This document shows, one piece after another, positions 1-43,509 of a stretch of DNA of 43,509 bases. The DNA comes from a virus. The notes beneath the pieces are model-generated. The model saw only the letters and a list, made by a program, of their open reading frames with translations. It was not told the DNA's origin and searched no databases. The translations under genes and the position numbers were made by a program. Position 1 is the first letter of the stretch, and the number at the start of each line of letters is the position of its first letter. The stretch is taken from the IMG/VR virus record IMGVR_UViG_3300047586_000336, positions 1 to 43,509 of that record, one strand, 5' to 3'.

Positions 1-3000
1 CAGCTGCCGACAAATCCATTATGGCAGACAAGCCACGAGCTGCCATTGCCTGGAGTCCCTCGGCGGCAGTCATCGTACTTGCTGTGGTGATGCCCCATTG
101 TGCCTGAATATAGTCCGTGACTTCTTGGACAGCTAGCCCAGAGGCCTTGGTCTGCTTGATGAAATCTTTCATCGCTGCAGAGCCTTCCTGTCCAAATTTC
201 TGAGCTCCCGCCACCAGCTCAGTGAAACTGTCCCCAGCAGCCTTGGCAGCATCTGCCGCTGAGAGAGTGCCATCTTTATAGCTGTCCATAATCCCCTTGG
301 CTCTATCCCAAAGGCCATTTATGTTCTTTTGATTCACACCAACATCTCTGATAACATCTGCAAAATACTTCGATTCTGCAGCTGCTCCTCCGATCTTCTT
401 TCCTGCCTCAGCTATTTTCTGAGCTGTTGCATCGGAGATCGTCCCAAATTTAGCCATAGCAGCTGAGACATTAGCCATTGTCTGTTTCAGCTCTTCAGCT
501 GCCTTCTGCTCCTCGGTCTTCTTCTCTTTCTTGCCAAACAGTCCACCAAGCAGGCCGCCAAAAAGAGAGCCAATCAATCCACCCACAACTGGGTTAATCA
601 TAGTTCCCACAGCCCCACCAACGGCTGCTCCGGTGCCTCCATAATTTGATGTCTTTCCGCTGATAGCTCCACCCAAGGCAGCTCCAAGAGCTCCTGCCAA
701 AGGAGCCAGTGCAGAGAGCATGTCTTCGAAAGCAGCCTTGTTCTCAGATACATTCTGTTTGATCTTAGCAGATATTGCATCCATCGTTGTTGACACAGCC
801 ACCAGCAATGGTTTCATGCTTGCAGAAGCACTATCGGAAAGTGTACTGAAAATAGCACCTAGTTTGCTAAAACCTGTTTCTAGAGCTGTGGTCCAAACTG
901 TCTCAACACTTTTTGCTGTCTCTTTGTGCTGCTGAAGCATGGCTAAAAGCTCATCAGAGGTGGCTTTGGGAAACTTTTTAGACAGCTCGATGAGCTTGAG
1001 CTGATTGGCAGCCTCAGCTTGCTGAACATTGGCAATATATGCATTCAGCAAGTTGATAGTCGGATCAATAAAATCGCTCTTGTAAGAGTTAACGATTCCC
1101 AAGTTCTTGTCCCTAGAGGAAGTGATTTCACTCTCACCAGCACTCTTCATAATTGCTATCTCTGACTCAAATGCAGTCTTGATTGCAGCGATCTCTGCAG
1201 GAGTGGTCGCTTTCTTCAGGGCAAGAATCTTATTCTGAGTCGCGGCAACGAGAGCCACCTCTCTACCAGCCATAACAACTTGCTCTTGCCACACTTTCAT
1301 GTCCTCTTCATAGGCAAGATTGATGTCGGCTATTTTGTCCTTGTAGAGTTTATTATAGGCTGCGATCTCATCCTGAATCTCCTTCTGAACCCCATCCCAA
1401 CGCTTTTTCTCAGCAGCAGAAGATTGTTCCAGAGCTGTCTTGCTGCCTTGAGCAAAGACTGTATCGAGCTCCTTGCCCACTCCTTCAAGAACAGCAGCTG
1501 TCTGCTTTGTCTGTGAGATGAATGCTTCATCCATAGAAGTCGCAAGAGTCCTAGCATACTCTTCATGGGTCTTCTTACTCTTCTCAACAATGCTTTCGAT
1601 ATTGATCAGGGTATTGCCATACTTTTCAGCATCTGCTCTGGTTGTCTCAAGACTTTTAGCCACATTGTCATTAATTGCCAAGAATGCTTTTGCCATCATA
1701 GCATTTTTAACAAAGGCAGCAGGAAGTGTGTCACCCAGTATGACAGCAGCAGGTTTCAGTCTATCATAGAGCTCTGAGATTCCCTTGGCCATGAGGCGCA
1801 CAGCTTTGTCTTGAGAGCCTGTCTCTTGAACAGCTATAGCTAGAGAATCTTCATAGAGTCGGAGCTGTTCATTCACATCTTTTAGAGACAAATAGCCAGC
1901 GGCTTTTGACCATTGAGCCAGCTCGTCTGTCCACTCTTTCTGCTTCGCAGCAGCAGCAGAAAGCTCATCCTTCGTCTTGCCTGCTTCAGATCTGAATATC
2001 ATCATCTTCTTGACAATTTCATCCCAGACATCAGAGCCCTTCATTTTCTGCATGGTTGCATATATGTCTTCTAAGCCAACATTTACACCATGAGATCCGA
2101 GCTGGGCCTGAATCCAATTCTTGATCCATTTGTCTGTGACCTTGTCGCCTGTCGTCCCAACTTCAAGGAATGTCTGTCCCAAAGCACCAACAGCGTCTTC
2201 TAAGGAGTCCACTCTAACTTGAGCAAACATACTGGCCCAGGCATATCCCTCCTTGAAGGCGTCCTTCATGCGTGCGACAGCCTTCTCTGCCTTAGTGGAA
2301 GCAGCCGCAACATCTTCTATTGACTTGGCAACTCCAGGAAGATTATCAAAAAAGTTCTGGAGTTTTTTATCCACACCTATCTTTCCTAGCCAGCGACCAA
2401 AATCCCATGCAGCTATAGCTGTACCAACAGCAACAACCACTGTCAAAAATCCAGCCAGAGCCCCAGTGAGCCCAACTCCAACAGCAATCGTTTCGAAAAG
2501 TCCTCCAGCAGCTGTTCCAATTGCAGCCCAGGCTTTGCTGGCAATAGGAGCAATTCGTGAAAAATTGGCCAGGAAAGAGACCACAGGACCTGCAAATGCA
2601 GCCACACCCATCATTGTTACAGTCCAGCTTTTGCCTCTGTCGGACATATTGTCAAATGCATTTGCCGCAGAGGCCAAAAGTTTCTCAAGTTTTGGTAGAT
2701 TGGTCTCAAAGAATTTCAGGAAGGCTGTGCCAACAGGCTCCAGAGCAACAGTCATTTTGTTGCGGAATGTCTTCCACTGATCTCCCCACGATAGGGTGTC
2801 AGCTCCCGCCTTCTCAATAGTGTCCTTGGAGTCCTTGACCACATTCATGAATTTTTCATATTCAAATCGGCCTTCTCTAATAGCTGTAGCGAGCTCGGGT
2901 CCTGCCTTGGAGCCAAACAGAGTAATAGCCAGTTTTGTGGCTTCCATGATGTCTTTAGAGGCTTTGATCTGGGCCAACATATTCTTGAATGTCTCAACAA

Positions 3001-3817
3001 CAGGTTTGCCAGAGTCAGCTATCTTCGCCATGGCAACCCGCAATGACATCATGACCATATCCACATTCGTGCCACCAGCTTCCAGCTGAGCAAGCAGAGC
3101 TGCAGATTGCTCCAGGGTGAACCCAAATGCTTTCAGTCCTGTAGAGAACTGGGCAACATTGCTCGTCAGGCCAGACATACTCACTCCACTTTTCTGTGCT
3201 GTTTTGAAAAGAGTCTCCAAAACAGGACCCATGTCCTTGGCCTGGATCCTCCATGTACCAAACACTTTCGTCAAAGGCTCCGCGAGACCAGCAGCGTCCT
3301 CTCCCATCACTCGGGCCGCTTCAAGCACCTTGATTGCCAGAGTGTTGAGCTCTCCTCCTGTCAGCTTTGCCTTTTGGGAGAGAGCCAGCAGCACCGCTGT
3401 GACGGAAGCCATATCTGTAGGGATCGTAGTCAAAACATTTTTGAAGGAGGTGATGAGGGCTTTTAGATCTGTGCCAACGAGACCTGTCTTGCCTCGCATT
3501 CTGTCGAATTGTTCATCCATTGCTCCAGCGGAAGCTCGGACCAAGGCCACAAAGCCAGCCAATGGAGCTGACACATACAGGTTGAGACTTCTGCCTACGG
3601 AGCGCAGGGAGGAGGCCACTCGAGAGCTGGTGGATTCCCAGCCCTCACCTAGACTTGTCTTGAATTGGTCAAATTTTCGACTAGAGTCAGCAGCATTCGT
3701 ATTCAGAGTGGAAAGATCATCACCAATGTTCCTGACAACTTTCTTGATGGACGCTGTGCCGTCGTCCTTGAAAGTCAGGACAATTGCAATATCTTTTTCT
3801 GCATTTGGATTGGCCAC
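1..3817 (-). CDS. Tail tape measure protein (3' end outside window)
   Basis: Long reading frame running off the left edge; about 1,272 codons are visible. The protein sets tail length and usually passes into the host envelope at infection. The N-terminal third has the usual phage tape measure look (SAGAMDEQFDRMRG-type helix, alanine-rich helices), followed by long charged helices. At about residues 1035-1095 there is a glycine-rich hydrophobic stretch (GGLIGSLFGGLLGGLFG) ending in KKEKK, a glycine-zipper-like membrane segment. The start is GTG: the frame is closed by TAA just upstream and no ATG lies near. Only a weak GGAT precedes it, so coupling with the chaperone gene 13 bases upstream is likely. 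Length and its place directly after the frameshifted chaperones make the call firm. Confidence 0.93.
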   Translation of the reverse strand, partial: MANPNAEKDIAIVLTFKDDGTASIKKVVRNIGDDLSTLNTNAADSSRKFDQFKTSLGEGWESTSSRVASSLRSVGRSLNLYVSAPLAGFVALVRASAGAMDEQFDRMRGKTGLVGTDLKALITSFKNVLTTIPTDMASVTAVLLALSQKAKLTGGELNTLAIKVLEAARVMGEDAAGLAEPLTKVFGTWRIQAKDMGPVLETLFKTAQKSGVSMSGLTSNVAQFSTGLKAFGFTLEQSAALLAQLEAGGTNVDMVMMSLRVAMAKIADSGKPVVETFKNMLAQIKASKDIMEATKLAITLFGSKAGPELATAIREGRFEYEKFMNVVKDSKDTIEKAGADTLSWGDQWKTFRNKMTVALEPVGTAFLKFFETNLPKLEKLLASAANAFDNMSDRGKSWTVTMMGVAAFAGPVVSFLANFSRIAPIASKAWAAIGTAAGGLFETIAVGVGLTGALAGFLTVVVAVGTAIAAWDFGRWLGKIGVDKKLQNFFDNLPGVAKSIEDVAAASTKAEKAVARMKDAFKEGYAWASMFAQVRVDSLEDAVGALGQTFLEVGTTGDKVTDKWIKNWIQAQLGSHGVNVGLEDIYATMQKMKGSDVWDEIVKKMMIFRSEAGKTKDELSAAAAKQKEWTDELAQWSKAAGYLSLKDVNEQLRLYEDSLAIAVQETGSQDKAVRLMAKGISELYDRLKPAAVILGDTLPAAFVKNAMMAKAFLAINDNVAKSLETTRADAEKYGNTLINIESIVEKSKKTHEEYARTLATSMDEAFISQTKQTAAVLEGVGKELDTVFAQGSKTALEQSSAAEKKRWDGVQKEIQDEIAAYNKLYKDKIADINLAYEEDMKVWQEQVVMAGREVALVAATQNKILALKKATTPAEIAAIKTAFESEIAIMKSAGESEITSSRDKNLGIVNSYKSDFIDPTINLLNAYIANVQQAEAANQLKLIELSKKFPKATSDELLAMLQQHKETAKSVETVWTTALETGFSKLGAIFSTLSDSASASMKPLLVAVSTTMDAISAKIKQNVSENKAAFEDMLSALAPLAGALGAALGGAISGKTSNYGGTGAAVGGAVGTMINPVVGGLIGSLFGGLLGGLFGKKEKKTEEQKAAEELKQTMANVSAAMAKFGTISDATAQKIAEAGKKIGGAAAESKYFADVIRDVGVNQKNINGLWDRAKGIMDSYKDGTLSAADAAKAAGDSFTELVAGAQKFGQEGSAAMKDFIKQTKASGLAVQEVTDYIQAQWGITTASTMTAAEGLQAMAARGLSAIMDLSAA

Positions 3818-3830
3818 GGTGAATTATCCA

Positions 3831-4238
3831 TCACAAGTCAGCCTTATTGTGCTGCTGTGATTCTTTGCTATCGTTTCTGTCTCTCATTTTCTGTACTTCA
3901 TTTGTTATGTTTTCATGCAGGAAAATGATCCTCTTATAATAGTCCTCTCTCAGCTCCTCAGCCACACCAAACAGGTTGAGCAGTCCAAGGATTGCTTCAA
4001 CTGTGACAACGCGCACTCCATAGGCGAAGTCAAACACTGCTGGGATCTCTGAGAAAATTTCAACGACATTTTCATTCTCCAAGGCAGTAATTGATAGGAA
4101 TGTCTCGCAAGTGTCACATTGATCTCCTTGCACCTCTACAATCCTGACATTGGTGCCTGCGGCAAAGTTTTCCGGCGAGGAGAGCTGATGGCACCTCTTA
4201 CAGTCTCTCTTGAGGCCACCCGCAAGCCGTCTCGCCAC
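3831..4238 (-). CDS. Tail assembly chaperone, frameshift extension (gpT-like part)
   Basis: A 135-residue frame immediately before the tape measure gene, in the -1 frame relative to the upstream chaperone and overlapping its stop by one base (TAGTG). It carries two CxxC pairs (CKRC near residue 13, CDTC near residue 41) that could bind zinc, then a helical acidic to mixed C-terminus. It could start on its own GTG, but there is no good ribosome binding site, and a canonical slippery heptamer lies just before the upstream stop. I infer that it is mainly made as a C-terminal extension of the upstream protein, as in lambda gpG-gpT, where the extension binds the tape measure protein while tail tube subunits are recruited. 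Confidence 0.8.
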   Translation of the reverse strand: MARRLAGGLKRDCKRCHQLSSPENFAAGTNVRIVEVQGDQCDTCETFLSITALENENVVEIFSEIPAVFDFAYGVRVVTVEAILGLLNLFGVAEELREDYYKRIIFLHENITNEVQKMRDRNDSKESQQHNKADL

Positions 4239-4732
4239 TAGGACAAATTTGAGTACTCTTTCTCCTTCTGCTCTGAAATCTGAGAAAAGTTCTCGATGTT
4301 TGTAGCAGTATCGAGAACCCAGTTCTCAAATTCGATGGAGACCTCTAACAGCGAGATAGCGGTCTCAATATCATAAGGAACTAGATCAGTGTCTTTGCCA
4401 ATGCCAGATCCTTCGACCAGGAGCTTAGAGCCAGGAACGATCTGTCTGACTACTGCACCAGTAAGACCTCTCCAATCACGGATGATCTGACGAGCATACT
4501 CGCGCCGCATTTTGTCATCATTCAAATGCTCTTCGCTCGTGCGAGTTCTGTAATTCATGCTGGATTCTTTGCTTGCGTCTCGAATCTGGTTAAGGATGAA
4601 TTTGCTTGCATAAGAGATTTTTACAAAGAATTCAGCATCCTTCGTAAGAGGACATTTGAATTCAACGATCCGCTGTTCCCGTCCCGCTTTCCGAATCCAT
4701 TCAGCAACATTTCCCATATGGATTGCCTCCAT
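4238..4732 (-). CDS. Tail assembly chaperone (gpG-like part)
   Basis: 164 residues, mainly helical, no enzymatic motifs. Its place, between tail tube and tape measure with a second overlapping frame, is the hallmark of lambda gpG-type tail chaperones. Near the 3' end the frame-0 codons read A-AAT-TTG before TCC and TAG, a heptamer allowing a -1 slip into the next frame. The short product ends at TAG; the long product would add about 137 residues. A homing endonuclease gene has been inserted between this gene and the tail tube gene. No sequence similarity to a named chaperone is recognised; the call rests on position and the frameshift. Confidence 0.82.
   Translation of the reverse strand: MEAIHMGNVAEWIRKAGREQRIVEFKCPLTKDAEFFVKISYASKFILNQIRDASKESSMNYRTRTSEEHLNDDKMRREYARQIIRDWRGLTGAVVRQIVPGSKLLVEGSGIGKDTDLVPYDIETAISLLEVSIEFENWVLDTATNIENFSQISEQKEKEYSNLS
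4244..4250 (-). promoter_or_regulatory. Programmed -1 ribosomal frameshift site AAATTTG
   Basis: On the coding strand the heptamer A-AAT-TTG is in the right phase for X-XXY-YYZ slippage (AAA/TTT, Z=G). It lies two codons before the TAG of the first chaperone frame. A -1 shift here enters the frame of the next gene without meeting a stop, giving a fused chaperone. Frameshifts at this point are a conserved feature of long-tailed phage chaperone pairs. No strong downstream pseudoknot was worked out by eye. Confidence 0.8.
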
Positions 4733-4740
4733 AAATAAAA

Positions 4741-5502
4741 TTATGATATCTCGTGAAAAGAGATCAGTTTCTCTTTAAGACGAGGAATATCTTTTAGCTC
4801 ATCGCTCCACACTATAAGTGTCTGATAGCCAAAGGGAGAGAAACACAGTGGACGTGTCATCTCCTCATCAGGTTTGTGCCAGTACTCACCAAACAATTCA
4901 ATGATCTTTTTCTGACCATTCACATTGACAAAGTCTGGCACCTTGCCATTAATAACAAGAGAACCATTGCCTGTGTATCTATACTCCTCGGGAAACAGAG
5001 CACTCAGAAGAGCTCCCAATTTGCCCTCGACTCGATTTGGATGCTTGCCTCTACCATGTGCCATCTTGGACGACTGGCTATTGTGATACTCGGGATCATC
5101 CCACAGCTTCTTCTGAGTTTTAGAGCGCATCTCCTGCCAGGCCACTGGATCTCTGTATATTTGATCATATGTTTTGCCTAGCTTGCTTTGACCTATCTTG
5201 TCCTTGCTTTCTTGAGAGTATTCTCTGCCAGTGCTAGCGATCCTCAGCTTCTCTCTGGTCTCTGCAGAGCAGGACTTGCCAATCAGATCTGGTCTCGGTT
5301 TGCCCAGATGCACAAGACTCAGCTTGGCTATCAGCTCTTGTGCTTTGTCCTTTCCATATATTTCTTCATATGTTCTTCCTCTATTCCATGCAGGTTTGCC
5401 GACGAGATGAGCAAGCATAACAGACCTTCTCTCTTTCCAGAGGCGCTTCATTGTATTGCTACGCGTCTCTCTTTGAAGATCTGTTATGCTATGCACCACC
5501 AC
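4741..5502 (-). CDS. Homing endonuclease, NUMOD3 repeats plus Vsr/EDxHD-like nuclease
   Basis: 253 residues with a GTG start directly after the tail tube stop. The N-terminal half carries NUMOD3-like DNA-binding units (GKPAWNRG, LSLVHLGKPRPDLIGK, SAETREKLRIASTGR, SKDKIGQSKLGKT). The C-terminal part looks like the Vsr-like EDxHD nuclease fold: RVEGKLGALL, then GKVPDFVNV, then IIELFGEYWHKPDE and a final TLIVWSDEL strand. This is the arrangement of I-Bth0305I-type phage homing enzymes rather than HNH. It is a free-standing mobile gene between tail tube and chaperone genes and probably has no role in virion assembly. Confidence 0.82.
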   Translation of the reverse strand: MVVHSITDLQRETRSNTMKRLWKERRSVMLAHLVGKPAWNRGRTYEEIYGKDKAQELIAKLSLVHLGKPRPDLIGKSCSAETREKLRIASTGREYSQESKDKIGQSKLGKTYDQIYRDPVAWQEMRSKTQKKLWDDPEYHNSQSSKMAHGRGKHPNRVEGKLGALLSALFPEEYRYTGNGSLVINGKVPDFVNVNGQKKIIELFGEYWHKPDEEMTRPLCFSPFGYQTLIVWSDELKDIPRLKEKLISFHEIS

Positions 5503-6666
5503 TCACTTCAAAACTATCGAGAGCTCGTCGTTCCCACTAGAAGCAAGAGCTTTGAAAGGCAAGGCCTCCTGGAATTCGTCTGTTCCGCTGACCTTGGGGG
5601 TCCCATATTCTGCGTACGGAATCGACAGCTCCATGATTTTCCCAGCCACATTCCCAACCGGGATAACAATGGCATTTGGAATCTGATACTCGGCTCTATA
5701 GAAATAGCTAGGACCTTGCTGCAGATAGTAGATGTTCAGGGAGCCAGAGATGTCTCTTGTCTTGGGACGAGAGAACTGTTCAGGCGTCCACGAGTTATTC
5801 TTCTCATCCGTATAGAACTTGAGATTGTTGTTGATCGAGACACTGGCATCGAGAACCACCGCATTCTGTCCACCAATGGTCACATAGCCCAGTTTGCCAT
5901 GGACAGGATCACCAACCTCAGCAGAGGCCGTAGGGAGCCACGGAGTAATGAGAGGATTCGTGCCTTGGTCTGTAAGTGTCACAGAGGCCAGAGTGATCGT
6001 ATTCAAGTTGAAATTTACAGACGTGATACGATAGCCTGCTCCTGAATTGTCATCAGTGCCAACTTTGACATATGTACCTGCTCGGAATCTCAAGGCTCCC
6101 GTGGGAGCCAGAATGATGGTCTGCTTCCCAGCACCACATGTATCCAAAGCCTCACAAGTGCCAGCAAACAGCTCTTCCATGAATTGACATTTCCAGCCAA
6201 TCTCTCCCAAAGCTCCACCAGCGATCTTGAAATCCGCTCCTTGGACAACGCAGCCTCTGAAGGCAAATACTGTATGTCCCTTCTTGATCCAGCAGGAGTA
6301 GGAGTCCAGCTGATCAGCTAGAGTGTACACAACAGACACCCCAGCGTTGGGAGTCGAGATCCCCATCAGACACTCTAGAAGCACATGGGCCTCGGGAGCT
6401 GTTCCCGGAGTGCCACTGGGCTTGATCAATGTGTTGATGGACAGATCTCCAACATTCTTCCGTCCCTTGATAGGTGAGAATTTGGATGCCGACAAACGGA
6501 CCTGAGGATCCTCAATAAATTCCTGATCTTGAGTAAAGTCAGCCGCTCCAGAGCAGTAGACTCGGTCTCCAACCCCAGGCACGATCAACGTGCCGCAGGT
6601 GACCTCTTTCTTGATGAAGACTTGCTCTTCATTACCGAATGCAAAAGTGTTAGTGCAGTTAGCCAT
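5503..6666 (-). CDS. Major tail (tube) protein
   Basis: 387 residues beginning MANCTNTFAFG. I chose this ATG because a GAGAGG ribosome binding site sits 8 bases upstream and because longer in-frame starts would overlap the preceding gene. The protein is rich in beta-strand patterns, glycine and threonine, with a conserved-looking C-terminal section (PYAEYGTPKVSG, FKALASSGNDELSIVL). Size, abundance-type ribosome binding site and position (after neck/terminator genes, before chaperones and tape measure) fit the tail tube subunit. No sheath gene lies next to it. Confidence 0.75.
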   Translation of the reverse strand: MANCTNTFAFGNEEQVFIKKEVTCGTLIVPGVGDRVYCSGAADFTQDQEFIEDPQVRLSASKFSPIKGRKNVGDLSINTLIKPSGTPGTAPEAHVLLECLMGISTPNAGVSVVYTLADQLDSYSCWIKKGHTVFAFRGCVVQGADFKIAGGALGEIGWKCQFMEELFAGTCEALDTCGAGKQTIILAPTGALRFRAGTYVKVGTDDNSGAGYRITSVNFNLNTITLASVTLTDQGTNPLITPWLPTASAEVGDPVHGKLGYVTIGGQNAVVLDASVSINNNLKFYTDEKNNSWTPEQFSRPKTRDISGSLNIYYLQQGPSYFYRAEYQIPNAIVIPVGNVAGKIMELSIPYAEYGTPKVSGTDEFQEALPFKALASSGNDELSIVLK

Positions 6667-6671
6667 TGTCA

Positions 6672-6881
6672 TTACCTCTCTATGATTTTCCAATCAGGTT
6701 CCCGGCGCAAGGCATCAGCCATGGCTTTCGGAACCTCATACTCTGTCCCCGCAACAACCAGTCCGATGTGCGGAGTCATACGCAAACGAGTGTGTGGACC
6801 AGAATAAACAGCAAAGAGCTTTTTAGGCACAGCTGCTGTTTTAGCTCTAGCCTGTTGAAACGAATTCATTTTGTCTTCCAT
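6672..6881 (-). CDS. Small tail/neck-region protein, unknown function
   Basis: 69 residues from ATG with an excellent ribosome binding site (GAGGAGAATGAT). The N-terminal 20 residues are basic and helical; the rest is a compact domain (YSGPHTRLRMTPHIGLVVAG, then VPKAMADALRREPDWKIIE). Such short 'hxGhV...VP..lA..L...PDW' proteins are common beside tail tube or neck genes, but I do not know a function. It ends a few bases before the tail tube start, so the two are co-transcribed. Confidence 0.7.
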   Translation of the reverse strand: MEDKMNSFQQARAKTAAVPKKLFAVYSGPHTRLRMTPHIGLVVAGTEYEVPKAMADALRREPDWKIIER

Positions 6882-6891
6882 ATCATTCTCC

Positions 6892-7578
6892 TCACGAGAA
6901 ATATATTTTTCCCATGCGCTCGAGTTCTTGCTCAAACTCCAGCTTCTTACTGTCTATGACTGACTGCATCGATGGAGCAGGATAATCTAGCATACCTCCT
7001 GGTCTCTGGATGCCCCCAAGACCACTGCGCTTGGCAACAATAATCTCCATGCATCTCCAGGCGGTCCCTAGGACCAGCAAATTCTCAAAGTCAGCAGGCA
7101 CTGTTGCCGCTGTCCATCCACCATGCTCAATAGACACATACCAGTACAGATCCCCACCGACCTGTGGATAAGGATCAACACTTATTTTACGCGTGATTGG
7201 GTCAAATTCAAATTTTATGTGAGTCGCAGCATATTGCTGTAAAGAGCTATCCAGTGTGCGCAAAGAAGGAAATGTGTAATACTCGCCATATGGCGACAAG
7301 GACGTCGGGACAAATATACTACCCAGCTCCGACAGATCATTCTGAATGGTAGCCCATTGCAGAACTTTCTTGACCCGAGTTGTAGCAGTGTTCACAGAGT
7401 ATTCTCTCTGATTGGCTACAGAAGTGAAAGAGCGCAAGCTGCAGGAGGAGCCAATCTCAGCAATTCTACTGACGATGCGTGCCGATGTGGCTACAATGTC
7501 GGCCTCTTCCAACTCTGTGGTGTTGGTGACTTTTCCACAGGCCGCTCGGACCTGGACACTTAGTGCTGCTATATTCAT
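6892..7578 (-). CDS. Putative head-tail connector or adaptor protein
   Basis: 228 residues, start ATG. An N-terminal helical region (AACGKVTNTTELEEADIVATSARIVSRIAEI) is followed by a beta-rich centre (REYSVNTATTRVKKVLQW, KISVDPYPQVGGDLYWYV) and a C-terminal helix with ENLLVLGTAWRCMEII and a long basic/acidic tail. This helix-beta-helix plan resembles phage head-completion/adaptor (gp6/gp15-like) or neck proteins, consistent with its place among neck and tail terminator genes. The assignment is by context and architecture only. Confidence 0.6.
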   Translation of the reverse strand: MNIAALSVQVRAACGKVTNTTELEEADIVATSARIVSRIAEIGSSCSLRSFTSVANQREYSVNTATTRVKKVLQWATIQNDLSELGSIFVPTSLSPYGEYYTFPSLRTLDSSLQQYAATHIKFEFDPITRKISVDPYPQVGGDLYWYVSIEHGGWTAATVPADFENLLVLGTAWRCMEIIVAKRSGLGGIQRPGGMLDYPAPSMQSVIDSKKLEFEQELERMGKIYFS

Positions 7579-7593
7579 GGTGAATTTTCTCCC

Positions 7594-8016
7594 TTATGTG
7601 CTCGTCTCATCAAGATAATATTTGGCTGTCAGATCAATGACGAATTTGAATAATGGATATTCTCCCTCGGGAGCTCGAGTAGCTGTTACCCAAACTCCTG
7701 TGGCTTTTCCTCCCAGACAGAAATCAGAGCCTATCTTGTCACGAATGTTTTTGACCAATGTTTCATAAGCAGTTACAGGACTGTTGCCCCACACCAGGAA
7801 ATGTACATTCAATGAAAGATCAAAAGCAACCATCTGGCGACGACCTGTCAGCTCCTGATCTGTATTCTCGGCAGGCTCGATGATCTCTACCATTGGAAGC
7901 TGAGTAGATAGATATTGCGTGAGATCAATGGCTGTATGCGTACGCACAACAGTGGTAACTCCTGTGACAGAAGTCAGGAGCGTCTGCAAAGCTGCAAGTA
8001 GATCTCGTCTATTCAT
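7594..8016 (-). CDS. Putative tail terminator or tail completion protein
   Basis: 140 residues. An N-terminal helix (RRDLLAALQTLLTSVTGV) leads into alternating strands (LPMVEIIEPAENT, RQMVAFDLSLNVHFLVWG), then a helix (AYETLVKNIRDKIG) and a final strand pair ending KFVIDLTAKYYLDE. This alpha-beta plan is typical of minor tail protein U/tail terminator families that cap the tube. It stands next to a second gene of similar plan, so which is the terminator is not settled. Confidence 0.6.
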   Translation of the reverse strand: MNRRDLLAALQTLLTSVTGVTTVVRTHTAIDLTQYLSTQLPMVEIIEPAENTDQELTGRRQMVAFDLSLNVHFLVWGNSPVTAYETLVKNIRDKIGSDFCLGGKATGVWVTATRAPEGEYPLFKFVIDLTAKYYLDETST

Positions 8017-8023
8017 TTGATCC

Positions 8024-8452
8024 TCATGTGGAAGAGAAAAATGGAATGCGAAGAGACATCACAAACATTCCCTGCGGATGTCTGTTCCCCCCATCTGTTG
8101 TTATGGACTCTATGGCTGTATCATAAGCTTGGCTTCCTCGGGTAGGATCTGTGCGAAAGGCTGTCTTGGTGGCTGTAATGAAAGTATTGAGCTTGGTCCC
8201 GAGATTCTCATTGTCCAAGGCCCAGACCCAGCCAACAATGGCAACACTGAAATCTACTCTTGCAATGTCCTTCAAGATTTGAGTGCGATCTTCTCGCAAG
8301 TCGTTCACATATATTCCCGGATAGCGTTCAGGACCAATGGAAGAGTCGTAAATTCGCTGCCAGTCAACGAAACCGATGCTAGGAATTGCCATGGCAGCAT
8401 TATATAAACTAGTGAGAATCAGTTCTTTGGTACCAAATCCATAATAACTCAT
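8024..8452 (-). CDS. Putative tail terminator-like neck protein
   Basis: 142 residues. The layout resembles its downstream neighbour: N-terminal helix (TKELILTSLYNAAMAI), a strand with YPGIYVNDLRED, a hydrophobic strand (VDFSVAIVGWVWALDN), a helix (LGTKLNTFITATKTAF) and a terminal strand (GMFVMSLRIPFFSST). This is the usual order of tail terminator/completion folds. It overlaps the upstream gp10-like gene by four bases (ATGA), implying translational coupling. Confidence 0.58.
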   Translation of the reverse strand: MSYYGFGTKELILTSLYNAAMAIPSIGFVDWQRIYDSSIGPERYPGIYVNDLREDRTQILKDIARVDFSVAIVGWVWALDNENLGTKLNTFITATKTAFRTDPTRGSQAYDTAIESITTDGGNRHPQGMFVMSLRIPFFSST

Positions 8453-8952
8453 TTCGTCTTGCTCCAGATATCATCAAGCATTTTCTGGGTCCCAGCAATA
8501 TATCCATCAAGCAGTCCTCTGGCAATCACTTTGGTCCTCTCAACCATTCTGTAAGCTTTTGTGCCCGGATGGTGGACATGCTTGCAGAATATATCTTTGC
8601 CATCAATTACAAAGTGTAGCATTCCCCATAAGTACTTGGGCCAAATCTGGTGAGGCTTTGTGCCTCCTTCCATCCAGATCACAACTTCTGGCTTGGCATA
8701 AGTGTTTGCTATAATATATCGCTCCACTGTACCTGCCCGAGTATTGCTCATCATCCACATCTCTTTAATTTTTGTTCGACCAGAGGCAGTCTCAGGTGTC
8801 AGTCTCCCCACTGTTTCCAAAGCAGTCTCGGCAATCTCTTTGGCAAATCTTTTCACAAATGGCACAAATTCATCCTGGACTCGCTGAAGAGAGGAGAGAA
8901 CGTCGGCATAGTCCACCGTGATGAATGCTTGTGCCTCATTAAAGTCAGCCAT
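8449..8952 (-). CDS. HK97 gp10-like neck/tail component
   Basis: 167 residues. The central signature GGTKPHQIWPK, then LHFVIDGKDIF and HHPGTKAYRMVERT, is the HK97 gp10 family pattern (G-T-x-P-H-x-I-x-P-x ... F ... HPGT). These proteins sit at the head-tail junction of siphophages. It is the first gene after a promoter in the short intergenic space, with a weak AGAGAAAA ribosome binding site, and heads the neck-tail operon that runs to the tape measure gene. Confidence 0.85.
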   Translation of the reverse strand: MADFNEAQAFITVDYADVLSSLQRVQDEFVPFVKRFAKEIAETALETVGRLTPETASGRTKIKEMWMMSNTRAGTVERYIIANTYAKPEVVIWMEGGTKPHQIWPKYLWGMLHFVIDGKDIFCKHVHHPGTKAYRMVERTKVIARGLLDGYIAGTQKMLDDIWSKTK

Positions 8953-8968
8953 AATTTTCTCTGTAATA

Positions 8969-8997
8969 ATTATACGTCATAGCTGTTTTGATTCAAA
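8969..8997 (-). promoter_or_regulatory. Promoter TTTGAA-N17-TATAAT for neck/tail operon
   Basis: A TATAAT -10 hexamer lies 17 bases downstream of TTTGAA in the 53-base gap between the methyltransferase cassette and the neck gene. The same -35/-10 combination recurs at other operon heads in this window. The -35 sits inside a small AT-rich inverted repeat (GCTGTTTT/AAAACAGC). Confidence 0.78.
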
Positions 8998-9005
8998 AAA
9001 CAGCC

Positions 9006-9938
9006 TCAGGCCACAATCACCTTTACAGATTGTCTCCCACTCTCTTTGGCAAATGAAAGCCGATGTACACCATCAACCACTCTCTTCTCAGCAATAGAGA
9101 ACTGGATAGGAAGAAACAGCCATGGATGGAAATTATGCCTCAGCTCCCCCATGACTGGCTCAACCTTTGTCTCATTGATTCGGAAATACACATCCGGCAA
9201 TTTTTCCTTAATTGCAGATGCCAGCATCGGATGATCAGTAGGAACATCCAAAATAGTATTTGGAGAGAAATTAGACAGATCTGTTTCTGCCCATGAGAGT
9301 TTGATCTCAAGCATTCGTTCAAACAGCATGACCCATCTCTCGTCCCCCACCTGCTGTGGCTCTCCCCGAAGAATATATCCAGAAGAGTGAGCTTCGGAGA
9401 TCAGCCAGTCATGAGAAGGTACAGATACTGTACTGTTTATGCCACCATAGCCTTTCTCCCTTATCTCCACAACACGACCTTCGCGAGCAATAGAACGTCC
9501 TTCTAGCAAAACATATTTCCGAGACATCCAAAAGATTTTTGTTAACATCTCTCTGGCCATCAGATATGAAAAATAATGGTACACCCCCAGCATGATAACA
9601 AGATCAATTGGAGCAATCTTTGATGGATCAAATTGAGTAATATCAGCCTCAATAAACACAGGAGAATGCTGTAGAGCTAATTCTGCTGCCACTTTCTTAC
9701 CAGCCTCAATTAGGAAAGGCATGATCTCAAGACATGTTACCTCTGCAACACCTCGTTCAATCATATCAAAACTGACAAGTCCAGGACCTCCACCGATATC
9801 AATGGCTGTATGGACAGAAGACCAATCGATTTTGCCAATAGCATCCACAGCCTTGAGCTTTCGTTTAGCGAATGCAAATGTCGCCTCCCACCATGTGCCA
9901 AGCCCAAGAGCCGTCCAGTCAACCTGTGCAACATTCAT
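9006..9938 (-). CDS. SAM-dependent methyltransferase with ParB-like C-terminal domain
   Basis: 310 residues. Residues about 45-150 form a class I methyltransferase core: motif I AIDIGGGPGLVSF, an acidic strand-2 end (VTCLEIMPF), and DLVIMLGVYHYFSY in the motif IV area. The last 90 residues are separate; they end VVDGVHRLSFAKESGRQSVK, which resembles the DG-HR-aA--G--xVxVIV core of ParB/sulfiredoxin-fold domains. It is the last gene of a glycosyltransferase/methyltransferase operon and overlaps the preceding methyltransferase by ATGA. Substrate unknown; a sugar on virion or host glycan, or phage DNA, are both possible. Confidence 0.78.
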   Translation of the reverse strand: MNVAQVDWTALGLGTWWEATFAFAKRKLKAVDAIGKIDWSSVHTAIDIGGGPGLVSFDMIERGVAEVTCLEIMPFLIEAGKKVAAELALQHSPVFIEADITQFDPSKIAPIDLVIMLGVYHYFSYLMAREMLTKIFWMSRKYVLLEGRSIAREGRVVEIREKGYGGINSTVSVPSHDWLISEAHSSGYILRGEPQQVGDERWVMLFERMLEIKLSWAETDLSNFSPNTILDVPTDHPMLASAIKEKLPDVYFRINETKVEPVMGELRHNFHPWLFLPIQFSIAEKRVVDGVHRLSFAKESGRQSVKVIVA

Positions 9939-10621
9939 TTCAGTGTCTTAGGATAGCATTGATGGGTCGTATAATCTCCCTGCTTGAATATGCACCAAGC
10001 AGAATATGTCTCTGCAGGAGGAAGATATCCAGCCCACAGATGGAACTTCCGATCTTTTTCAATCAGTTTCACCCATTCTTCTAATGGGACAAGATAGACC
10101 GGATTCCCATCCCAGCAATCTGGCGTTTCTGAGACAGGAGGAGAAAACCACGGACGCACAGACCAGTTGATCAAAATCCAATCTTTAGCTACTCGTTGCA
10201 TTTCTCTCAGCGAGACCTCTCGAGCAGGAGTATCCAGTAGTGCCAGGACACAGAAGCTCAGTACAAGATCAAAACTCTTGTCACCAAACATTGACAGATC
10301 GCCTACATCAGCCACAGAGCAATATGGGCGAGCCTCTGGCTCGGCATGCTCGATGGCATAGTGTGAAATGTCCACTCCCCATGCATCAATTCCCCGCTCG
10401 CGAAAATATCTGACTTCAAAGCCTTTGGCACAGCCTATAAAGAGAACTTTTTTGATTCCCTTGCTGCCAAGATACTGCTGGAAGAAATCCCATTTCACTT
10501 TCAGCCAGTACTGCACCCCTGGCATGTCCCATTCGTATCCACAACTTCCTGGTCCCGTTCCATTCGGGTCCTCAAAATATCCCTTCTCAAAGTTCTTTCC
10601 GACTTCTTCGATTGTCTTCAC
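9935..10621 (-). CDS. Class I SAM-dependent methyltransferase
   Basis: 228 residues, GTG start overlapping the upstream stop (GTGA), with a GGGGTGAG ribosome binding site. Motif I is VLFIGCAKGFEVRYFRERG, followed by AWGVDISHYAIEHA (motif II acidic residue) and SFDLVLSFCVLALLD (motif IV region), a pattern of methyltransferase 11-type enzymes. A DWILINWSVRPWFSPP segment replaces the usual substrate lid. Its tight coupling to a GT2 enzyme suggests methylation of a transferred sugar, but this is inferred. Confidence 0.82.
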   Translation of the reverse strand: MKTIEEVGKNFEKGYFEDPNGTGPGSCGYEWDMPGVQYWLKVKWDFFQQYLGSKGIKKVLFIGCAKGFEVRYFRERGIDAWGVDISHYAIEHAEPEARPYCSVADVGDLSMFGDKSFDLVLSFCVLALLDTPAREVSLREMQRVAKDWILINWSVRPWFSPPVSETPDCWDGNPVYLVPLEEWVKLIEKDRKFHLWAGYLPPAETYSAWCIFKQGDYTTHQCYPKTLK

Positions 10622-11400
10622 AGTTGCTCACCCCAGATTTTCATAGAGAGTCTCCTAATCTCTTCGGGATGCTGTCCTATGAATGGCTGCACCCCTGGCA
10701 GAGTCAAAGCTGCTATGTCGTATTGATACCAATTTTCTGCGTAAAATTTCTCCCAGTCCTTTGGACCATATTTGGGCAGGTAGTCTCCTCGCTCAAGATA
10801 TTGATGCACCTTGAAATGTGTGCGCTCGCGCGAGAGGATATGCCCATAATGGTAGAAGAAGACATTCGGCATCGGCACAAGCACAGCTGGGACAGGAGTG
10901 TGGGGATAGGTGTGACGAAATATCCCAAAAGGACGATACAATCCACCTATGCTCTCGCCCCATGTAAAATGATGGAGATCATTCATGAAGTGTTTAACAC
11001 ACAAAGCATATGTCAGTATCGAGTCTGGCATAGCCTGCAGTTGTCGCATCAGCTCCTCTATGCCAGCAGAGTCAAAAACCTCATCAGAGTCTTGAATCAT
11101 AATCCAGTTATTGAAATCCTTTGGGACAATGTCTTCACATACTTGTCGCTGTGCTCCTTCGTTCCAGGTGCCAGTAGGGTGTCCGTCATTGCACTCAGGA
11201 GTATTCACGAATGTGCCCTGGACCACTTGAACATTGCTGCCACATGAGCGAGCTAGTTCTGCTGTGCCATCTGTAGAGGGTCCGAGCGGAGATCCATCTA
11301 CAACTATGATCTTTTCAGCAAAGGGAGCTGTGGATCTGATGGCAGCCTCAATGATAGGACCGGAATTGTATGCAATCATTTCCACGAATAACTTGGCCAT
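10618..11400 (-). CDS. Family 2 glycosyltransferase
   Basis: 260 residues from the ATG of MAKLFVEMIAYNS; a longer frame would overlap the upstream methyltransferase. It has the GT-A nucleotide-sugar fold: ENPIIEAAIRS-like helix, IIVVDGSPLGPSTDGTAELA, and the metal-binding DxD-type IQDSDEVFD. The remainder contains an aromatic-rich acceptor region (FMNDLHHFTWGESIGGLYRP). It probably transfers a sugar to a protein or glycan together with the flanking methyltransferases and the large glycosyltransferase. Acceptor unknown. Confidence 0.85.
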   Translation of the reverse strand: MAKLFVEMIAYNSGPIIEAAIRSTAPFAEKIIVVDGSPLGPSTDGTAELARSCGSNVQVVQGTFVNTPECNDGHPTGTWNEGAQRQVCEDIVPKDFNNWIMIQDSDEVFDSAGIEELMRQLQAMPDSILTYALCVKHFMNDLHHFTWGESIGGLYRPFGIFRHTYPHTPVPAVLVPMPNVFFYHYGHILSRERTHFKVHQYLERGDYLPKYGPKDWEKFYAENWYQYDIAALTLPGVQPFIGQHPEEIRRLSMKIWGEQL

Positions 11401-11404
11401 CGTA

Positions 11405-12187
11405 TTATCCAGGAAATTTCCACCCAAGCTCTGTGGCCATATGCTGAGATACAGAGCCTATTCCCACAGCCTTTGCTCGGAGGCATATCCTTCCAATGGA
11501 CGCTGTTCCTGGCTGAACAAATATAGAAACAGAGTCCTCGTCAGGCTCAAATAGAGACATCTTACACATCGCCAGAAGACAGCTTTTATTCGGTGCCCAC
11601 CAGGTGGACTCGTCGTTATAAATCCTTCCTTCTGGATAGTTTAGCAATGCCAAAGACTCCTTTGAATCGTCAAGATATACCGCTGTCTCGAGCAAGAGAT
11701 CACCGCCTTCTTTTATACATCTGCGACTCTCTGATAGCACGAGCAGTGGATCCCGAACATGATACAGCAGGCCTAAATTCTGGACAACATCAAATAGTTC
11801 TCCGTTGGAATGATAAGTAAAGAAACAATCCAGCCGATTGTATAGATCCTGCACAATTACACCAAAATATGGGATAACCTTGCTCTGTCGAATTTGCTTG
11901 GCAAACAGCAGACGAGGAATATAGGAGGATTGGCCCATGTCAGCTGCCACAATTGTCTTGGCTCCCAAATCTTCGGCCTCGAATGCCCACATCCCGTCGG
12001 CCGCCCCTAAATCAAGAACCATCTTTCCTGTATAATCGATGCCAGCCCGTACACGACGAGTAGAGGCCCATTCCTCCTTCATTGCTGATGCCATCAATGG
12101 GCCTGTAATGAATCCCTTGCCCAGATAAATTTCGTGATACCATGGCGAGAGCTCTAGGATCTTATCTTTGATCTCTTGTTCAGTCAT
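11405..12187 (-). CDS. CmoB/DUF1698-like methyltransferase
   Basis: 260 residues starting MTEQEIKDKI with a GAGGAG site 8 bases upstream and an ATGA overlap with the 909-residue glycosyltransferase. Features are SPWYHEIYLGKGFITGP near the N-terminus, motif I MVLDLGAADGMWAFEAEDLG, and FDVVQNLGLLYHVRDPLLVL followed by LLLETAVYLDD. This order matches the DUF1698/CmoB branch of SAM enzymes, which transfer methyl or carboxymethyl groups. Homologues in glycan clusters act on sugars; a tRNA role is less likely here given the company of glycosyltransferases. Confidence 0.8.
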   Translation of the reverse strand: MTEQEIKDKILELSPWYHEIYLGKGFITGPLMASAMKEEWASTRRVRAGIDYTGKMVLDLGAADGMWAFEAEDLGAKTIVAADMGQSSYIPRLLFAKQIRQSKVIPYFGVIVQDLYNRLDCFFTYHSNGELFDVVQNLGLLYHVRDPLLVLSESRRCIKEGGDLLLETAVYLDDSKESLALLNYPEGRIYNDESTWWAPNKSCLLAMCKMSLFEPDEDSVSIFVQPGTASIGRICLRAKAVGIGSVSQHMATELGWKFPG

Positions 12188-14913
12188 GTGATTGTCTCCT
12201 CTAGAATTGTCTGCACTCTTTCTGGTGCAATACTTGCAATGCAATCAGGATGCTTTGTATTCTCTCTTTCTCTATATTCTTTCTCTGGCAAAATGCATGG
12301 AGTTGCATAATCACAGTAATGCGATCCTTCCTTCACAGAGCAGTCTCCTTGTACAGGAATCATTGAGCTATACATCCTAGCCATGTTCTCTCCGTTGCGA
12401 GAACTGAACAATGTGATTGCAGGAATTCCCATGGCTCCTGCTACATTTGAAAAGCTACTGTTTGGTCCCACATAAGCGTCTGCTGTAGCCAGGACAGAAC
12501 AAGCCTGACGGAAGCTTAGCAAATATCTACCATTCGATTGGGCATCAGCAATCTTGATATCATACTTTCCTGCTTTCTCTAACAGTGTAACAAAAGCATC
12601 AGTATGTGGCCACGTCATCATCATATTTGATGCCTTGCTGGCTACCACCACTCGTACGAGCCCTCTCGAGCGAGGGAGCCATTGGCCTTCTCCCCAGCGT
12701 TTCTCGGCATCAGAGACAAAGAAGTCTAACTTGATGTCATCTGTTTTTATCCCAAGATAATCAAGATATATTTTTGATCGTGGACTGATGATATGGCCAT
12801 ACTTGGCCATCTCATATTTCTCAACCTTATAATCAAGATCAGTACAGTCGATTGTTAAATCTGTCTTAACTGCCTCATCCGAAGTGGCCACATCAATGTA
12901 TGGACAGCAGTCATAGACATCTTTGAACTGATGAGGAACAATATAGATGATGTGACAATTTGGGGCCAACTTCCGCACATGTCGGGCAATAGCTGAGAGA
13001 AAAATGTGATCCCCAGCTCCACCCATCCAACGCTTGATGCCAAGACGAAACACCCGACGAGAGCTCTCCCAAGCAATACGATCCATCAGAGTCTTGCATT
13101 CAGGTACAGCCTGCACCTTAGAAAGCATTTGGTGCTCATGTGGAGTAATACCCCATTTCGCTGTGAAGGCGTTGCAATTCTTATTCCAGTTGGCATCATA
13201 GCCTTTCTTCTCGTCCTCGTCGGTCTTGACCACTCCTCCTAGCACATGATAATATAAAGAGTCATGGACACGCAGAAACTTGCCACCTGCCAATCGCAGA
13301 CGCAGAATATAGTCATTGTCTTCGATATAGCGAGGACCAAATCGTTCATCAAACTGTCCCACTTCCTCGATTGCCTTCCGCGAGAATAATGTACAACTGA
13401 AGGCACTATGTGGCAGATCTACTATGGTCTCAATCTGACGATCTCGTGGTGCGGCATCATCTACAGAATAGAAAGGAGTCTCTTCCACCACCCATGATGT
13501 AATTCCTGTGATAGCAGAGTTGCCGCCCTCCTGCTCAATATGTTCAACGAGTTTGTCTATGGCATCATGTCGTAAACAGATGTCATTATTCAGAAGCAAA
13601 AAGTAGTCATAGTCTCCTGCTAAGAACTTCTTCACTCCATAGTTTTCTGCTTCTGGTACAGAGGATCGTTTTGAGATGAATTCTATGCCTTGTTCAGTCA
13701 GCCATTGTTGAGTCCCGTCTGTGCTTTCATTATCAATAACAAATAGATCTAGATCGTGAAAACTGCGCAATGAGTCAATAGCTACTTTTGTCCAGCTAAG
13801 AAGATTGAATGTCAACATGGTAGCAAGGATTTTCTTTGGGGAACGGAGCTGCCGCTCCACAGCATCCATGACGCTATCTACAGAAATGGATCGCATGCAA
13901 TCCACCTTGGCCAAGTTCTCTTTCTCCTGATAAGTCACCCCAGGAAGGCAAGACAGCGTCCACCAGCATGCCAGAGAGCCCATTGGACACGTGCCCTGGG
14001 CCCATAGTGCCTTTTCATAGCTGTCACACGTGACTTTCCCCTCGGTATGACCGAAAAGCCCTGCAATTCGTTTTTTCAATGCTCCGGCAATATGGAGAAT
14101 TGCTGAGTCAGCTGCAACTACGACATCACAAGCTAATACATGGACAATAAGCGCATTGATGTCAAGAACAAATTCCCCATGCTCATCTTTCTCATCTAGA
14201 ATCATCACATCATAGCCAGCTCTGACAAGTCGATCGCATACAGATTGCATATGGGGATATTCTCTGCTCTGTGACTGAGAATGCATTGCCACTCCGACAA
14301 GCTTTCTGTCCACATGCTGCTGGTGTATCTCTGCGGCCATAGTCAATTGTGATTCCGAAGGCATCAGCACAGGAGTCTTATTCACGACATAGAGTCCTGC
14401 CTGTTCAAGATATAAAGTTGTCCTGTTGCGAAGCGAAGTGTGATTCTTTTCAAAATCCTTCCGCTCACAGCGCAGGTTGGTACGATTCATATCTATGACG
14501 ATGTCATGAACGACAGGAGTGGAAAAAACAATCTCATCAGCATAAGGATTGTTTTCCCATATCGCAAAGAATTTTTCAGGAATCAAAACTTTGACTGTGG
14601 TCTTGCTGTCTCCGTAAGATTGCTTGATGGCTTTGGGAACTATCGTAAGAACGACTTGGTCGCCAAGACGATCCATCCGACTGCAGTCAACCAGGAAGAT
14701 GACAGAGCCTTTTTTCTCAATGACAGAGCGTGCACTTCTCTGAATTTCCCAGAGATGGGGACTGGCAAAATAGTCGCCAGGTGTCACTGCTCCTGTGAAT
14801 TTAGACTTTCCTGGAGTCAGGACAATCTTGTCGTTGCCCAGTAAGACACATTCTGTGATTGTTTGGGAATCGTTTATGTATAGGCGACCGTGAGGGAGGT
14901 CATATATTTTCAT
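12184..14913 (-). CDS. Three-domain glycosyltransferase (GT9-like, GT2, GT9-like)
   Basis: 909 residues. Residues about 60-365 resemble a GT9 heptosyltransferase (DRLGDQVVLTIVPKAIK, AIWENNPYADEIV, then CDVVVAADSAILHIAGALKK). Residues about 370-620 are a GT2 domain (MLTFNLLSWTKVAIDSL, LFVIDNESTDGTQQWL, FLLLNNDICL, RYIEDNDYILRLRLAG). The last 270 residues are a second GT9-like unit (RWMGGAGDHIFLSAIARHVR, CSVLATADAYVGPNSSFSNV). The start has an AGGAAG site. It heads a five-gene cassette behind a strong hairpin. It may build an oligosaccharide on a virion protein or alter the host envelope; neither can be decided from sequence. Confidence 0.85.
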   Translation of the reverse strand: MKIYDLPHGRLYINDSQTITECVLLGNDKIVLTPGKSKFTGAVTPGDYFASPHLWEIQRSARSVIEKKGSVIFLVDCSRMDRLGDQVVLTIVPKAIKQSYGDSKTTVKVLIPEKFFAIWENNPYADEIVFSTPVVHDIVIDMNRTNLRCERKDFEKNHTSLRNRTTLYLEQAGLYVVNKTPVLMPSESQLTMAAEIHQQHVDRKLVGVAMHSQSQSREYPHMQSVCDRLVRAGYDVMILDEKDEHGEFVLDINALIVHVLACDVVVAADSAILHIAGALKKRIAGLFGHTEGKVTCDSYEKALWAQGTCPMGSLACWWTLSCLPGVTYQEKENLAKVDCMRSISVDSVMDAVERQLRSPKKILATMLTFNLLSWTKVAIDSLRSFHDLDLFVIDNESTDGTQQWLTEQGIEFISKRSSVPEAENYGVKKFLAGDYDYFLLLNNDICLRHDAIDKLVEHIEQEGGNSAITGITSWVVEETPFYSVDDAAPRDRQIETIVDLPHSAFSCTLFSRKAIEEVGQFDERFGPRYIEDNDYILRLRLAGGKFLRVHDSLYYHVLGGVVKTDEDEKKGYDANWNKNCNAFTAKWGITPHEHQMLSKVQAVPECKTLMDRIAWESSRRVFRLGIKRWMGGAGDHIFLSAIARHVRKLAPNCHIIYIVPHQFKDVYDCCPYIDVATSDEAVKTDLTIDCTDLDYKVEKYEMAKYGHIISPRSKIYLDYLGIKTDDIKLDFFVSDAEKRWGEGQWLPRSRGLVRVVVASKASNMMMTWPHTDAFVTLLEKAGKYDIKIADAQSNGRYLLSFRQACSVLATADAYVGPNSSFSNVAGAMGIPAITLFSSRNGENMARMYSSMIPVQGDCSVKEGSHYCDYATPCILPEKEYRERENTKHPDCIASIAPERVQTILEETIT

Positions 14914-14936
14914 GACGTCTTCCTATAGAAAGAAAT

Positions 14937-14960
14937 GGCACCGTCCCGTAGGACGGTGCC
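14937..14960 (-). terminator. Putative terminator hairpin before the glycan cassette
   Basis: A perfect 10-bp GC-rich stem with a 4-base loop (GGCACCGTCC ... GGACGGTGCC). On the minus strand it is followed by ATTTCTTTCT, a fair U-rich tail. It separates the capsid/HNH operon from the glycosyltransferase cassette; the ribosome binding site of the large glycosyltransferase follows directly. Confidence 0.7.
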
Positions 14961-14962
14961 TT

Positions 14963-15049
14963 GTCACATAAGTGACTATCGCGAATCCGACGAGTCGGAT
15001 CGCATTCATGTAGATAGAGGGAGACGCGGAAGCGATTCCGCGTCTCCCT
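14963..15049. repeat. Tandem small hairpins next to the terminator
   Basis: Three further inverted repeats follow: GTCAC/GTGAC (14963-14976), ATCCGAC/GTCGGAT extended by GCG/CGC with one bulge (14981-15003), and a 13-bp stem AGGGAGACGCGGA with its complement (15018-15049), the last inside the 3' end of the HNH gene. None has a clear U-tail on the minus strand. Confidence 0.6.
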
Positions 15050-15854
15050 GCTCAACAACCACGAAAGGAGAAACGTCAAGGGAAGGAATATGCTTAAAAG
15101 GATTGAGAAGCATCTCTTGGAAATATGCAGTCCAGCCAGCTCTGTGGAAATTAGTCAAAGCATGACAGGACCTACAGAGAGCTATCAGATTCTTTGGATC
15201 ATTGTTTTTCTTGTCGTAGTCAACATGATGAATGCTAAGTTTTCTCTTTCCTTCTTTTCTCCCACATATTTGACAAGTATGATTGTCACGATCTCTGATA
15301 AACTCCTTAATAGTGTCGTTGAAATACATGCCATATGGTTCGAAAGATTTGCCATCTTCCCAAGCAGGATTGTTAGGACCTGAGACATCAGCATGATTCT
15401 CTTTCTGTTTAGCTATAGTCTCTGGAGAACGAGTCTTTCCGTACATGGGATTTCCAGAACCAGAGAAATCAGGATGATTTGCTTTCTGCTTAGCTATGGA
15501 TTCAGGAGAACGTTTTCTGCCGGTGCCAGCAACTCTTAGCTTCTCCCTGGTTTCAGCTGTCACATTCTGTTTAGCAGCTTTTATTTTTGCTACAGTCTCA
15601 GGAGAGCGAGACTTACCTCGCATGGGAGATGGCAGACCTTTGTTCCAAGGAGCCTTACCATACATGGGATTTTTAGGACCAGATTGCTCTTTGCCATAGA
15701 AGTGGCTCTTGGAGCCAGAGGAAGCTTTGCTTCGTCTGGCTCTCTCCTCAGCAGTTAGCACAGCATTGGCACAGGAATAGCATCGCTGAGAGTTTCTGGT
15801 CTTTTTAGGACGGAGACAGTCCATACAAATGAATGTTCCGATGCCTGTCTTCAT
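15006..15854 (-). CDS. HNH homing endonuclease with NUMOD3 repeats
   Basis: 282 residues, GGAGAAACGAA site before ATG. The N-terminus has a CxxC...CxxC zinc motif (CMDCLRPKKTRNSQRCYSC). Residues about 45-165 contain serial NUMOD3 units (NPMYGK, SPETIAKQKENH). The HNH nuclease follows: HTCQICGRKEG, LSIHHVDYDKKNNDPKNL and LCRSCHALTNFHRAGW. It is a free-standing mobile gene directly downstream of the capsid gene. The first 25 residues are nearly identical to the HNH gene upstream of the protease gene, so the two are recent paralogues. Confidence 0.93.
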   Translation of the reverse strand: MKTGIGTFICMDCLRPKKTRNSQRCYSCANAVLTAEERARRSKASSGSKSHFYGKEQSGPKNPMYGKAPWNKGLPSPMRGKSRSPETVAKIKAAKQNVTAETREKLRVAGTGRKRSPESIAKQKANHPDFSGSGNPMYGKTRSPETIAKQKENHADVSGPNNPAWEDGKSFEPYGMYFNDTIKEFIRDRDNHTCQICGRKEGKRKLSIHHVDYDKKNNDPKNLIALCRSCHALTNFHRAGWTAYFQEMLLNPFKHIPSLDVSPFVVVEQGDAESLPRLPLST

Positions 15855-15879
15855 TTCGTTTCTCCAGCGAGAGAATGAT

Positions 15880-15905
15880 AGGAGGACGGAATGTTCCGTC
15901 CTCCT
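15880..15905 (-). terminator. Hairpin after the major capsid gene
   Basis: An 11-bp perfect stem (AGGAGGACGGA/TCCGTCCTCCT) with a 4-base loop, 13 bases past the capsid stop. On the minus strand it is followed by ATCATTCTCT, a poor U-tail, so it may be a partial terminator or an mRNA 3' stabiliser separating high-level capsid expression from the HNH gene. Confidence 0.6.
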
Positions 15906-15918
15906 AATTTGAAACAGC

Positions 15919-17163
15919 TTAGCTAGAAGTAATCGTAATTTTTACTAGCCCTGAATTTGTAGTAGAATTGGTGGCCTCGTCAGGAATGACACCATACGCG
16001 TAACGACTCATCGCCCCTTGGCTGAACTGAGTGAAGTCGTTGCCCAGGATATACTTGTCCGAAACAAACAGAGGAATGTAAGGACAGTAATATCCAACAG
16101 CGAATTTCCAATCCGTTCCGCGCAGCCCCATCAGGATCTCATTGTCCGGGTACCACGGCGCCACGTAAATTTGGTACATGCCGGCCAAAGTGCCCACGTT
16201 CTGGATGCCGATGTTTCCACCCATGGCCAGACCATTCTGAGTCATGCTGAAATTCTGCAGCCGTTGGAAATACACGAAGGTCGTGGGATTCATGATCAGC
16301 CAGTTAGCGTTGGTGTGCTTATTGGTCAGCACATAGGCATTGCCCGCCACGATGGCGTCCTGATACAGCGTCTGACGATAGGCGATGGAGTCAGAGGTGA
16401 GATCGGTGCCAGCGCCCAGCTTGCCATTCTTGTTCCAGTTGACGTTGTAAGCAGCCCCATCCCGCAGAGCCTCAATGATGCGCCGATCCGTTTCCCGCAC
16501 GCATTCGTTGGTCAACTCCGGGAGCAGTTCAGCCGCCAGATCCATGTGCCACTGGGACCGAGTGTCCTGCTCAGCTTCGATCGTCCACTCCGCTTTGATC
16601 TTCTGGATGACAGTAGAGACCAGTTTTGAGGTGATCCCAAACTGAATAGCCCGAATCGTACCCTTCTCCGAGCTGGCCGCATAGTCAATAGGCCGCTTCT
16701 GATCCAGCCGATCAAGAGCAGTGATGGGGTCCTTTGCGTCAGCATAGGTCGAAGTGTACTTCGTGTCGATGTAGTAAAGATATCCAGACGGACCATTCAG
16801 TGGCTGTACCGAGACCAGCTGCATGGCGAACATGTCCTGGAAGATCCTCCGCACAGCCGGCAATAGCTGCGTGGTGAGGGTTGCGATGGCTGTGGAGACG
16901 GTGTCTTCCTGCAACCGCTGAGGCACTCCCTGTTCATTCAGGGACACCCGACCAGCTTTGCGCCGAACGCTCGTGATCCAGTTGATGGTGTTGTCATAGA
17001 CAGCTTCCATCAGCCCATACTTCTTGCCAGTCTGCTCGTCCTCAAATGAGAACTGCTGTCCTTTGCGCTCCTTCTCCGTCAGCCAACCCGTTGATTCATC
17101 GGCGCCATCAAGCTGAAGCATGTGGCGCTTCTGATTCTCAATGAATGTTTGAAACTTGTCCAT
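15919..17163 (-). CDS. Major capsid protein, T4 gp23-like
   Basis: 414 residues, strong AAGGAGAG site. Diagnostic gp23 features are LLPAVRRIFQDMFAMQLVSV leading to QPLNGPSG (about residues 100-127), EAEQDTRSQWHMDLAAELLP in the middle, and the C-terminal YYCPYIPLF plus SRYAYGVIP. The N-terminal 50-85 residues are charged and contain several L-x-E sites (LME at 51-53, LNE at 75-77, LQE at 84-86) at which a T4-type prohead protease could remove the propeptide. It follows the protease/scaffold gene. Several stretches are more GC-rich in third codon positions than neighbouring genes. Confidence 0.92.
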   Translation of the reverse strand: MDKFQTFIENQKRHMLQLDGADESTGWLTEKERKGQQFSFEDEQTGKKYGLMEAVYDNTINWITSVRRKAGRVSLNEQGVPQRLQEDTVSTAIATLTTQLLPAVRRIFQDMFAMQLVSVQPLNGPSGYLYYIDTKYTSTYADAKDPITALDRLDQKRPIDYAASSEKGTIRAIQFGITSKLVSTVIQKIKAEWTIEAEQDTRSQWHMDLAAELLPELTNECVRETDRRIIEALRDGAAYNVNWNKNGKLGAGTDLTSDSIAYRQTLYQDAIVAGNAYVLTNKHTNANWLIMNPTTFVYFQRLQNFSMTQNGLAMGGNIGIQNVGTLAGMYQIYVAPWYPDNEILMGLRGTDWKFAVGYYCPYIPLFVSDKYILGNDFTQFSQGAMSRYAYGVIPDEATNSTTNSGLVKITITSS

Positions 17164-17188
17164 AGTTTTCTCTCCTTATAACCCGTCT

Positions 17189-17920
17189 TCAGCCTTTGAG
17201 ATAAGTCTGTTTGTACTTCTCAAACGACTCTTTGTATCCAGCTTTTGTCGCCTCTGCATAGAGACGATGTTGCTCGTCCAATGTGACCTTGCCCTGCTCG
17301 GCATCAGCCTCGCCCTCGGGATTGCCAATCACTCCCTTTGTTCCAGTACCAGAAGAAATAATCTTTGCCTTCTCGGCCTCTACCAAGAGAGACGAGATGC
17401 GAGTTTTAGATGCCAGCACAGCCTCTTCCAGTTTGTCTACAGCTACCACGTCGATCTTGTCCTCATGGATGATCTCTTTGCTGATCAGCGGAGCATAGCT
17501 CTTAAACTCTTCCTTCTCCAGCAACTCAGTCAGCTTGGTGCGCAGAGCGAGCTGAAGAGACTCTTGCTGCTTGACTGCCTCGGCAGCTGTCGCCTTCTCT
17601 TTCAGGGCGACATTCTCAGCTGTCAGAGCATCGATGGCCTTCTGCTTCTCATCCACCGGAGGAGTAGCTTTTGGGTCGGGAGCAGGCGGAGCCGGAGGCG
17701 TAACACCATCCATCTCCGAAGCTTCCACAACCACCTTCTGCAGGAATGATACATACTTGGCCTGCAGATCATCGATCTGCTTTTTGTGCTCCGTCACCAT
17801 CGTGTCCACTTTCGCTTGAAGACCAGTCAGTGTAGCTTTCGTCTCATTGATCTCTTTGTCCTTAGCCTCAATGAGCTTTTGGTCTTCCTCTAGCTTTTTG
17901 GTCAATTCCTCAATTGTCAT
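17189..17920 (-). CDS. Nested scaffold protein from an internal in-frame start
   Basis: Within the protease-scaffold gene, codon 202 is an ATG (MTIEELTKKLEED) preceded by AAAGGAGATCAAAAA, a near-perfect ribosome binding site with 8-base spacing. Translation here would give a 243-residue scaffold lacking the protease domain. Nested scaffold genes with this layout are known in lambda (C/Nu3). The site falls exactly at the boundary between the protease domain and the coiled coil, which supports a real start. Confidence 0.7.
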   Translation of the reverse strand: MTIEELTKKLEEDQKLIEAKDKEINETKATLTGLQAKVDTMVTEHKKQIDDLQAKYVSFLQKVVVEASEMDGVTPPAPPAPDPKATPPVDEKQKAIDALTAENVALKEKATAAEAVKQQESLQLALRTKLTELLEKEEFKSYAPLISKEIIHEDKIDVVAVDKLEEAVLASKTRISSLLVEAEKAKIISSGTGTKGVIGNPEGEADAEQGKVTLDEQHRLYAEATKAGYKESFEKYKQTYLKG

Positions 17921-18523
17921 TTTTTGATCTCCTTTGCCATTATCGTCGGAGGTCTCAGCTTCTCTCAGCATAGACTGCTCCATTAGTTTACGAATGCCAG
18001 CATCACCAACGCTGGCATTCAGAACAAAATCACCAGGCGAGACGAGCTTGTAGTCGTCATTGACTTCGTCGATATGGACATCGTGCCCATCGACTTCTTC
18101 GATCTTAGATGTCACCGTACCGAAACCACGAGAAGACATGCCAAGCTTTCCCCCAGCTTTGATGATGGCCTGAATGTCTTTCCCGTGTGTCGTTGGAAGA
18201 ATATCGATATTGCCAAGACATTCACCCTCACTAGTCATCCAGATCTTACGCCAGATATGGCTTGTATCTGTGCTTTCAGCCTCACCTGTTTTAGGATGAT
18301 AAGCTGCACCAAACACAGCTCCTTGTTCACATAGAGAACTGAGCTTGCCCATCTCACGCTGGAGGATCTCTTTGCGATAGCGTCTCCCATTATTGTTTCT
18401 CATTCCTGCATGCTGCCATTTGACTTCAGCGTGCAGAATCTGGTCGTCCTTGACTGTGCCTTCGTCTAGAATGCGACAGTCAGCAAGCGTCATTTCAACA
18501 AGAGGAGAAAGTTTCATGCTCAT
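17189..18523 (-). CDS. Prohead protease fused to scaffold (T4 gp21/gp22-like)
   Basis: 444 residues. Residues 1-180 are an S80/gp21-type maturation protease: VKWQHAGMRNNNGRRY near the start, the probable catalytic histidine in AAYHPKTG (H76), the serine in KLGMSSRGFGTV (S130/S131) and the closing DFVLNASV strand. Residues about 200-260 are a charged coiled coil, followed by a Pro/Ala linker (TPPAPPAPDPKATPPV) and another helical core region, as expected for a scaffold. T4 encodes these as separate proteins. A promoter stands 18 bases upstream. The protease should trim scaffold and capsid protein at (L/I)-x-E sites. Confidence 0.88.
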   Translation of the reverse strand: MSMKLSPLVEMTLADCRILDEGTVKDDQILHAEVKWQHAGMRNNNGRRYRKEILQREMGKLSSLCEQGAVFGAAYHPKTGEAESTDTSHIWRKIWMTSEGECLGNIDILPTTHGKDIQAIIKAGGKLGMSSRGFGTVTSKIEEVDGHDVHIDEVNDDYKLVSPGDFVLNASVGDAGIRKLMEQSMLREAETSDDNGKGDQKMTIEELTKKLEEDQKLIEAKDKEINETKATLTGLQAKVDTMVTEHKKQIDDLQAKYVSFLQKVVVEASEMDGVTPPAPPAPDPKATPPVDEKQKAIDALTAENVALKEKATAAEAVKQQESLQLALRTKLTELLEKEEFKSYAPLISKEIIHEDKIDVVAVDKLEEAVLASKTRISSLLVEAEKAKIISSGTGTKGVIGNPEGEADAEQGKVTLDEQHRLYAEATKAGYKESFEKYKQTYLKG

Positions 18524-18540
18524 AATTTTATTCCATATAA

Positions 18541-18569
18541 AATTATAAGCCGTATCAGCGCAAATTCAA
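18541..18569 (-). promoter_or_regulatory. Promoter TTTGAA-N17-TATAAT for protease/capsid operon
   Basis: TATAAT preceded by GGCT, and TTTGAA 17 bases upstream. It matches the promoters upstream of the small basic protein clusters almost base for base around the -10 (ACGGCTTATAATTT). It lies between a hairpin and the protease start. Confidence 0.82.
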
Positions 18570-18599
18570 AATCCAGTGCTTTACGACTTATATCCCCAA

Positions 18600-18630
18600 A
18601 GAGATGCCTGCTTTACTGGGCAGCATCTCT
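18600..18630 (-). terminator. Putative terminator after HNH gene
   Basis: AGAGATGC/GCATCTCT stem extended by TGC/GCA with one bulged base, loop CCAGTAAA, immediately past the HNH stop and upstream of the protease promoter. The following TTGGGGATAT is a weak tail. Confidence 0.55.
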
Positions 18631-18631
18631 A

Positions 18632-19354
18632 TCAAGAAGCCATGGCCATTGATTCCACTGGGGTCTCTGTCTGCAATGGCAGATCTAGAGCTGAACACCA
18701 GCCATGGAGTTCGCGTTCTTGCTGTGTCTTCTGGAAGAATTCAGTCCAGGAGGATCTATTGAAATTTGTTAAAGCGTGACAAGACACACAGAGTGCTATT
18801 AGACTCCTTGGATCATTATTCTTCTTGTTGTAGTCGATATGATGGATACAAAGCTTTCTACCATTCTCTTTTCTACCACAGATTTGACAGGTATGACTGT
18901 CACGAGTGAGAACCAGTTCCTTAAGAAGAGCATTGAAGTCTCGACCATACTCTTCAAGACTCTTGCCGCCTTGCCATAAGTTGTTTTCAGGACCCGTTCT
19001 CTTCCCAAGATTGGCAATACTCAATTTCTCTCTTGTTTCAGCAGAGGGAGATATTCCTCTATTCCAAGCAAGTTGACCGAGATGAGAGAGGCTAAGTCTC
19101 TCTATAGTTTCAGCAGAGGCAGACTTGCCATAATTAGGATTATTATGTCCTGAGAAGTCGGCATGACTCTCTATCAGTTTCTTCCTGGTTTCATTAGAAC
19201 GAATCATACCAAAGTTTGGACAGTCAGGACCTTTCTTGCCAAACATTGGATTCTTTGAGCCAAGTTTCACACAGGACTTACATCGCTGTGCTCTTCTGCT
19301 CTTTTTTGGACGAAGACAGTCCATACAAATGAATGTTCCGATGCCTTCTTCCAT
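18632..19354 (-). CDS. HNH homing endonuclease with NUMOD3 repeats
   Basis: 240 residues. N-terminal zinc motif CMDCLRPKKSRRAQRCKSC, NUMOD3 units (NPMFGKKG, NPNYGKSASAETIERLS, HLGQLAWNRG), then HNH residues HTCQICGRKENG, CIHHIDYNKKNNDPRSL and LCVSCHALTNFNRSSW. It lies between the metallophosphoesterase and the protease genes. It is paralogous to the HNH genes next to capsid and portal. The C-terminal GWCSALDLP matches the end of the portal-side copy (NWCSALELS). Confidence 0.93.
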   Translation of the reverse strand: MEEGIGTFICMDCLRPKKSRRAQRCKSCVKLGSKNPMFGKKGPDCPNFGMIRSNETRKKLIESHADFSGHNNPNYGKSASAETIERLSLSHLGQLAWNRGISPSAETREKLSIANLGKRTGPENNLWQGGKSLEEYGRDFNALLKELVLTRDSHTCQICGRKENGRKLCIHHIDYNKKNNDPRSLIALCVSCHALTNFNRSSWTEFFQKTQQERELHGWCSALDLPLQTETPVESMAMAS

Positions 19355-19360
19355 AATGCC

Positions 19361-20419
19361 TCAGCTATATCTAGACAAATCCCAGGAAGTTGTGTCAAAC
19401 TCTCCATGATTCGGATGAACCAACCACGACAATTGCTGTGGGGCGGCATACCTGCCACACTGATGGTCATAGGCATCGGTTCCCGAGACGCTGCCACCCA
19501 CTATAAAATATTGCGTGAGCATAGGACAATGGAAATGCCCCATGACAACTTTGTCAAATTTTGTGAAGTCAGGACCATTCATCCTCTTGAGAGCTTCACG
19601 AGAAATTTTGCGTTCAATTCCATAGTAAGGGATGGACATCCACGACTGCGTATCGTGACCGTGACATAGAAGATATCGTCTCCCATTGACATTCACAACC
19701 TTCATGGGACTCGTATGGATATTTACTTCTACATTTTTGTAGCTAGCCAGTTGCAATTTTAACATGTTAGCGATGACATATCCCCAATTATTTCTTCCGC
19801 CTTCCTTGCACTGTGGTTTTCTCGTGAGTCTTCCATGGTTGTCTAGCGTTATCATGTCCACAACGAGTCTCTTGAAATGTGGAGCAGCCATAGCCACTTG
19901 CTCAGCCATGATATTCGCCTGCTCCACGGCCTGCTGTGGAGCAGGGAAAGCATTGGTGACTTTCAGCTCATCATGGATATCACCAGAGATTGGATCTCCT
20001 GTACACAGGAAGCGAGCCTCAGGGATCGTGTAGCCATACCGGTGCATCTCAATCCAGTTAAGAAAGTTCTCGACCAGTCCTAGCTGTCGCGCTCGCGAGA
20101 TCTCTGGAGAGTATCTACCAAATCCTTCCACCTCATCAGCATCCTGCACAGCACCATGGTGCTGATCAGTCAGATGCAAGCAGGCAGAGATCTCAGAGCT
20201 GACTTTTGACTTTTTGTCTGCCACATAAACAGGAGGAGTGACCGACATGGCAGGAATAGAAGCCAACGTCTCATTCATCAACTGTTCGAGCTGACCATGC
20301 TCACGCCGATATTCTTTGAAAGCAGAAGCAATCTGATCTCGCTCTGCCTGGAGAGCAATGACTCGCTCAGGTGGATGGATAGAGGCCTTGGCTTCGTCTA
20401 GTGTTATTGATTTTTTCAT
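19361..20419 (-). CDS. Calcineurin-like metallophosphoesterase
   Basis: 352 residues with the five metal-binding blocks in order: LHLTDQHHG (DxH), CTGDPISGDIHDE (GD), TLDNHGRLTRK (GNH-like, written DNHG), LLCHGHD and VMGHFHCP (GHxH). The N-terminal 75 residues form a separate helix. Phage enzymes of this family are phosphodiesterases or nucleases of uncertain substrate, often linked to DNA processing. It overlaps the upstream HTH gene by ATGA, so the two probably act together. Confidence 0.85.
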   Translation of the reverse strand: MKKSITLDEAKASIHPPERVIALQAERDQIASAFKEYRREHGQLEQLMNETLASIPAMSVTPPVYVADKKSKVSSEISACLHLTDQHHGAVQDADEVEGFGRYSPEISRARQLGLVENFLNWIEMHRYGYTIPEARFLCTGDPISGDIHDELKVTNAFPAPQQAVEQANIMAEQVAMAAPHFKRLVVDMITLDNHGRLTRKPQCKEGGRNNWGYVIANMLKLQLASYKNVEVNIHTSPMKVVNVNGRRYLLCHGHDTQSWMSIPYYGIERKISREALKRMNGPDFTKFDKVVMGHFHCPMLTQYFIVGGSVSGTDAYDHQCGRYAAPQQLSWLVHPNHGEFDTTSWDLSRYS

Positions 20420-20868
20420 GATAGTTTTGTCCTCTCAATCTCAGCGATGTCGTTTTGGTGACCCCAGAAATAAGACGACTCCGAGTCGTCATTCATTTTC
20501 AGTTTCGTTCTGTAAGCCTTCACGACACCAGTATTGTTCTCGATGGCTCTTCGAAATCTGCCAGGATCAGACTTCGCGACTCGTGATCGCAGCTCGCTCT
20601 CGGGAATCAATGTGCCTTTCGGCAGCAACTCAATCTCATTCAGGATTGCTCCCAGTGTGTCATATCGCTGCTTGACCTGGGCGACTGTGATAGATCCTGG
20701 AGACAACGACGCTGCCTCTGGAAGTGGAGTGCCATCACGAGCAGCTTTAACAATTCCAGCAGAAGAACCACGAATGGCAGACTGGACACGAGCATTGCTC
20801 CAATCTGGATTGCGAGCGATGCAAGCTTTGATCCGATCTACAATAGTTGTCATAGAATCTGTAGGCAT
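20416..20868 (-). CDS. HTH-containing protein, unknown function
   Basis: 150 residues from the ATG with a perfect AAAGGAGG site; the upstream part of the frame lacks a better start. The N-terminal 50 residues (IVDRIKACIARNPDWSNARV, then IVKAARDG) look like a helix-turn-helix of the 'N-P-D-W-x-N-x-x-V' kind found in phage DNA-binding proteins. The rest has a QRYDTLGAILNEIELLPKG region and an acidic C-terminus. It is coupled to the metallophosphoesterase. A recruitment role for that enzyme on DNA is a guess. Confidence 0.65.
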   Translation of the reverse strand: MPTDSMTTIVDRIKACIARNPDWSNARVQSAIRGSSAGIVKAARDGTPLPEAASLSPGSITVAQVKQRYDTLGAILNEIELLPKGTLIPESELRSRVAKSDPGRFRRAIENNTGVVKAYRTKLKMNDDSESSYFWGHQNDIAEIERTKLS

Positions 20869-20887
20869 AAAGCCTCCTTTGACAATA

Positions 20888-21235
20888 TTATCTATGAAAT
20901 CCTCTAGGCATACTAGAAGAACCACCATAGTTTCCTATGTGAAGAGTATCTCTCACTTGACTATTCTTCATTCCTGTTCCTCTTAAGGCTTTCAGTGTGC
21001 TAGCGCGTCGGCCACGCTCAAGATCAGTAGCAATCACACTTCTGGTAGTGCGATTCAGAGACCTTCGTGATCTACCAGGAGGAGCTATAATTCTCTCTGA
21101 ATTGCGATATGCTCTGGCATTCTTGGCAATCACATCTCTGGTCCCTTTCTTCACTCCCCATTTCATTCCCATGACTCCATACTCATTCAATGCTTTCTTT
21201 CCGAACACTTGTTTGTTTGTAAATGTTTTGCTCAT
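20888..21235 (-). CDS. Leader-family small basic protein 1 (GMKWG class)
   Basis: 115 residues. It opens with MSKTFTNKQVF, then GKKALNE and YGVMGMKWGVKK; the LNE tripeptide (residues 16-18) fits the (L/I)-x-E cleavage rule of T4-type prohead proteases. The rest is very basic (RNSERIIAPPGRSRRSLNR, LERGRRASTLKALRG). It overlaps the DUF4254-like gene by ATGA. One of ten paralogues sharing the leader; I infer a capsid-targeted internal protein. No enzymatic motif is visible. Confidence 0.8.
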   Translation of the reverse strand: MSKTFTNKQVFGKKALNEYGVMGMKWGVKKGTRDVIAKNARAYRNSERIIAPPGRSRRSLNRTTRSVIATDLERGRRASTLKALRGTGMKNSQVRDTLHIGNYGGSSSMPRGFHR

Positions 21236-21486
21236 TGTCCTTTACCATAGTCCTTCAACTGCGGGAAGACCAATTTCTTGTTGGTCCCCGATATTGCGTC
21301 CCTAAGAAATTCATCAATTTCCTGTATAAGTGAATTCCTCTGAAGATTCAATATGCTTATTTTTCTCTTTGCCTCTGCAACTTGATTGTCGTCGGCCCCA
21401 TCGGCTTGTGCTTTCTCTTCATTGTGCCACAGTTTCATGACAACAGTCATGAGTTTGTCATTTAGCGATCCGAGCGTTTCAGCCAT
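21232..21486 (-). CDS. DUF4254-like protein
   Basis: 84 residues from MAETLGSLND. The pattern GSLNDKLMTVVMKLWHNEEK followed by AKRKISILNLQRNSLIQEID is that of DUF4254: an N-terminal GSL-DKL--V-KLWH helix and the LN-QRN-L--EID helix. Bacterial members sit near glycosyltransferases of envelope polysaccharide clusters; the molecular role is not known. Here it is wedged between leader-family genes, within the same transcript as a GT9 enzyme's downstream genes. A shorter ATG was chosen over the longer frame since the 5' extension lacks coding character. Confidence 0.7.
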   Translation of the reverse strand: MAETLGSLNDKLMTVVMKLWHNEEKAQADGADDNQVAEAKRKISILNLQRNSLIQEIDEFLRDAISGTNKKLVFPQLKDYGKGQ

Positions 21487-21506
21487 GATTATTATCTCGC
21501 AAATTA

Positions 21507-21806
21507 TTAATGCCAATCAGAGGGAAATCTGTGATGACCCACACGAGCTCGACTGGATGATCCTCTAAGGCTCTTGAATACTTTGGCCTCTAGATCCTTC
21601 GTATATTGCATATTCTTTTTTGCCTTCAGCTCATCTCTCCTATTGCCTCTAACAGCTGCAGGATCTCCTTTCCTCAAAGCTTTAAAAAAATCACGACCAC
21701 GAATACCAGTCCCAAAACCAGGTCTTCCTCTCGTTACCCATCCCTTCTTGGCTCCCTCGGAAGTACCAGACTCGAACACTTCTTTGTTTGTAAATGTTTT
21801 GCTCAT
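21507..21806 (-). CDS. Leader-family small basic protein 2 (SEGAKKGW class)
   Basis: 99 residues, site AGGAAGTAAA. Leader MSKTFTNKEVF runs straight into ESGTSEGAKKGWVTRGR; the leader is shorter than in its paralogues, so the only fitting site is VFE at residues 10-12. The body is arginine/lysine-rich (GRDFFKALRKG, RGNRRDELKAKKN, KSLRGSSSRARVG). Probable packaged DNA-associated protein by analogy with the other members. Confidence 0.78.
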   Translation of the reverse strand: MSKTFTNKEVFESGTSEGAKKGWVTRGRPGFGTGIRGRDFFKALRKGDPAAVRGNRRDELKAKKNMQYTKDLEAKVFKSLRGSSSRARVGHHRFPSDWH

Positions 21807-21832
21807 TTTACTTCCTATTCCCCATCACCAGG

Positions 21833-22582
21833 CTATTTGCCACTTGCTATGGCATAGCCTACAACGATCCCAAGCGCCACCTTGTACACGAAGCCACCTG
21901 CCTTCTCTAGAAAAGATGTCGTCGTTATCTTCTGATAAGCTCCAAAGGCATTCTCCAGGGCAGCGTATTTCTCGTTCCCAAACCCGATCTTCTCACCCAG
22001 AGCTTTCTGGATGCCAGCATCATTAAGAATGACTTTCGCCTGATCATCAATGGTGCTCTTCTGTGTCACGATTGTTTTCTGCAGAGCAGGAATCTGTACC
22101 AACGAAAAGCTTTCCCACTCCAGCAGGCGACGCATGTTCTCGCGGAATGGTACCATCGTGAACACGACTGTCTCGCCATTCAGCCACAGGTCCTTGTTCA
22201 CGAGAATACGCTGTGTCTCTTTGACCAATTGATCAGGAGGAGTCGTGGCTACTTGAGCAAGGAGCTTCTTATTCGTCTCTTGCTCCTTTTGGAAACCAAC
22301 AGCCAGTTTATCAAGAGCAACATTGTTCTTGGCTATGAGATCAAAGAGTTTCTCGTTGTCGTCGCTGAGCTTGGAGATCTCTTTGTCCTTGTCCTTGTCC
22401 TTGGCCTCCAAGACCTTTATGGAAGCAGTGTAAGTCTGCTCCAGGACTTTGGCAGCCTTGCGCCCTGCGATCGTCTGGCCACAGGAATAGCCAAAGGCCA
22501 TAATGAGAATGACAAGCACTGCTCCAAGAGCAATGATCACTTTTGTTTTCGTGGGCATTGGGGTCGCAGTTGTGTCAGGCAT
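21833..22582 (-). CDS. Membrane-anchored coiled-coil protein, spanin-like
   Basis: 249 residues, strong AAGGAGTCTATC site. One transmembrane segment near the N-terminus (VIIALGAVLVILIMAFGYSC), then a long charged coiled coil (VLEAKDKDKDKEISKLSDDN onward), and a second hydrophobic segment close to the C-terminus (FVYKVALGIVVGYAIA). The N-terminal anchor plus periplasmic coiled coil is the plan of inner-membrane spanins (Rz). The C-terminal hydrophobic segment is atypical and would suit a unimolecular spanning protein. A structural membrane role is the alternative. Confidence 0.55.
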   Translation of the reverse strand: MPDTTATPMPTKTKVIIALGAVLVILIMAFGYSCGQTIAGRKAAKVLEQTYTASIKVLEAKDKDKDKEISKLSDDNEKLFDLIAKNNVALDKLAVGFQKEQETNKKLLAQVATTPPDQLVKETQRILVNKDLWLNGETVVFTMVPFRENMRRLLEWESFSLVQIPALQKTIVTQKSTIDDQAKVILNDAGIQKALGEKIGFGNEKYAALENAFGAYQKITTTSFLEKAGGFVYKVALGIVVGYAIASGK

Positions 22583-22595
22583 GATAGACTCCTTA

Positions 22596-23018
22596 TTATT
22601 TGCCTCTTTTCCAATTGATACCTTCTTTTGAATATGTATGTTTCAGACCAGAGATGTCAAGTCTTGCTTGCTTATTTCGTAGTCTAACAGAAGAAGAATT
22701 TCGTGGCCATGTTGATGCCTTACGATGCTCTCTATAAGTATGCAGCATGTCGGCAATATCTTTACGAGCAGCTGCAGCTTTCCCCCCGAATCTTTTCACA
22801 GAGTGTTTACCTGGTCCTGCATTTGCTTTAGCTGCAAATTTAGCCATGATCTCCTTTGAATAGTCCTTAACTCCTTTAGGAAGCTTTCGATCATGCCTGT
22901 CCTGGACTGTGTATGGCTGCTTTGATGTCTTGCCTTTGCCCCAATGCATCCCAAGAACTCCATACTCATTCAAAGCTTTCTTTCCAAACAATTCTTTGTT
23001 AGTAAATGTTTTGCTCAT
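22596..23018 (-). CDS. Leader-family small basic protein 3 (GMKWG class)
   Basis: 140 residues from the ATG of MSKTFTNKELF (a TTG two codons earlier is possible but less likely). GKKALNE then YGVLGMHWGKGK repeats the layout of member 1. The body is strongly basic (QDRHDRKLPKGVKDYSKE, GKHSVKRFGGKAAAARKD, YREHRKASTWPRNSSS). It is separated from member 4 by six bases and shares its transcript. Confidence 0.78.
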   Translation of the reverse strand: MSKTFTNKELFGKKALNEYGVLGMHWGKGKTSKQPYTVQDRHDRKLPKGVKDYSKEIMAKFAAKANAGPGKHSVKRFGGKAAAARKDIADMLHTYREHRKASTWPRNSSSVRLRNKQARLDISGLKHTYSKEGINWKRGK

Positions 23019-23024
23019 GATCAA

Positions 23025-23273
23025 TTACTCTTTGTTAAGACCATGACTTATGGATGATCTTATCATTCTGTTTCTTCGCTGCCTTGACATGTTTGGCCAA
23101 GTAGCGGACCAATGTTTTTTCTGTGTTCTGTACTGCTTTGCTAAAGTGTCCCGTAGATACTGCGATTGGCCACCTGTGCCTGAACGAGTTTGCCATCCTT
23201 TCTTGGCACCTTCAGATGTGCCAGATTCATGAATCCTGCCAAACACTTCCTTGTTTGTAAATGTTTTGCTCAT
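23025..23273 (-). CDS. Leader-family small basic protein 4 (SEGAKKGW class)
   Basis: 82 residues. Leader MSKTFTNKEVFG, site RIHE (residues 13-16), then SGTSEGAKKGWQTRSG. The C-terminal half is basic and tryptophan/arginine-rich (TQKKHWSATWPNMSRQRRNR). It overlaps the upstream membrane protein by ATGA. Confidence 0.78.
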   Translation of the reverse strand: MSKTFTNKEVFGRIHESGTSEGAKKGWQTRSGTGGQSQYLRDTLAKQYRTQKKHWSATWPNMSRQRRNRMIRSSISHGLNKE

Positions 23274-23566
23274 TGTCCTATCTTACAATCTTCTTCCTCT
23301 TTGCCATTTTTCTTGTTGGCAAAGAACGACGCTGCCGACTGTCCTCCTCTTACGACGAGAAGAGCTATTGCCATCTCTTTTATCGCTGTTATTGCACTTG
23401 TCCCCAGCTCAGCCGTCATGACACTAGAAGCTCGAGCGTATGTGAGAACAATGAACACAGCGGCTGCTGCAAACACAAATGCAATAATTTTCTGTGATGA
23501 CATCTTATACAGCGAGCGGATGAAGCAGTCTTTGATGCCCCATTTAGGCTGTTTAGTCGTTGCCAT
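23270..23566 (-). CDS. Small two-segment membrane protein
   Basis: 98 residues. A basic N-terminus (MATTKQPKWG) precedes two hydrophobic stretches (KIIAFVFAAAAVFIVLTYA and TAIKEMAIALLVVRG), and the C-terminus is charged (NKKNGKEEEDCK). The size and plan fit a class II-like holin, but it lies among packaged-protein genes, away from the amidase, so a holin call is only one option. Confidence 0.6.
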   Translation of the reverse strand: MATTKQPKWGIKDCFIRSLYKMSSQKIIAFVFAAAAVFIVLTYARASSVMTAELGTSAITAIKEMAIALLVVRGGQSAASFFANKKNGKEEEDCKIGQ

Positions 23567-23567
23567 T

Positions 23568-23885
23568 TTACTTCTTCAGGAGCAGCTCTCTCTGGACAAG
23601 CTCAGCAAGAGCTTTCCCAGAGAGAGCTATGCTTTCCCAGTATGTTTTTCGCTCCACAGGCTGTGGAGCTCCCACGAGTTTCACGACACCGTCGGTGACT
23701 TCGTACCCCACCTTGCGAGCGACATTGGCATCAAATTGCCCATTGGTGTATATGATCTCTGCATCAGAGAAATCCTCCACATATGCTGATTCTCCGTAGG
23801 CAATTTTTACAGCGTCCCGAATGGCAGCTCCCAGAGACATGAATTGCTCTGTAATGACTAGATTGCCGATGTGGAATTTAGGCAT
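23568..23885 (-). CDS. Small protein of unknown function between leader-family genes
   Basis: 105 residues from MPKFHIGNLVITEQ. A much longer frame exists but its first 91 residues lie antiphase over the coding end of the next gene and read as noise. The C-terminal half (AYVEDFSDAEIIYT, KVGYEVTDGVVKLVGAPQPVERKTYWE) resembles short phage capsid-region domains that end in '-V-L-G-P--V-R---Y'. No function can be given. Confidence 0.68.
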   Translation of the reverse strand: MPKFHIGNLVITEQFMSLGAAIRDAVKIAYGESAYVEDFSDAEIIYTNGQFDANVARKVGYEVTDGVVKLVGAPQPVERKTYWESIALSGKALAELVQRELLLKK

Positions 23886-23892
23886 GGAGTTA

Positions 23893-24279
23893 TTACTTCT
23901 CGTCTCTAAGCTGAGCGACAAGTCCAGGAAACCGCTTTTTGCTGTACACAGATGTTTTCCCATTCCACACGCGAGTAGATTTAGCCTTCTGAGACTTAGC
24001 AGTCCGGTTGTGGCCAAACGCCATGGCGAAGTTGCTGGCAACATTTTTCTGCTGTGAATTCTTAGCACGCTGGCTACGAATATCGTCTGCCTTCCTCTTC
24101 CTATGCATAGCAGCAAAGTTACCATACTTTTCAATACTATTAACATTGGCCTTAACACGCATTCCTCGTGTCACCGTGGAGCCACCTCTCCTAGACAGCC
24201 ATCCTTTCTTGGCTCCCTCGGAATTGCCTTCCTCATGAAGCTTGCCGAACACTTCTTTATTTGTAAATGTTTTGCTCAT
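23893..24279 (-). CDS. Leader-family small basic protein 5 (SEGAKKGW class)
   Basis: 128 residues. MSKTFTNKEVFGKLHEEGNS and then EGAKKGWLSRRGG; LHE (14-16) is the putative processing site. The first 26 residues are identical to member 6, with which it overlaps by ATGA, pointing to recent duplication. The body is basic (GNFAAMHRKRKADDIRSQRA, RTAKSQKAKSTRVW). Confidence 0.8.
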   Translation of the reverse strand: MSKTFTNKEVFGKLHEEGNSEGAKKGWLSRRGGSTVTRGMRVKANVNSIEKYGNFAAMHRKRKADDIRSQRAKNSQQKNVASNFAMAFGHNRTAKSQKAKSTRVWNGKTSVYSKKRFPGLVAQLRDEK

Positions 24280-24644
24280 TTGCCTCTGCTCCTCCCAGTC
24301 TTCGCAGACCATTTCCCCTTCCTATTGATATAGGTGAAATTTGTCATGCCCTTAGGAGTCTGGACAGGAGCATATAAGGTATGATGACTCAGCTCTGTTG
24401 CAATTTTGCCACGCACTTCTGAGTTTGGCATTCCCCTTCTGCGATACATTTTGGCATAATGGGCAGCTTCCTTTCTGGCTTTAGATCCACGAGGGAAATT
24501 GTAATGGTGAATATCAAAACTAGATGCAGCTCCCTTCCCGCTTGCACCACGACCCCTGGTCTCCCATCCTTTCTTGGCTCCCTCGGAATTGCCTTCCTCA
24601 TGAAGCTTGCCGAACACTTCTTTGTTTGTAAATGTTTTGCTCAT
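24276..24644 (-). CDS. Leader-family small basic protein 6 (SEGAKKGW class)
   Basis: 122 residues; first gene after a promoter, site AAGGACA. MSKTFTNKEVFGKLHEEGNS is followed by EGAKKGWETRGRG. The remainder is basic, with FPRGSKARKEAAHYAKMYRR and a C-terminal RKGKWSAKTGRSRGK. It heads the cluster of six leader-family genes and the interspersed membrane genes. Confidence 0.82.
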   Translation of the reverse strand: MSKTFTNKEVFGKLHEEGNSEGAKKGWETRGRGASGKGAASSFDIHHYNFPRGSKARKEAAHYAKMYRRRGMPNSEVRGKIATELSHHTLYAPVQTPKGMTNFTYINRKGKWSAKTGRSRGK

Positions 24645-24712
24645 TGTCCTTGCTCTACATCACCACCACGAGACCCATGGCTCTCTTTGCCAAAGTCTCT
24701 ATATACATCTTT

Positions 24713-24741
24713 ATTATAAGCCCATTATCTGCCATTCCAAA
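24713..24741 (-). promoter_or_regulatory. Promoter TTTGGA-N17-TATAAT for leader-family cluster A
   Basis: TATAAT preceded by GGCT, with TTTGGA 17 bases upstream. It overlaps the 3' end of the GT9 gene and lies about 70 bases before member 6. Confidence 0.75.
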
Positions 24742-25768
24742 ACTTCAGAACAGCCTGGGTAATGAGACTGGAGACTGTCTTCTCGTCTGTCTCCAGCATG
24801 CAATCGAACAAATATTCACATTTTTCTGCTTGCTCAAAACAAGGCTGACACTTGTGCAGTGCAGCCAAGTCAATCACTTCCACTCCCTCTGGATAGAGAG
24901 GATGGTAAATGACACGCTCGCTCGCTCGCGAGGGACCAAGCACAGCCACCAATGATATAGATGTGAAATGTGATATCCACAATGGTGAGGAGTCCATGCT
25001 CACCACTGCATCTGCAAGCATGATACAGGAGAACAATTGAAGCAGCGTTTGCTTTTGGTACAGTTTTATTACACCATCAGGAAGATCCAGCGCAGCCTCT
25101 GTGCCTATGTAAACCACTTTGACTCCGCTTGCCACGAGCTCCGCGATGGTCGTCTCGATGGCAGAGCTGGTCAATCCTCTGTAGGGAGTATTTCCCCTCC
25201 CCTGAAATACGATGTAATGTTCTGGCAATGGCACCAGAGGGTCTATCACAAAGCGATCTGGCTCAATGCTCCAATCGAAATCTTTAGCCACATAGTCTTT
25301 CAGTCCCAAAGCTTTAGCATATATATCACAACGATGCATTTTTTGAAGCACAGGATCAGCATGATCTCGTTCAACCAATTGATCAAGATTGACGCAGTAT
25401 CCATTCCAGCTTCCCTCTGAAGCATACACCTCAACTGCTTCTCCACAGATGGCTCGCAGCAATGGCACATAGTTATTCGGCACTCGGAGTGCCACGTTGT
25501 AGCCACGATGTTTTAGCAATCGTGCCACAGGGACAACCATCAGCATGTCACCCAGCGAGAACGTACGCATCAGAGCAAACTCTGGATTGCCATTCTCAGT
25601 GATGAATTTCAAAGGCGACTCGATCCGTGTCAAACCAGTTGGACTGATATCCCAGGAATTCATCTCGACAATAGCTTTTGCTGGCATATTCAGAAGGCCG
25701 CACCAAGTTGAAAAACCTTGCCCAATTCGGCCATCATTTACTGCCCAATCAAATAGACCTTTGGCCAT
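24725..25768 (-). CDS. GT9 (heptosyltransferase-like) glycosyltransferase
   Basis: 347 residues, AGAGGTGCAATA site. The N-terminal GT-B signature ALMRTFSLGDMLMVVPVARL (GD-L-x-P pattern) and C-terminal LADAVVSMDSSPLWISHFTS followed by AVLGPS (D-S-x-x-x-H-hA and LFGPT-like) are those of ADP-heptose:LPS heptosyltransferases. The C-terminal KCQPCFEQAEKCEYLFDC resembles the cysteine-rich end of this family. It is separate from the main glycan cassette and sits behind lysis genes. Likely modifies a surface glycan or virion protein. Confidence 0.82.
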   Translation of the reverse strand: MAKGLFDWAVNDGRIGQGFSTWCGLLNMPAKAIVEMNSWDISPTGLTRIESPLKFITENGNPEFALMRTFSLGDMLMVVPVARLLKHRGYNVALRVPNNYVPLLRAICGEAVEVYASEGSWNGYCVNLDQLVERDHADPVLQKMHRCDIYAKALGLKDYVAKDFDWSIEPDRFVIDPLVPLPEHYIVFQGRGNTPYRGLTSSAIETTIAELVASGVKVVYIGTEAALDLPDGVIKLYQKQTLLQLFSCIMLADAVVSMDSSPLWISHFTSISLVAVLGPSRASERVIYHPLYPEGVEVIDLAALHKCQPCFEQAEKCEYLFDCMLETDEKTVSSLITQAVLKFWNGR

Positions 25769-26007
25769 TATTGCACCTCTGTAATAGTCATACCAGGAGT
25801 TTTCGGAGGAGCTGGTGGATTTTTCCTAGGCAATACCCTCTCTATGAGATCAATGACAGCATTGGCTATCGTTCTGATTACAGATAACAGGAATCGTAAC
25901 ACAATGAATGGAACACATAGCAGGACCAGAATTAGCCCGACAGTCAGACCAAACAGAACAGCTCCAATTGCTGCCAAAACATTTTTCATTGAATTTAGAA
26001 TTTTCAC
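25768..26007 (-). CDS. Small membrane protein, candidate holin
   Basis: 79 residues, GTG start with AGGAGCTGAT. Two close hydrophobic segments (VLAAIGAVLFGLTVGLILVL and CVPFIVLRFLLSVI) followed by a basic, proline-rich tail (RVLPRKNPPAPPKTPG). It lies two genes after the amidase, as expected for a holin. TAATG overlap couples it with the GT9 gene. Direct holin homology is not recognised. Confidence 0.55.
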   Translation of the reverse strand: MKILNSMKNVLAAIGAVLFGLTVGLILVLLCVPFIVLRFLLSVIRTIANAVIDLIERVLPRKNPPAPPKTPGMTITEVQ

Positions 26008-26025
26008 ATCAGCTCCTAATCTTCA

Positions 26026-26223
26026 TTATTTTAACTCAAATGGAGTTTCAGCCAAATTTCCTTCCTGCAGCATTTGATTGTAGAGACACACCAGTCGTTC
26101 CAGCTCTGGCTGTGTTTTACCATAGATGCGACAGATTTTGCAGAATCGCATTCGTATGTCCCGATAATATACCACCCCTCTGGCAATGGCTATCTCCTCT
26201 TCAGTAAGCAAAGCGTCTGGCAT
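26026..26223 (-). CDS. Small protein, unknown function
   Basis: 65 residues with a TGATG overlap with the amidase gene and no own ribosome binding site, so coupled translation is likely. An acidic helix (LLTEEEIAIARGVVYYRD) precedes FCKICRIYGKTQPELERLVC, whose CxxC could bind metal. No function recognised. Confidence 0.65.
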   Translation of the reverse strand: MPDALLTEEEIAIARGVVYYRDIRMRFCKICRIYGKTQPELERLVCLYNQMLQEGNLAETPFELK

Positions 26224-26804
26224 CAGGAGGAGCCATCCATTCGGTGCACAGCGTCACGAATACCATCAATCGTAGCCCTAGCGAGCAAACAAATTGTATC
26301 ATAAGTGCTAAGCCACAGAGCCTGCTTCTCATTGGAGATAAACTCATATTCCAGCAAAGCCGCTGGAGCCTCTGTATGCAGAAGAACATAGAACTGTGAT
26401 TGTTTGATGCCACGATCCTTATGGCCTTGTCGCGATAGCACTTGGGCCATGCGACTATGCATTACGCTGGCAAACTTTCTCCCAGCTACGGAGTTCTTGC
26501 AGTGCCAGGACTCGAAACCCTCAGCCTCGGCATTATCTGCACTGTTGAAATGCATAGAGATAAATAAGTCAGCTTTGGCATCATTGCTGATGCGAACTCG
26601 CTCGACAAGTGACACCAAATTGTTATCAAGATGAGTGAATAAAAGCTCTGTATTTGCTATGAGAGCTGTGGACCACATTGATTCAATTGTTTGGGCAAGC
26701 AGGAGAGTTAGATCTGATTCGTGGAGAGCAAGAGATGTGTTTACTGCACCTGGATCATTCCCACCGTGCCCAGGATCCAGACAAACGATTCTCTGTGTGC
26801 CCAT
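26223..26804 (-). CDS. Endolysin: N-acetylmuramoyl-L-alanine amidase (Amidase_3)
   Basis: 193 residues from the ATG with AGAGGAGGAGAC. Zinc and catalytic residues of Amidase_3 are in place: LDPGHGG (H13), LHESDL (E29), SMHFNSA (H85) and AALLEYEFISN (E152). It cleaves the amide bond between the glycan strand and the stem peptide of peptidoglycan. There is no signal peptide and no cell wall-binding domain, which fits a globular Gram-negative phage endolysin that needs a holin for export. Confidence 0.93.
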   Translation of the reverse strand: MGTQRIVCLDPGHGGNDPGAVNTSLALHESDLTLLLAQTIESMWSTALIANTELLFTHLDNNLVSLVERVRISNDAKADLFISMHFNSADNAEAEGFESWHCKNSVAGRKFASVMHSRMAQVLSRQGHKDRGIKQSQFYVLLHTEAPAALLEYEFISNEKQALWLSTYDTICLLARATIDGIRDAVHRMDGSS

Positions 26805-26817
26805 GTCTCCTCCTCTA

Positions 26818-27519
26818 TCAATCGAGATCGTATGTGTTCCCAAAACTCATACTTGAGATCTTTGCAGTTCCTGGCTCTAACTGCAGATAAGCATAATCCC
26901 CATCCAGACCCCAACGCTTCTTGTCCTTGTCCCAAGGAGCATACAGGACAGAGAAATTATCCAGGACATATTCATCTAGCAGTTTCTCATAAACACCAGC
27001 TACCTTCTCAACACCAGCCGATATCCCAAACCAGAACTCTGGCAACGGATTCTTGACACTATTTCTGCCTGAAGTTATCAGCTTGACCCACACACCAAGA
27101 TCCTTTGACTTTCCAGTCTCATCTTGCCAATCAGAGATATCCACATTCTCCCAAGTACGCTTGACAGGGAACTTGAGACCGATGGTCGAAGTCACCCATT
27201 TCTGCATCACCTTAATGATCTCTGTGATTCGCTCGTCTGTAATGCTAAGTTTCATAGCTTTCTCCTTATCGACCAGCCTTGCTGGCTCTGGCACAATATA
27301 GTTCTTGACTGGCTCTTCAGCTACTTGGATCTTGACAATCTCTTTGTGACAAACGAGACACGAGATCGTGACTGTGTGATCAAGTTTGTCATAAGAAGCT
27401 TCTATAGGACCACCCAGATGGCAAGCCTGATGAAAGTAAAGAACTGAATCATCATGATGATCACAGTTGGGATCTTTGCACACATGACTGTCTAAATCTT
27501 TACAGCAAAATGGTATCAT
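26818..27519 (-). CDS. Zinc-binding protein, unknown function
   Basis: 233 residues. The first 60 carry many Cys/His (CCKDLDSHVCKDPNCDHHDD, YFHQACHLGG) and ISCLVCHKEIV, likely one or two zinc sites. The rest, from about residue 90, is a mixed domain (RITEIIKVMQKWVTSTIGLK, PEFWFGISAGVEKVAG) with an aromatic C-terminus. ATGA overlap with the upstream gene. No named family recognised. Confidence 0.68.
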   Translation of the reverse strand: MIPFCCKDLDSHVCKDPNCDHHDDSVLYFHQACHLGGPIEASYDKLDHTVTISCLVCHKEIVKIQVAEEPVKNYIVPEPARLVDKEKAMKLSITDERITEIIKVMQKWVTSTIGLKFPVKRTWENVDISDWQDETGKSKDLGVWVKLITSGRNSVKNPLPEFWFGISAGVEKVAGVYEKLLDEYVLDNFSVLYAPWDKDKKRWGLDGDYAYLQLEPGTAKISSMSFGNTYDLD

Positions 27520-28004
27520 TTGGCCACTCCTGAGACAAGAGTTATCCAGCCTGCGCTGGGGACACAGCTATACTTTCTCTTAAATTCTATCCATGCCACA
27601 TCGTGCGGGATAGCACTGCCTCGTGCCACAGCCGCATCATAGAGCACAAGCCATTCATCAAATAACGCTTGGTCATTGTTCAACATGCTGAGATAGAGAT
27701 TGGGAACTTTACGGGGATCGGTGAGCTGAACAGCAGGAGTAGCTTTGGGCTGAAAGTCCATAAGCACTTCTTGCTCCACGAGATCCTCGGCATCATGCTC
27801 AGCATCAGCCTTCTCTTGGATCTTGTCCAATGCTGTCAGTGTGTCACTTACAGAATGGCTCAGCACCCATTCCCATGTTAGTTTCTCTGCCTGGATGGCA
27901 CGAATTGTACGCTCCGCTTGCTCGTCGGAAGTGAAGCCATGGTTGAACAGACGAGCAAAAAACATGCTGTTAGAAGTGAAAAAGTCTTCATGTCGCTCTG
28001 CCAT
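27516..28004 (-). CDS. Unknown protein, first gene of lysis operon
   Basis: 162 residues, TAGGAGAAGCTG site. Acidic overall; N-terminal helices (FFARLFNHGFTSDEQAERT, LTWEWVLSHSVSDTLTALDK) and a C-terminal segment with WIEFKRKYSCVPSAGWI. It opens the operon that includes the amidase and is directly downstream of a promoter. No function recognised. Confidence 0.68.
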   Translation of the reverse strand: MAERHEDFFTSNSMFFARLFNHGFTSDEQAERTIRAIQAEKLTWEWVLSHSVSDTLTALDKIQEKADAEHDAEDLVEQEVLMDFQPKATPAVQLTDPRKVPNLYLSMLNNDQALFDEWLVLYDAAVARGSAIPHDVAWIEFKRKYSCVPSAGWITLVSGVAK

Positions 28005-28022
28005 CAGCTTCTCCTACTCATA

Positions 28023-28051
28023 ATTATACGCTTATCCATGGGCAGTTTATA
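28023..28051 (-). promoter_or_regulatory. Class A promoter (CCATG spacer element) for lysis operon
   Basis: TATAAT preceded by GCG, with a CCATG element 8 bases further upstream and a poor -35 (TATAAA). The same N4-CCATG-N5-GCG-TATAAT spacing is found at three other sites in this window. It overlaps the MuF gene stop. Confidence 0.75.
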
Positions 28052-30599
28052 GACCCATCGCTTTGATTACATAAGCAAGAGTTTCCCAGCCACCCTGATA
28101 AAATACTTTCAGCAGCTTAATATCACCACTCCCTCTAACTACCCACTCTCTCTCATAATTGAAACTTGACCATTTCATACCAGGAGACCATAAAATGTCC
28201 TTGATTGGGACCTCAAATCTGACAACTGCCGTGCCACTAAGTCCCCCGAAATTCCTTCTCAAGTATTCAAAGTCATCTGACATCCCTGCAACAGAGTTGG
28301 CAATAACAGATTTATGCTCTGCTATGCTGGCAGCAATATTTTTGATTTCCGCATCTGAAACAGCTCGATACAAGATCTTTGGGCTAGCAGATAACACTTC
28401 CCGCTCAGCCAACTGCTGGCTAAAGAAAGAGCTCTCTCTTAACATCTGCTCAATCTCTTTCCTGATCTCTGCCACGACCGCTGGGTCCTTGGTGCCATAA
28501 AATCCACCAATCAATGACTCTATACTCTTGGCATTTTCAGCTGTCGTGAAAGAAGGCTCATAAGCTGCTGAAACAATTCCCTCTTGCTTCGCTATAAGTT
28601 TCTTCATCAGCAGACGAGCATCTGTATCATCTCTTGCCCAGCCATTGGCAAGAGACTGAAATCTTCCATGCACAGATTCCTTAGTGAATAACTGTTTGGC
28701 TGCATTGCTCGTCTCTACATCAGCCCATGTACTGCCAGGAAGCTCCGTTGCCTTCTCACCCAGAGTAGCATTCAGCCTTCGTAACAATTCCCCATCAGAG
28801 ATATTTTCATACTGTGGTTGCATTCTAAACAGCACATCCGTATTGTGATTCCATGTAACAGCACCATCCGTGGTCTCAAGACTCAGATAATCATAGGCTG
28901 TGTCTCTGACGACACCACGGATCACTTTGTTGCCTCGGAGCAGAACGAATTCGTCGCCTTTGCTAACCACTTTAGACTGCAGCATGCTATACAATTCATC
29001 ATCGGCCATCAGTCGTCCCCCAAAAGTCGCAGCGTCCTCTGCTGCTGCCACCAAGTCACTCACAGCCACCGTTGGTGTCACGCGCACTCCCGCTCGCGAG
29101 GCAGCATTTATAATGTCACCATTGATAGAGCGACGAGTCTTAATCCATTCTAATTTGTCAGCAGGATTATCAGCCAGCTGAACCATTTGACGAGCTTTGT
29201 ACATGCTACTGTACATATCGTCAAACTCAGATTTTAACACGCCCTCAATTGGCATGCCATTGGTTGCATCCTCAACCCAGGCAGCTCCAGGAGGAACTCC
29301 GACTCCAGGTAGAGCAGGAATGCTGGCAGCGGGAGCTCGGCGTACATTGAGAGAACATTTGCAATTAGAGAGACATTGAGTATCACCAGCTCGTGGTGTC
29401 GTTGGAAGTGTCTCCCAAGTATAACTCCGCTGACTGAGAATTACACAGTCATCACAATGATTGTCATTAGGACCAAGCACCCAATCAATCTCGATATTCT
29501 CTCCCGCACCTGCTAAAATTCCATTCTGCCATGCGCTTTTTGCAGAATCTGCATACATCATCGCTCGCTTATCATAAGGAATGCGTGGAGTGTGATCAGG
29601 ATCTTTGATATCAATGAGAAACTTAGAGAAGAATGTCTCCTCGTGAGCAATGGCTTTAGCTATGAAATCTTGATCCTGGCTAGTCAGGCCCATCTCATCA
29701 TAGAATGGATTGCCAGAAGCTTTTGAGCCTGCCAGGAACATCTTCTCATAAGCCTCTGATGTAGCGGAACGCCAGCGATCTATAGCCTGGTTGAAATCAA
29801 GTGTGCCTCCTGCATACTTGGCATATATGTCAGTCAGCTCAGCTCTGAAGCCCGAGTCAATGTCTGCTACAGCAGCATAGCCAGCCTGCATGACCTTTTG
29901 ATTGCGCATACCCAGAGAAAAATATAAGGTTGACTGGCCTTGCATTATGGGATTTTTAGCAACAGCCCCAGAAATTGCTTTGTCTGATTCAGAAAGAAGC
30001 TCCATAAAAACTGCAAGAACATCTTCACGTATGAAATTTAGAGATTGTTTTCGAGCTGCTTTGTCTTTGCCAAGCAGCTGCTCTTTGAGAATCCTTGATG
30101 CTTCAATGCCGCCATTAACATAAACAGCACTAGAGATGAATCCTTCAGGATTCTGCTCTGGATTAGGATATAAAGTATAGTCTCTTCCTCCAGACAAGCC
30201 ACCCACCTTCACTCGGACAATAGTATAATGCCAATCCTTGCCGTCTTGACTAGCGTCGTGTTGCTGGACATCCCTATACCATCCAGCTTCATCTCTGTCA
30301 CCAAACAGAAATATACGACCTCTCTTGCCACCATAAAGCTCTCCATGATATCCCGACACCAAGCCTCTTTTCTTTATGTCTTTAAAAGATACATCAGGAA
30401 TAACATGATAAGCAATAGAGCCAGGAGCAAATTTCCCTCTAATAATAGACAGCTGATTCATAACAGGCTCTGCTGTCTTAGTCCCACCCTCTTTGGCACT
30501 CCCTCCTACTTCATTTGGTCTTCCTGCATGGCCCCAGTTGCCAGACTCAGGAGTCCCATATTCCAGCAGAGAAGGATTGTCAGATGGGGGTGGCATCAC
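28047..30599 (-). CDS. MuF-type minor head protein with ADP-ribosyltransferase-like ends
   Basis: 850 residues. The N-terminus has SLLE then YGTPESGNWGHAGRP and EVGGS, a short element that recurs in phage head proteins. Residues about 63-180 look like an ART/KptA-type fold (AYHVIPDVSFKDIKKRGLVS, IFLFGDRDEAGWY). The MuF core is clear: DNHCDDCVILSQRSYTW with PRAGDTQCLSNCKC (Cys 382, 385, 409, 413, 415). The C-terminus has ILYRAVSD (R745), GLSGTAVVRFEV and NYEREWVV (ExE at 816-818), compatible with an R-S-E ART. Start is GTG or the next ATG; no clear ribosome binding site. MuF fusions are thought to be packaged and injected. Confidence 0.78.
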   Translation of the reverse strand: MMPPPSDNPSLLEYGTPESGNWGHAGRPNEVGGSAKEGGTKTAEPVMNQLSIIRGKFAPGSIAYHVIPDVSFKDIKKRGLVSGYHGELYGGKRGRIFLFGDRDEAGWYRDVQQHDASQDGKDWHYTIVRVKVGGLSGGRDYTLYPNPEQNPEGFISSAVYVNGGIEASRILKEQLLGKDKAARKQSLNFIREDVLAVFMELLSESDKAISGAVAKNPIMQGQSTLYFSLGMRNQKVMQAGYAAVADIDSGFRAELTDIYAKYAGGTLDFNQAIDRWRSATSEAYEKMFLAGSKASGNPFYDEMGLTSQDQDFIAKAIAHEETFFSKFLIDIKDPDHTPRIPYDKRAMMYADSAKSAWQNGILAGAGENIEIDWVLGPNDNHCDDCVILSQRSYTWETLPTTPRAGDTQCLSNCKCSLNVRRAPAASIPALPGVGVPPGAAWVEDATNGMPIEGVLKSEFDDMYSSMYKARQMVQLADNPADKLEWIKTRRSINGDIINAASRAGVRVTPTVAVSDLVAAAEDAATFGGRLMADDELYSMLQSKVVSKGDEFVLLRGNKVIRGVVRDTAYDYLSLETTDGAVTWNHNTDVLFRMQPQYENISDGELLRRLNATLGEKATELPGSTWADVETSNAAKQLFTKESVHGRFQSLANGWARDDTDARLLMKKLIAKQEGIVSAAYEPSFTTAENAKSIESLIGGFYGTKDPAVVAEIRKEIEQMLRESSFFSQQLAEREVLSASPKILYRAVSDAEIKNIAASIAEHKSVIANSVAGMSDDFEYLRRNFGGLSGTAVVRFEVPIKDILWSPGMKWSSFNYEREWVVRGSGDIKLLKVFYQGGWETLAYVIKAMGL

Positions 30600-30608
30600 A
30601 TTACTGTG

Positions 30609-30794
30609 TCAATATTTATTACGAGCCAGTGCCTTGTGGCGCATCGCGGATCGGTGCAGTTTGTAACTCGTGCGAGGATCTGATTCCTTTCTAGACTTGG
30701 TCTGCAAAGCCTGCGCCACGGCGTGATGGTGCTCCTTGGCAGGTGCCTGCTCTCTGATATTGAAGATGTCTTTATTTGTAAATGTTTTGCTCAT
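30609..30794 (-). CDS. Leader-family small basic protein 7 (short)
   Basis: 61 residues. MSKTFTNKDIFN then IRE (13-15, putative cleavage site) and QAPAKEHHHAVAQALQ; it lacks both the SEGAKKGW and the GMKWG elements. The tail is basic (TKSRKESDPRTSYKLHRSAM). It lies between the portal-side poly-alanine gene (ATGA overlap) and the MuF gene, which suggests co-packaging with the MuF protein. Confidence 0.75.
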   Translation of the reverse strand: MSKTFTNKDIFNIREQAPAKEHHHAVAQALQTKSRKESDPRTSYKLHRSAMRHKALARNKY

Positions 30795-31267
30795 GATAGT
30801 CTCCCTTTACTGCGAGTGGCAGCAGCAGCAGCGGCAGCAGCGGCAGCAGCGGCAGCAGCGGCAGCAGCAGCCGCTGCTTGGGAAGCATCTCTGACAGCTT
30901 GGGTTGCCTGCACAGAGGCTGTCGTCGCGGCTGAAGCAACTCCGGCAACGGCAACGCTCAGCCCCTTGATATCGGAGAATAATTGCTGATGCTCCGTGTG
31001 GTTTTCCTTCCGAAATTCCTTGAACTCATCAAGCTGACGTTGTACCCCGGAATGGAGTGGACATTCTGGAAATTGCTCCCCGTCCCCATCTTTGGTCGGG
31101 ATAGTCACAGTGACGGCCTGTGTCGCCTGACGCGGACGCTTAGATAAAATTTCAACAATTTTGAATCCGATAAATCCGAGACAGGCTATTAGAAGCATTG
31201 CGCCGCCCACCTTGAAGGCAGCAGCTATCTGGCCCAGGTTTTGGGCGATGGTGGTAATATCAGGCAT
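30791..31267 (-). CDS. Membrane protein with poly-alanine tract
   Basis: 158 residues, AGGACAAC site. One transmembrane segment (GGAMLLIACLGFIGFKIVEI) near residues 20-40, a linker, a coiled-coil-like stretch (RQLDEFKEFRKENHTEHQQL) and a C-terminal run of about 20 alanines encoded by tandem GCN codons, ending in TRSKGRLS. The tract comes from a 9-base DNA repeat. Function unknown; tail or head-vertex membrane contact are possibilities. Confidence 0.7.
   Translation of the reverse strand: MPDITTIAQNLGQIAAAFKVGGAMLLIACLGFIGFKIVEILSKRPRQATQAVTVTIPTKDGDGEQFPECPLHSGVQRQLDEFKEFRKENHTEHQQLFSDIKGLSVAVAGVASAATTASVQATQAVRDASQAAAAAAAAAAAAAAAAAAAATRSKGRLS
30818..30876. repeat. GGCAGCAGC tandem repeat (poly-alanine coding)
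   Basis: A 9-base unit (GGCAGCAGC on the plus strand) is repeated about five times, flanked by degenerate GCAGCA triplets. It encodes alanines in the membrane protein's C-terminus. Copy number can change by slippage in multiples of three without breaking the frame. Confidence 0.85.
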
Positions 31268-31281
31268 GTTGTCCTACTTTC

Positions 31282-33006
31282 TTATTTATGTCGATGGAAC
31301 AACCGCTTGCTTGCAGGAATTCCAATTTTAGCCATCTGATTGTCATCGCGAATAGCCATTCTCCACGACATCAGATCGTGCAATTGTTCAAGCATCTCTC
31401 TTATGTAGGGGTCACGTCTTACAAGTTTTGCCATCTCAGGAGGAAGCTGTGTATAGCCATACGACCCTGTGTTAACATCAGCAGGCTGAACACCAGGAGT
31501 GCCAGCATCTTGCTGTGCATTAGGATCAGCGTTCGGATCATAGCCATAGTCTTGCTGCTGTCCTCCGCTCCCGCCCTCGGGCGCGAGAGCCATGTCCTCT
31601 GGTGCGATGGCGGAATACTTCGCAATCTCATCATCGTCAAAGTCCAAGATCTCTCTCATGATCCATTCTGTATTAAGCACAGCCATGTCCACCGCATATG
31701 TCTTGGCCAGCTGAGCCTTGCTCGTTGCGATCTGCCACTTCACCAGCTCGTCCATCGTGGCCAGCTCTGGGAAGGAAATGTCCCACTTGAAACTCTTGGG
31801 ATCTATGCCACCAAGCACAAGCACGACTTCATAGAATCTTTTTAGAGCAGCCAGCAGAGACATCTGCTTGCGCCGCACCTGACGAGCAAACTGGACATCC
31901 AGCTGAGTCAGAGTAGCACGAGCACTCACTCCTTCCTCAAGTGACACATAAGCTTTGGGAGTATTGGTGGCAGTAAAGAATTTGTTCTGGAGATATTCTA
32001 CATCTCGCACATTGCTGACATTGGTGTCACCGCTGAGTGTACGCACATCAGTCCTACCGTCCTTCGTGACAGGAAGACCAATGTCCTCGTCTGGCAGCAA
32101 GGCTCTGTCGCTTTCTGTGATACGCCCAGAGCCACGATCTACAATCTCACGACGCTGGACACGAGCCATGAATTTGTCAACATAGTCAAACGACTGGTCA
32201 GGCGACAGTCCCGACGTGTCAATAATATAGGCATAACGCATCCATGCTCTACTCATGCGAGCCAGCACCAGAGCGTCATCAATCCATATAAGCTGGCGAC
32301 CAATACGAGTGGCAGCATTGGCAAAGATGGCTCGATCTACTCCATATGTATCAAAGCCAATCTTGAAATGCAGTAGTCTCCACCAGTCAAAAGGAATCTT
32401 ATCATTGCTCCCAGAACGAATCTGGAAATATGGCTTCTCGGCGTCTCGAGTGACACCATACTCATCAACATCGGCAAATACTTCTTTCACAGGTAAGGCT
32501 TTCAACTTGACAGGCAGAGGAGTTCCTCCCTCACCATAGTCACCAAGCACGATCTCATAAAATGAGTCCCCAAATTTGCTGGTGTTGCGAGCAATGTCCC
32601 ACACCTGCTCTTTGATTCCTGTCTTAGCTTCAACCTTCTTGACCAACTCTTCGGCCTGGAGTTTCAGAGCTGCAGGAGTATCCTTGTCAACATTGAACCA
32701 GAAACATTCCTCACCACCAATGGAGCCAGCCACAATTGTATCCGCATAGACATTCAGCACTCCGGCTGCTTCCGCCAGGTTTTCATCAAGGAAATTGTAG
32801 CGATCATATTTCTCAAGACGCTGGCGAGTCGTTGCCATGGAGCTGTAATAATAATCCTGCAGAGCCTTGCCAAGTATTGAAGGATAATTGGCAGGAGCCG
32901 GAATTAATTCAGAAGTTTGGCTGGCATCCTCTACTGGCGAGGAGCCAAAGGATTTGTTGATAAAATTTCTTATGCGATCAACGAGTGTGGCATTTCGTTC
33001 TTCCAT
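31282..33006 (-). CDS. Portal protein, T4 gp20-like
   Basis: 574 residues, AGAGGTATAAA site. It shows the gp20 order: YDRYNFLDENLAEAAGVLNV near the start, VWDIARNTSKFGDSFYEIVL, the WWRLLHFKI strand, MSRAWMRYAYIIDTSG, and YLQNKFFTATNTPKAYVSLE with SARATLTQLDVQFARQVRRK. The C-terminal 120 residues are Pro/Gln/Gly-rich then helical. It forms the DNA-passage ring at one capsid vertex and is the docking site for the terminase. Confidence 0.92.
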   Translation of the reverse strand: MEERNATLVDRIRNFINKSFGSSPVEDASQTSELIPAPANYPSILGKALQDYYYSSMATTRQRLEKYDRYNFLDENLAEAAGVLNVYADTIVAGSIGGEECFWFNVDKDTPAALKLQAEELVKKVEAKTGIKEQVWDIARNTSKFGDSFYEIVLGDYGEGGTPLPVKLKALPVKEVFADVDEYGVTRDAEKPYFQIRSGSNDKIPFDWWRLLHFKIGFDTYGVDRAIFANAATRIGRQLIWIDDALVLARMSRAWMRYAYIIDTSGLSPDQSFDYVDKFMARVQRREIVDRGSGRITESDRALLPDEDIGLPVTKDGRTDVRTLSGDTNVSNVRDVEYLQNKFFTATNTPKAYVSLEEGVSARATLTQLDVQFARQVRRKQMSLLAALKRFYEVVLVLGGIDPKSFKWDISFPELATMDELVKWQIATSKAQLAKTYAVDMAVLNTEWIMREILDFDDDEIAKYSAIAPEDMALAPEGGSGGQQQDYGYDPNADPNAQQDAGTPGVQPADVNTGSYGYTQLPPEMAKLVRRDPYIREMLEQLHDLMSWRMAIRDDNQMAKIGIPASKRLFHRHK

Positions 33007-33033
33007 TTTATACCTCTACTCCCTTATTGACTT

Positions 33034-33570
33034 TCATGATAGTTCTAGAGCTGAGCACCAGTTGTGTAATTTGCGCTTCTTCTGGACTTCTTGAAACCAG
33101 TTAATCCATTCGGATCTGTTAAAATTCGTTATAGAATGACAAGAATTGCACAGCTCTATAAGATTCATAGTATCATTGTTTTTCTTGTCATAGTCGATGT
33201 GATGAATGCAATGTTTTCTTGTGCCTTCTTTTCGTCCACAGATTTGGCAAGTGTGATGATCACGCTCGCCAACAAATTCATGAAGAACTCTATCAAATTC
33301 TCTACCATACTCTTCAAAACTCTTGCCATCGTGCCAGTTGATATTATCAGAGCCTGACATTCTCCCATACCAGTAATTCTTGGAGCCAATCTTAGCAAGA
33401 CTCTGTTTCTTCCTTGTCGCATCAGAGGGAGAGATTCCTCTATTCCAAGCAGGCTTGCCAAGGTGAGAAAGTCTAAGTTTCTCTTTGTGCTCAGCAGACA
33501 TATGCTTGCCGAGATGAGAAAGTCTAAGTTTCTCTTTATTCTCAGCAGACATATGCTTGCCTTTTGCCAT
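33034..33570 (-). CDS. HNH homing endonuclease with tandem NUMOD3 repeat
   Basis: 178 residues. Two nearly identical 17-residue NUMOD3 units at the N-terminus (MSAENKEKLRLSHLGKH and MSAEHKEKLRLSHLGKP), then AWNRGISPSDATRKK, and the HNH part (HTCQICGRKEGTRKH, CIHHIDYDKKNNDTMNL, LCNSCHSITNFNRSEW). It lacks the N-terminal zinc motif of its two paralogues. It sits between portal and leader-family genes. Confidence 0.92.
   Translation of the reverse strand: MAKGKHMSAENKEKLRLSHLGKHMSAEHKEKLRLSHLGKPAWNRGISPSDATRKKQSLAKIGSKNYWYGRMSGSDNINWHDGKSFEEYGREFDRVLHEFVGERDHHTCQICGRKEGTRKHCIHHIDYDKKNNDTMNLIELCNSCHSITNFNRSEWINWFQEVQKKRKLHNWCSALELS
33455..33556. repeat. Two tandem 51-bp direct repeats in HNH gene
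   Basis: The segment from TTGCC to the next TTGCC is repeated with a 51-base period, differing at only a few positions. It is exactly 17 codons, the length of one NUMOD3 DNA-binding unit, so recent duplication has added a repeat to the protein. Confidence 0.9.
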
Positions 33571-33840
33571 TTAGGACTTCCTTCCAAGCATTTTCAACAC
33601 TTGATTTCTTTCTCTAACTCGTGCTCGTCTCATAGATGGGTGAAAATGGCTTTTTCTAAGATCACTTTCGATATTGACAAGAGCACTCTCCAGACCTGAC
33701 GAGGAATATGTAATTCCCCCAGAATTTATCTCTCTACTCTCTACACCACGATTGACTGTGTCCTTATGAGTGCCCCATTTCATGCCTTTGACGCCCATTT
33801 CATTCAGGCCAAGATCCTTGTTCGTGAATGTGTGGCTCAT
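33571..33840 (-). CDS. Leader-family small basic protein 8 (GMKWG class, divergent leader)
   Basis: 89 residues, GGAGCTTAATAGC site. Leader MSHTFTNKDLG, then LNE (12-14) and MGVKGMKWGTHKD. The leader is shorter and has H for K. The C-terminal half is basic (SDLRKSHFHPSMRRARVRER). It lies between the HNH gene (no spacer) and member 9. Confidence 0.76.
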   Translation of the reverse strand: MSHTFTNKDLGLNEMGVKGMKWGTHKDTVNRGVESREINSGGITYSSSGLESALVNIESDLRKSHFHPSMRRARVRERNQVLKMLGRKS

Positions 33841-33844
33841 GCTA

Positions 33845-34237
33845 TTAAGCTCCGTGATAATCAGATCCTTCCCATCGTTTGCGCTGTGATATCTGTAGGG
33901 CAGCAGAGCCCCGAGAAGGAGAAGAATAAAAAGAGCTCCTTCGTCTTGCTTTTTTCTGCTGTTTCAATACCAGTGTCTGTACATATCGATTAGCAGCCTT
34001 TGTCTGTCCAAATCTCTTCAGGGAATTCTTCGCTGCCTGCACCCCCAGCGCAGCCTTTGGCTCACTTTTGGCATATTTTCTACCAATCTTGATGCCTCCG
34101 GCTAGAAAATCTCTATCAATCTGAGACTTGTGACTATCACTTCCGTGCCGAGTCTTCCAGCCTTTGACAGCTCCTTCAGAGTTTCCTTCCTCGTGAAGCT
34201 TGCCAAACAATTGCTTGTTTGTAAAAGTGTGACTCAT
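33845..34237 (-). CDS. Leader-family small basic protein 9 (SEGAKKGW class)
   Basis: 130 residues. MSHTFTNKQLFGKLHEEGNS then EGAVKGWKTRHG; LHE (14-16) is the putative cleavage site. The body is basic (GRKYAKSEPKAALGVQAAKN, LVLKQQKKARRRSSFYSSPS). Overlaps nothing; four bases separate it from member 8. Confidence 0.78.
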   Translation of the reverse strand: MSHTFTNKQLFGKLHEEGNSEGAVKGWKTRHGSDSHKSQIDRDFLAGGIKIGRKYAKSEPKAALGVQAAKNSLKRFGQTKAANRYVQTLVLKQQKKARRRSSFYSSPSRGSAALQISQRKRWEGSDYHGA

Positions 34238-34248
34238 GGCGAGTCTCT

Positions 34249-34683
34249 TTATCTGAATTTTCTTACAGCACGTGCACGAGGAGGAGCTACAGGATTCCGC
34301 ACAGCAGATGGTGCGACCCCTCTGAATCCACCAGCATGTGCTCTACTCGGAGATGCACTACGAGCAGGAGCTGCAAATACAGGCACAGGTCTCGGGGCAT
34401 TTCTTTTCACAGGAGATGTCGGTGCAGGTCTCTTTGGGGCTGGAGAGAATTTGCGAAACTTGGCTCCTGGATTCGTGGGCAAAGGCTTGAAGGGAATAGG
34501 TTTCTTCTTGATGGGTCTGATAGGCTTGAAGAAAATAGGTTTCTTCTTCTTTGGCTTATTAGGAATAACTCTTGGCAGCGGAGTCACAGCTCCACCGCCT
34601 GACTTTTTGCTACCAAATGTGCCCGAAGGCACAGCTTCCCTAAGATCACCGAACAGCTCTTTGTTTGTAAATGTTTTGCTCAT
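34249..34683 (-). CDS. Leader-family basic protein 10, lysine/proline-rich
   Basis: 144 residues, AAGGAATC site; first gene after a promoter. Leader MSKTFTNKELFGDLRE (site LRE, 14-16) is followed by a low-complexity region: repeated K-P blocks (KPKKKKPIFFKPIRPIKKK), PAPKRPAPTSPVKR, and an Arg/Ala/Pro C-terminus (RNPVAPPRARAVRKFR). There is no compact domain, and the composition resembles histone-tail or protamine-like DNA-neutralising proteins. It stands between terminase and portal genes. Confidence 0.78.
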   Translation of the reverse strand: MSKTFTNKELFGDLREAVPSGTFGSKKSGGGAVTPLPRVIPNKPKKKKPIFFKPIRPIKKKPIPFKPLPTNPGAKFRKFSPAPKRPAPTSPVKRNAPRPVPVFAAPARSASPSRAHAGGFRGVAPSAVRNPVAPPRARAVRKFR

Positions 34684-34758
34684 GATTCCTTACTCTTTCC
34701 ATCCTTCACAGCCTCAGAGAGCAATTGTCAATAGGCTGCATACTTAATGTACACCTAA

Positions 34759-34787
34759 ATTATAAGCCGTCTTGGCATACATTCAAA
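34759..34787 (-). promoter_or_regulatory. Promoter TTTGAA-N17-TATAAT for leader-family cluster C and portal
   Basis: TATAATTT preceded by ACGGCT, and TTTGAA 17 bases upstream, directly after the terminase stop. The first gene starts about 70 bases downstream. Near-identical to the protease/capsid promoter. Confidence 0.82.
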
Positions 34788-34794
34788 GTGTCCA

Positions 34795-36747
34795 TCACCT
34801 TCTGATTATTTTCGATCCCCCGAGGAACTCTCTAAGATCCTCTTCCATGCTTTGCCTTGCCTTTGCTATTGTAGGCACCGAGTCAGATATAGGCAATGCA
34901 GGAAGTCGGCTATCTAATTGAGAAGGAGATCCTTGCAATTCTGCCATCTCCAGATTGTAGCAAGCGTGAGCCAACGCCGCCGCGCAGTCGTTGTGCATTC
35001 CCGGCGGATGGTCTATTTTCCCACTCCTGTCTTCAAGCTTCAGCAACTCGTCAAGCAAAGGCTCGTACTCATACATCAGCAATCGCTCTTCGAACAATGC
35101 ATCCTTCAGCACCAAGTATTGAGCGATGTCGTCGGCAATGCGCTTTGTAAAAATTCCAGAGCTGTTCAAAATCTGGATCGTGTCCTCAGACTGGAATTGG
35201 TCTAACGAGCCACCAGCGAACCACATTCCATGCTCTCGTAGCATCATTACGATCCCACGCAGGGAAGCAAAATTCAGTCGTCCTCCTGTAGGTGGTGGCA
35301 TGCGCAACACCATATCCACCTCAATAATAGGCTTATCAATTCGAGTATTGCTATGGAATATTCCTCGCCATCCAGCTGTATGCACAGCCACAAATGCGGC
35401 AGGGTCTCCGCTCACACCAAGATCTATATGGAAATATCGAGCTGCCATGGGATGACGCTTTGGCTGATAGACCGTGTCGGAGCCAGGTTTCTTTTCGAAC
35501 AGCACATCCCGCAAGATTGCTGAGCCATCCACGAGGGTCGTGGTTTCTGTGCTCCACGGATGCATGAGACCTGCTTCTTTGCCTCTGCGAGCTGCTTCAA
35601 ACAGCATCACTGAGTCAGGGAAGAATGGCTTAATAGCTCGTGTCACTTCGCCACCATAGTCCCGCACCGAGCCTTCTACATCTCTAGAGAAATCAGACCA
35701 CAGATCCACAGGAGGACGAATAATCTTTCCCTTGATATCAGCATCAGCAAACAGAGATGTGATTTTTCCTGACACTCCATCATAGCGATCCAGAAGTCTA
35801 CTGCCAAATGTTCTGCTGCCAACTTCTACTCGGAATGTCTTGGCAGAGAAAACCGCTTTCCCTCCCACAGTTACACCACGCTTTGCTTCCCATGTACTCT
35901 TACGAATAAGCTTGACCATGGTGCCTAGAGTACCATCAGCTCGTGCCTCCTCAATGCGACGCTCAATAAAGTCGTCCGGATACTGAGCTGACGACAAGAG
36001 CCAGAACTTCCCAAGCACCGCTCCACCACTGGAGAATCGTCCTCGCATGCGTCGTCCTATGACATCATACAATCGCTGGGCAGGATCATACGCCTCTCCA
36101 AAGGCTTTCTTGCTGCTCTCTACCACACGAAAGAAGTTGAGCTCGTCCCCAGCCCCACCATAGATGTCGTCTCCCAACGCACTCAGCGAGTCGCCTGTGC
36201 CTGGCTTGAATATGATAGCAGGTCCGGTTTGTGATTTATCATCAAACACATTCTCTTTTCGCCACACCAGTGTCTCGGTGAGATGGCGATCACGCTTGAG
36301 CACAGTTTGGAAATAAGGAGAGGCATCCACCATGTTCTTCACGCGAGTGAAGATGATCTCCTTCGCCTTGCGCTCGTTGATTGACATGTTGATGAAAATA
36401 ATCGGAGAAGTAGGAGAAGCTCCAATCCAGCGATGTGGATCTTTATAATGGCCCAGCTTGGCTATCATGTAACACATGCCAATGCAGGCCAGAAATGTCT
36501 TGCCTATACTTGTTGCTCCCGTCAGCACGACCTCCGCATAGTTGCTGTCGGCATCAAAAATATCAAGAAGATCCTCTATGTTCTCTGGCCACAAGTCCTT
36601 CGCTATCTTCCCAAAATAGAAGTCGTCAGACAGGAATTGATCAATGCCAGCAAAAGGTTTGCCATCTCTGTAAATTTCTGTACACTCGTCACCCAGCATT
36701 TCCAAGGAGGAGGAATGTGAGACGATACGATCTACAGTTTCCTTCAT
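34795..36747 (-). CDS. Terminase large subunit
   Basis: 650 residues if translation starts at the ATG of MKETVDRIV; a TTG 12 codons earlier is open but lies inside the promoter. The ATPase Walker A is TGATSIGKT (about residues 77-84), Walker B-like residues are in YGGAGDELNFF, and the nuclease domain starts at YFHIDLGVSGDPAAFVAVH. It powers DNA packaging through the portal and cuts concatemers. The start lies nine bases after TATAAT, so the mRNA would be almost leaderless. Confidence 0.9.
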   Translation of the reverse strand: MKETVDRIVSHSSSLEMLGDECTEIYRDGKPFAGIDQFLSDDFYFGKIAKDLWPENIEDLLDIFDADSNYAEVVLTGATSIGKTFLACIGMCYMIAKLGHYKDPHRWIGASPTSPIIFINMSINERKAKEIIFTRVKNMVDASPYFQTVLKRDRHLTETLVWRKENVFDDKSQTGPAIIFKPGTGDSLSALGDDIYGGAGDELNFFRVVESSKKAFGEAYDPAQRLYDVIGRRMRGRFSSGGAVLGKFWLLSSAQYPDDFIERRIEEARADGTLGTMVKLIRKSTWEAKRGVTVGGKAVFSAKTFRVEVGSRTFGSRLLDRYDGVSGKITSLFADADIKGKIIRPPVDLWSDFSRDVEGSVRDYGGEVTRAIKPFFPDSVMLFEAARRGKEAGLMHPWSTETTTLVDGSAILRDVLFEKKPGSDTVYQPKRHPMAARYFHIDLGVSGDPAAFVAVHTAGWRGIFHSNTRIDKPIIEVDMVLRMPPPTGGRLNFASLRGIVMMLREHGMWFAGGSLDQFQSEDTIQILNSSGIFTKRIADDIAQYLVLKDALFEERLLMYEYEPLLDELLKLEDRSGKIDHPPGMHNDCAAALAHACYNLEMAELQGSPSQLDSRLPALPISDSVPTIAKARQSMEEDLREFLGGSKIIRR

Positions 36748-36756
36748 GACAGGAGT

Positions 36757-36784
36757 ATTATACTCCAAACCAGAAGATTCCAAA
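36757..36784 (-). promoter_or_regulatory. Promoter TTTGGA-N16-TATAAT for terminase
   Basis: TATAAT sits at the centre of a near-palindrome (GGAGTATAATACTCC), and TTTGGA lies 16 bases upstream. The palindrome over the -10 could be an operator for a dimeric repressor. Confidence 0.65.
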
Positions 36785-36789
36785 CATCA

Positions 36790-37035
36790 TCAGTCCTGAG
36801 TCCTGCGAGCGTAACATTTGCCATTATAGATACTGATGACATAAGCTTCCATGAAATAAGCCACTTTCCTGGTACGCTGTCCTTCTGCCAAACGCCACCA
36901 TGGCCAGCAATGCAGAGTTGGCCTCTGTCGCCAGTTCTTACCAAAGTAATAGGCAGGAACAGAATGGGTGCAATAATTCGGCATCTTGTCAGTGATCAGT
37001 GACCAACGGATACGTTTGGCGACTGGGTGTTTCAT
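36790..37035 (-). CDS. Small Trp/Tyr-rich protein, unknown function
   Basis: 81 residues from MKHPVAKRIRW with a strong AAGGAGATAAC site. It is basic and aromatic (PAYYFGKNWRQRPTLHCWPW, AYVISIYNGKCYARR). Such composition suggests a small structural or binding protein, but nothing specific is recognised. It precedes the terminase gene and promoter. Confidence 0.65.
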   Translation of the reverse strand: MKHPVAKRIRWSLITDKMPNYCTHSVPAYYFGKNWRQRPTLHCWPWWRLAEGQRTRKVAYFMEAYVISIYNGKCYARRTQD

Positions 37036-37036
37036 G

Positions 37037-37225
37037 TTATCTCCTTTGATCAAAAAATGAATAGAAAAAGAGCGTTAACATTCCCACTGTGACACCCACA
37101 AGAGCCATCAATGTCAGAACCTTAAGAGCTATCATCCCGAAAACAAAATACAAGGCAACGGGAATTCCTATAATAAGAATGAGCGTACCCATAGCTGCCA
37201 GAGCTGCTTTGATCCAAGTTTTCAT
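37037..37225 (-). CDS. Small two-segment membrane protein
   Basis: 62 residues, GGAGATAAC site. Two hydrophobic stretches (ALAAMGTLILIIGIPVALYF and LKVLTLMALVGVTVGMLTLF) and charged ends (MKTW, DQRR). Size and plan are holin- or antiholin-like, but it is not near the amidase. Could equally be an envelope-targeted accessory protein. Confidence 0.6.
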   Translation of the reverse strand: MKTWIKAALAAMGTLILIIGIPVALYFVFGMIALKVLTLMALVGVTVGMLTLFFYSFFDQRR

Positions 37226-37226
37226 G

Positions 37227-37343
37227 TTATCTCCATTCTCTACTTTTTATTCCTGCACACTTGCATATGGATTGGCACGCATCATGGAGACCCATGATAT
37301 ATGCTGTTACCTTTCTCGTAATGTCAGCTTCCCTCTTGCTCAT
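37227..37343 (-). CDS. Small basic ORF, 38 residues
   Basis: MSKREADITRKVTAYIMGL..., with two cysteines in CQSICKC and a basic C-terminus (GIKSREWR). It overlaps the previous small ORF by ATGA and has no own ribosome binding site; the site of the next gene lies in its 3' end. The tight overlaps on both sides support translation. Function unknown. Confidence 0.5.
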   Translation of the reverse strand: MSKREADITRKVTAYIMGLHDACQSICKCAGIKSREWR

Positions 37344-37462
37344 CTTTGTAGAAAGAATGATCTTTTGGATACTGTTCTCTTCCTCCAGAGATCTCTGGCC
37401 GACTTAATACCTGCAGCCTCAAGTTTCTTTGCTGCAGAGTGAGGAATATCAAGAGTTTTCAT
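37340..37462 (-). CDS. Small basic ORF, 40 residues
   Basis: MKTLDIPHSAAKKLEAAGIK followed by SARDLWRKRTVSKRSFFLQR. It has a perfect AAGGAGATCAA ribosome binding site and overlaps the upstream gene by ATGA and the downstream small ORF by ATGA. The pattern 'AAKKLEAAGIKSARDLW' resembles a helix-hairpin-helix half. The strong translation signals make it a likely real gene. Confidence 0.6.
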   Translation of the reverse strand: MKTLDIPHSAAKKLEAAGIKSARDLWRKRTVSKRSFFLQR

Positions 37463-37737
37463 TTGATCTCCTTGTCTATGTCAGTAGAGCTTGCTTTGAG
37501 ATCTATGGTCCCATTGCCATAAACAGTTCTCCAGAAAGTTCTACCAGGAGCATTCTCCTCATGTTCAAACTTTAGGACATCCAAAGCCAGCTTTCCCACC
37601 GCAACCGCTGCCATCACGACATCAGAATCTGTAGGAGTCTTTGTCGTGTCTATCAGGGTTGCCATCGCTGCATCCAAGAGCTGCTCAGCCTTTTCCTCAC
37701 GCTTCGATTTAGCTTCACTCATGTTCACTTCTGTCAT
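37459..37737 (-). CDS. Small helical protein, unknown function
   Basis: 92 residues, TAGGAGACTATC site. An N-terminal charged helix (SEAKSKREEKAEQLLDAAMA), then DVVMAAVAVGKLALDVLKFE, and a C-terminal FWRTVYGNGTIDLK. No membrane segment and no recognised motif. Part of a run of closely spaced small genes. Confidence 0.62.
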   Translation of the reverse strand: MTEVNMSEAKSKREEKAEQLLDAAMATLIDTTKTPTDSDVVMAAVAVGKLALDVLKFEHEENAPGRTFWRTVYGNGTIDLKASSTDIDKEIK

Positions 37738-37746
37738 GATAGTCTC

Positions 37747-38007
37747 CTAATTTGATTGCCCATTCCCACCAGCACTCATCTGTCTTATGGCTTCCATATC
37801 AGAACGCTGCCGCTCAACCTCTTCCAAAGCACAGATACGATTGTGCAACGATGTCATGGCCTTTACAGCCTCTGAGAAACAGTTCTCGGTGCTTTCTTGA
37901 ATAATTCGATTGATTTGATTTCCGTGGTTCTCGAGCGTGACAGCGACAGCCTGCACAATCTTCAGGAGTGCAGCTGCAGCTTTCTCTATTTCCTCTTGAT
38001 CAGCCAT
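37747..38007 (-). CDS. Coiled-coil protein, unknown function
   Basis: 86 residues. Nearly wholly helical: EEIEKAAAALLKIVQAVAVT, then NRICALEEVERQRSDMEAI, and a Gly/Asn tail (MSAGGNGQSN). A dimeric or trimeric coiled coil is likely. Neighbours are equally small genes. Function unknown. Confidence 0.62.
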   Translation of the reverse strand: MADQEEIEKAAAALLKIVQAVAVTLENHGNQINRIIQESTENCFSEAVKAMTSLHNRICALEEVERQRSDMEAIRQMSAGGNGQSN

Positions 38008-38009
38008 TG

Positions 38010-38240
38010 CTACTTGTCCTGCAATTCATGACGAATACTTTTTATCACCGCTTTGCCACCAGTGGCCCAATTCACCATGTTAACATCATGTGGAGCAATT
38101 CCGCCACGCACAATGAGAGCGTCCTGCAGTCTATCAAGTATTCGCTGCAGACGACGATTGTCTTGATGTCCTGTCACCAGTGCACCTATCACAATGCCAG
38201 CAAGCAGCACACCAATTAGAATAATAATTGCATTTATCAT
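38010..38240 (-). CDS. Small N-terminally anchored membrane protein
   Basis: 76 residues, AAGGAGTAAAATC site, ATGA overlap with the upstream gene. One transmembrane segment (AIIILIGVLLAGIVIGALVT) followed by a cytosolic or periplasmic helix (HQDNRRLQRILDRLQDALIV). The N-in or N-out anchor plus short helix could fit a small inner-membrane spanin but is too short to be sure. Confidence 0.62.
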   Translation of the reverse strand: MINAIIILIGVLLAGIVIGALVTGHQDNRRLQRILDRLQDALIVRGGIAPHDVNMVNWATGGKAVIKSIRHELQDK

Positions 38241-38767
38241 GATTTTACTCCTTCGCCTTCGATCATTCCAATGCCTATGTCATGAAGCATTGCAACTTGC
38301 TTGTCATATGCGGATCGGACAAAATCAATAATCCATTCCTTGCTAACCTTTCTCTCACGCAGCGTACAGTTATCAGGTCCCCATGGCATAGTCTTGTTTC
38401 TCAAGATATTTAGATCTATAGACTCCTTGAGATCTGATACAATTGGAGATATTGAGAACTTCGTCACCCGCTCAGCACCAGGAAGAATATCTCCCAGTAG
38501 CCAAGCACCCAGCTGCTCCACCTGCTCATCAAACCGATAGCAGCCATCCACTTCCTCTTCGCTGTACCCGCTTCGCAGCAGCCGCCATGCAGATTTGAGT
38601 CGTCGCCATATGGTCCCATGATACACACGAAAGTATAGGCACAAGTTAGGAGGAACGATTCCCTTCCAGCCTTCCTTCTTGAATTCAATCTCCCGCTCGC
38701 GCTCGAACACCACAGCATCATGAGGACTGCCACAACCACATTCTAAATAAAAGCGATCTTTGGTCAT
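38237..38767 (-). CDS. Unknown protein with N-terminal CxC motif
   Basis: 176 residues from MTKDRFYLECGCGSPHDAVV; the shorter start has an AGGTGATGAG site and avoids overlap. The first 40 residues (ECGCGS...AVVFEREREIEF) look like a short beta domain as seen in phage proteins that begin 'CxCGS-EH'. The middle is helical (GTIWRRLKSAWRLLRSGYSE). The C-terminal half has no recognised motif. Function unknown. Confidence 0.65.
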   Translation of the reverse strand: MTKDRFYLECGCGSPHDAVVFEREREIEFKKEGWKGIVPPNLCLYFRVYHGTIWRRLKSAWRLLRSGYSEEEVDGCYRFDEQVEQLGAWLLGDILPGAERVTKFSISPIVSDLKESIDLNILRNKTMPWGPDNCTLRERKVSKEWIIDFVRSAYDKQVAMLHDIGIGMIEGEGVKS

Positions 38768-38771
38768 CTCA

Positions 38772-39233
38772 TCACCTATTGCAAAGTATCTCAACAACAT
38801 CTTGCAAGTACGTGTCTTCTACTCCAAACACAATAAAATGCTTCAAGGCAGCTTCCACATGGTTCAGAAAATGCGTAGGCACAGATCCTAGATCTTTTCG
38901 AAGCTGCTTCTTCTCCTCAACAGATAAAGCTGCTGTGCTGCGATTGATATAATAGCCTCCTGCTGCAGCTTGGCTGCTCTCCATACTTCCACCAGCTCCT
39001 AGGATCTCTTCTCCCTTGAGATCAAGAAACAATGCTCTTATCTTTGCTGTCGTTGCCATCTTGACTGCAAATATATGCTGATCGTCTTCGGGAGTATGAG
39101 GAGTGACGTCTGGTCCTCTCATAGCAGCCATGACATCATAGAGCACATGCTGCTCCTCTTGGGAAAGCGAATGCCAGAAAGCCTGAAATTTAGGCACAGC
39201 CCCAAGAGCACCAAGATCAACTTCTGTTTCCAT
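38772..39233 (-). CDS. Unknown protein, helical
   Basis: 153 residues, AAGGAGAAACACA site located in the upstream gene, which it overlaps by 17 bases. Content: FQAFWHSLSQEEQHVLYDVM, FAVKMATTAKIRALFLDLKG, a Gly/Ser/Ala loop, and LSVEEKKQLRKDLGSVPTHF. No family recognised. Confidence 0.65.
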   Translation of the reverse strand: METEVDLGALGAVPKFQAFWHSLSQEEQHVLYDVMAAMRGPDVTPHTPEDDQHIFAVKMATTAKIRALFLDLKGEEILGAGGSMESSQAAAGGYYINRSTAALSVEEKKQLRKDLGSVPTHFLNHVEAALKHFIVFGVEDTYLQDVVEILCNR

Positions 39234-39450
39234 TGTGTTTCTCCTTAGGCAATGTCAGCACTGAGGCCTCTGTGAAATCGAATTTAGCACTCTCACCAAG
39301 GATCTCAAAACCAATAGGTTCAGCAGGACGACGCAGTGTCTGATTCTTCAATATAGCTTTGGCAACTCTGCTGGATATTTTTGCCTCTAGCACAATTCGC
39401 AAAGCATAGGCAGGCTTAGGAATGGGATGCTTCACAGTGGTTTTCTTCAT
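39217..39450 (-). CDS. Small basic protein, probably leaderless mRNA
   Basis: 77 residues. N-terminal KKTTVKHPIPKPAYALRIVL, then SRVAKAILKNQTLRRPAEP, and an acidic end. The ATG lies six bases after a TATAAT hexamer, so transcription probably begins at or within a few bases of the start codon. Function unknown. Confidence 0.65.
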   Translation of the reverse strand: MKKTTVKHPIPKPAYALRIVLEAKISSRVAKAILKNQTLRRPAEPIGFEILGESAKFDFTEASVLTLPKEKHNGNRS

Positions 39451-39456
39451 GCCTTT

Positions 39457-39485
39457 ATTATACGCTTTCTCATGGGGAAGTTTTA
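39457..39485 (-). promoter_or_regulatory. Class A promoter with CCATG spacer; leaderless start
   Basis: CCATG-N5-GCG-TATAAT, with AAAGGC then ATG directly after the -10. The block GCGTATAATAAAGGCATGA is identical to the one at the 42.2 kb promoter. The -35 (TAAAAC) is poor. Confidence 0.75.
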
Positions 39486-39584
39486 CATCCTTGGTCGCAT
39501 GTTGTGGTTTCGCCAGTAGTCATACAATAGCAACAGGACAATCACAGCTCCGATCAGAAGAAGTCTTGCTGCTGTTCTGTCCAT
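39483..39584 (-). CDS. Tiny single-pass membrane protein, 33 residues
   Basis: MDRTAARLLLIGAVIVLLLL then YDYWRNHNMRPRM. One transmembrane helix flanked by charged residues (positive-inside, N-terminus with R, C-terminus RNHNMRPRM). An AGGACATAGCA site precedes the ATG. It lies directly behind the HNH-like gene and ends in the next promoter. A small toxin-like or regulatory membrane peptide is possible. Confidence 0.55.
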   Translation of the reverse strand: MDRTAARLLLIGAVIVLLLLYDYWRNHNMRPRM

Positions 39585-39586
39585 TG

Positions 39587-40192
39587 CTATGTCCTACTGT
39601 AGAAGAAAGTTGGAGACTCAAAGCAATGACTCCTTCCTCTCCTGAATCCAGAAGGCAAGGAGCCACCATCCAGCTGCCACTTCCTGTTCTCGTCGCCATC
39701 GGTTATCCAGAAAGACCCATACTGAGAATTTCTGTTTCCTAAAAATGATTTGTGTGCTATTGCTTCATATGCTTGTCTTCTCAGCAGAGCTGTCGCCTTT
39801 TTTGCTTTCACTCCAGCAGCACTCATCTTTGCATAGTGCCGAGGACCAGCTGTTGCATTGAACCTTTTGGCGTTGTCAGAACTGGCTTTTCTAGACTTGT
39901 CAGATATAACTTTCTCGTGCGCATTCTCAGACTGTGTTATAAATCTACAGTTGCCTACGACATAGCCTCCCTTGTCGTTGTTTCTGGCAAGTACAATTTT
40001 CTTGCCACTCAAGAATCCCAAGTCAGAAGATATGAAACCTCCGTCTTTCACAAGCTGCACAAATTCCTTAAGTGATAAAGAGAAAAAGATTCCTTCATTG
40101 CTGGCATTGGTACGTTTGTGTGAGTATTTAGCCACAAGTTTCCCATCATCATCTAACCTCTTGATATCAGCCACCAAAGCACTATCTCGCAC
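39587..40192 (-). CDS. Phage HNH-type homing endonuclease with C-terminal NSQYGxxWI domain
   Basis: 201 residues, GTG start with a GGAG site 7 bases upstream. Residues about 65-95 (LARNNDKGGYVVGNCRFITQ, then SENAHEK) match the 'R-N-D-GGY-x-GN-R-x' core of phage HNH endonucleases, though the usual His-Asn catalytic segment upstream is poorly visible, so it may be degenerate. The C-terminus GNRNSQYGSFWITDGDENRK, then GSLPSGFRRGR, is a small DNA-binding module commonly attached to phage homing enzymes. Confidence 0.75.
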   Translation of the reverse strand: MRDSALVADIKRLDDDGKLVAKYSHKRTNASNEGIFFSLSLKEFVQLVKDGGFISSDLGFLSGKKIVLARNNDKGGYVVGNCRFITQSENAHEKVISDKSRKASSDNAKRFNATAGPRHYAKMSAAGVKAKKATALLRRQAYEAIAHKSFLGNRNSQYGSFWITDGDENRKWQLDGGSLPSGFRRGRSHCFESPTFFYSRT

Positions 40193-40226
40193 AGCTACTC
40201 TCCATTATCAGACCTCTCTAAATAGT

Positions 40227-40270
40227 GAGAGGGAGTCAGGATACCATGATGAAAACCTGACTCCCCTCTC
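40227..40270 (-). terminator. Hairpin in the leader of the HNH-like gene
   Basis: GAGAGGGGAGTCAGG pairs with CCTGACTCCCTCTC (14 bp with one bulge), loop of 15 bases. On the minus strand it is followed by ACTATTTAGAGAGG, not a clean U-tract. It lies about 60 bases downstream of a promoter, so it may attenuate the HNH-like gene or end a short RNA. Confidence 0.5.
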
Positions 40271-40336
40271 GTGGTCGCCACCGACTTGATCTTAACTGCG
40301 GCAGCTTCCACATGTATCGGGAACCTTGTAGACTTT

Positions 40337-40365
40337 AATATACGCCTATTCATGGCGGATTCAAA
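40337..40365 (-). promoter_or_regulatory. Class A promoter TTTGAA-N4-CCATG-N5-GCG-TATATT
   Basis: Combines the TTTGAA -35 of the other class with the CCATG spacer element. The nearest gene downstream starts only about 140 bases later, leaving a structured leader. Confidence 0.72.
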
Positions 40366-40400
40366 TAGCAGATCTACAGCTACTTGTGTACATCAGATTT

Positions 40401-40844
40401 CTACTGCTTGTCCGATGGTCCAAGAATGGGACTCCAATCAGGATCTCCTGGTGGCCCAAGATCACCCAGAGGACTCCAGTCGGGACCGCCAGCATCAGGT
40501 CCTACTGGTGCTGGTCTCTCGTCAGGAAGCGCACCAAGTGACTCATAGATTGGTAGTCCTAAATTGACAGCCACAGCATGCTCGTGTGATGCTCCTGCGC
40601 TCTTCTTCCACAGAGGAAGCATAAGTATGGCATCGCATCTGCGAAGGATCTCTATGTCTCCGTCAAGGAATGTTTGTTCATCGATGTCAGGACCATTCAT
40701 CAGAATGGTATTCGTGTGAGGACAGATCACAGCCCAGCCTCTCACCCATGCCTCGCGAGCGAGCGCACGAGCAGCAAGAATATTCTCTAAAACACGATCA
40801 TGTCCTTCTGCTCTGTATGGCCCAGCGATGTAGAGGACTTTCAT
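40401..40844 (-). CDS. Nucleoside 2-deoxyribosyltransferase-like protein (DUF4406-like)
   Basis: 147 residues. Rossmann-like signature: LYIAGPYRA, ARALAREAWVRGWAVICPHT, DIDEQTFLDGDIEILRRCDA, and LPLWKKSAGASHEHAVAVNL, as in 2-deoxyribosyltransferase-fold phage proteins (substrate-binding ICPHTN and catalytic-type GASHE). The last 40 residues form a Pro/Gly/Asp/Trp-rich tail with a repeated DWSPLGD/DWSPILG element. A role in nucleotide salvage or NAD-type turnover is possible; no partner enzyme is visible. Confidence 0.78.
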   Translation of the reverse strand: MKVLYIAGPYRAEGHDRVLENILAARALAREAWVRGWAVICPHTNTILMNGPDIDEQTFLDGDIEILRRCDAILMLPLWKKSAGASHEHAVAVNLGLPIYESLGALPDERPAPVGPDAGGPDWSPLGDLGPPGDPDWSPILGPSDKQ

Positions 40845-40856
40845 GCTGATTCCTCC

Positions 40857-41411
40857 TTATTCGTCTTCCTCAAGCCTATCAGATACCCCAAATTCCGTGC
40901 CAGAATCACACAGGTGAGGCGAGCGACCCAAGAGCTGGGGCTTTCTCCTGCCAAGCCTTTCGGCACGCTGCAAGGCTTGATTCTGAAGCAGCCATTCCAG
41001 CCATAACGATGTCGTGTCTGAAGGAGCAATGCGTTGGGCAAAGAGCAACGCATCCATCTCTGGAGCACTTGCGAGAAAGAAATTGATGATGGCTTGCCGA
41101 TAGGGGATCTCTGTATCAAACTCGGCAGGAGGATGAGGAGGGCGATTGTAAGTTTGCCAATGGTGTCGCCACTCGTGGGCGATGGCGTTGTCGTGATCCT
41201 TGGCATCATAGCTGGCATCAGAGACATGACTGACACAGATCAGTCCTCTCCTCATGTCAAAGAAGCGACCCTCGCATTCCAGCTCTAATCGTGCTGGTCT
41301 AAAATAGCAGGCCGCTCCAACGGACGGCCCAGAACCATCAAACACTGCTACTCGTGGAGGCAGAATGGAGCGATCATGACGAGTGATGGATTCAGGCAGC
41401 CAGAAGGACAT
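40857..41411 (-). CDS. Putative zinc metallopeptidase (HEWRH)
   Basis: 184 residues, AAGGAACTGAC site. The helix NAIAHEWRHHWQTY carries HExxH (H-E-W-R-H) followed by a second histidine. The upstream region (RLELECEGRFFDMRRGLICV) could form the preceding strand. There is no signal peptide. Beyond the motif no peptidase family is recognised; it may be a host- or virion-directed protease or a degenerate one. Confidence 0.6.
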   Translation of the reverse strand: MSFWLPESITRHDRSILPPRVAVFDGSGPSVGAACYFRPARLELECEGRFFDMRRGLICVSHVSDASYDAKDHDNAIAHEWRHHWQTYNRPPHPPAEFDTEIPYRQAIINFFLASAPEMDALLFAQRIAPSDTTSLWLEWLLQNQALQRAERLGRRKPQLLGRSPHLCDSGTEFGVSDRLEEDE

Positions 41412-41425
41412 GTCAGTTCCTTACT

Positions 41426-41932
41426 TTATAGCAGTCCAGATTGCTGGGCTTTCCTTCTTGTAGTCCGCATAGCGAGATGATTCTTCTCCCAGCCTCCTGA
41501 GATCTTAGCCTTGATCCTCTTTATAAAAGCTCTTACATCTTCCTTTGCTAAGTACCCACCCAGGAGACGCATGCGACGTCTTATAATCCGATCATGGCCA
41601 TCACGCTTTTCCTGGCAGTGGTTGCACATGCGCACTCGGCCGTAACTCCACCAGCCAAAGCTGTGGTGTTCGATTGGATACTCGGATGTAAAATTTCGTC
41701 GCGAGGAGCATTTCAAGCACACAGGAAGTCCACAAACAAAACAAGTAGCTTTTGTTACACCTGTACAGAAAGGACCAGTGACGTGGCATCGATCTCCCTT
41801 CTCCAAGCCAGTAGAGGAAAGAGCCTTGTGGTGATGCTTGGCCTCACGCTCTAGCATGCGCACATAGACATCACCATGACGCCATGCATCACGCTTTGTC
41901 TTTAGGGGATTGCTGATGACAGTTTTGCTCAT
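41426..41932 (-). CDS. Zinc-binding protein, several CxxC pairs
   Basis: 168 residues, GAGGAGAAGCT site. Cysteine pairs in DRCHVTGPFC, ATCFVCGLPVCLKC and MCNHCQEK suggest two treble-clef or FYVE-like zinc sites. The flanks are basic (HDRIIRRRMRLLGGYLAKED, KAKISGGWEKNHLAMRTTRR). Probably binds nucleic acid. The opening MSKT is not the leader of the small basic family. Confidence 0.72.
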   Translation of the reverse strand: MSKTVISNPLKTKRDAWRHGDVYVRMLEREAKHHHKALSSTGLEKGDRCHVTGPFCTGVTKATCFVCGLPVCLKCSSRRNFTSEYPIEHHSFGWWSYGRVRMCNHCQEKRDGHDRIIRRRMRLLGGYLAKEDVRAFIKRIKAKISGGWEKNHLAMRTTRRKAQQSGLL

Positions 41933-41941
41933 AGCTTCTCC

Positions 41942-42202
41942 TCAGAAGGCCAAAGGCTCAAAGTCAGGACAATGATTGTCTGCATTATGCTCCAAGCACC
42001 AGTGCTCTTTCTTGTACTCTTCTGTGCGTTCTCGATGCATAGGAGAATCTGTGACTACACGAATGCTAGGAATAAGACAATGCTCAGTGCCATTAGAGTC
42101 TCGTCGCTCAAGCTGATAGTCGTGACGACGCTCACACTCCTCACAGTACACTTTGTCGTTTGGCTCTGTCTTGGGGGTGGTTGTGGTGATTGTTTCGCTC
42201 AT
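41942..42202 (-). CDS. Small zinc-binding protein, probably leaderless mRNA
   Basis: 86 residues from the ATG six bases after a TATAAT; a longer frame would start inside the promoter. Cysteine/histidine pattern YCEECERRHDY, TEHCLIPS, WCLEHNADNHCPDF suggests zinc. Acidic. Function unknown. Confidence 0.7.
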   Translation of the reverse strand: MSETITTTTPKTEPNDKVYCEECERRHDYQLERRDSNGTEHCLIPSIRVVTDSPMHRERTEEYKKEHWCLEHNADNHCPDFEPLAF

Positions 42203-42208
42203 GCCTTT

Positions 42209-42237
42209 ATTATACGCCATGCCATGGTAGCTTTATA
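42209..42237 (-). promoter_or_regulatory. Class A promoter with CCATG spacer; leaderless start
   Basis: CCATG-N5-GCG-TATAATAAAGGC-ATG. Identical to the 39.5 kb promoter over GCGTATAATAAAGGCATGA. The -35 position reads TATAAA. Confidence 0.75.
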
Positions 42238-42251
42238 AGCAGAAGTCAGTC

Positions 42252-42581
42252 TTAGAATCCCCATACCTTCATGGCAGATTCAGCAATTTGACTCGCCTTG
42301 GGATAAGACATTCCAGGAAAGTTGCACAGCTCTCTCATCATGACTCCATAAAAGTAGTTGTCTGGACAGATCTTCCACGCATACGATAACATGCGCCTCA
42401 GCCCCAGCTTCTCAACTTTTGTCGGATGAGTAGCTTTTGCCACATAGAGAGCCGACGAGGAGCTAGGCGAACTGACACCATGAAAGCACGAGATATCACA
42501 TTCCCCAACATAGACAAGAATGTCCTTCCATCGCCTTGCCAACGCTTTCTGCTCAGCCGTCAGACCTTTTAGTTTGTCCAT
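42252..42581 (-). CDS. Unknown protein
   Basis: 109 residues. An N-terminal helix (LTAEQKALARRWKDILVYVG) precedes cysteines at CDISCFHG and a second helical part (PKASQIAESAMKVW). The site before the ATG is TAGGAGCAAACA. No function recognised. Confidence 0.65.
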   Translation of the reverse strand: MDKLKGLTAEQKALARRWKDILVYVGECDISCFHGVSSPSSSSALYVAKATHPTKVEKLGLRRMLSYAWKICPDNYFYGVMMRELCNFPGMSYPKASQIAESAMKVWGF

Positions 42582-42603
42582 TGTTTGCTCCTATACTGCA
42601 AAT

Positions 42604-42705
42604 TTAGAGAGATAAAACCAGACAGCCATCCACATAGGGATCCTCTGACCATGGCGCAAGATATGTATTAGCCATTAGAGTCAGCTCGATCATCGATGTC
42701 TCCAT
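42604..42705 (-). CDS. Possible 33-residue ORF inside the inverted repeat
   Basis: METSMIELTLMANTYLAPWS and then EDPYVDGCLVLSL. Most of the frame lies between the two arms and its 3' end runs through the 42614-42628 arm. There is no clear ribosome binding site, so it may be fortuitous. Confidence 0.25.
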   Translation of the reverse strand: METSMIELTLMANTYLAPWSEDPYVDGCLVLSL

Positions 42706-42742
42706 GGCTGGTTAGAGAGGAATTACTTGGCTGTCTGGTTTT
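42614..42742. repeat. Long-range inverted repeat, 15-bp arms
   Basis: AAAACCAGACAGCCA (42614-42628) and its perfect complement (42728-42742) bracket about 100 bases. Inner flanks also partly pair (CCATGG and AGAGGA/TCCTCT tracts). The arms lie in the 170-base gap between two genes, so a structured RNA or protein-bound DNA site is possible. The rest of the gap shows no clear gene. Confidence 0.7.
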
Positions 42743-42751
42743 GGTATCATG

Positions 42752-43138
42752 CTATTCTATCGTAACGATTTTGTCACCAGCAAGCTCATCAGAGAAGTAT
42801 GCGTCTGAGAATTTCTTGTTGTACTCTTTCACAGCTTCAACCAGCTGCTTCATTCTCTCGGAGCCTCTGACCACAATGACATCAAGATCCTTGTCTGTCC
42901 GCGATCCTCGCAGATAGACAATAGGAAGATCTCCTCTGTCATCAATACCAGGATATTCCTGTGACACCAGGAGCACTCTGTTAGAGGCAATGAAGGTGCT
43001 GTTTCCTGCGGTCGCGAAGTTGCTGCCACAAGTACCTCCTGCAAACTCTCTGCCTGTGTGAGTCTGCACAATGACATCTACCAGCCAGCAGTACCATGGG
43101 GCAGGGATCCATTGGGCCCGAAGCTTCAAATGTTTCAT
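42752..43138 (-). CDS. Unknown protein
   Basis: 128 residues, GAGGAGAAGAA site. A hydrophobic, Trp-rich start (LRAQWIPAPWYCWLVDVIVQ) then GREFAGGTCGSNFATAGNST and a charged helix (RMKQLVEAVKEYNKKFSDAY). Not recognised. Overlaps the upstream gene by ATGA. Confidence 0.65.
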   Translation of the reverse strand: MKHLKLRAQWIPAPWYCWLVDVIVQTHTGREFAGGTCGSNFATAGNSTFIASNRVLLVSQEYPGIDDRGDLPIVYLRGSRTDKDLDVIVVRGSERMKQLVEAVKEYNKKFSDAYFSDELAGDKIVTIE

Positions 43139-43389
43139 TTCTTCTCCTCTGTCTCTGCAATAGAAGCAGTGATACGAGTCTCTTTATTCACAGTGTCTAT
43201 GACGAAATCCAGCCTTGCATTCTTGGGATACGCAAAGGCAGCCACAGCAGCAGATATTGTCATCATGCCACCATAATCTTGGAGCACGAGCCACAGTATC
43301 TTCTTAAGCTCTGCAATCCTGCCTCGCTCCTCAGCAAGTTGAGAGCGCAATTCAAATTCAGCATCAGTCATTTCATGCTCGGTGCTCAT
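43135..43389 (-). CDS. Unknown small acidic protein
   Basis: 84 residues. N-terminal coiled-coil-like helix (DAEFELRSQLAEERGRIAEL) then a hydrophobic stretch (GMMTISAAVAAFAYPKNARL) and a beta-rich end. The ATG overlaps the stop of the upstream gene (ATGA). No function recognised. Confidence 0.62.
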   Translation of the reverse strand: MSTEHEMTDAEFELRSQLAEERGRIAELKKILWLVLQDYGGMMTISAAVAAFAYPKNARLDFVIDTVNKETRITASIAETEEKK

Positions 43390-43509
43390 GGCTTCCTTCT
43401 GCCTATGGGGAAACGCTTGCAGCCTAATTCCTTCATATGGCGAAACAAAGCATTCCAGCTGACGCCATAAAAGTCGGCCATTGCTCGCTGACCTATCATG
43501 TCGTTCAGT
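43386..43509 (-). CDS. C-terminal part of an HTH protein (5' end outside window)
   Basis: Frame open to the right edge; visible end is MIGQRAMADFYGVSWNALFR then HMKELGCKRFPIGRRKP. A-x-x-x-x-V-S-x-x-x-L-x-R-H is a helix-turn-helix, probably DNA-binding. It is coupled to the downstream gene by ATGA. Too short to place in a family. Confidence 0.55.
   Translation of the reverse strand, partial: LNDMIGQRAMADFYGVSWNALFRHMKELGCKRFPIGRRKP

Follow-up and report, generated by a model that had tools for sequence, protein, structure and literature searches.

The window, which is the whole stretch of DNA analyzed (IMG/VR record IMGVR_UViG_3300047586_000336; 43,509 nt), belongs to an uncultured phage known from sequence alone. 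It contains ten genes, all on the minus strand and all with ATG starts, whose products begin with MS(K/H)TFTNK; matches to the leader DNA in the window numbered 10, versus 0.00 expected from shuffling. In 10/10 proteins an (L/I/V)-x-E tripeptide lies within residues 10 to 18, ending at residues 12 to 18, and the tripeptides of genes 1 to 10 (LNE, VFE, LNE, IHE, LHE, LHE, IRE, LNE, LHE, and LRE) were, like the ten starts, exactly those listed in the original prediction. Nine of the ten conform to strict (L/I)xE, while VFE of gene 2, with V at P3, falls outside the strict T4 (L/I)xE rule. When each protein was shuffled, an (L/I/V)xE arose in the same stretch with a frequency of 1 to 10%, the product of these values (∼4e-15) being overstated since the genes are paralogues. 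The proteins had also been described as divergent and strongly basic after the tripeptide, and this held: the bodies past the site comprise 46 to 128 aa, with net charges of +8 to +31 and pI values of 10.6 to 12.0, and mean identity among the ten genes fell from 87% over nt 1 to 27, the leader DNA, to 28% over nt 100 to 180, the level of unrelated sequences.

A feature that the original prediction had missed is that 8/10 proteins carry, past the site, either of two motifs, designated A (YGVxGMKWG; DUF7211, PF23847) and B (xGxSEGAKKGWxTR). Motif A occurs in three proteins. Gene 1 (20888..21235; 115 aa) has the leader MSKTFTNKQVFGKKA, LNE at residues 16 to 18, the motif YGVMGMKWG, a body of charge +17, and a DUF7211 match (E value of 2e-5) scoring below the curated cutoff; gene 3 (22596..23018; 140 aa) has LNE at 16 to 18, YGVLGMHWG, and a body of +21; and gene 8 (33571..33840; 89 aa) has the leader MSHTFTNKDLG, LNE at 12 to 14, MGVKGMKWG, and a body of +8. 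Motif B occurs in five: gene 2 (21507..21806; 99 aa), with the leader MSKTFTNKE, VFE at 10 to 12, the motif SGTSEGAKKGWVTR, and a body of +14; gene 4 (23025..23273; 82 aa), with IHE at 14 to 16, SGTSEGAKKGWQTR, and +11; gene 5 (23893..24279; 128 aa), with LHE at 14 to 16, EGNSEGAKKGWLSR, and +20; gene 6 (24276..24644; 122 aa), with LHE at 14 to 16, EGNSEGAKKGWETR, and +16; and gene 9 (33845..34237; 130 aa), with LHE at 14 to 16, EGNSEGAVKGWKTR, and +17. Two proteins carry neither motif, namely, those of gene 7 (30609..30794; 61 aa; IRE at 13 to 15) and gene 10 (34249..34683; 144 aa; LRE at 14 to 16), the latter with a Pro/Lys/Arg-rich body of +31. An HNH endonuclease gene adjoins these genes at 33.5 kb.

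The head genes of the window, all on the minus strand as well, include that for a prohead protease of the gp21 type, joined in one protein to a scaffold-like coiled region (17189..18523; 444 aa). Its presence had been predicted and was confirmed by matches to Pfam S77 (PF03420; E value of 3.3e-10, 40.2 bits versus a cutoff of 27), phrog_207 (2.5e-28), and the T4 gp21 structure 5JBL (3.5e-4); the catalytic positions His76 and Ser130 were invariant in four aligned S77 proteins. The gp23-type major capsid protein (15919..17163; PF07068, E value of 4e-36) has LQE86 just ahead of the conserved mature domain, where it aligns with LNE, LSE, and IDE in G001, G073, and G008, respectively; an (L/I)xE at the mature boundary was thus common to the capsid proteins of four S77 phages. 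A gp20-type portal protein (31282..33006; PF07230, 1.9e-38) and a terminase large subunit (34795..36783; phrog_2, 4e-5; 50% identical to that of G001) are also encoded. The MuF-like protein (28047..30599; 850 aa) has an N-terminal SLLE, the same kind of site as in the ten small proteins, followed by a third motif, motif C (GHxGRPxxVGGS; here YGTPESGNWGHAGRPNEVGGS). It gave a weak ADP-ribosyltransferase-like match near its C terminus (DRAT; E value of 0.005, with a score below the cutoff) and was 39% identical (5e-86) to a MuF-region protein of G001.

Single-protein searches with the protease or capsid protein of the window yielded no close relatives. G001 showed 43% identity to the window in the capsid protein, 50% in the terminase, 46% in the portal, and 35% in the protease. 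It does not have the MSKTFTNK leader, each of its genes having a leader of its own, and an (L/I/V)xE precedes 12/12 full motif A copies, several of them within polyproteins of basic pieces (the regular expression counted these 12 and, in addition, two truncated copies). Its motif C copies are preceded by LDE, LQE, and LVE, and one of its candidate cargo proteins contains a stretch resembling the body of gene 7 (38 aa, 53%, 4e-8). DUF7211 matches in the window scored 20 to 24 bits, under the curated cutoff of 27, and G001 reached 41.6 bits over two copies. Enzyme domains were found behind the site and motif elsewhere: topoisomerase IB, PARP, and KptA/ART-like domains in G001, RelA/SpoT in L016, and, in Gordonia phage Fazel, a protein annotated as an RNA ligase. 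Four motif A genes stand in a row between terminase and portal in Arthrobacter phage Gordon. The ten genes had been called an unusually large arsenal; the number stands, but the rarity is tempered by the at least 12 motif A units of G001, partly in polyproteins, and by the four genes of Gordon.

The search of related phages for the leader that had been proposed recovered it, among viral contigs, only in the near-identical strain L012, a 12.3-kb fragment; L008 to L011 were discarded as chance matches. Thus, judging from the contigs compared, what recurs in other phages is the site plus motif, and MS(K/H)TFTNK is limited to the window phage and its near-identical strain. Some motif B look-alikes returned by the first pattern (L015, L019, L020, and similar contigs) were dropped, as they gave no sign of a head context, and six matches to LxE followed by motif A in prokaryote genomes had the appearance of chance. 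Short peptides of motif B or C gave no usable tblastn match in isolate phages.

The residue ahead of the motif differed among phages. In 120 other contigs with motif A, LxH preceded 266/268 copies and LxE none, with the counts not fully independent, the contigs being fragmentary and in part related. Among the LxH contigs tested, S77 was found in 0/50, and 42/50 had a capsid protein with an S78 protease fused to it. In these fusions, a hydrophobic residue stood two positions ahead of 154/178 His residues in the linkers versus 21/90 in the capsid domain (P = 8e-25); no solved structure was matched by sequence. For motif C, the adjoining residue agreed in 175/198 within-contig pairs (88%), compared with 15% between contigs (0/2000 permutations), and the other positions were near the baseline (19% at P2 and 8 to 17% at P4 to P10). 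Recent duplication was ruled out as the cause, given that strong agreement was confined to the one adjacent residue.

This residue followed the protease. In 42 motif C contigs, the sole S77 match was the contig with (L/I/F)xE ahead of its six copies, as predicted beforehand, and DUF2213 was present in 12/15 D-type contigs versus 0/33 others at that strength. Different motifs in one phage agreed with each other (E/E/E in the window, E/E in G001, and D also ahead of motif A in three D-type contigs). S77 was detected in 4/12 E-type contigs, with G011 (QSKE) counted as E, versus 0/97 others (P = 9e-5). E was found without detectable S77 in G002, G003, G004, G005, G006, G011, G079, and G112; phrog_29592, a further family resembling maturation proteases, was common to G006 and G079. 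The strict rule that LxE denotes S77 was consequently rejected, given that E goes with some other family of protease in G006 and others. At the level of predicted proteins, then, the site residue tracks the protease family: E with S77, H with S78-capsid fusions, and D with DUF2213. This switch and its coupling to the protease family seem to be undescribed in the papers found, and the literature found assigns no role to the widespread GMKWG (DUF7211) and GSGNFGH motifs; the only match to the string of motif A or C among open-licence papers was an unrelated paper in neurology.

We propose, with a probability of about 0.78, that the products of the ten genes are head protein precursors which, like T4 internal proteins, are cut by the prohead protease to small basic forms, packaged, and ejected with the genome. 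What the sequence itself shows is the architecture, a protease gene and a capsid gene that are both intact, paralogous leaders on unrelated bodies, and the covariation of residue and protease. The precursors would be produced late and enter the prohead core, with the shared leader as their likely address label; by analogy with T4, a capsid-targeting role for it is plausible. The gp21-type protease would then cleave past (L/I/V)-x-E, the leader peptide would be lost, and a basic, DNA-compatible protein, with motif A or B at its new start in 8/10 cases, would remain in the head, to be ejected alongside the genome and act early in the new host. The part of the original prediction that concerned the cleavage site is strongly supported as a predicted feature by the gp21 homologue and by the way in which, in phages not related to each other, the residue preceding the motifs covaries with the family of the protease. 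That cutting takes place, that the leader does the targeting, what each body does, and that the proteins reach the virion and are injected are inferences. In the capsid/protease fusions that were examined, the processing sites contain none of motifs A, B, and C, which are therefore more likely to serve the mature cargo, perhaps by retaining it, binding DNA or the core, or aiding ejection, than to be recognized by the protease.

The same proteins might instead be prohead core (scaffold-helper) proteins, cut during maturation and acting in assembly like T4 gp67/gp68 rather than as injected effectors. Their small size, basic character, and location among head genes would suit such a role, as would the position of the four Gordon genes between terminase and portal; in T4, moreover, gp21 also cuts core proteins, and IPIII influences head assembly (PMC9026906). 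We nevertheless consider this unlikely, because the bodies within one phage are unrelated to each other and because the site and motif also stand ahead of topoisomerase IB, PARP, KptA/ART-like, RelA/SpoT, and RNA ligase domains, which are ill suited to a scaffold.

Related phages could also share the residue ahead of the motifs through lineage, independently of what their protease recognizes, given that contigs of the same class share head genes and that a capsid or protease family is in itself a mark of lineage. This explanation appears improbable, because the constancy is confined to one residue and holds for several motifs of one phage that are unrelated to each other, because the S77 phages yield the known T4 specificity, and because capsid/protease linkers are enriched for the tripeptide that precedes the motif. 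Finally, the ten genes could encode small DNA-binding proteins that are foreign to the virion and among which recombination has distributed an N-terminal segment duplicated not long ago, its LxE being incidental. Well-conserved leader DNA on unalignable bodies is what cassette shuffling would give, and the adjoining endonuclease gene could promote recombination, but G001 is without the leader and retains LxE before every full motif A copy, and the site residue follows the protease family across phages and three unrelated motifs, which makes this reading very improbable.

Beyond processing and delivery in the window phage, we regard as probable a modular cargo code among tailed phages with unrelated prohead proteases, in which motifs A, B, and C would be interchangeable, one of them marking where each protein or domain destined for the head begins, and the preceding residue would be the P1 of the protease that the phage itself encodes (E with S77, H with S78-capsid fusions, and D with DUF2213; K, N, and R-x-L/A were also seen). 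The cargo would include polyproteins with ART, topoisomerase, RelA/SpoT, or RNA ligase domains, released inside the prohead. The packaged or injected proteins of a phage are usually unknown without proteomics. If the code is correct, one rule, a protease-matched site residue constant within the phage and followed by A, B, or C, would list likely injected proteins in many phages; protease specificities, that of DUF2213 included, and catalogues of injected proteins would become readable from sequence, and it would be explained how multidomain effectors may be cut apart ahead of delivery.

The closest parallel is provided by T4 IPI, IPII, IPIII, and Alt. In T4, gp21 cleaves past L/I-X-E, and the internal proteins carry removable targeting leaders of ∼10 residues (PMC9026906). 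The window likewise combines a short shared propeptide (10 genes, with a putative head role), an (L/I)xE-type end, basic variable bodies, and gp20-, gp21-, and gp23-type head genes. Pfam and PHROG gave no match of the ten proteins to known T4-type internal protein families, and the likeness claimed is therefore one of working, not of homology. Unlike T4, the window has ten genes with one leader, and G001 has units strung into polyproteins; motif A or B past the site is not described for the T4 proteins in the literature found. Since T4 internal proteins are nonessential on standard hosts (PMC9026906), a cargo function is not to be assumed. The ejection proteins of SPN3US/phiKZ-type phages, as far as the relevant part of PMC10052503 describes them, also have propeptides on head proteins, a prohead protease (gp245), and E at P1, and some enter the host; unlike in the window, gp245 cuts after A-x-E, with A at P3, and no A, B, or C motif is reported in that part. 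DUF7211, the GVKGMKWG family matched by motif A of the window (just below the curated cutoff) and of G001, and preceded by LxH in other phages, has so far been only a domain of unknown function. Polyvalent/MuF effectors (PMC5512222) combine several domains, ART and RelA/SpoT among them, in one phage protein, for which packaging and injection have been proposed. That class is defined by at least two disparate domains, whereas each of the ten window proteins has one small body; the polyproteins of G001 and its MuF/ART/topoisomerase protein fit it better. The processing of such effectors was ascribed in that proposal to zincin-like metallopeptidases, the term "prohead protease" appearing there only in a reference title, whereas here the domain boundaries bear sites of the prohead protease type.

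Ten minus-strand genes of the window start with MS(K/H)TFTNK, and in all ten products this leader is followed by an (L/I/V)xE site ending at residue 12 to 18, in agreement with the original observation. Beyond the site the bodies are basic (pI 10.6 to 12.0) and unrelated, with 28% ungapped DNA identity compared to 87% for the leader, so the claim of diverging basic bodies also held. What had been overlooked is that in eight of the ten proteins the site is directly followed by motif A (YGVxGMKWG), which matches Pfam DUF7211, or by motif B (xGxSEGAKKGWxTR). The other two lack a motif although they have leader and site, and this speaks for a function of the leader in this phage. A third motif, C (GHxGRPxxVGGS), directly follows LLE in the 850-aa MuF-like protein of the window (YGTPESGNWGHAGRPNEVGGS). 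From approximately residue 560 onwards, this protein (28047-30599) differs strongly from its counterpart in an otherwise near-identical strain (L012, 8286-10805); the divergent part includes a weak ADP-ribosyltransferase-like match, and the difference resembles a swapped effector domain.

The record (43.5 kb) is probably a fragment, and its head genes are T4-like according to Pfam profile matches: a gp20-type portal (PF07230, 1.9e-38), a gp23-type capsid protein (PF07068, 4e-36) and a gp21-type protease (PF03420, 3.3e-10) that is joined to a coiled, scaffold-like region. The protease, whose presence had already been noted, also matches the T4 gp21 structure 5JBL (E 3.5e-4) and keeps His76 and Ser130, invariant in the four S77 proteins compared. 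T4 gp21 removes the gp23 propeptide and is known to cut after L/I-X-E (PMC9026906). In the capsid proteins of four S77 phages, LQE, LNE, LSE and IDE align at one place, directly preceding the conserved mature domain. Several related endonuclease-like genes with NUMOD-type repeats neighbour the genes for capsid protein, protease and cargo (4741-5502, 15006-15854, 18632-19354 and 33034-33570), three of them with the HNH motif CQICGRK...HHIDYDKKN; similar genes adjoin the head genes of the relative G001. Glycosyltransferase- and methyltransferase-like genes occur within the structural cluster (9006-14913 and 24725-25768), and similar ones are found beside the capsid genes of G001 and G073. The segment 30791-31267 encodes a small membrane protein ending in a long poly-alanine tract, with an open frame on the opposite strand.

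On the simplest account, a prohead protease cuts at the site and the sequence beyond it is head cargo; statements on cleavage throughout rest on comparison. Since the propeptides of T4 internal proteins are targeting sequences, and both the cleaved internal proteins and Alt reach the host (PMC9026906), the shared leader of the window phage would by analogy be a targeting sequence.

G001 (92.8 kb) is 43% identical to the window in the capsid protein, 50% in the terminase, 46% in the portal and 35% in the protease, and contains S77 and gp23 genes. The MSKTFTNK leader is absent from it, and all 12 full copies of motif A, searched for without requiring a site, are preceded by (L/I/V)xE. Four of these lie in one 404-aa protein, after a 17-aa leader, and split it into basic pieces of 83 to 111 aa (+12 to +19); this multi-unit protein is comparable in kind to the separate cargo genes of the window. 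The leaders of G001 are short and mutually dissimilar, and the motif may therefore contribute more to addressing in that phage. LDE, LQE and LVE precede its motif C copies. Some pieces contain enzyme domains (topoisomerase IB, 6.7e-17; KptA, 3.6e-6; weak PARP), located in multidomain proteins (9564-12320 and 7318-9585) downstream of LxE and a copy of motif A or C, and representing candidate injected enzymes.

Other phages contain the three motifs too, which allowed a comparative test. The scans are samples, and contig and copy totals are thus lower bounds. Motif A, with no upstream requirement, was found in at least 120 viral contigs (at least 268 copies). Among the matches listed, the residue two before its G was H in 266 of 268, Q in 2 and never E, and a hydrophobic residue stood two positions ahead of it. 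S77 was found in none of the 50 motif-A contigs searched, while in 42 of them long frames encoded an S78 prohead protease, and the 32 S78 frames fetched were protease-linker-capsid fusions. If these fusions cut LxH, it should be enriched in their linkers: L/I/V/M/F stood two before His in 154 of 178 linker cases (base rate, 22%), compared to 21 of 90 in the capsid domains (base rate, 28%). Motif A itself was absent from the linker sites examined and is therefore probably dispensable for cutting. In gene 13 of Gordonia phage Fazel (L357, 7513-9186), annotated as an RNA ligase, LMH followed by YGVKGMKWG at approximately residue 361 of 557 suggests a protein cut in two.

At least 43 contigs had two or more distinct copies of motif C. 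Among 198 within-contig pairs, the residue directly before the motif was the same in 175 (195 with L, A, V and M treated as one), compared to 15% between contigs, a level reached by none of 2,000 permutations. Agreement was weaker at P3 (29% versus 9%) and P2 (19% versus 9.5%), and at P4 to P10 it was 8 to 17% within and 6 to 8% between contigs. Nine copies in one contig all had N, eight in another K and six in another (L/I/F)xE. This six-copy contig gave the sole S77 match among the 42 motif-C contigs searched, where S77 was expected in E contigs; two other E-type contigs gave none. Of the 15 D contigs, 12 had a strong DUF2213 match (E below 1e-30), compared to none of 33 others (p 7e-9, indicative given that contigs are fragmentary and some related); weak matches of a related kind came mostly from the R-x-(L/A) group. 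In G077, G084, G086, G094, G110, G113, G132 and others, DUF2213 (PF09979) behaves like a family of prohead proteases whose phages have D ahead of the cargo motifs, a divergent relative going with R-x-(L/A). The HK97 cut at Lys103/Ser104 would fit the three K-type contigs with S78. The N-type phage G071 encodes a 705-aa protease-scaffold-like protein lacking a PHROG match (L350, 8642-10759), in which VIN, VRN and FLN follow the protease-like region; it may represent a further family of prohead proteases.

In Mu-type protease proteins (PF10123), motif B lies downstream of the protease domain, and the site residue is N in most of them. In L016 (1469-4654), a 1,061-aa frame has a RelA/SpoT domain (E 1e-18) downstream of motif B (QSKE followed by TGTPEGAKKGW). 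If a contig has motifs of more than one kind, the same residue is expected before each. E precedes motifs A, B and C in the window and A and C in G001, and three D-type contigs have D also before motif A, compared to H in nearly all the generic copies listed; in G012 the residues are K (before B) and R (before C), which resemble each other without being identical. E also occurs with non-S77 proteases, in G006 (phrog_15531/phrog_29592) and G079 (phrog_29592).

The system of the window is a variant of the one known from T4 internal proteins. Within the open-licence literature searched, the part that appears to be new is a cross-phage cassette of interchangeable motifs, each after a residue matching the protease class of the phage. 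The nearest published idea is that of polyvalent proteins (PMC5512222), for which processing by metallopeptidases was proposed, in a text that does not discuss prohead proteases.

What the first reader, a model, noticed from the sequence alone, without database searches (positions are those of the whole stretch)
28047..30599. MuF protein with possible ADP-ribosyltransferase folds at both ends
The MuF core (CDDC ... CLSNCKC) is flanked by an N-terminal segment like ART/KptA (AYHVIPDVSFKDIKKRGL) and a C-terminal segment with R745, a SGTAVVRF strand and ExE 816-818, the layout of R-S-E ARTs. MuF fusions carrying toxins are known; a double-ART version next to leader-family genes suggests an injected effector. 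It also combines a MuF protein with a T4-like portal, an uncommon pairing.
Basis: partly seen in the sequence, partly recalled or inferred. Interest (0 to 1): 0.75.

Follow-up and report, generated by a model that had tools for sequence, protein, structure and literature searches.

The report
Phage head protein carrying swappable ADP-ribosyltransferase
A T4-like environmental phage makes a head protein that appears to be trimmed, packed into the virus particle and injected with the DNA, and its tail end is an enzyme-like domain that differs as a swapped block in a near-identical sister genome.

Summary
The ORF (850 aa, 28047-30599, minus strand) is real. Its C-terminal domain (721-850) is an ADP-ribosyltransferase (ART) fold: weak DRAT match (E 2e-4), model pLDDT 76.5, Foldseek's top 11 PDB rows all ART-superfamily, and a profile match (E 3e-6) to four tagged phage ARTs, two of which exceed the DRAT cut-off. 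R745 and E816-x-E818 are kept, but the family's serine is glycine (G772) in both known alleles, so "R-S-E" is not met.

The N-terminal ART is unproven: the model failed (pLDDT 36.7) and no ART family matched. The core is phrog_24776, a portal-adjacent cysteine-motif family; PF04233 does not match it. The T4-type portal is confirmed; this pairing was absent from 10 of 10 sampled T4-portal phages.

New: a sister contig is about 100% identical except for a patch of saturated divergence covering the ART and the next gene, as in allele exchange. The protein starts with a T4-type L-x-E site (SLLE), then a peptide tag (GNWGHAGRP) that recurs in unrelated phage proteins beside portals, MuF, Nudix, ARTs and GNATs.

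Reading: an Alt-like packaged, injected ART effector on a MuF-like head protein; a new variant of the known MuF-ART kind.

The parts
28047..30599 (-). 850-aa MuF-like head protein with C-terminal ART domain (GTG start; ATG at the second codon is an equally possible start)
30561..30599 (-). residues 1-13, putative propeptide ending in S-L-L-E (L-x-E site)
   Evidence: cleavage rule L/I-x-E from PMC9026906
30486..30560 (-). residues 14-38, tag YGTPESGNWGHAGRPNEVGGSAKEG
30090..30425 (-). residues 59-170, N-terminal domain, possible H-type ART, unproven
29316..29789 (-). MuF-like core (phrog_24776), motif CDDC ... CLSNCKC
28440..29234 (-). residues 456-720, linker region; 456-510 is shared weakly with L101, 545 onward differs between alleles
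28050..28439 (-). residues 721-850, DRAT-like ART-fold domain
28365..28367 (-). R745, ART arginine in beta-1
28278..28286 (-). G772-M773-S774 at the place of the S-x-[S/T] motif
28146..28154 (-). E816-R817-E818, ExE motif
27600..28950 (.). patch diverged from the sister contig in an otherwise about 100% identical stretch (allele exchange)
27516..28004 (-). 162-aa ORF of unknown family, partly inside the exchanged patch; candidate immunity or companion protein
31282..33006 (-). T4-type portal protein
17189..18523 (-). head maturation protease (phrog_207)
15919..17163 (-). major head protein, T4 gp23 type
30609..30794 (-). 61-aa leader-family ORF (MSKTFTNKDIFNIRE) directly upstream

Best explanation
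This is a portal-associated, virion-packaged ART effector of a T4-type phage, working like T4 Alt but built on a MuF-like head protein. Proposed steps: (1) the 13-residue N-terminal propeptide and the MuF-like core bring the protein into the prohead at the portal (inferred); (2) the phage's T4-type protease cuts after SLLE13, exposing the YGTPESGNWGHAGRP tag (site shown, cut inferred); (3) the mature protein leaves with the DNA and enters the host (inferred); (4) the C-terminal DRAT-like ART domain transfers ADP-ribose from NAD+ to a host target, or hydrolyses NAD+ (fold and R/ExE shown; activity and target inferred, and doubtful because the serine is Gly); (5) the ART module and the start of the next gene are exchanged as a block between otherwise identical phages (divergence shown; reason, a change of target or immunity, inferred). 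The N-terminal domain after the tag is a second cargo domain, possibly an H-type ART (weak).
For: C-terminal fold: pLDDT 76.5, pTM 0.69. Foldseek PDB rows 1-11 are all ART superfamily by title or recall, row 12 unrelated. VIA-align: 44 of the 50 rows shown are ART/PARP/Tpt1 enzymes by title or by the names, best Z 7.5. DRAT profile: E 2e-4 on the domain alone, 9.3e-6 in the window with 0 of 14 control genomes ringing. hhalign against four tagged phage ARTs: E 3e-6; score 39.4 against a maximum of 17.8 in 100 column shuffles. Two of those four (L101, L031) exceed the DRAT cut-off. L101, a relative with a 33%-identical T4-type portal, has the same core and a C-terminal DRAT-type ART on one protein. 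Selection: residues 541-840 show dS 0.85 to saturated with dN 0.22-0.48, while residues 1-420 show dS 0, so the alleles diverged long ago under purifying selection and were then exchanged. Packaging: one L/I-x-E at the leader end in 6 of 6 window proteins checked. Of 152 tags, 10 follow L/I-x-E directly and 9 of the 10 lie in L031 and L101, which encode a T4-type protease homologue and a T4-type portal. Tag neighbours include portal, Nudix, PF04233 MuF, PF03496 ART and GNAT.
Against: No Foldseek hit passes E 0.001; the best PDB E is 0.078, and VIA Z is under 8, where the tool warns of chance. The fold model rests on two sequences and the ExE stretch has pLDDT about 65. The sister allele alone hits no Pfam family at E 10. 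The conserved serine is Gly in both alleles, so the enzyme may be altered or dead. No virion proteomics, cleavage or activity data exist. In other phages most tags are not preceded by L/I-x-E (142 of 152), and seven new T4-type portal relatives carry no tag, so tag, cleavage site and T4 head are separable.
Confidence: 0.62

Rival explanations
1. The C-terminal domain keeps the ART fold but is catalytically dead or only binds NAD+ or a partner; the protein is then mainly structural, and the fold serves as a binding module.
For: Gly replaces the family serine in both alleles. The top structural rows include ART folds I recall as non-catalytic, such as IcmQ and PARP13.
Against: R745, E816 and E818 are kept in both alleles although only about half of the aligned residues are, and dN/dS is about 0.2-0.3 over the domain. 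Some ARTs tolerate change at this serine (recalled).
Confidence: 0.2
2. It is a true polymorphic MuF toxin of a temperate phage, with the 162-aa downstream ORF as cognate immunity protein, used against competing bacteria rather than for takeover of the infected host.
For: The exchanged patch runs from the C-terminal domain into that ORF; MuF toxins are usually followed by a small ORF (PMC5576092, Results); the MuF-ART Bxa has adjacent immunity genes (PMC11699363, passages).
Against: ORF162 is longer than the under-150-aa rule, is of no known family, and keeps about 86% protein identity between alleles whose ART is 53% identical. No ADP-ribosyl hydrolase or macrodomain in the window. T4-type head genes suggest, but do not prove, a virulent phage.
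Confidence: 0.15
3. The C-terminal divergence is drift of an unimportant tail, or chimeric assembly, not functional exchange.
For: Only one allele pair is known; both sequences come from metagenome assemblies.
Against: dS is saturated inside the patch and 0 outside, with dN far below dS; both ORFs are intact and alignable; the divergence tapers on both sides as after homologous recombination.
Confidence: 0.05

Closest known systems
MuF toxins and MuF-ART fusions (PMC5576092; PMC9503650; Bxa, PMC11699363)
   Same: Portal-adjacent head protein with a C-terminal effector; ADP-ribosyltransferase among the known cargoes; small ORF downstream.
   Different: Core is phrog_24776 rather than PF04233; T4-type portal, protease and capsid; DRAT-like ART with Gly for Ser; extra N-terminal domain behind a tag. 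[quoted passage not shown]
T4 Alt (packaged, injected ART with gp21-cleaved propeptide)
   Same: ART domain in a T4-type head; N-terminal sequence ending in L/I-x-E; predicted injection.
   Different: Alt is not fused to a MuF-like core and has no such tag (recalled); ART subfamily differs (Alt/VIP2 against DRAT-like).
DRAT, dinitrogenase reductase ART (PF07357)
   Same: Best Pfam match of the C-terminal domain; relatives L101 and L031 exceed the cut-off.
   Different: In the window protein only profile positions 155-249 of 256 are covered, below cut-off; phage structural context; no DraG-type hydrolase (PF03747) in the window.
Polyvalent proteins of phages (PMC5512222)
   Same: Several effector domains on one virion-associated polypeptide, ART common among them.
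   Different: 850 aa, cargo on both sides of a MuF-like core; the GNWGHAGRP tag was not mentioned in the passages I saw.

Membership tests
ADP-ribosyltransferase superfamily (C-terminal domain) | Split beta-sheet ART fold | tested here: met
   Model with ART strand order; ART proteins in Foldseek rows 1-11 and 44 of 50 VIA rows; caveat: no hit below E 0.001
R-S-E clade ART (C-terminal domain) | Arg in beta-1 | tested here: met
   R745 invariant in 6 of 6 aligned domains
R-S-E clade ART (C-terminal domain) | Ser of the S-x-[S/T] motif in beta-2 | tested here: not met
   G772 in the window allele and the same G-M-S in L002; Ser in 4 of 4 relatives
R-S-E clade ART (C-terminal domain) | Catalytic Glu, usually ExE | tested here: met
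   E816-x-E818 in both alleles
DRAT PF07357 | Score above the curated cut-off of 25 bits | tested here: not met
   21.1 bits for the domain; relatives L101 and L031 reach 45.5 (whole ORF) and 31.1 (domain)
ART superfamily (N-terminal domain) | ART fold or ART family match | tested here: inconclusive
   Unusable model; no family match; borderline profile score
MuF (PF04233) | Match to the Pfam model | tested here: not met
   No candidate at E 10; phrog_24776 matched instead
MuF as a kind | Lies downstream of the portal gene and has a zinc-type Cys motif | tested here: met
   Portal at 31282-33006, two small ORFs between, CDDC...CLSNCKC
MuF polymorphic toxin | Exchange of the C-terminal domain between related proteins | tested here: met
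   One pair of alleles, saturated dS only in the C-terminal part and its flank
MuF polymorphic toxin | Cognate immunity protein | not testable with these tools
   162-aa ORF is in the right place but has no known family
T4 capsid-targeted internal protein (Alt-like) | N-terminal propeptide cut at L/I-x-E by a gp21-type protease | tested here: inconclusive
   Site present (SLLE13) and protease gene present; cleavage itself not testable

The most novel reading that the evidence does not exclude
The GGPGSGN[W/F/H]GHxGRPGxxGGS peptide is a general cargo tag for proteins packed in tailed-phage heads. It joins portals, MuF proteins and short targeting leaders to interchangeable effector domains (ARTs, GNATs, Nudix, others) in unrelated phages. 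In some T4-type phages it sits directly behind the prohead-protease site, so cleavage exposes it. The protein here carries the tag, a divergent H-type ART, a MuF-like core and an exchangeable DRAT-like ART: a two-ART injected effector.
Probability: 0.3. Interest if true: 0.8.

Novelty: new variant of a known kind. Interest (0 to 1): 0.58.

Why it matters
It joins two delivery logics usually described apart: T4-style targeting into the head by a cleaved leader, and MuF-style effectors at the portal. The natural pair of near-identical phages differing in the ART module is a ready experiment on what such effectors target. The tag offers a sequence handle for finding packaged effectors of unknown function across many phages; paper searches for six letter strings of the tag and of its possible GVKGMKWG variant found no paper, though papers seldom print such strings.

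Tried and rejected
N-terminal homology: weak tblastn hits in Rhodococcus phage E3 gp27, Microcystis phage Mae-JY35 portal, Mycobacterium phage JustASigh gp75 and a Halorubrum plasmid (E 0.8-9); the three phage proteins were read and judged chance. L085's H-type domain: BLASTP to the N-terminal domain not significant; an iterative search from it did not reach the window protein.

C-terminal homology: Streptococcus phage hits (E 1-4) and Sphingobium plasmid hits (E 8) judged chance. PDB sequence searches: no ART match. PADLOC: only a weak Csm3 match, E 0.045, over residues 607-695, judged chance.

Genome scans: genome contigs found no relative with the whole protein or with the N-terminal domain. 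Annotated phages and plasmids: no match to the whole protein.

The seven new portal relatives (L154-L160) carry no tag, so the tag is not general in T4-type-portal phages. No fold search was run on the N-terminal model because its confidence is too low.

Full report
1. What is there. The ORF at 28047-30599 (-) is an 850-aa protein, downstream of a T4-type portal (PF07230, E 1.9e-38) with two small ORFs between. A head maturation protease (phrog_207) and a T4-type major head protein (phrog_138) lie elsewhere in the window. The record is a 43.5-kb linear virus contig, possibly a fragment. One close relative was found in IMG/VR, L002/L003, and none in annotated phages, plasmids or bacterial genomes at the sensitivity used.

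2. C-terminal domain. Pfam's only match is DRAT, below its cut-off: 16.4 bits for the whole protein, 21.1 bits and E 2e-4 for residues 721-850 alone. Searched in the window it rings at one place only, E 9.3e-6, against 0 of 14 control genomes. The sister allele alone hits no family. AlphaFold2 on the two alleles gave pLDDT 76.5 and pTM 0.69. Foldseek against the PDB returned IcmQ, PARP13, Tne2, TreTu, PARP4 and RES in rows 1-11, all ART superfamily by title or by my recall, then unrelated proteins; but the best E is 0.078. VIA-align gave Z 7.5 for TreTu and 6.9 for Tpt1. By title, or by the entry names, 44 of the 50 rows shown are ART, PARP or Tpt1/KptA enzymes; the other six are IcmQ, entry 1wfx, CC0527 twice and CNFy twice, several of which I recall as ART folds. 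In BFVD the best E is 8.8e-3 and row 14 is a 'Phage head morphogenesis domain-containing protein'.

3. Intermediates. Loci fetched through the tag (section 6) contain four ART-like domains related to one another: L101, L031, L135, L023. L101 and L031 exceed the DRAT cut-off (45.5 bits over the whole L101 ORF, 31.1 bits for the L031 domain; L135 and L023 hit nothing). The profile of our two alleles matches the profile of these four at E 3e-6, probability 88%. A local repeat scored 39.4, while 100 column shuffles reached at most 17.8 and the reversed alignment 14.3. In the joint alignment R745 is invariant. The family's N-x3-S-W-[S/T] reads N-S-V-A-G-M-S here and N-A-V-V-G-M-S in the sister, so the serine is Gly in both. 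E816-x-E818 is kept. The domain is therefore a DRAT-like ART relative with an altered middle motif; catalytic activity is inferred, not shown.

4. N-terminal domain. The single-sequence model failed (pLDDT 36.7, pTM 0.24). Pfam and PHROGs found nothing, and targeted searches with KptA, DarT, ART-PolyVal and DUF3990 profiles found nothing in the window. Among 9864 ORFs, a hand-made pattern modelled on its layout found 7, of which 5 carry the tag, ours included; 174 of the 9864 carry the tag. A profile of four such domains scores 20.2 against our domain, above 200 shuffles (maximum 18.5) and 200 random ORF pieces (maximum 18.7), but hhalign's own probability was 2.5% and the profile was chosen partly by the same layout. 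I call this suggestive only.

5. Core. The C-x2-C ... C-x3-C-x-C core belongs to phrog_24776 (E 7.8e-10). Two other members sit just downstream of the portal gene in cyanobacterial phages; BLASTP to Cr-LKS4 g09 is 26% over 147 columns, E 1e-10 for that single comparison. PF04233 does not match. Of 10 T4-type-portal phages (W01, W03, W05-W12) none has phrog_24776 or PF04233. L101 is the exception: a T4-type portal 33% identical to ours and the same core (E 5.6e-19), a tag, HEAT-like repeats and a DRAT-type ART on one 1274-aa ORF, its core split by an intein. So the MuF-like core plus C-terminal ART recurs in this lineage.

6. Leader and tag. Residues 10-13 are S-L-L-E. T4's prohead protease cuts after L/I-x-E, and a roughly 10-residue leader targets proteins into the T4 head (PMC9026906, passages; see also PMC5694885, passages, and PMC3012670, passages). 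All five MS[KH]TFTNK ORFs and this protein have exactly one L/I-x-E in the stretch examined (first 40-45 residues), starting at position 11-16. Directly behind SLLE comes YGTPESGNWGHAGRPNEVGGS. In 94 loci (L023-L116) the tag occurs 145 times in 126 ORFs, and columns outside the searched pattern are conserved too (G-G-x-G-S before: 131-141 of 145; G-G-S after: 140-142 of 145). Of 16 post-tag regions scanned, out of 23 tag ORFs of the first pattern, 5 have a PF03496 ART above cut-off and one a GNAT above cut-off; of 4 pre-tag regions, 2 are portal plus Nudix, 1 is PF04233 MuF and 1 hits nothing. Of 152 tags, 10 follow L/I-x-E directly and 9 of these are in L031 and L101, which have a T4-type protease homologue and a T4-type portal. 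The seven new portal relatives (L154-L160) have no tag, so this is not universal. Paper searches for the tag strings found nothing; papers seldom print such strings, so this is weak evidence of novelty.

7. Exchange of the ART module. Window and sister contig are about 100% identical over most of roughly 10 kb. Between about 27600 and 28950 identity falls to 52-88%. In the protein, dS is 0 for residues 1-420, 0.10 and 0.18 for 421-540, 0.85 for 541-600 and 1.4 to saturated for 601-850, with dN 0.22-0.48 over 541-840; ORF162 shows dS 0.71, 0.59 and 0.15 along its length, and the portal C-terminus 0.23-0.25. This is an old pair of alleles, both under purifying selection, brought into one background by recombination. 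It is one pair only, and both come from metagenome assemblies.

8. Mechanism and comparison. Shown: fold (predicted), kept R and ExE, position, tag, L-x-E site, allele divergence. Inferred: packaging, cleavage, injection, catalysis, target. MuF proteins with ART cargo are known (PMC5576092, outline and Results read; PMC9503650, passages), and one, Bxa, is tested and has immunity genes (PMC11699363, passages). T4 Alt is the model for a packaged ART (PMC5512222, passages). This case differs in its T4-type head, non-PF04233 core, DRAT-like ART, Gly for Ser and the tag. No ADP-ribosyl hydrolase or macrodomain was found in the window. I rate it a new variant of a known kind; the double-ART claim is not established.

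Noticed in passing
L023-L116: Recurrent peptide GGPGSGNxGHxGRPGxxGGSxxGGG, 145 copies in 126 ORFs, at protein N-termini or between head-protein and effector domains in unrelated phages; several copies in neighbouring genes of one phage.
   Followed up: partly
window 34249-34683, 33845-34237, 33571-33840, 30609-30794, 22596-23024 (-): Five ORFs share the leader MS[KH]TFTNK ending in L/I-x-E; two continue with GVKGMKWG / GVLGMHWG, which may be a variant of the tag.
   Followed up: partly
L101 ORF at 7816-11637 (same DNA in L153): Intein with a DUF559-type nuclease-like domain inserted inside the Cys motif of the MuF-like core (TSEC / NCLSACKC).
   Followed up: no
L101 ORFs starting 5321, 11652, 12716 (+); L031 ORFs starting 11903, 10728, 9333, 8118 (-): A different leader family (LIKDISSEVLTALFE and relatives) ends in L-x-E and runs straight into the tag, like a T4 capsid-targeting sequence plus cleavage site.
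   Followed up: partly
L085 ORF 2-3064 (+): MuF (PF04233) fused through tag-like linkers to an H-type ART-like domain and a topoisomerase IB.
   Followed up: no
L026, three ORFs with post-tag regions 4657-5748, 5843-6937, 1853-2911 (-): Three tagged PF03496 ARTs in one phage stretch.
   Followed up: no
window 31400-31700: Portal C-terminal region also diverges from the sister contig (dS 0.23-0.25) while its protein is nearly unchanged.
   Followed up: no
window 33034-33570, 18681-19117, 15006-15854: Similar HNH/NUMOD3 homing-endonuclease-like stretches at several places, possible drivers of the recombination seen.
   Followed up: no
L008 ORF 4894-7467 (+): The T4-type portal of a 595-kb uncultured phage appears to carry an intein-like insertion in its N-terminal half (read from the translation only).
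   Followed up: no
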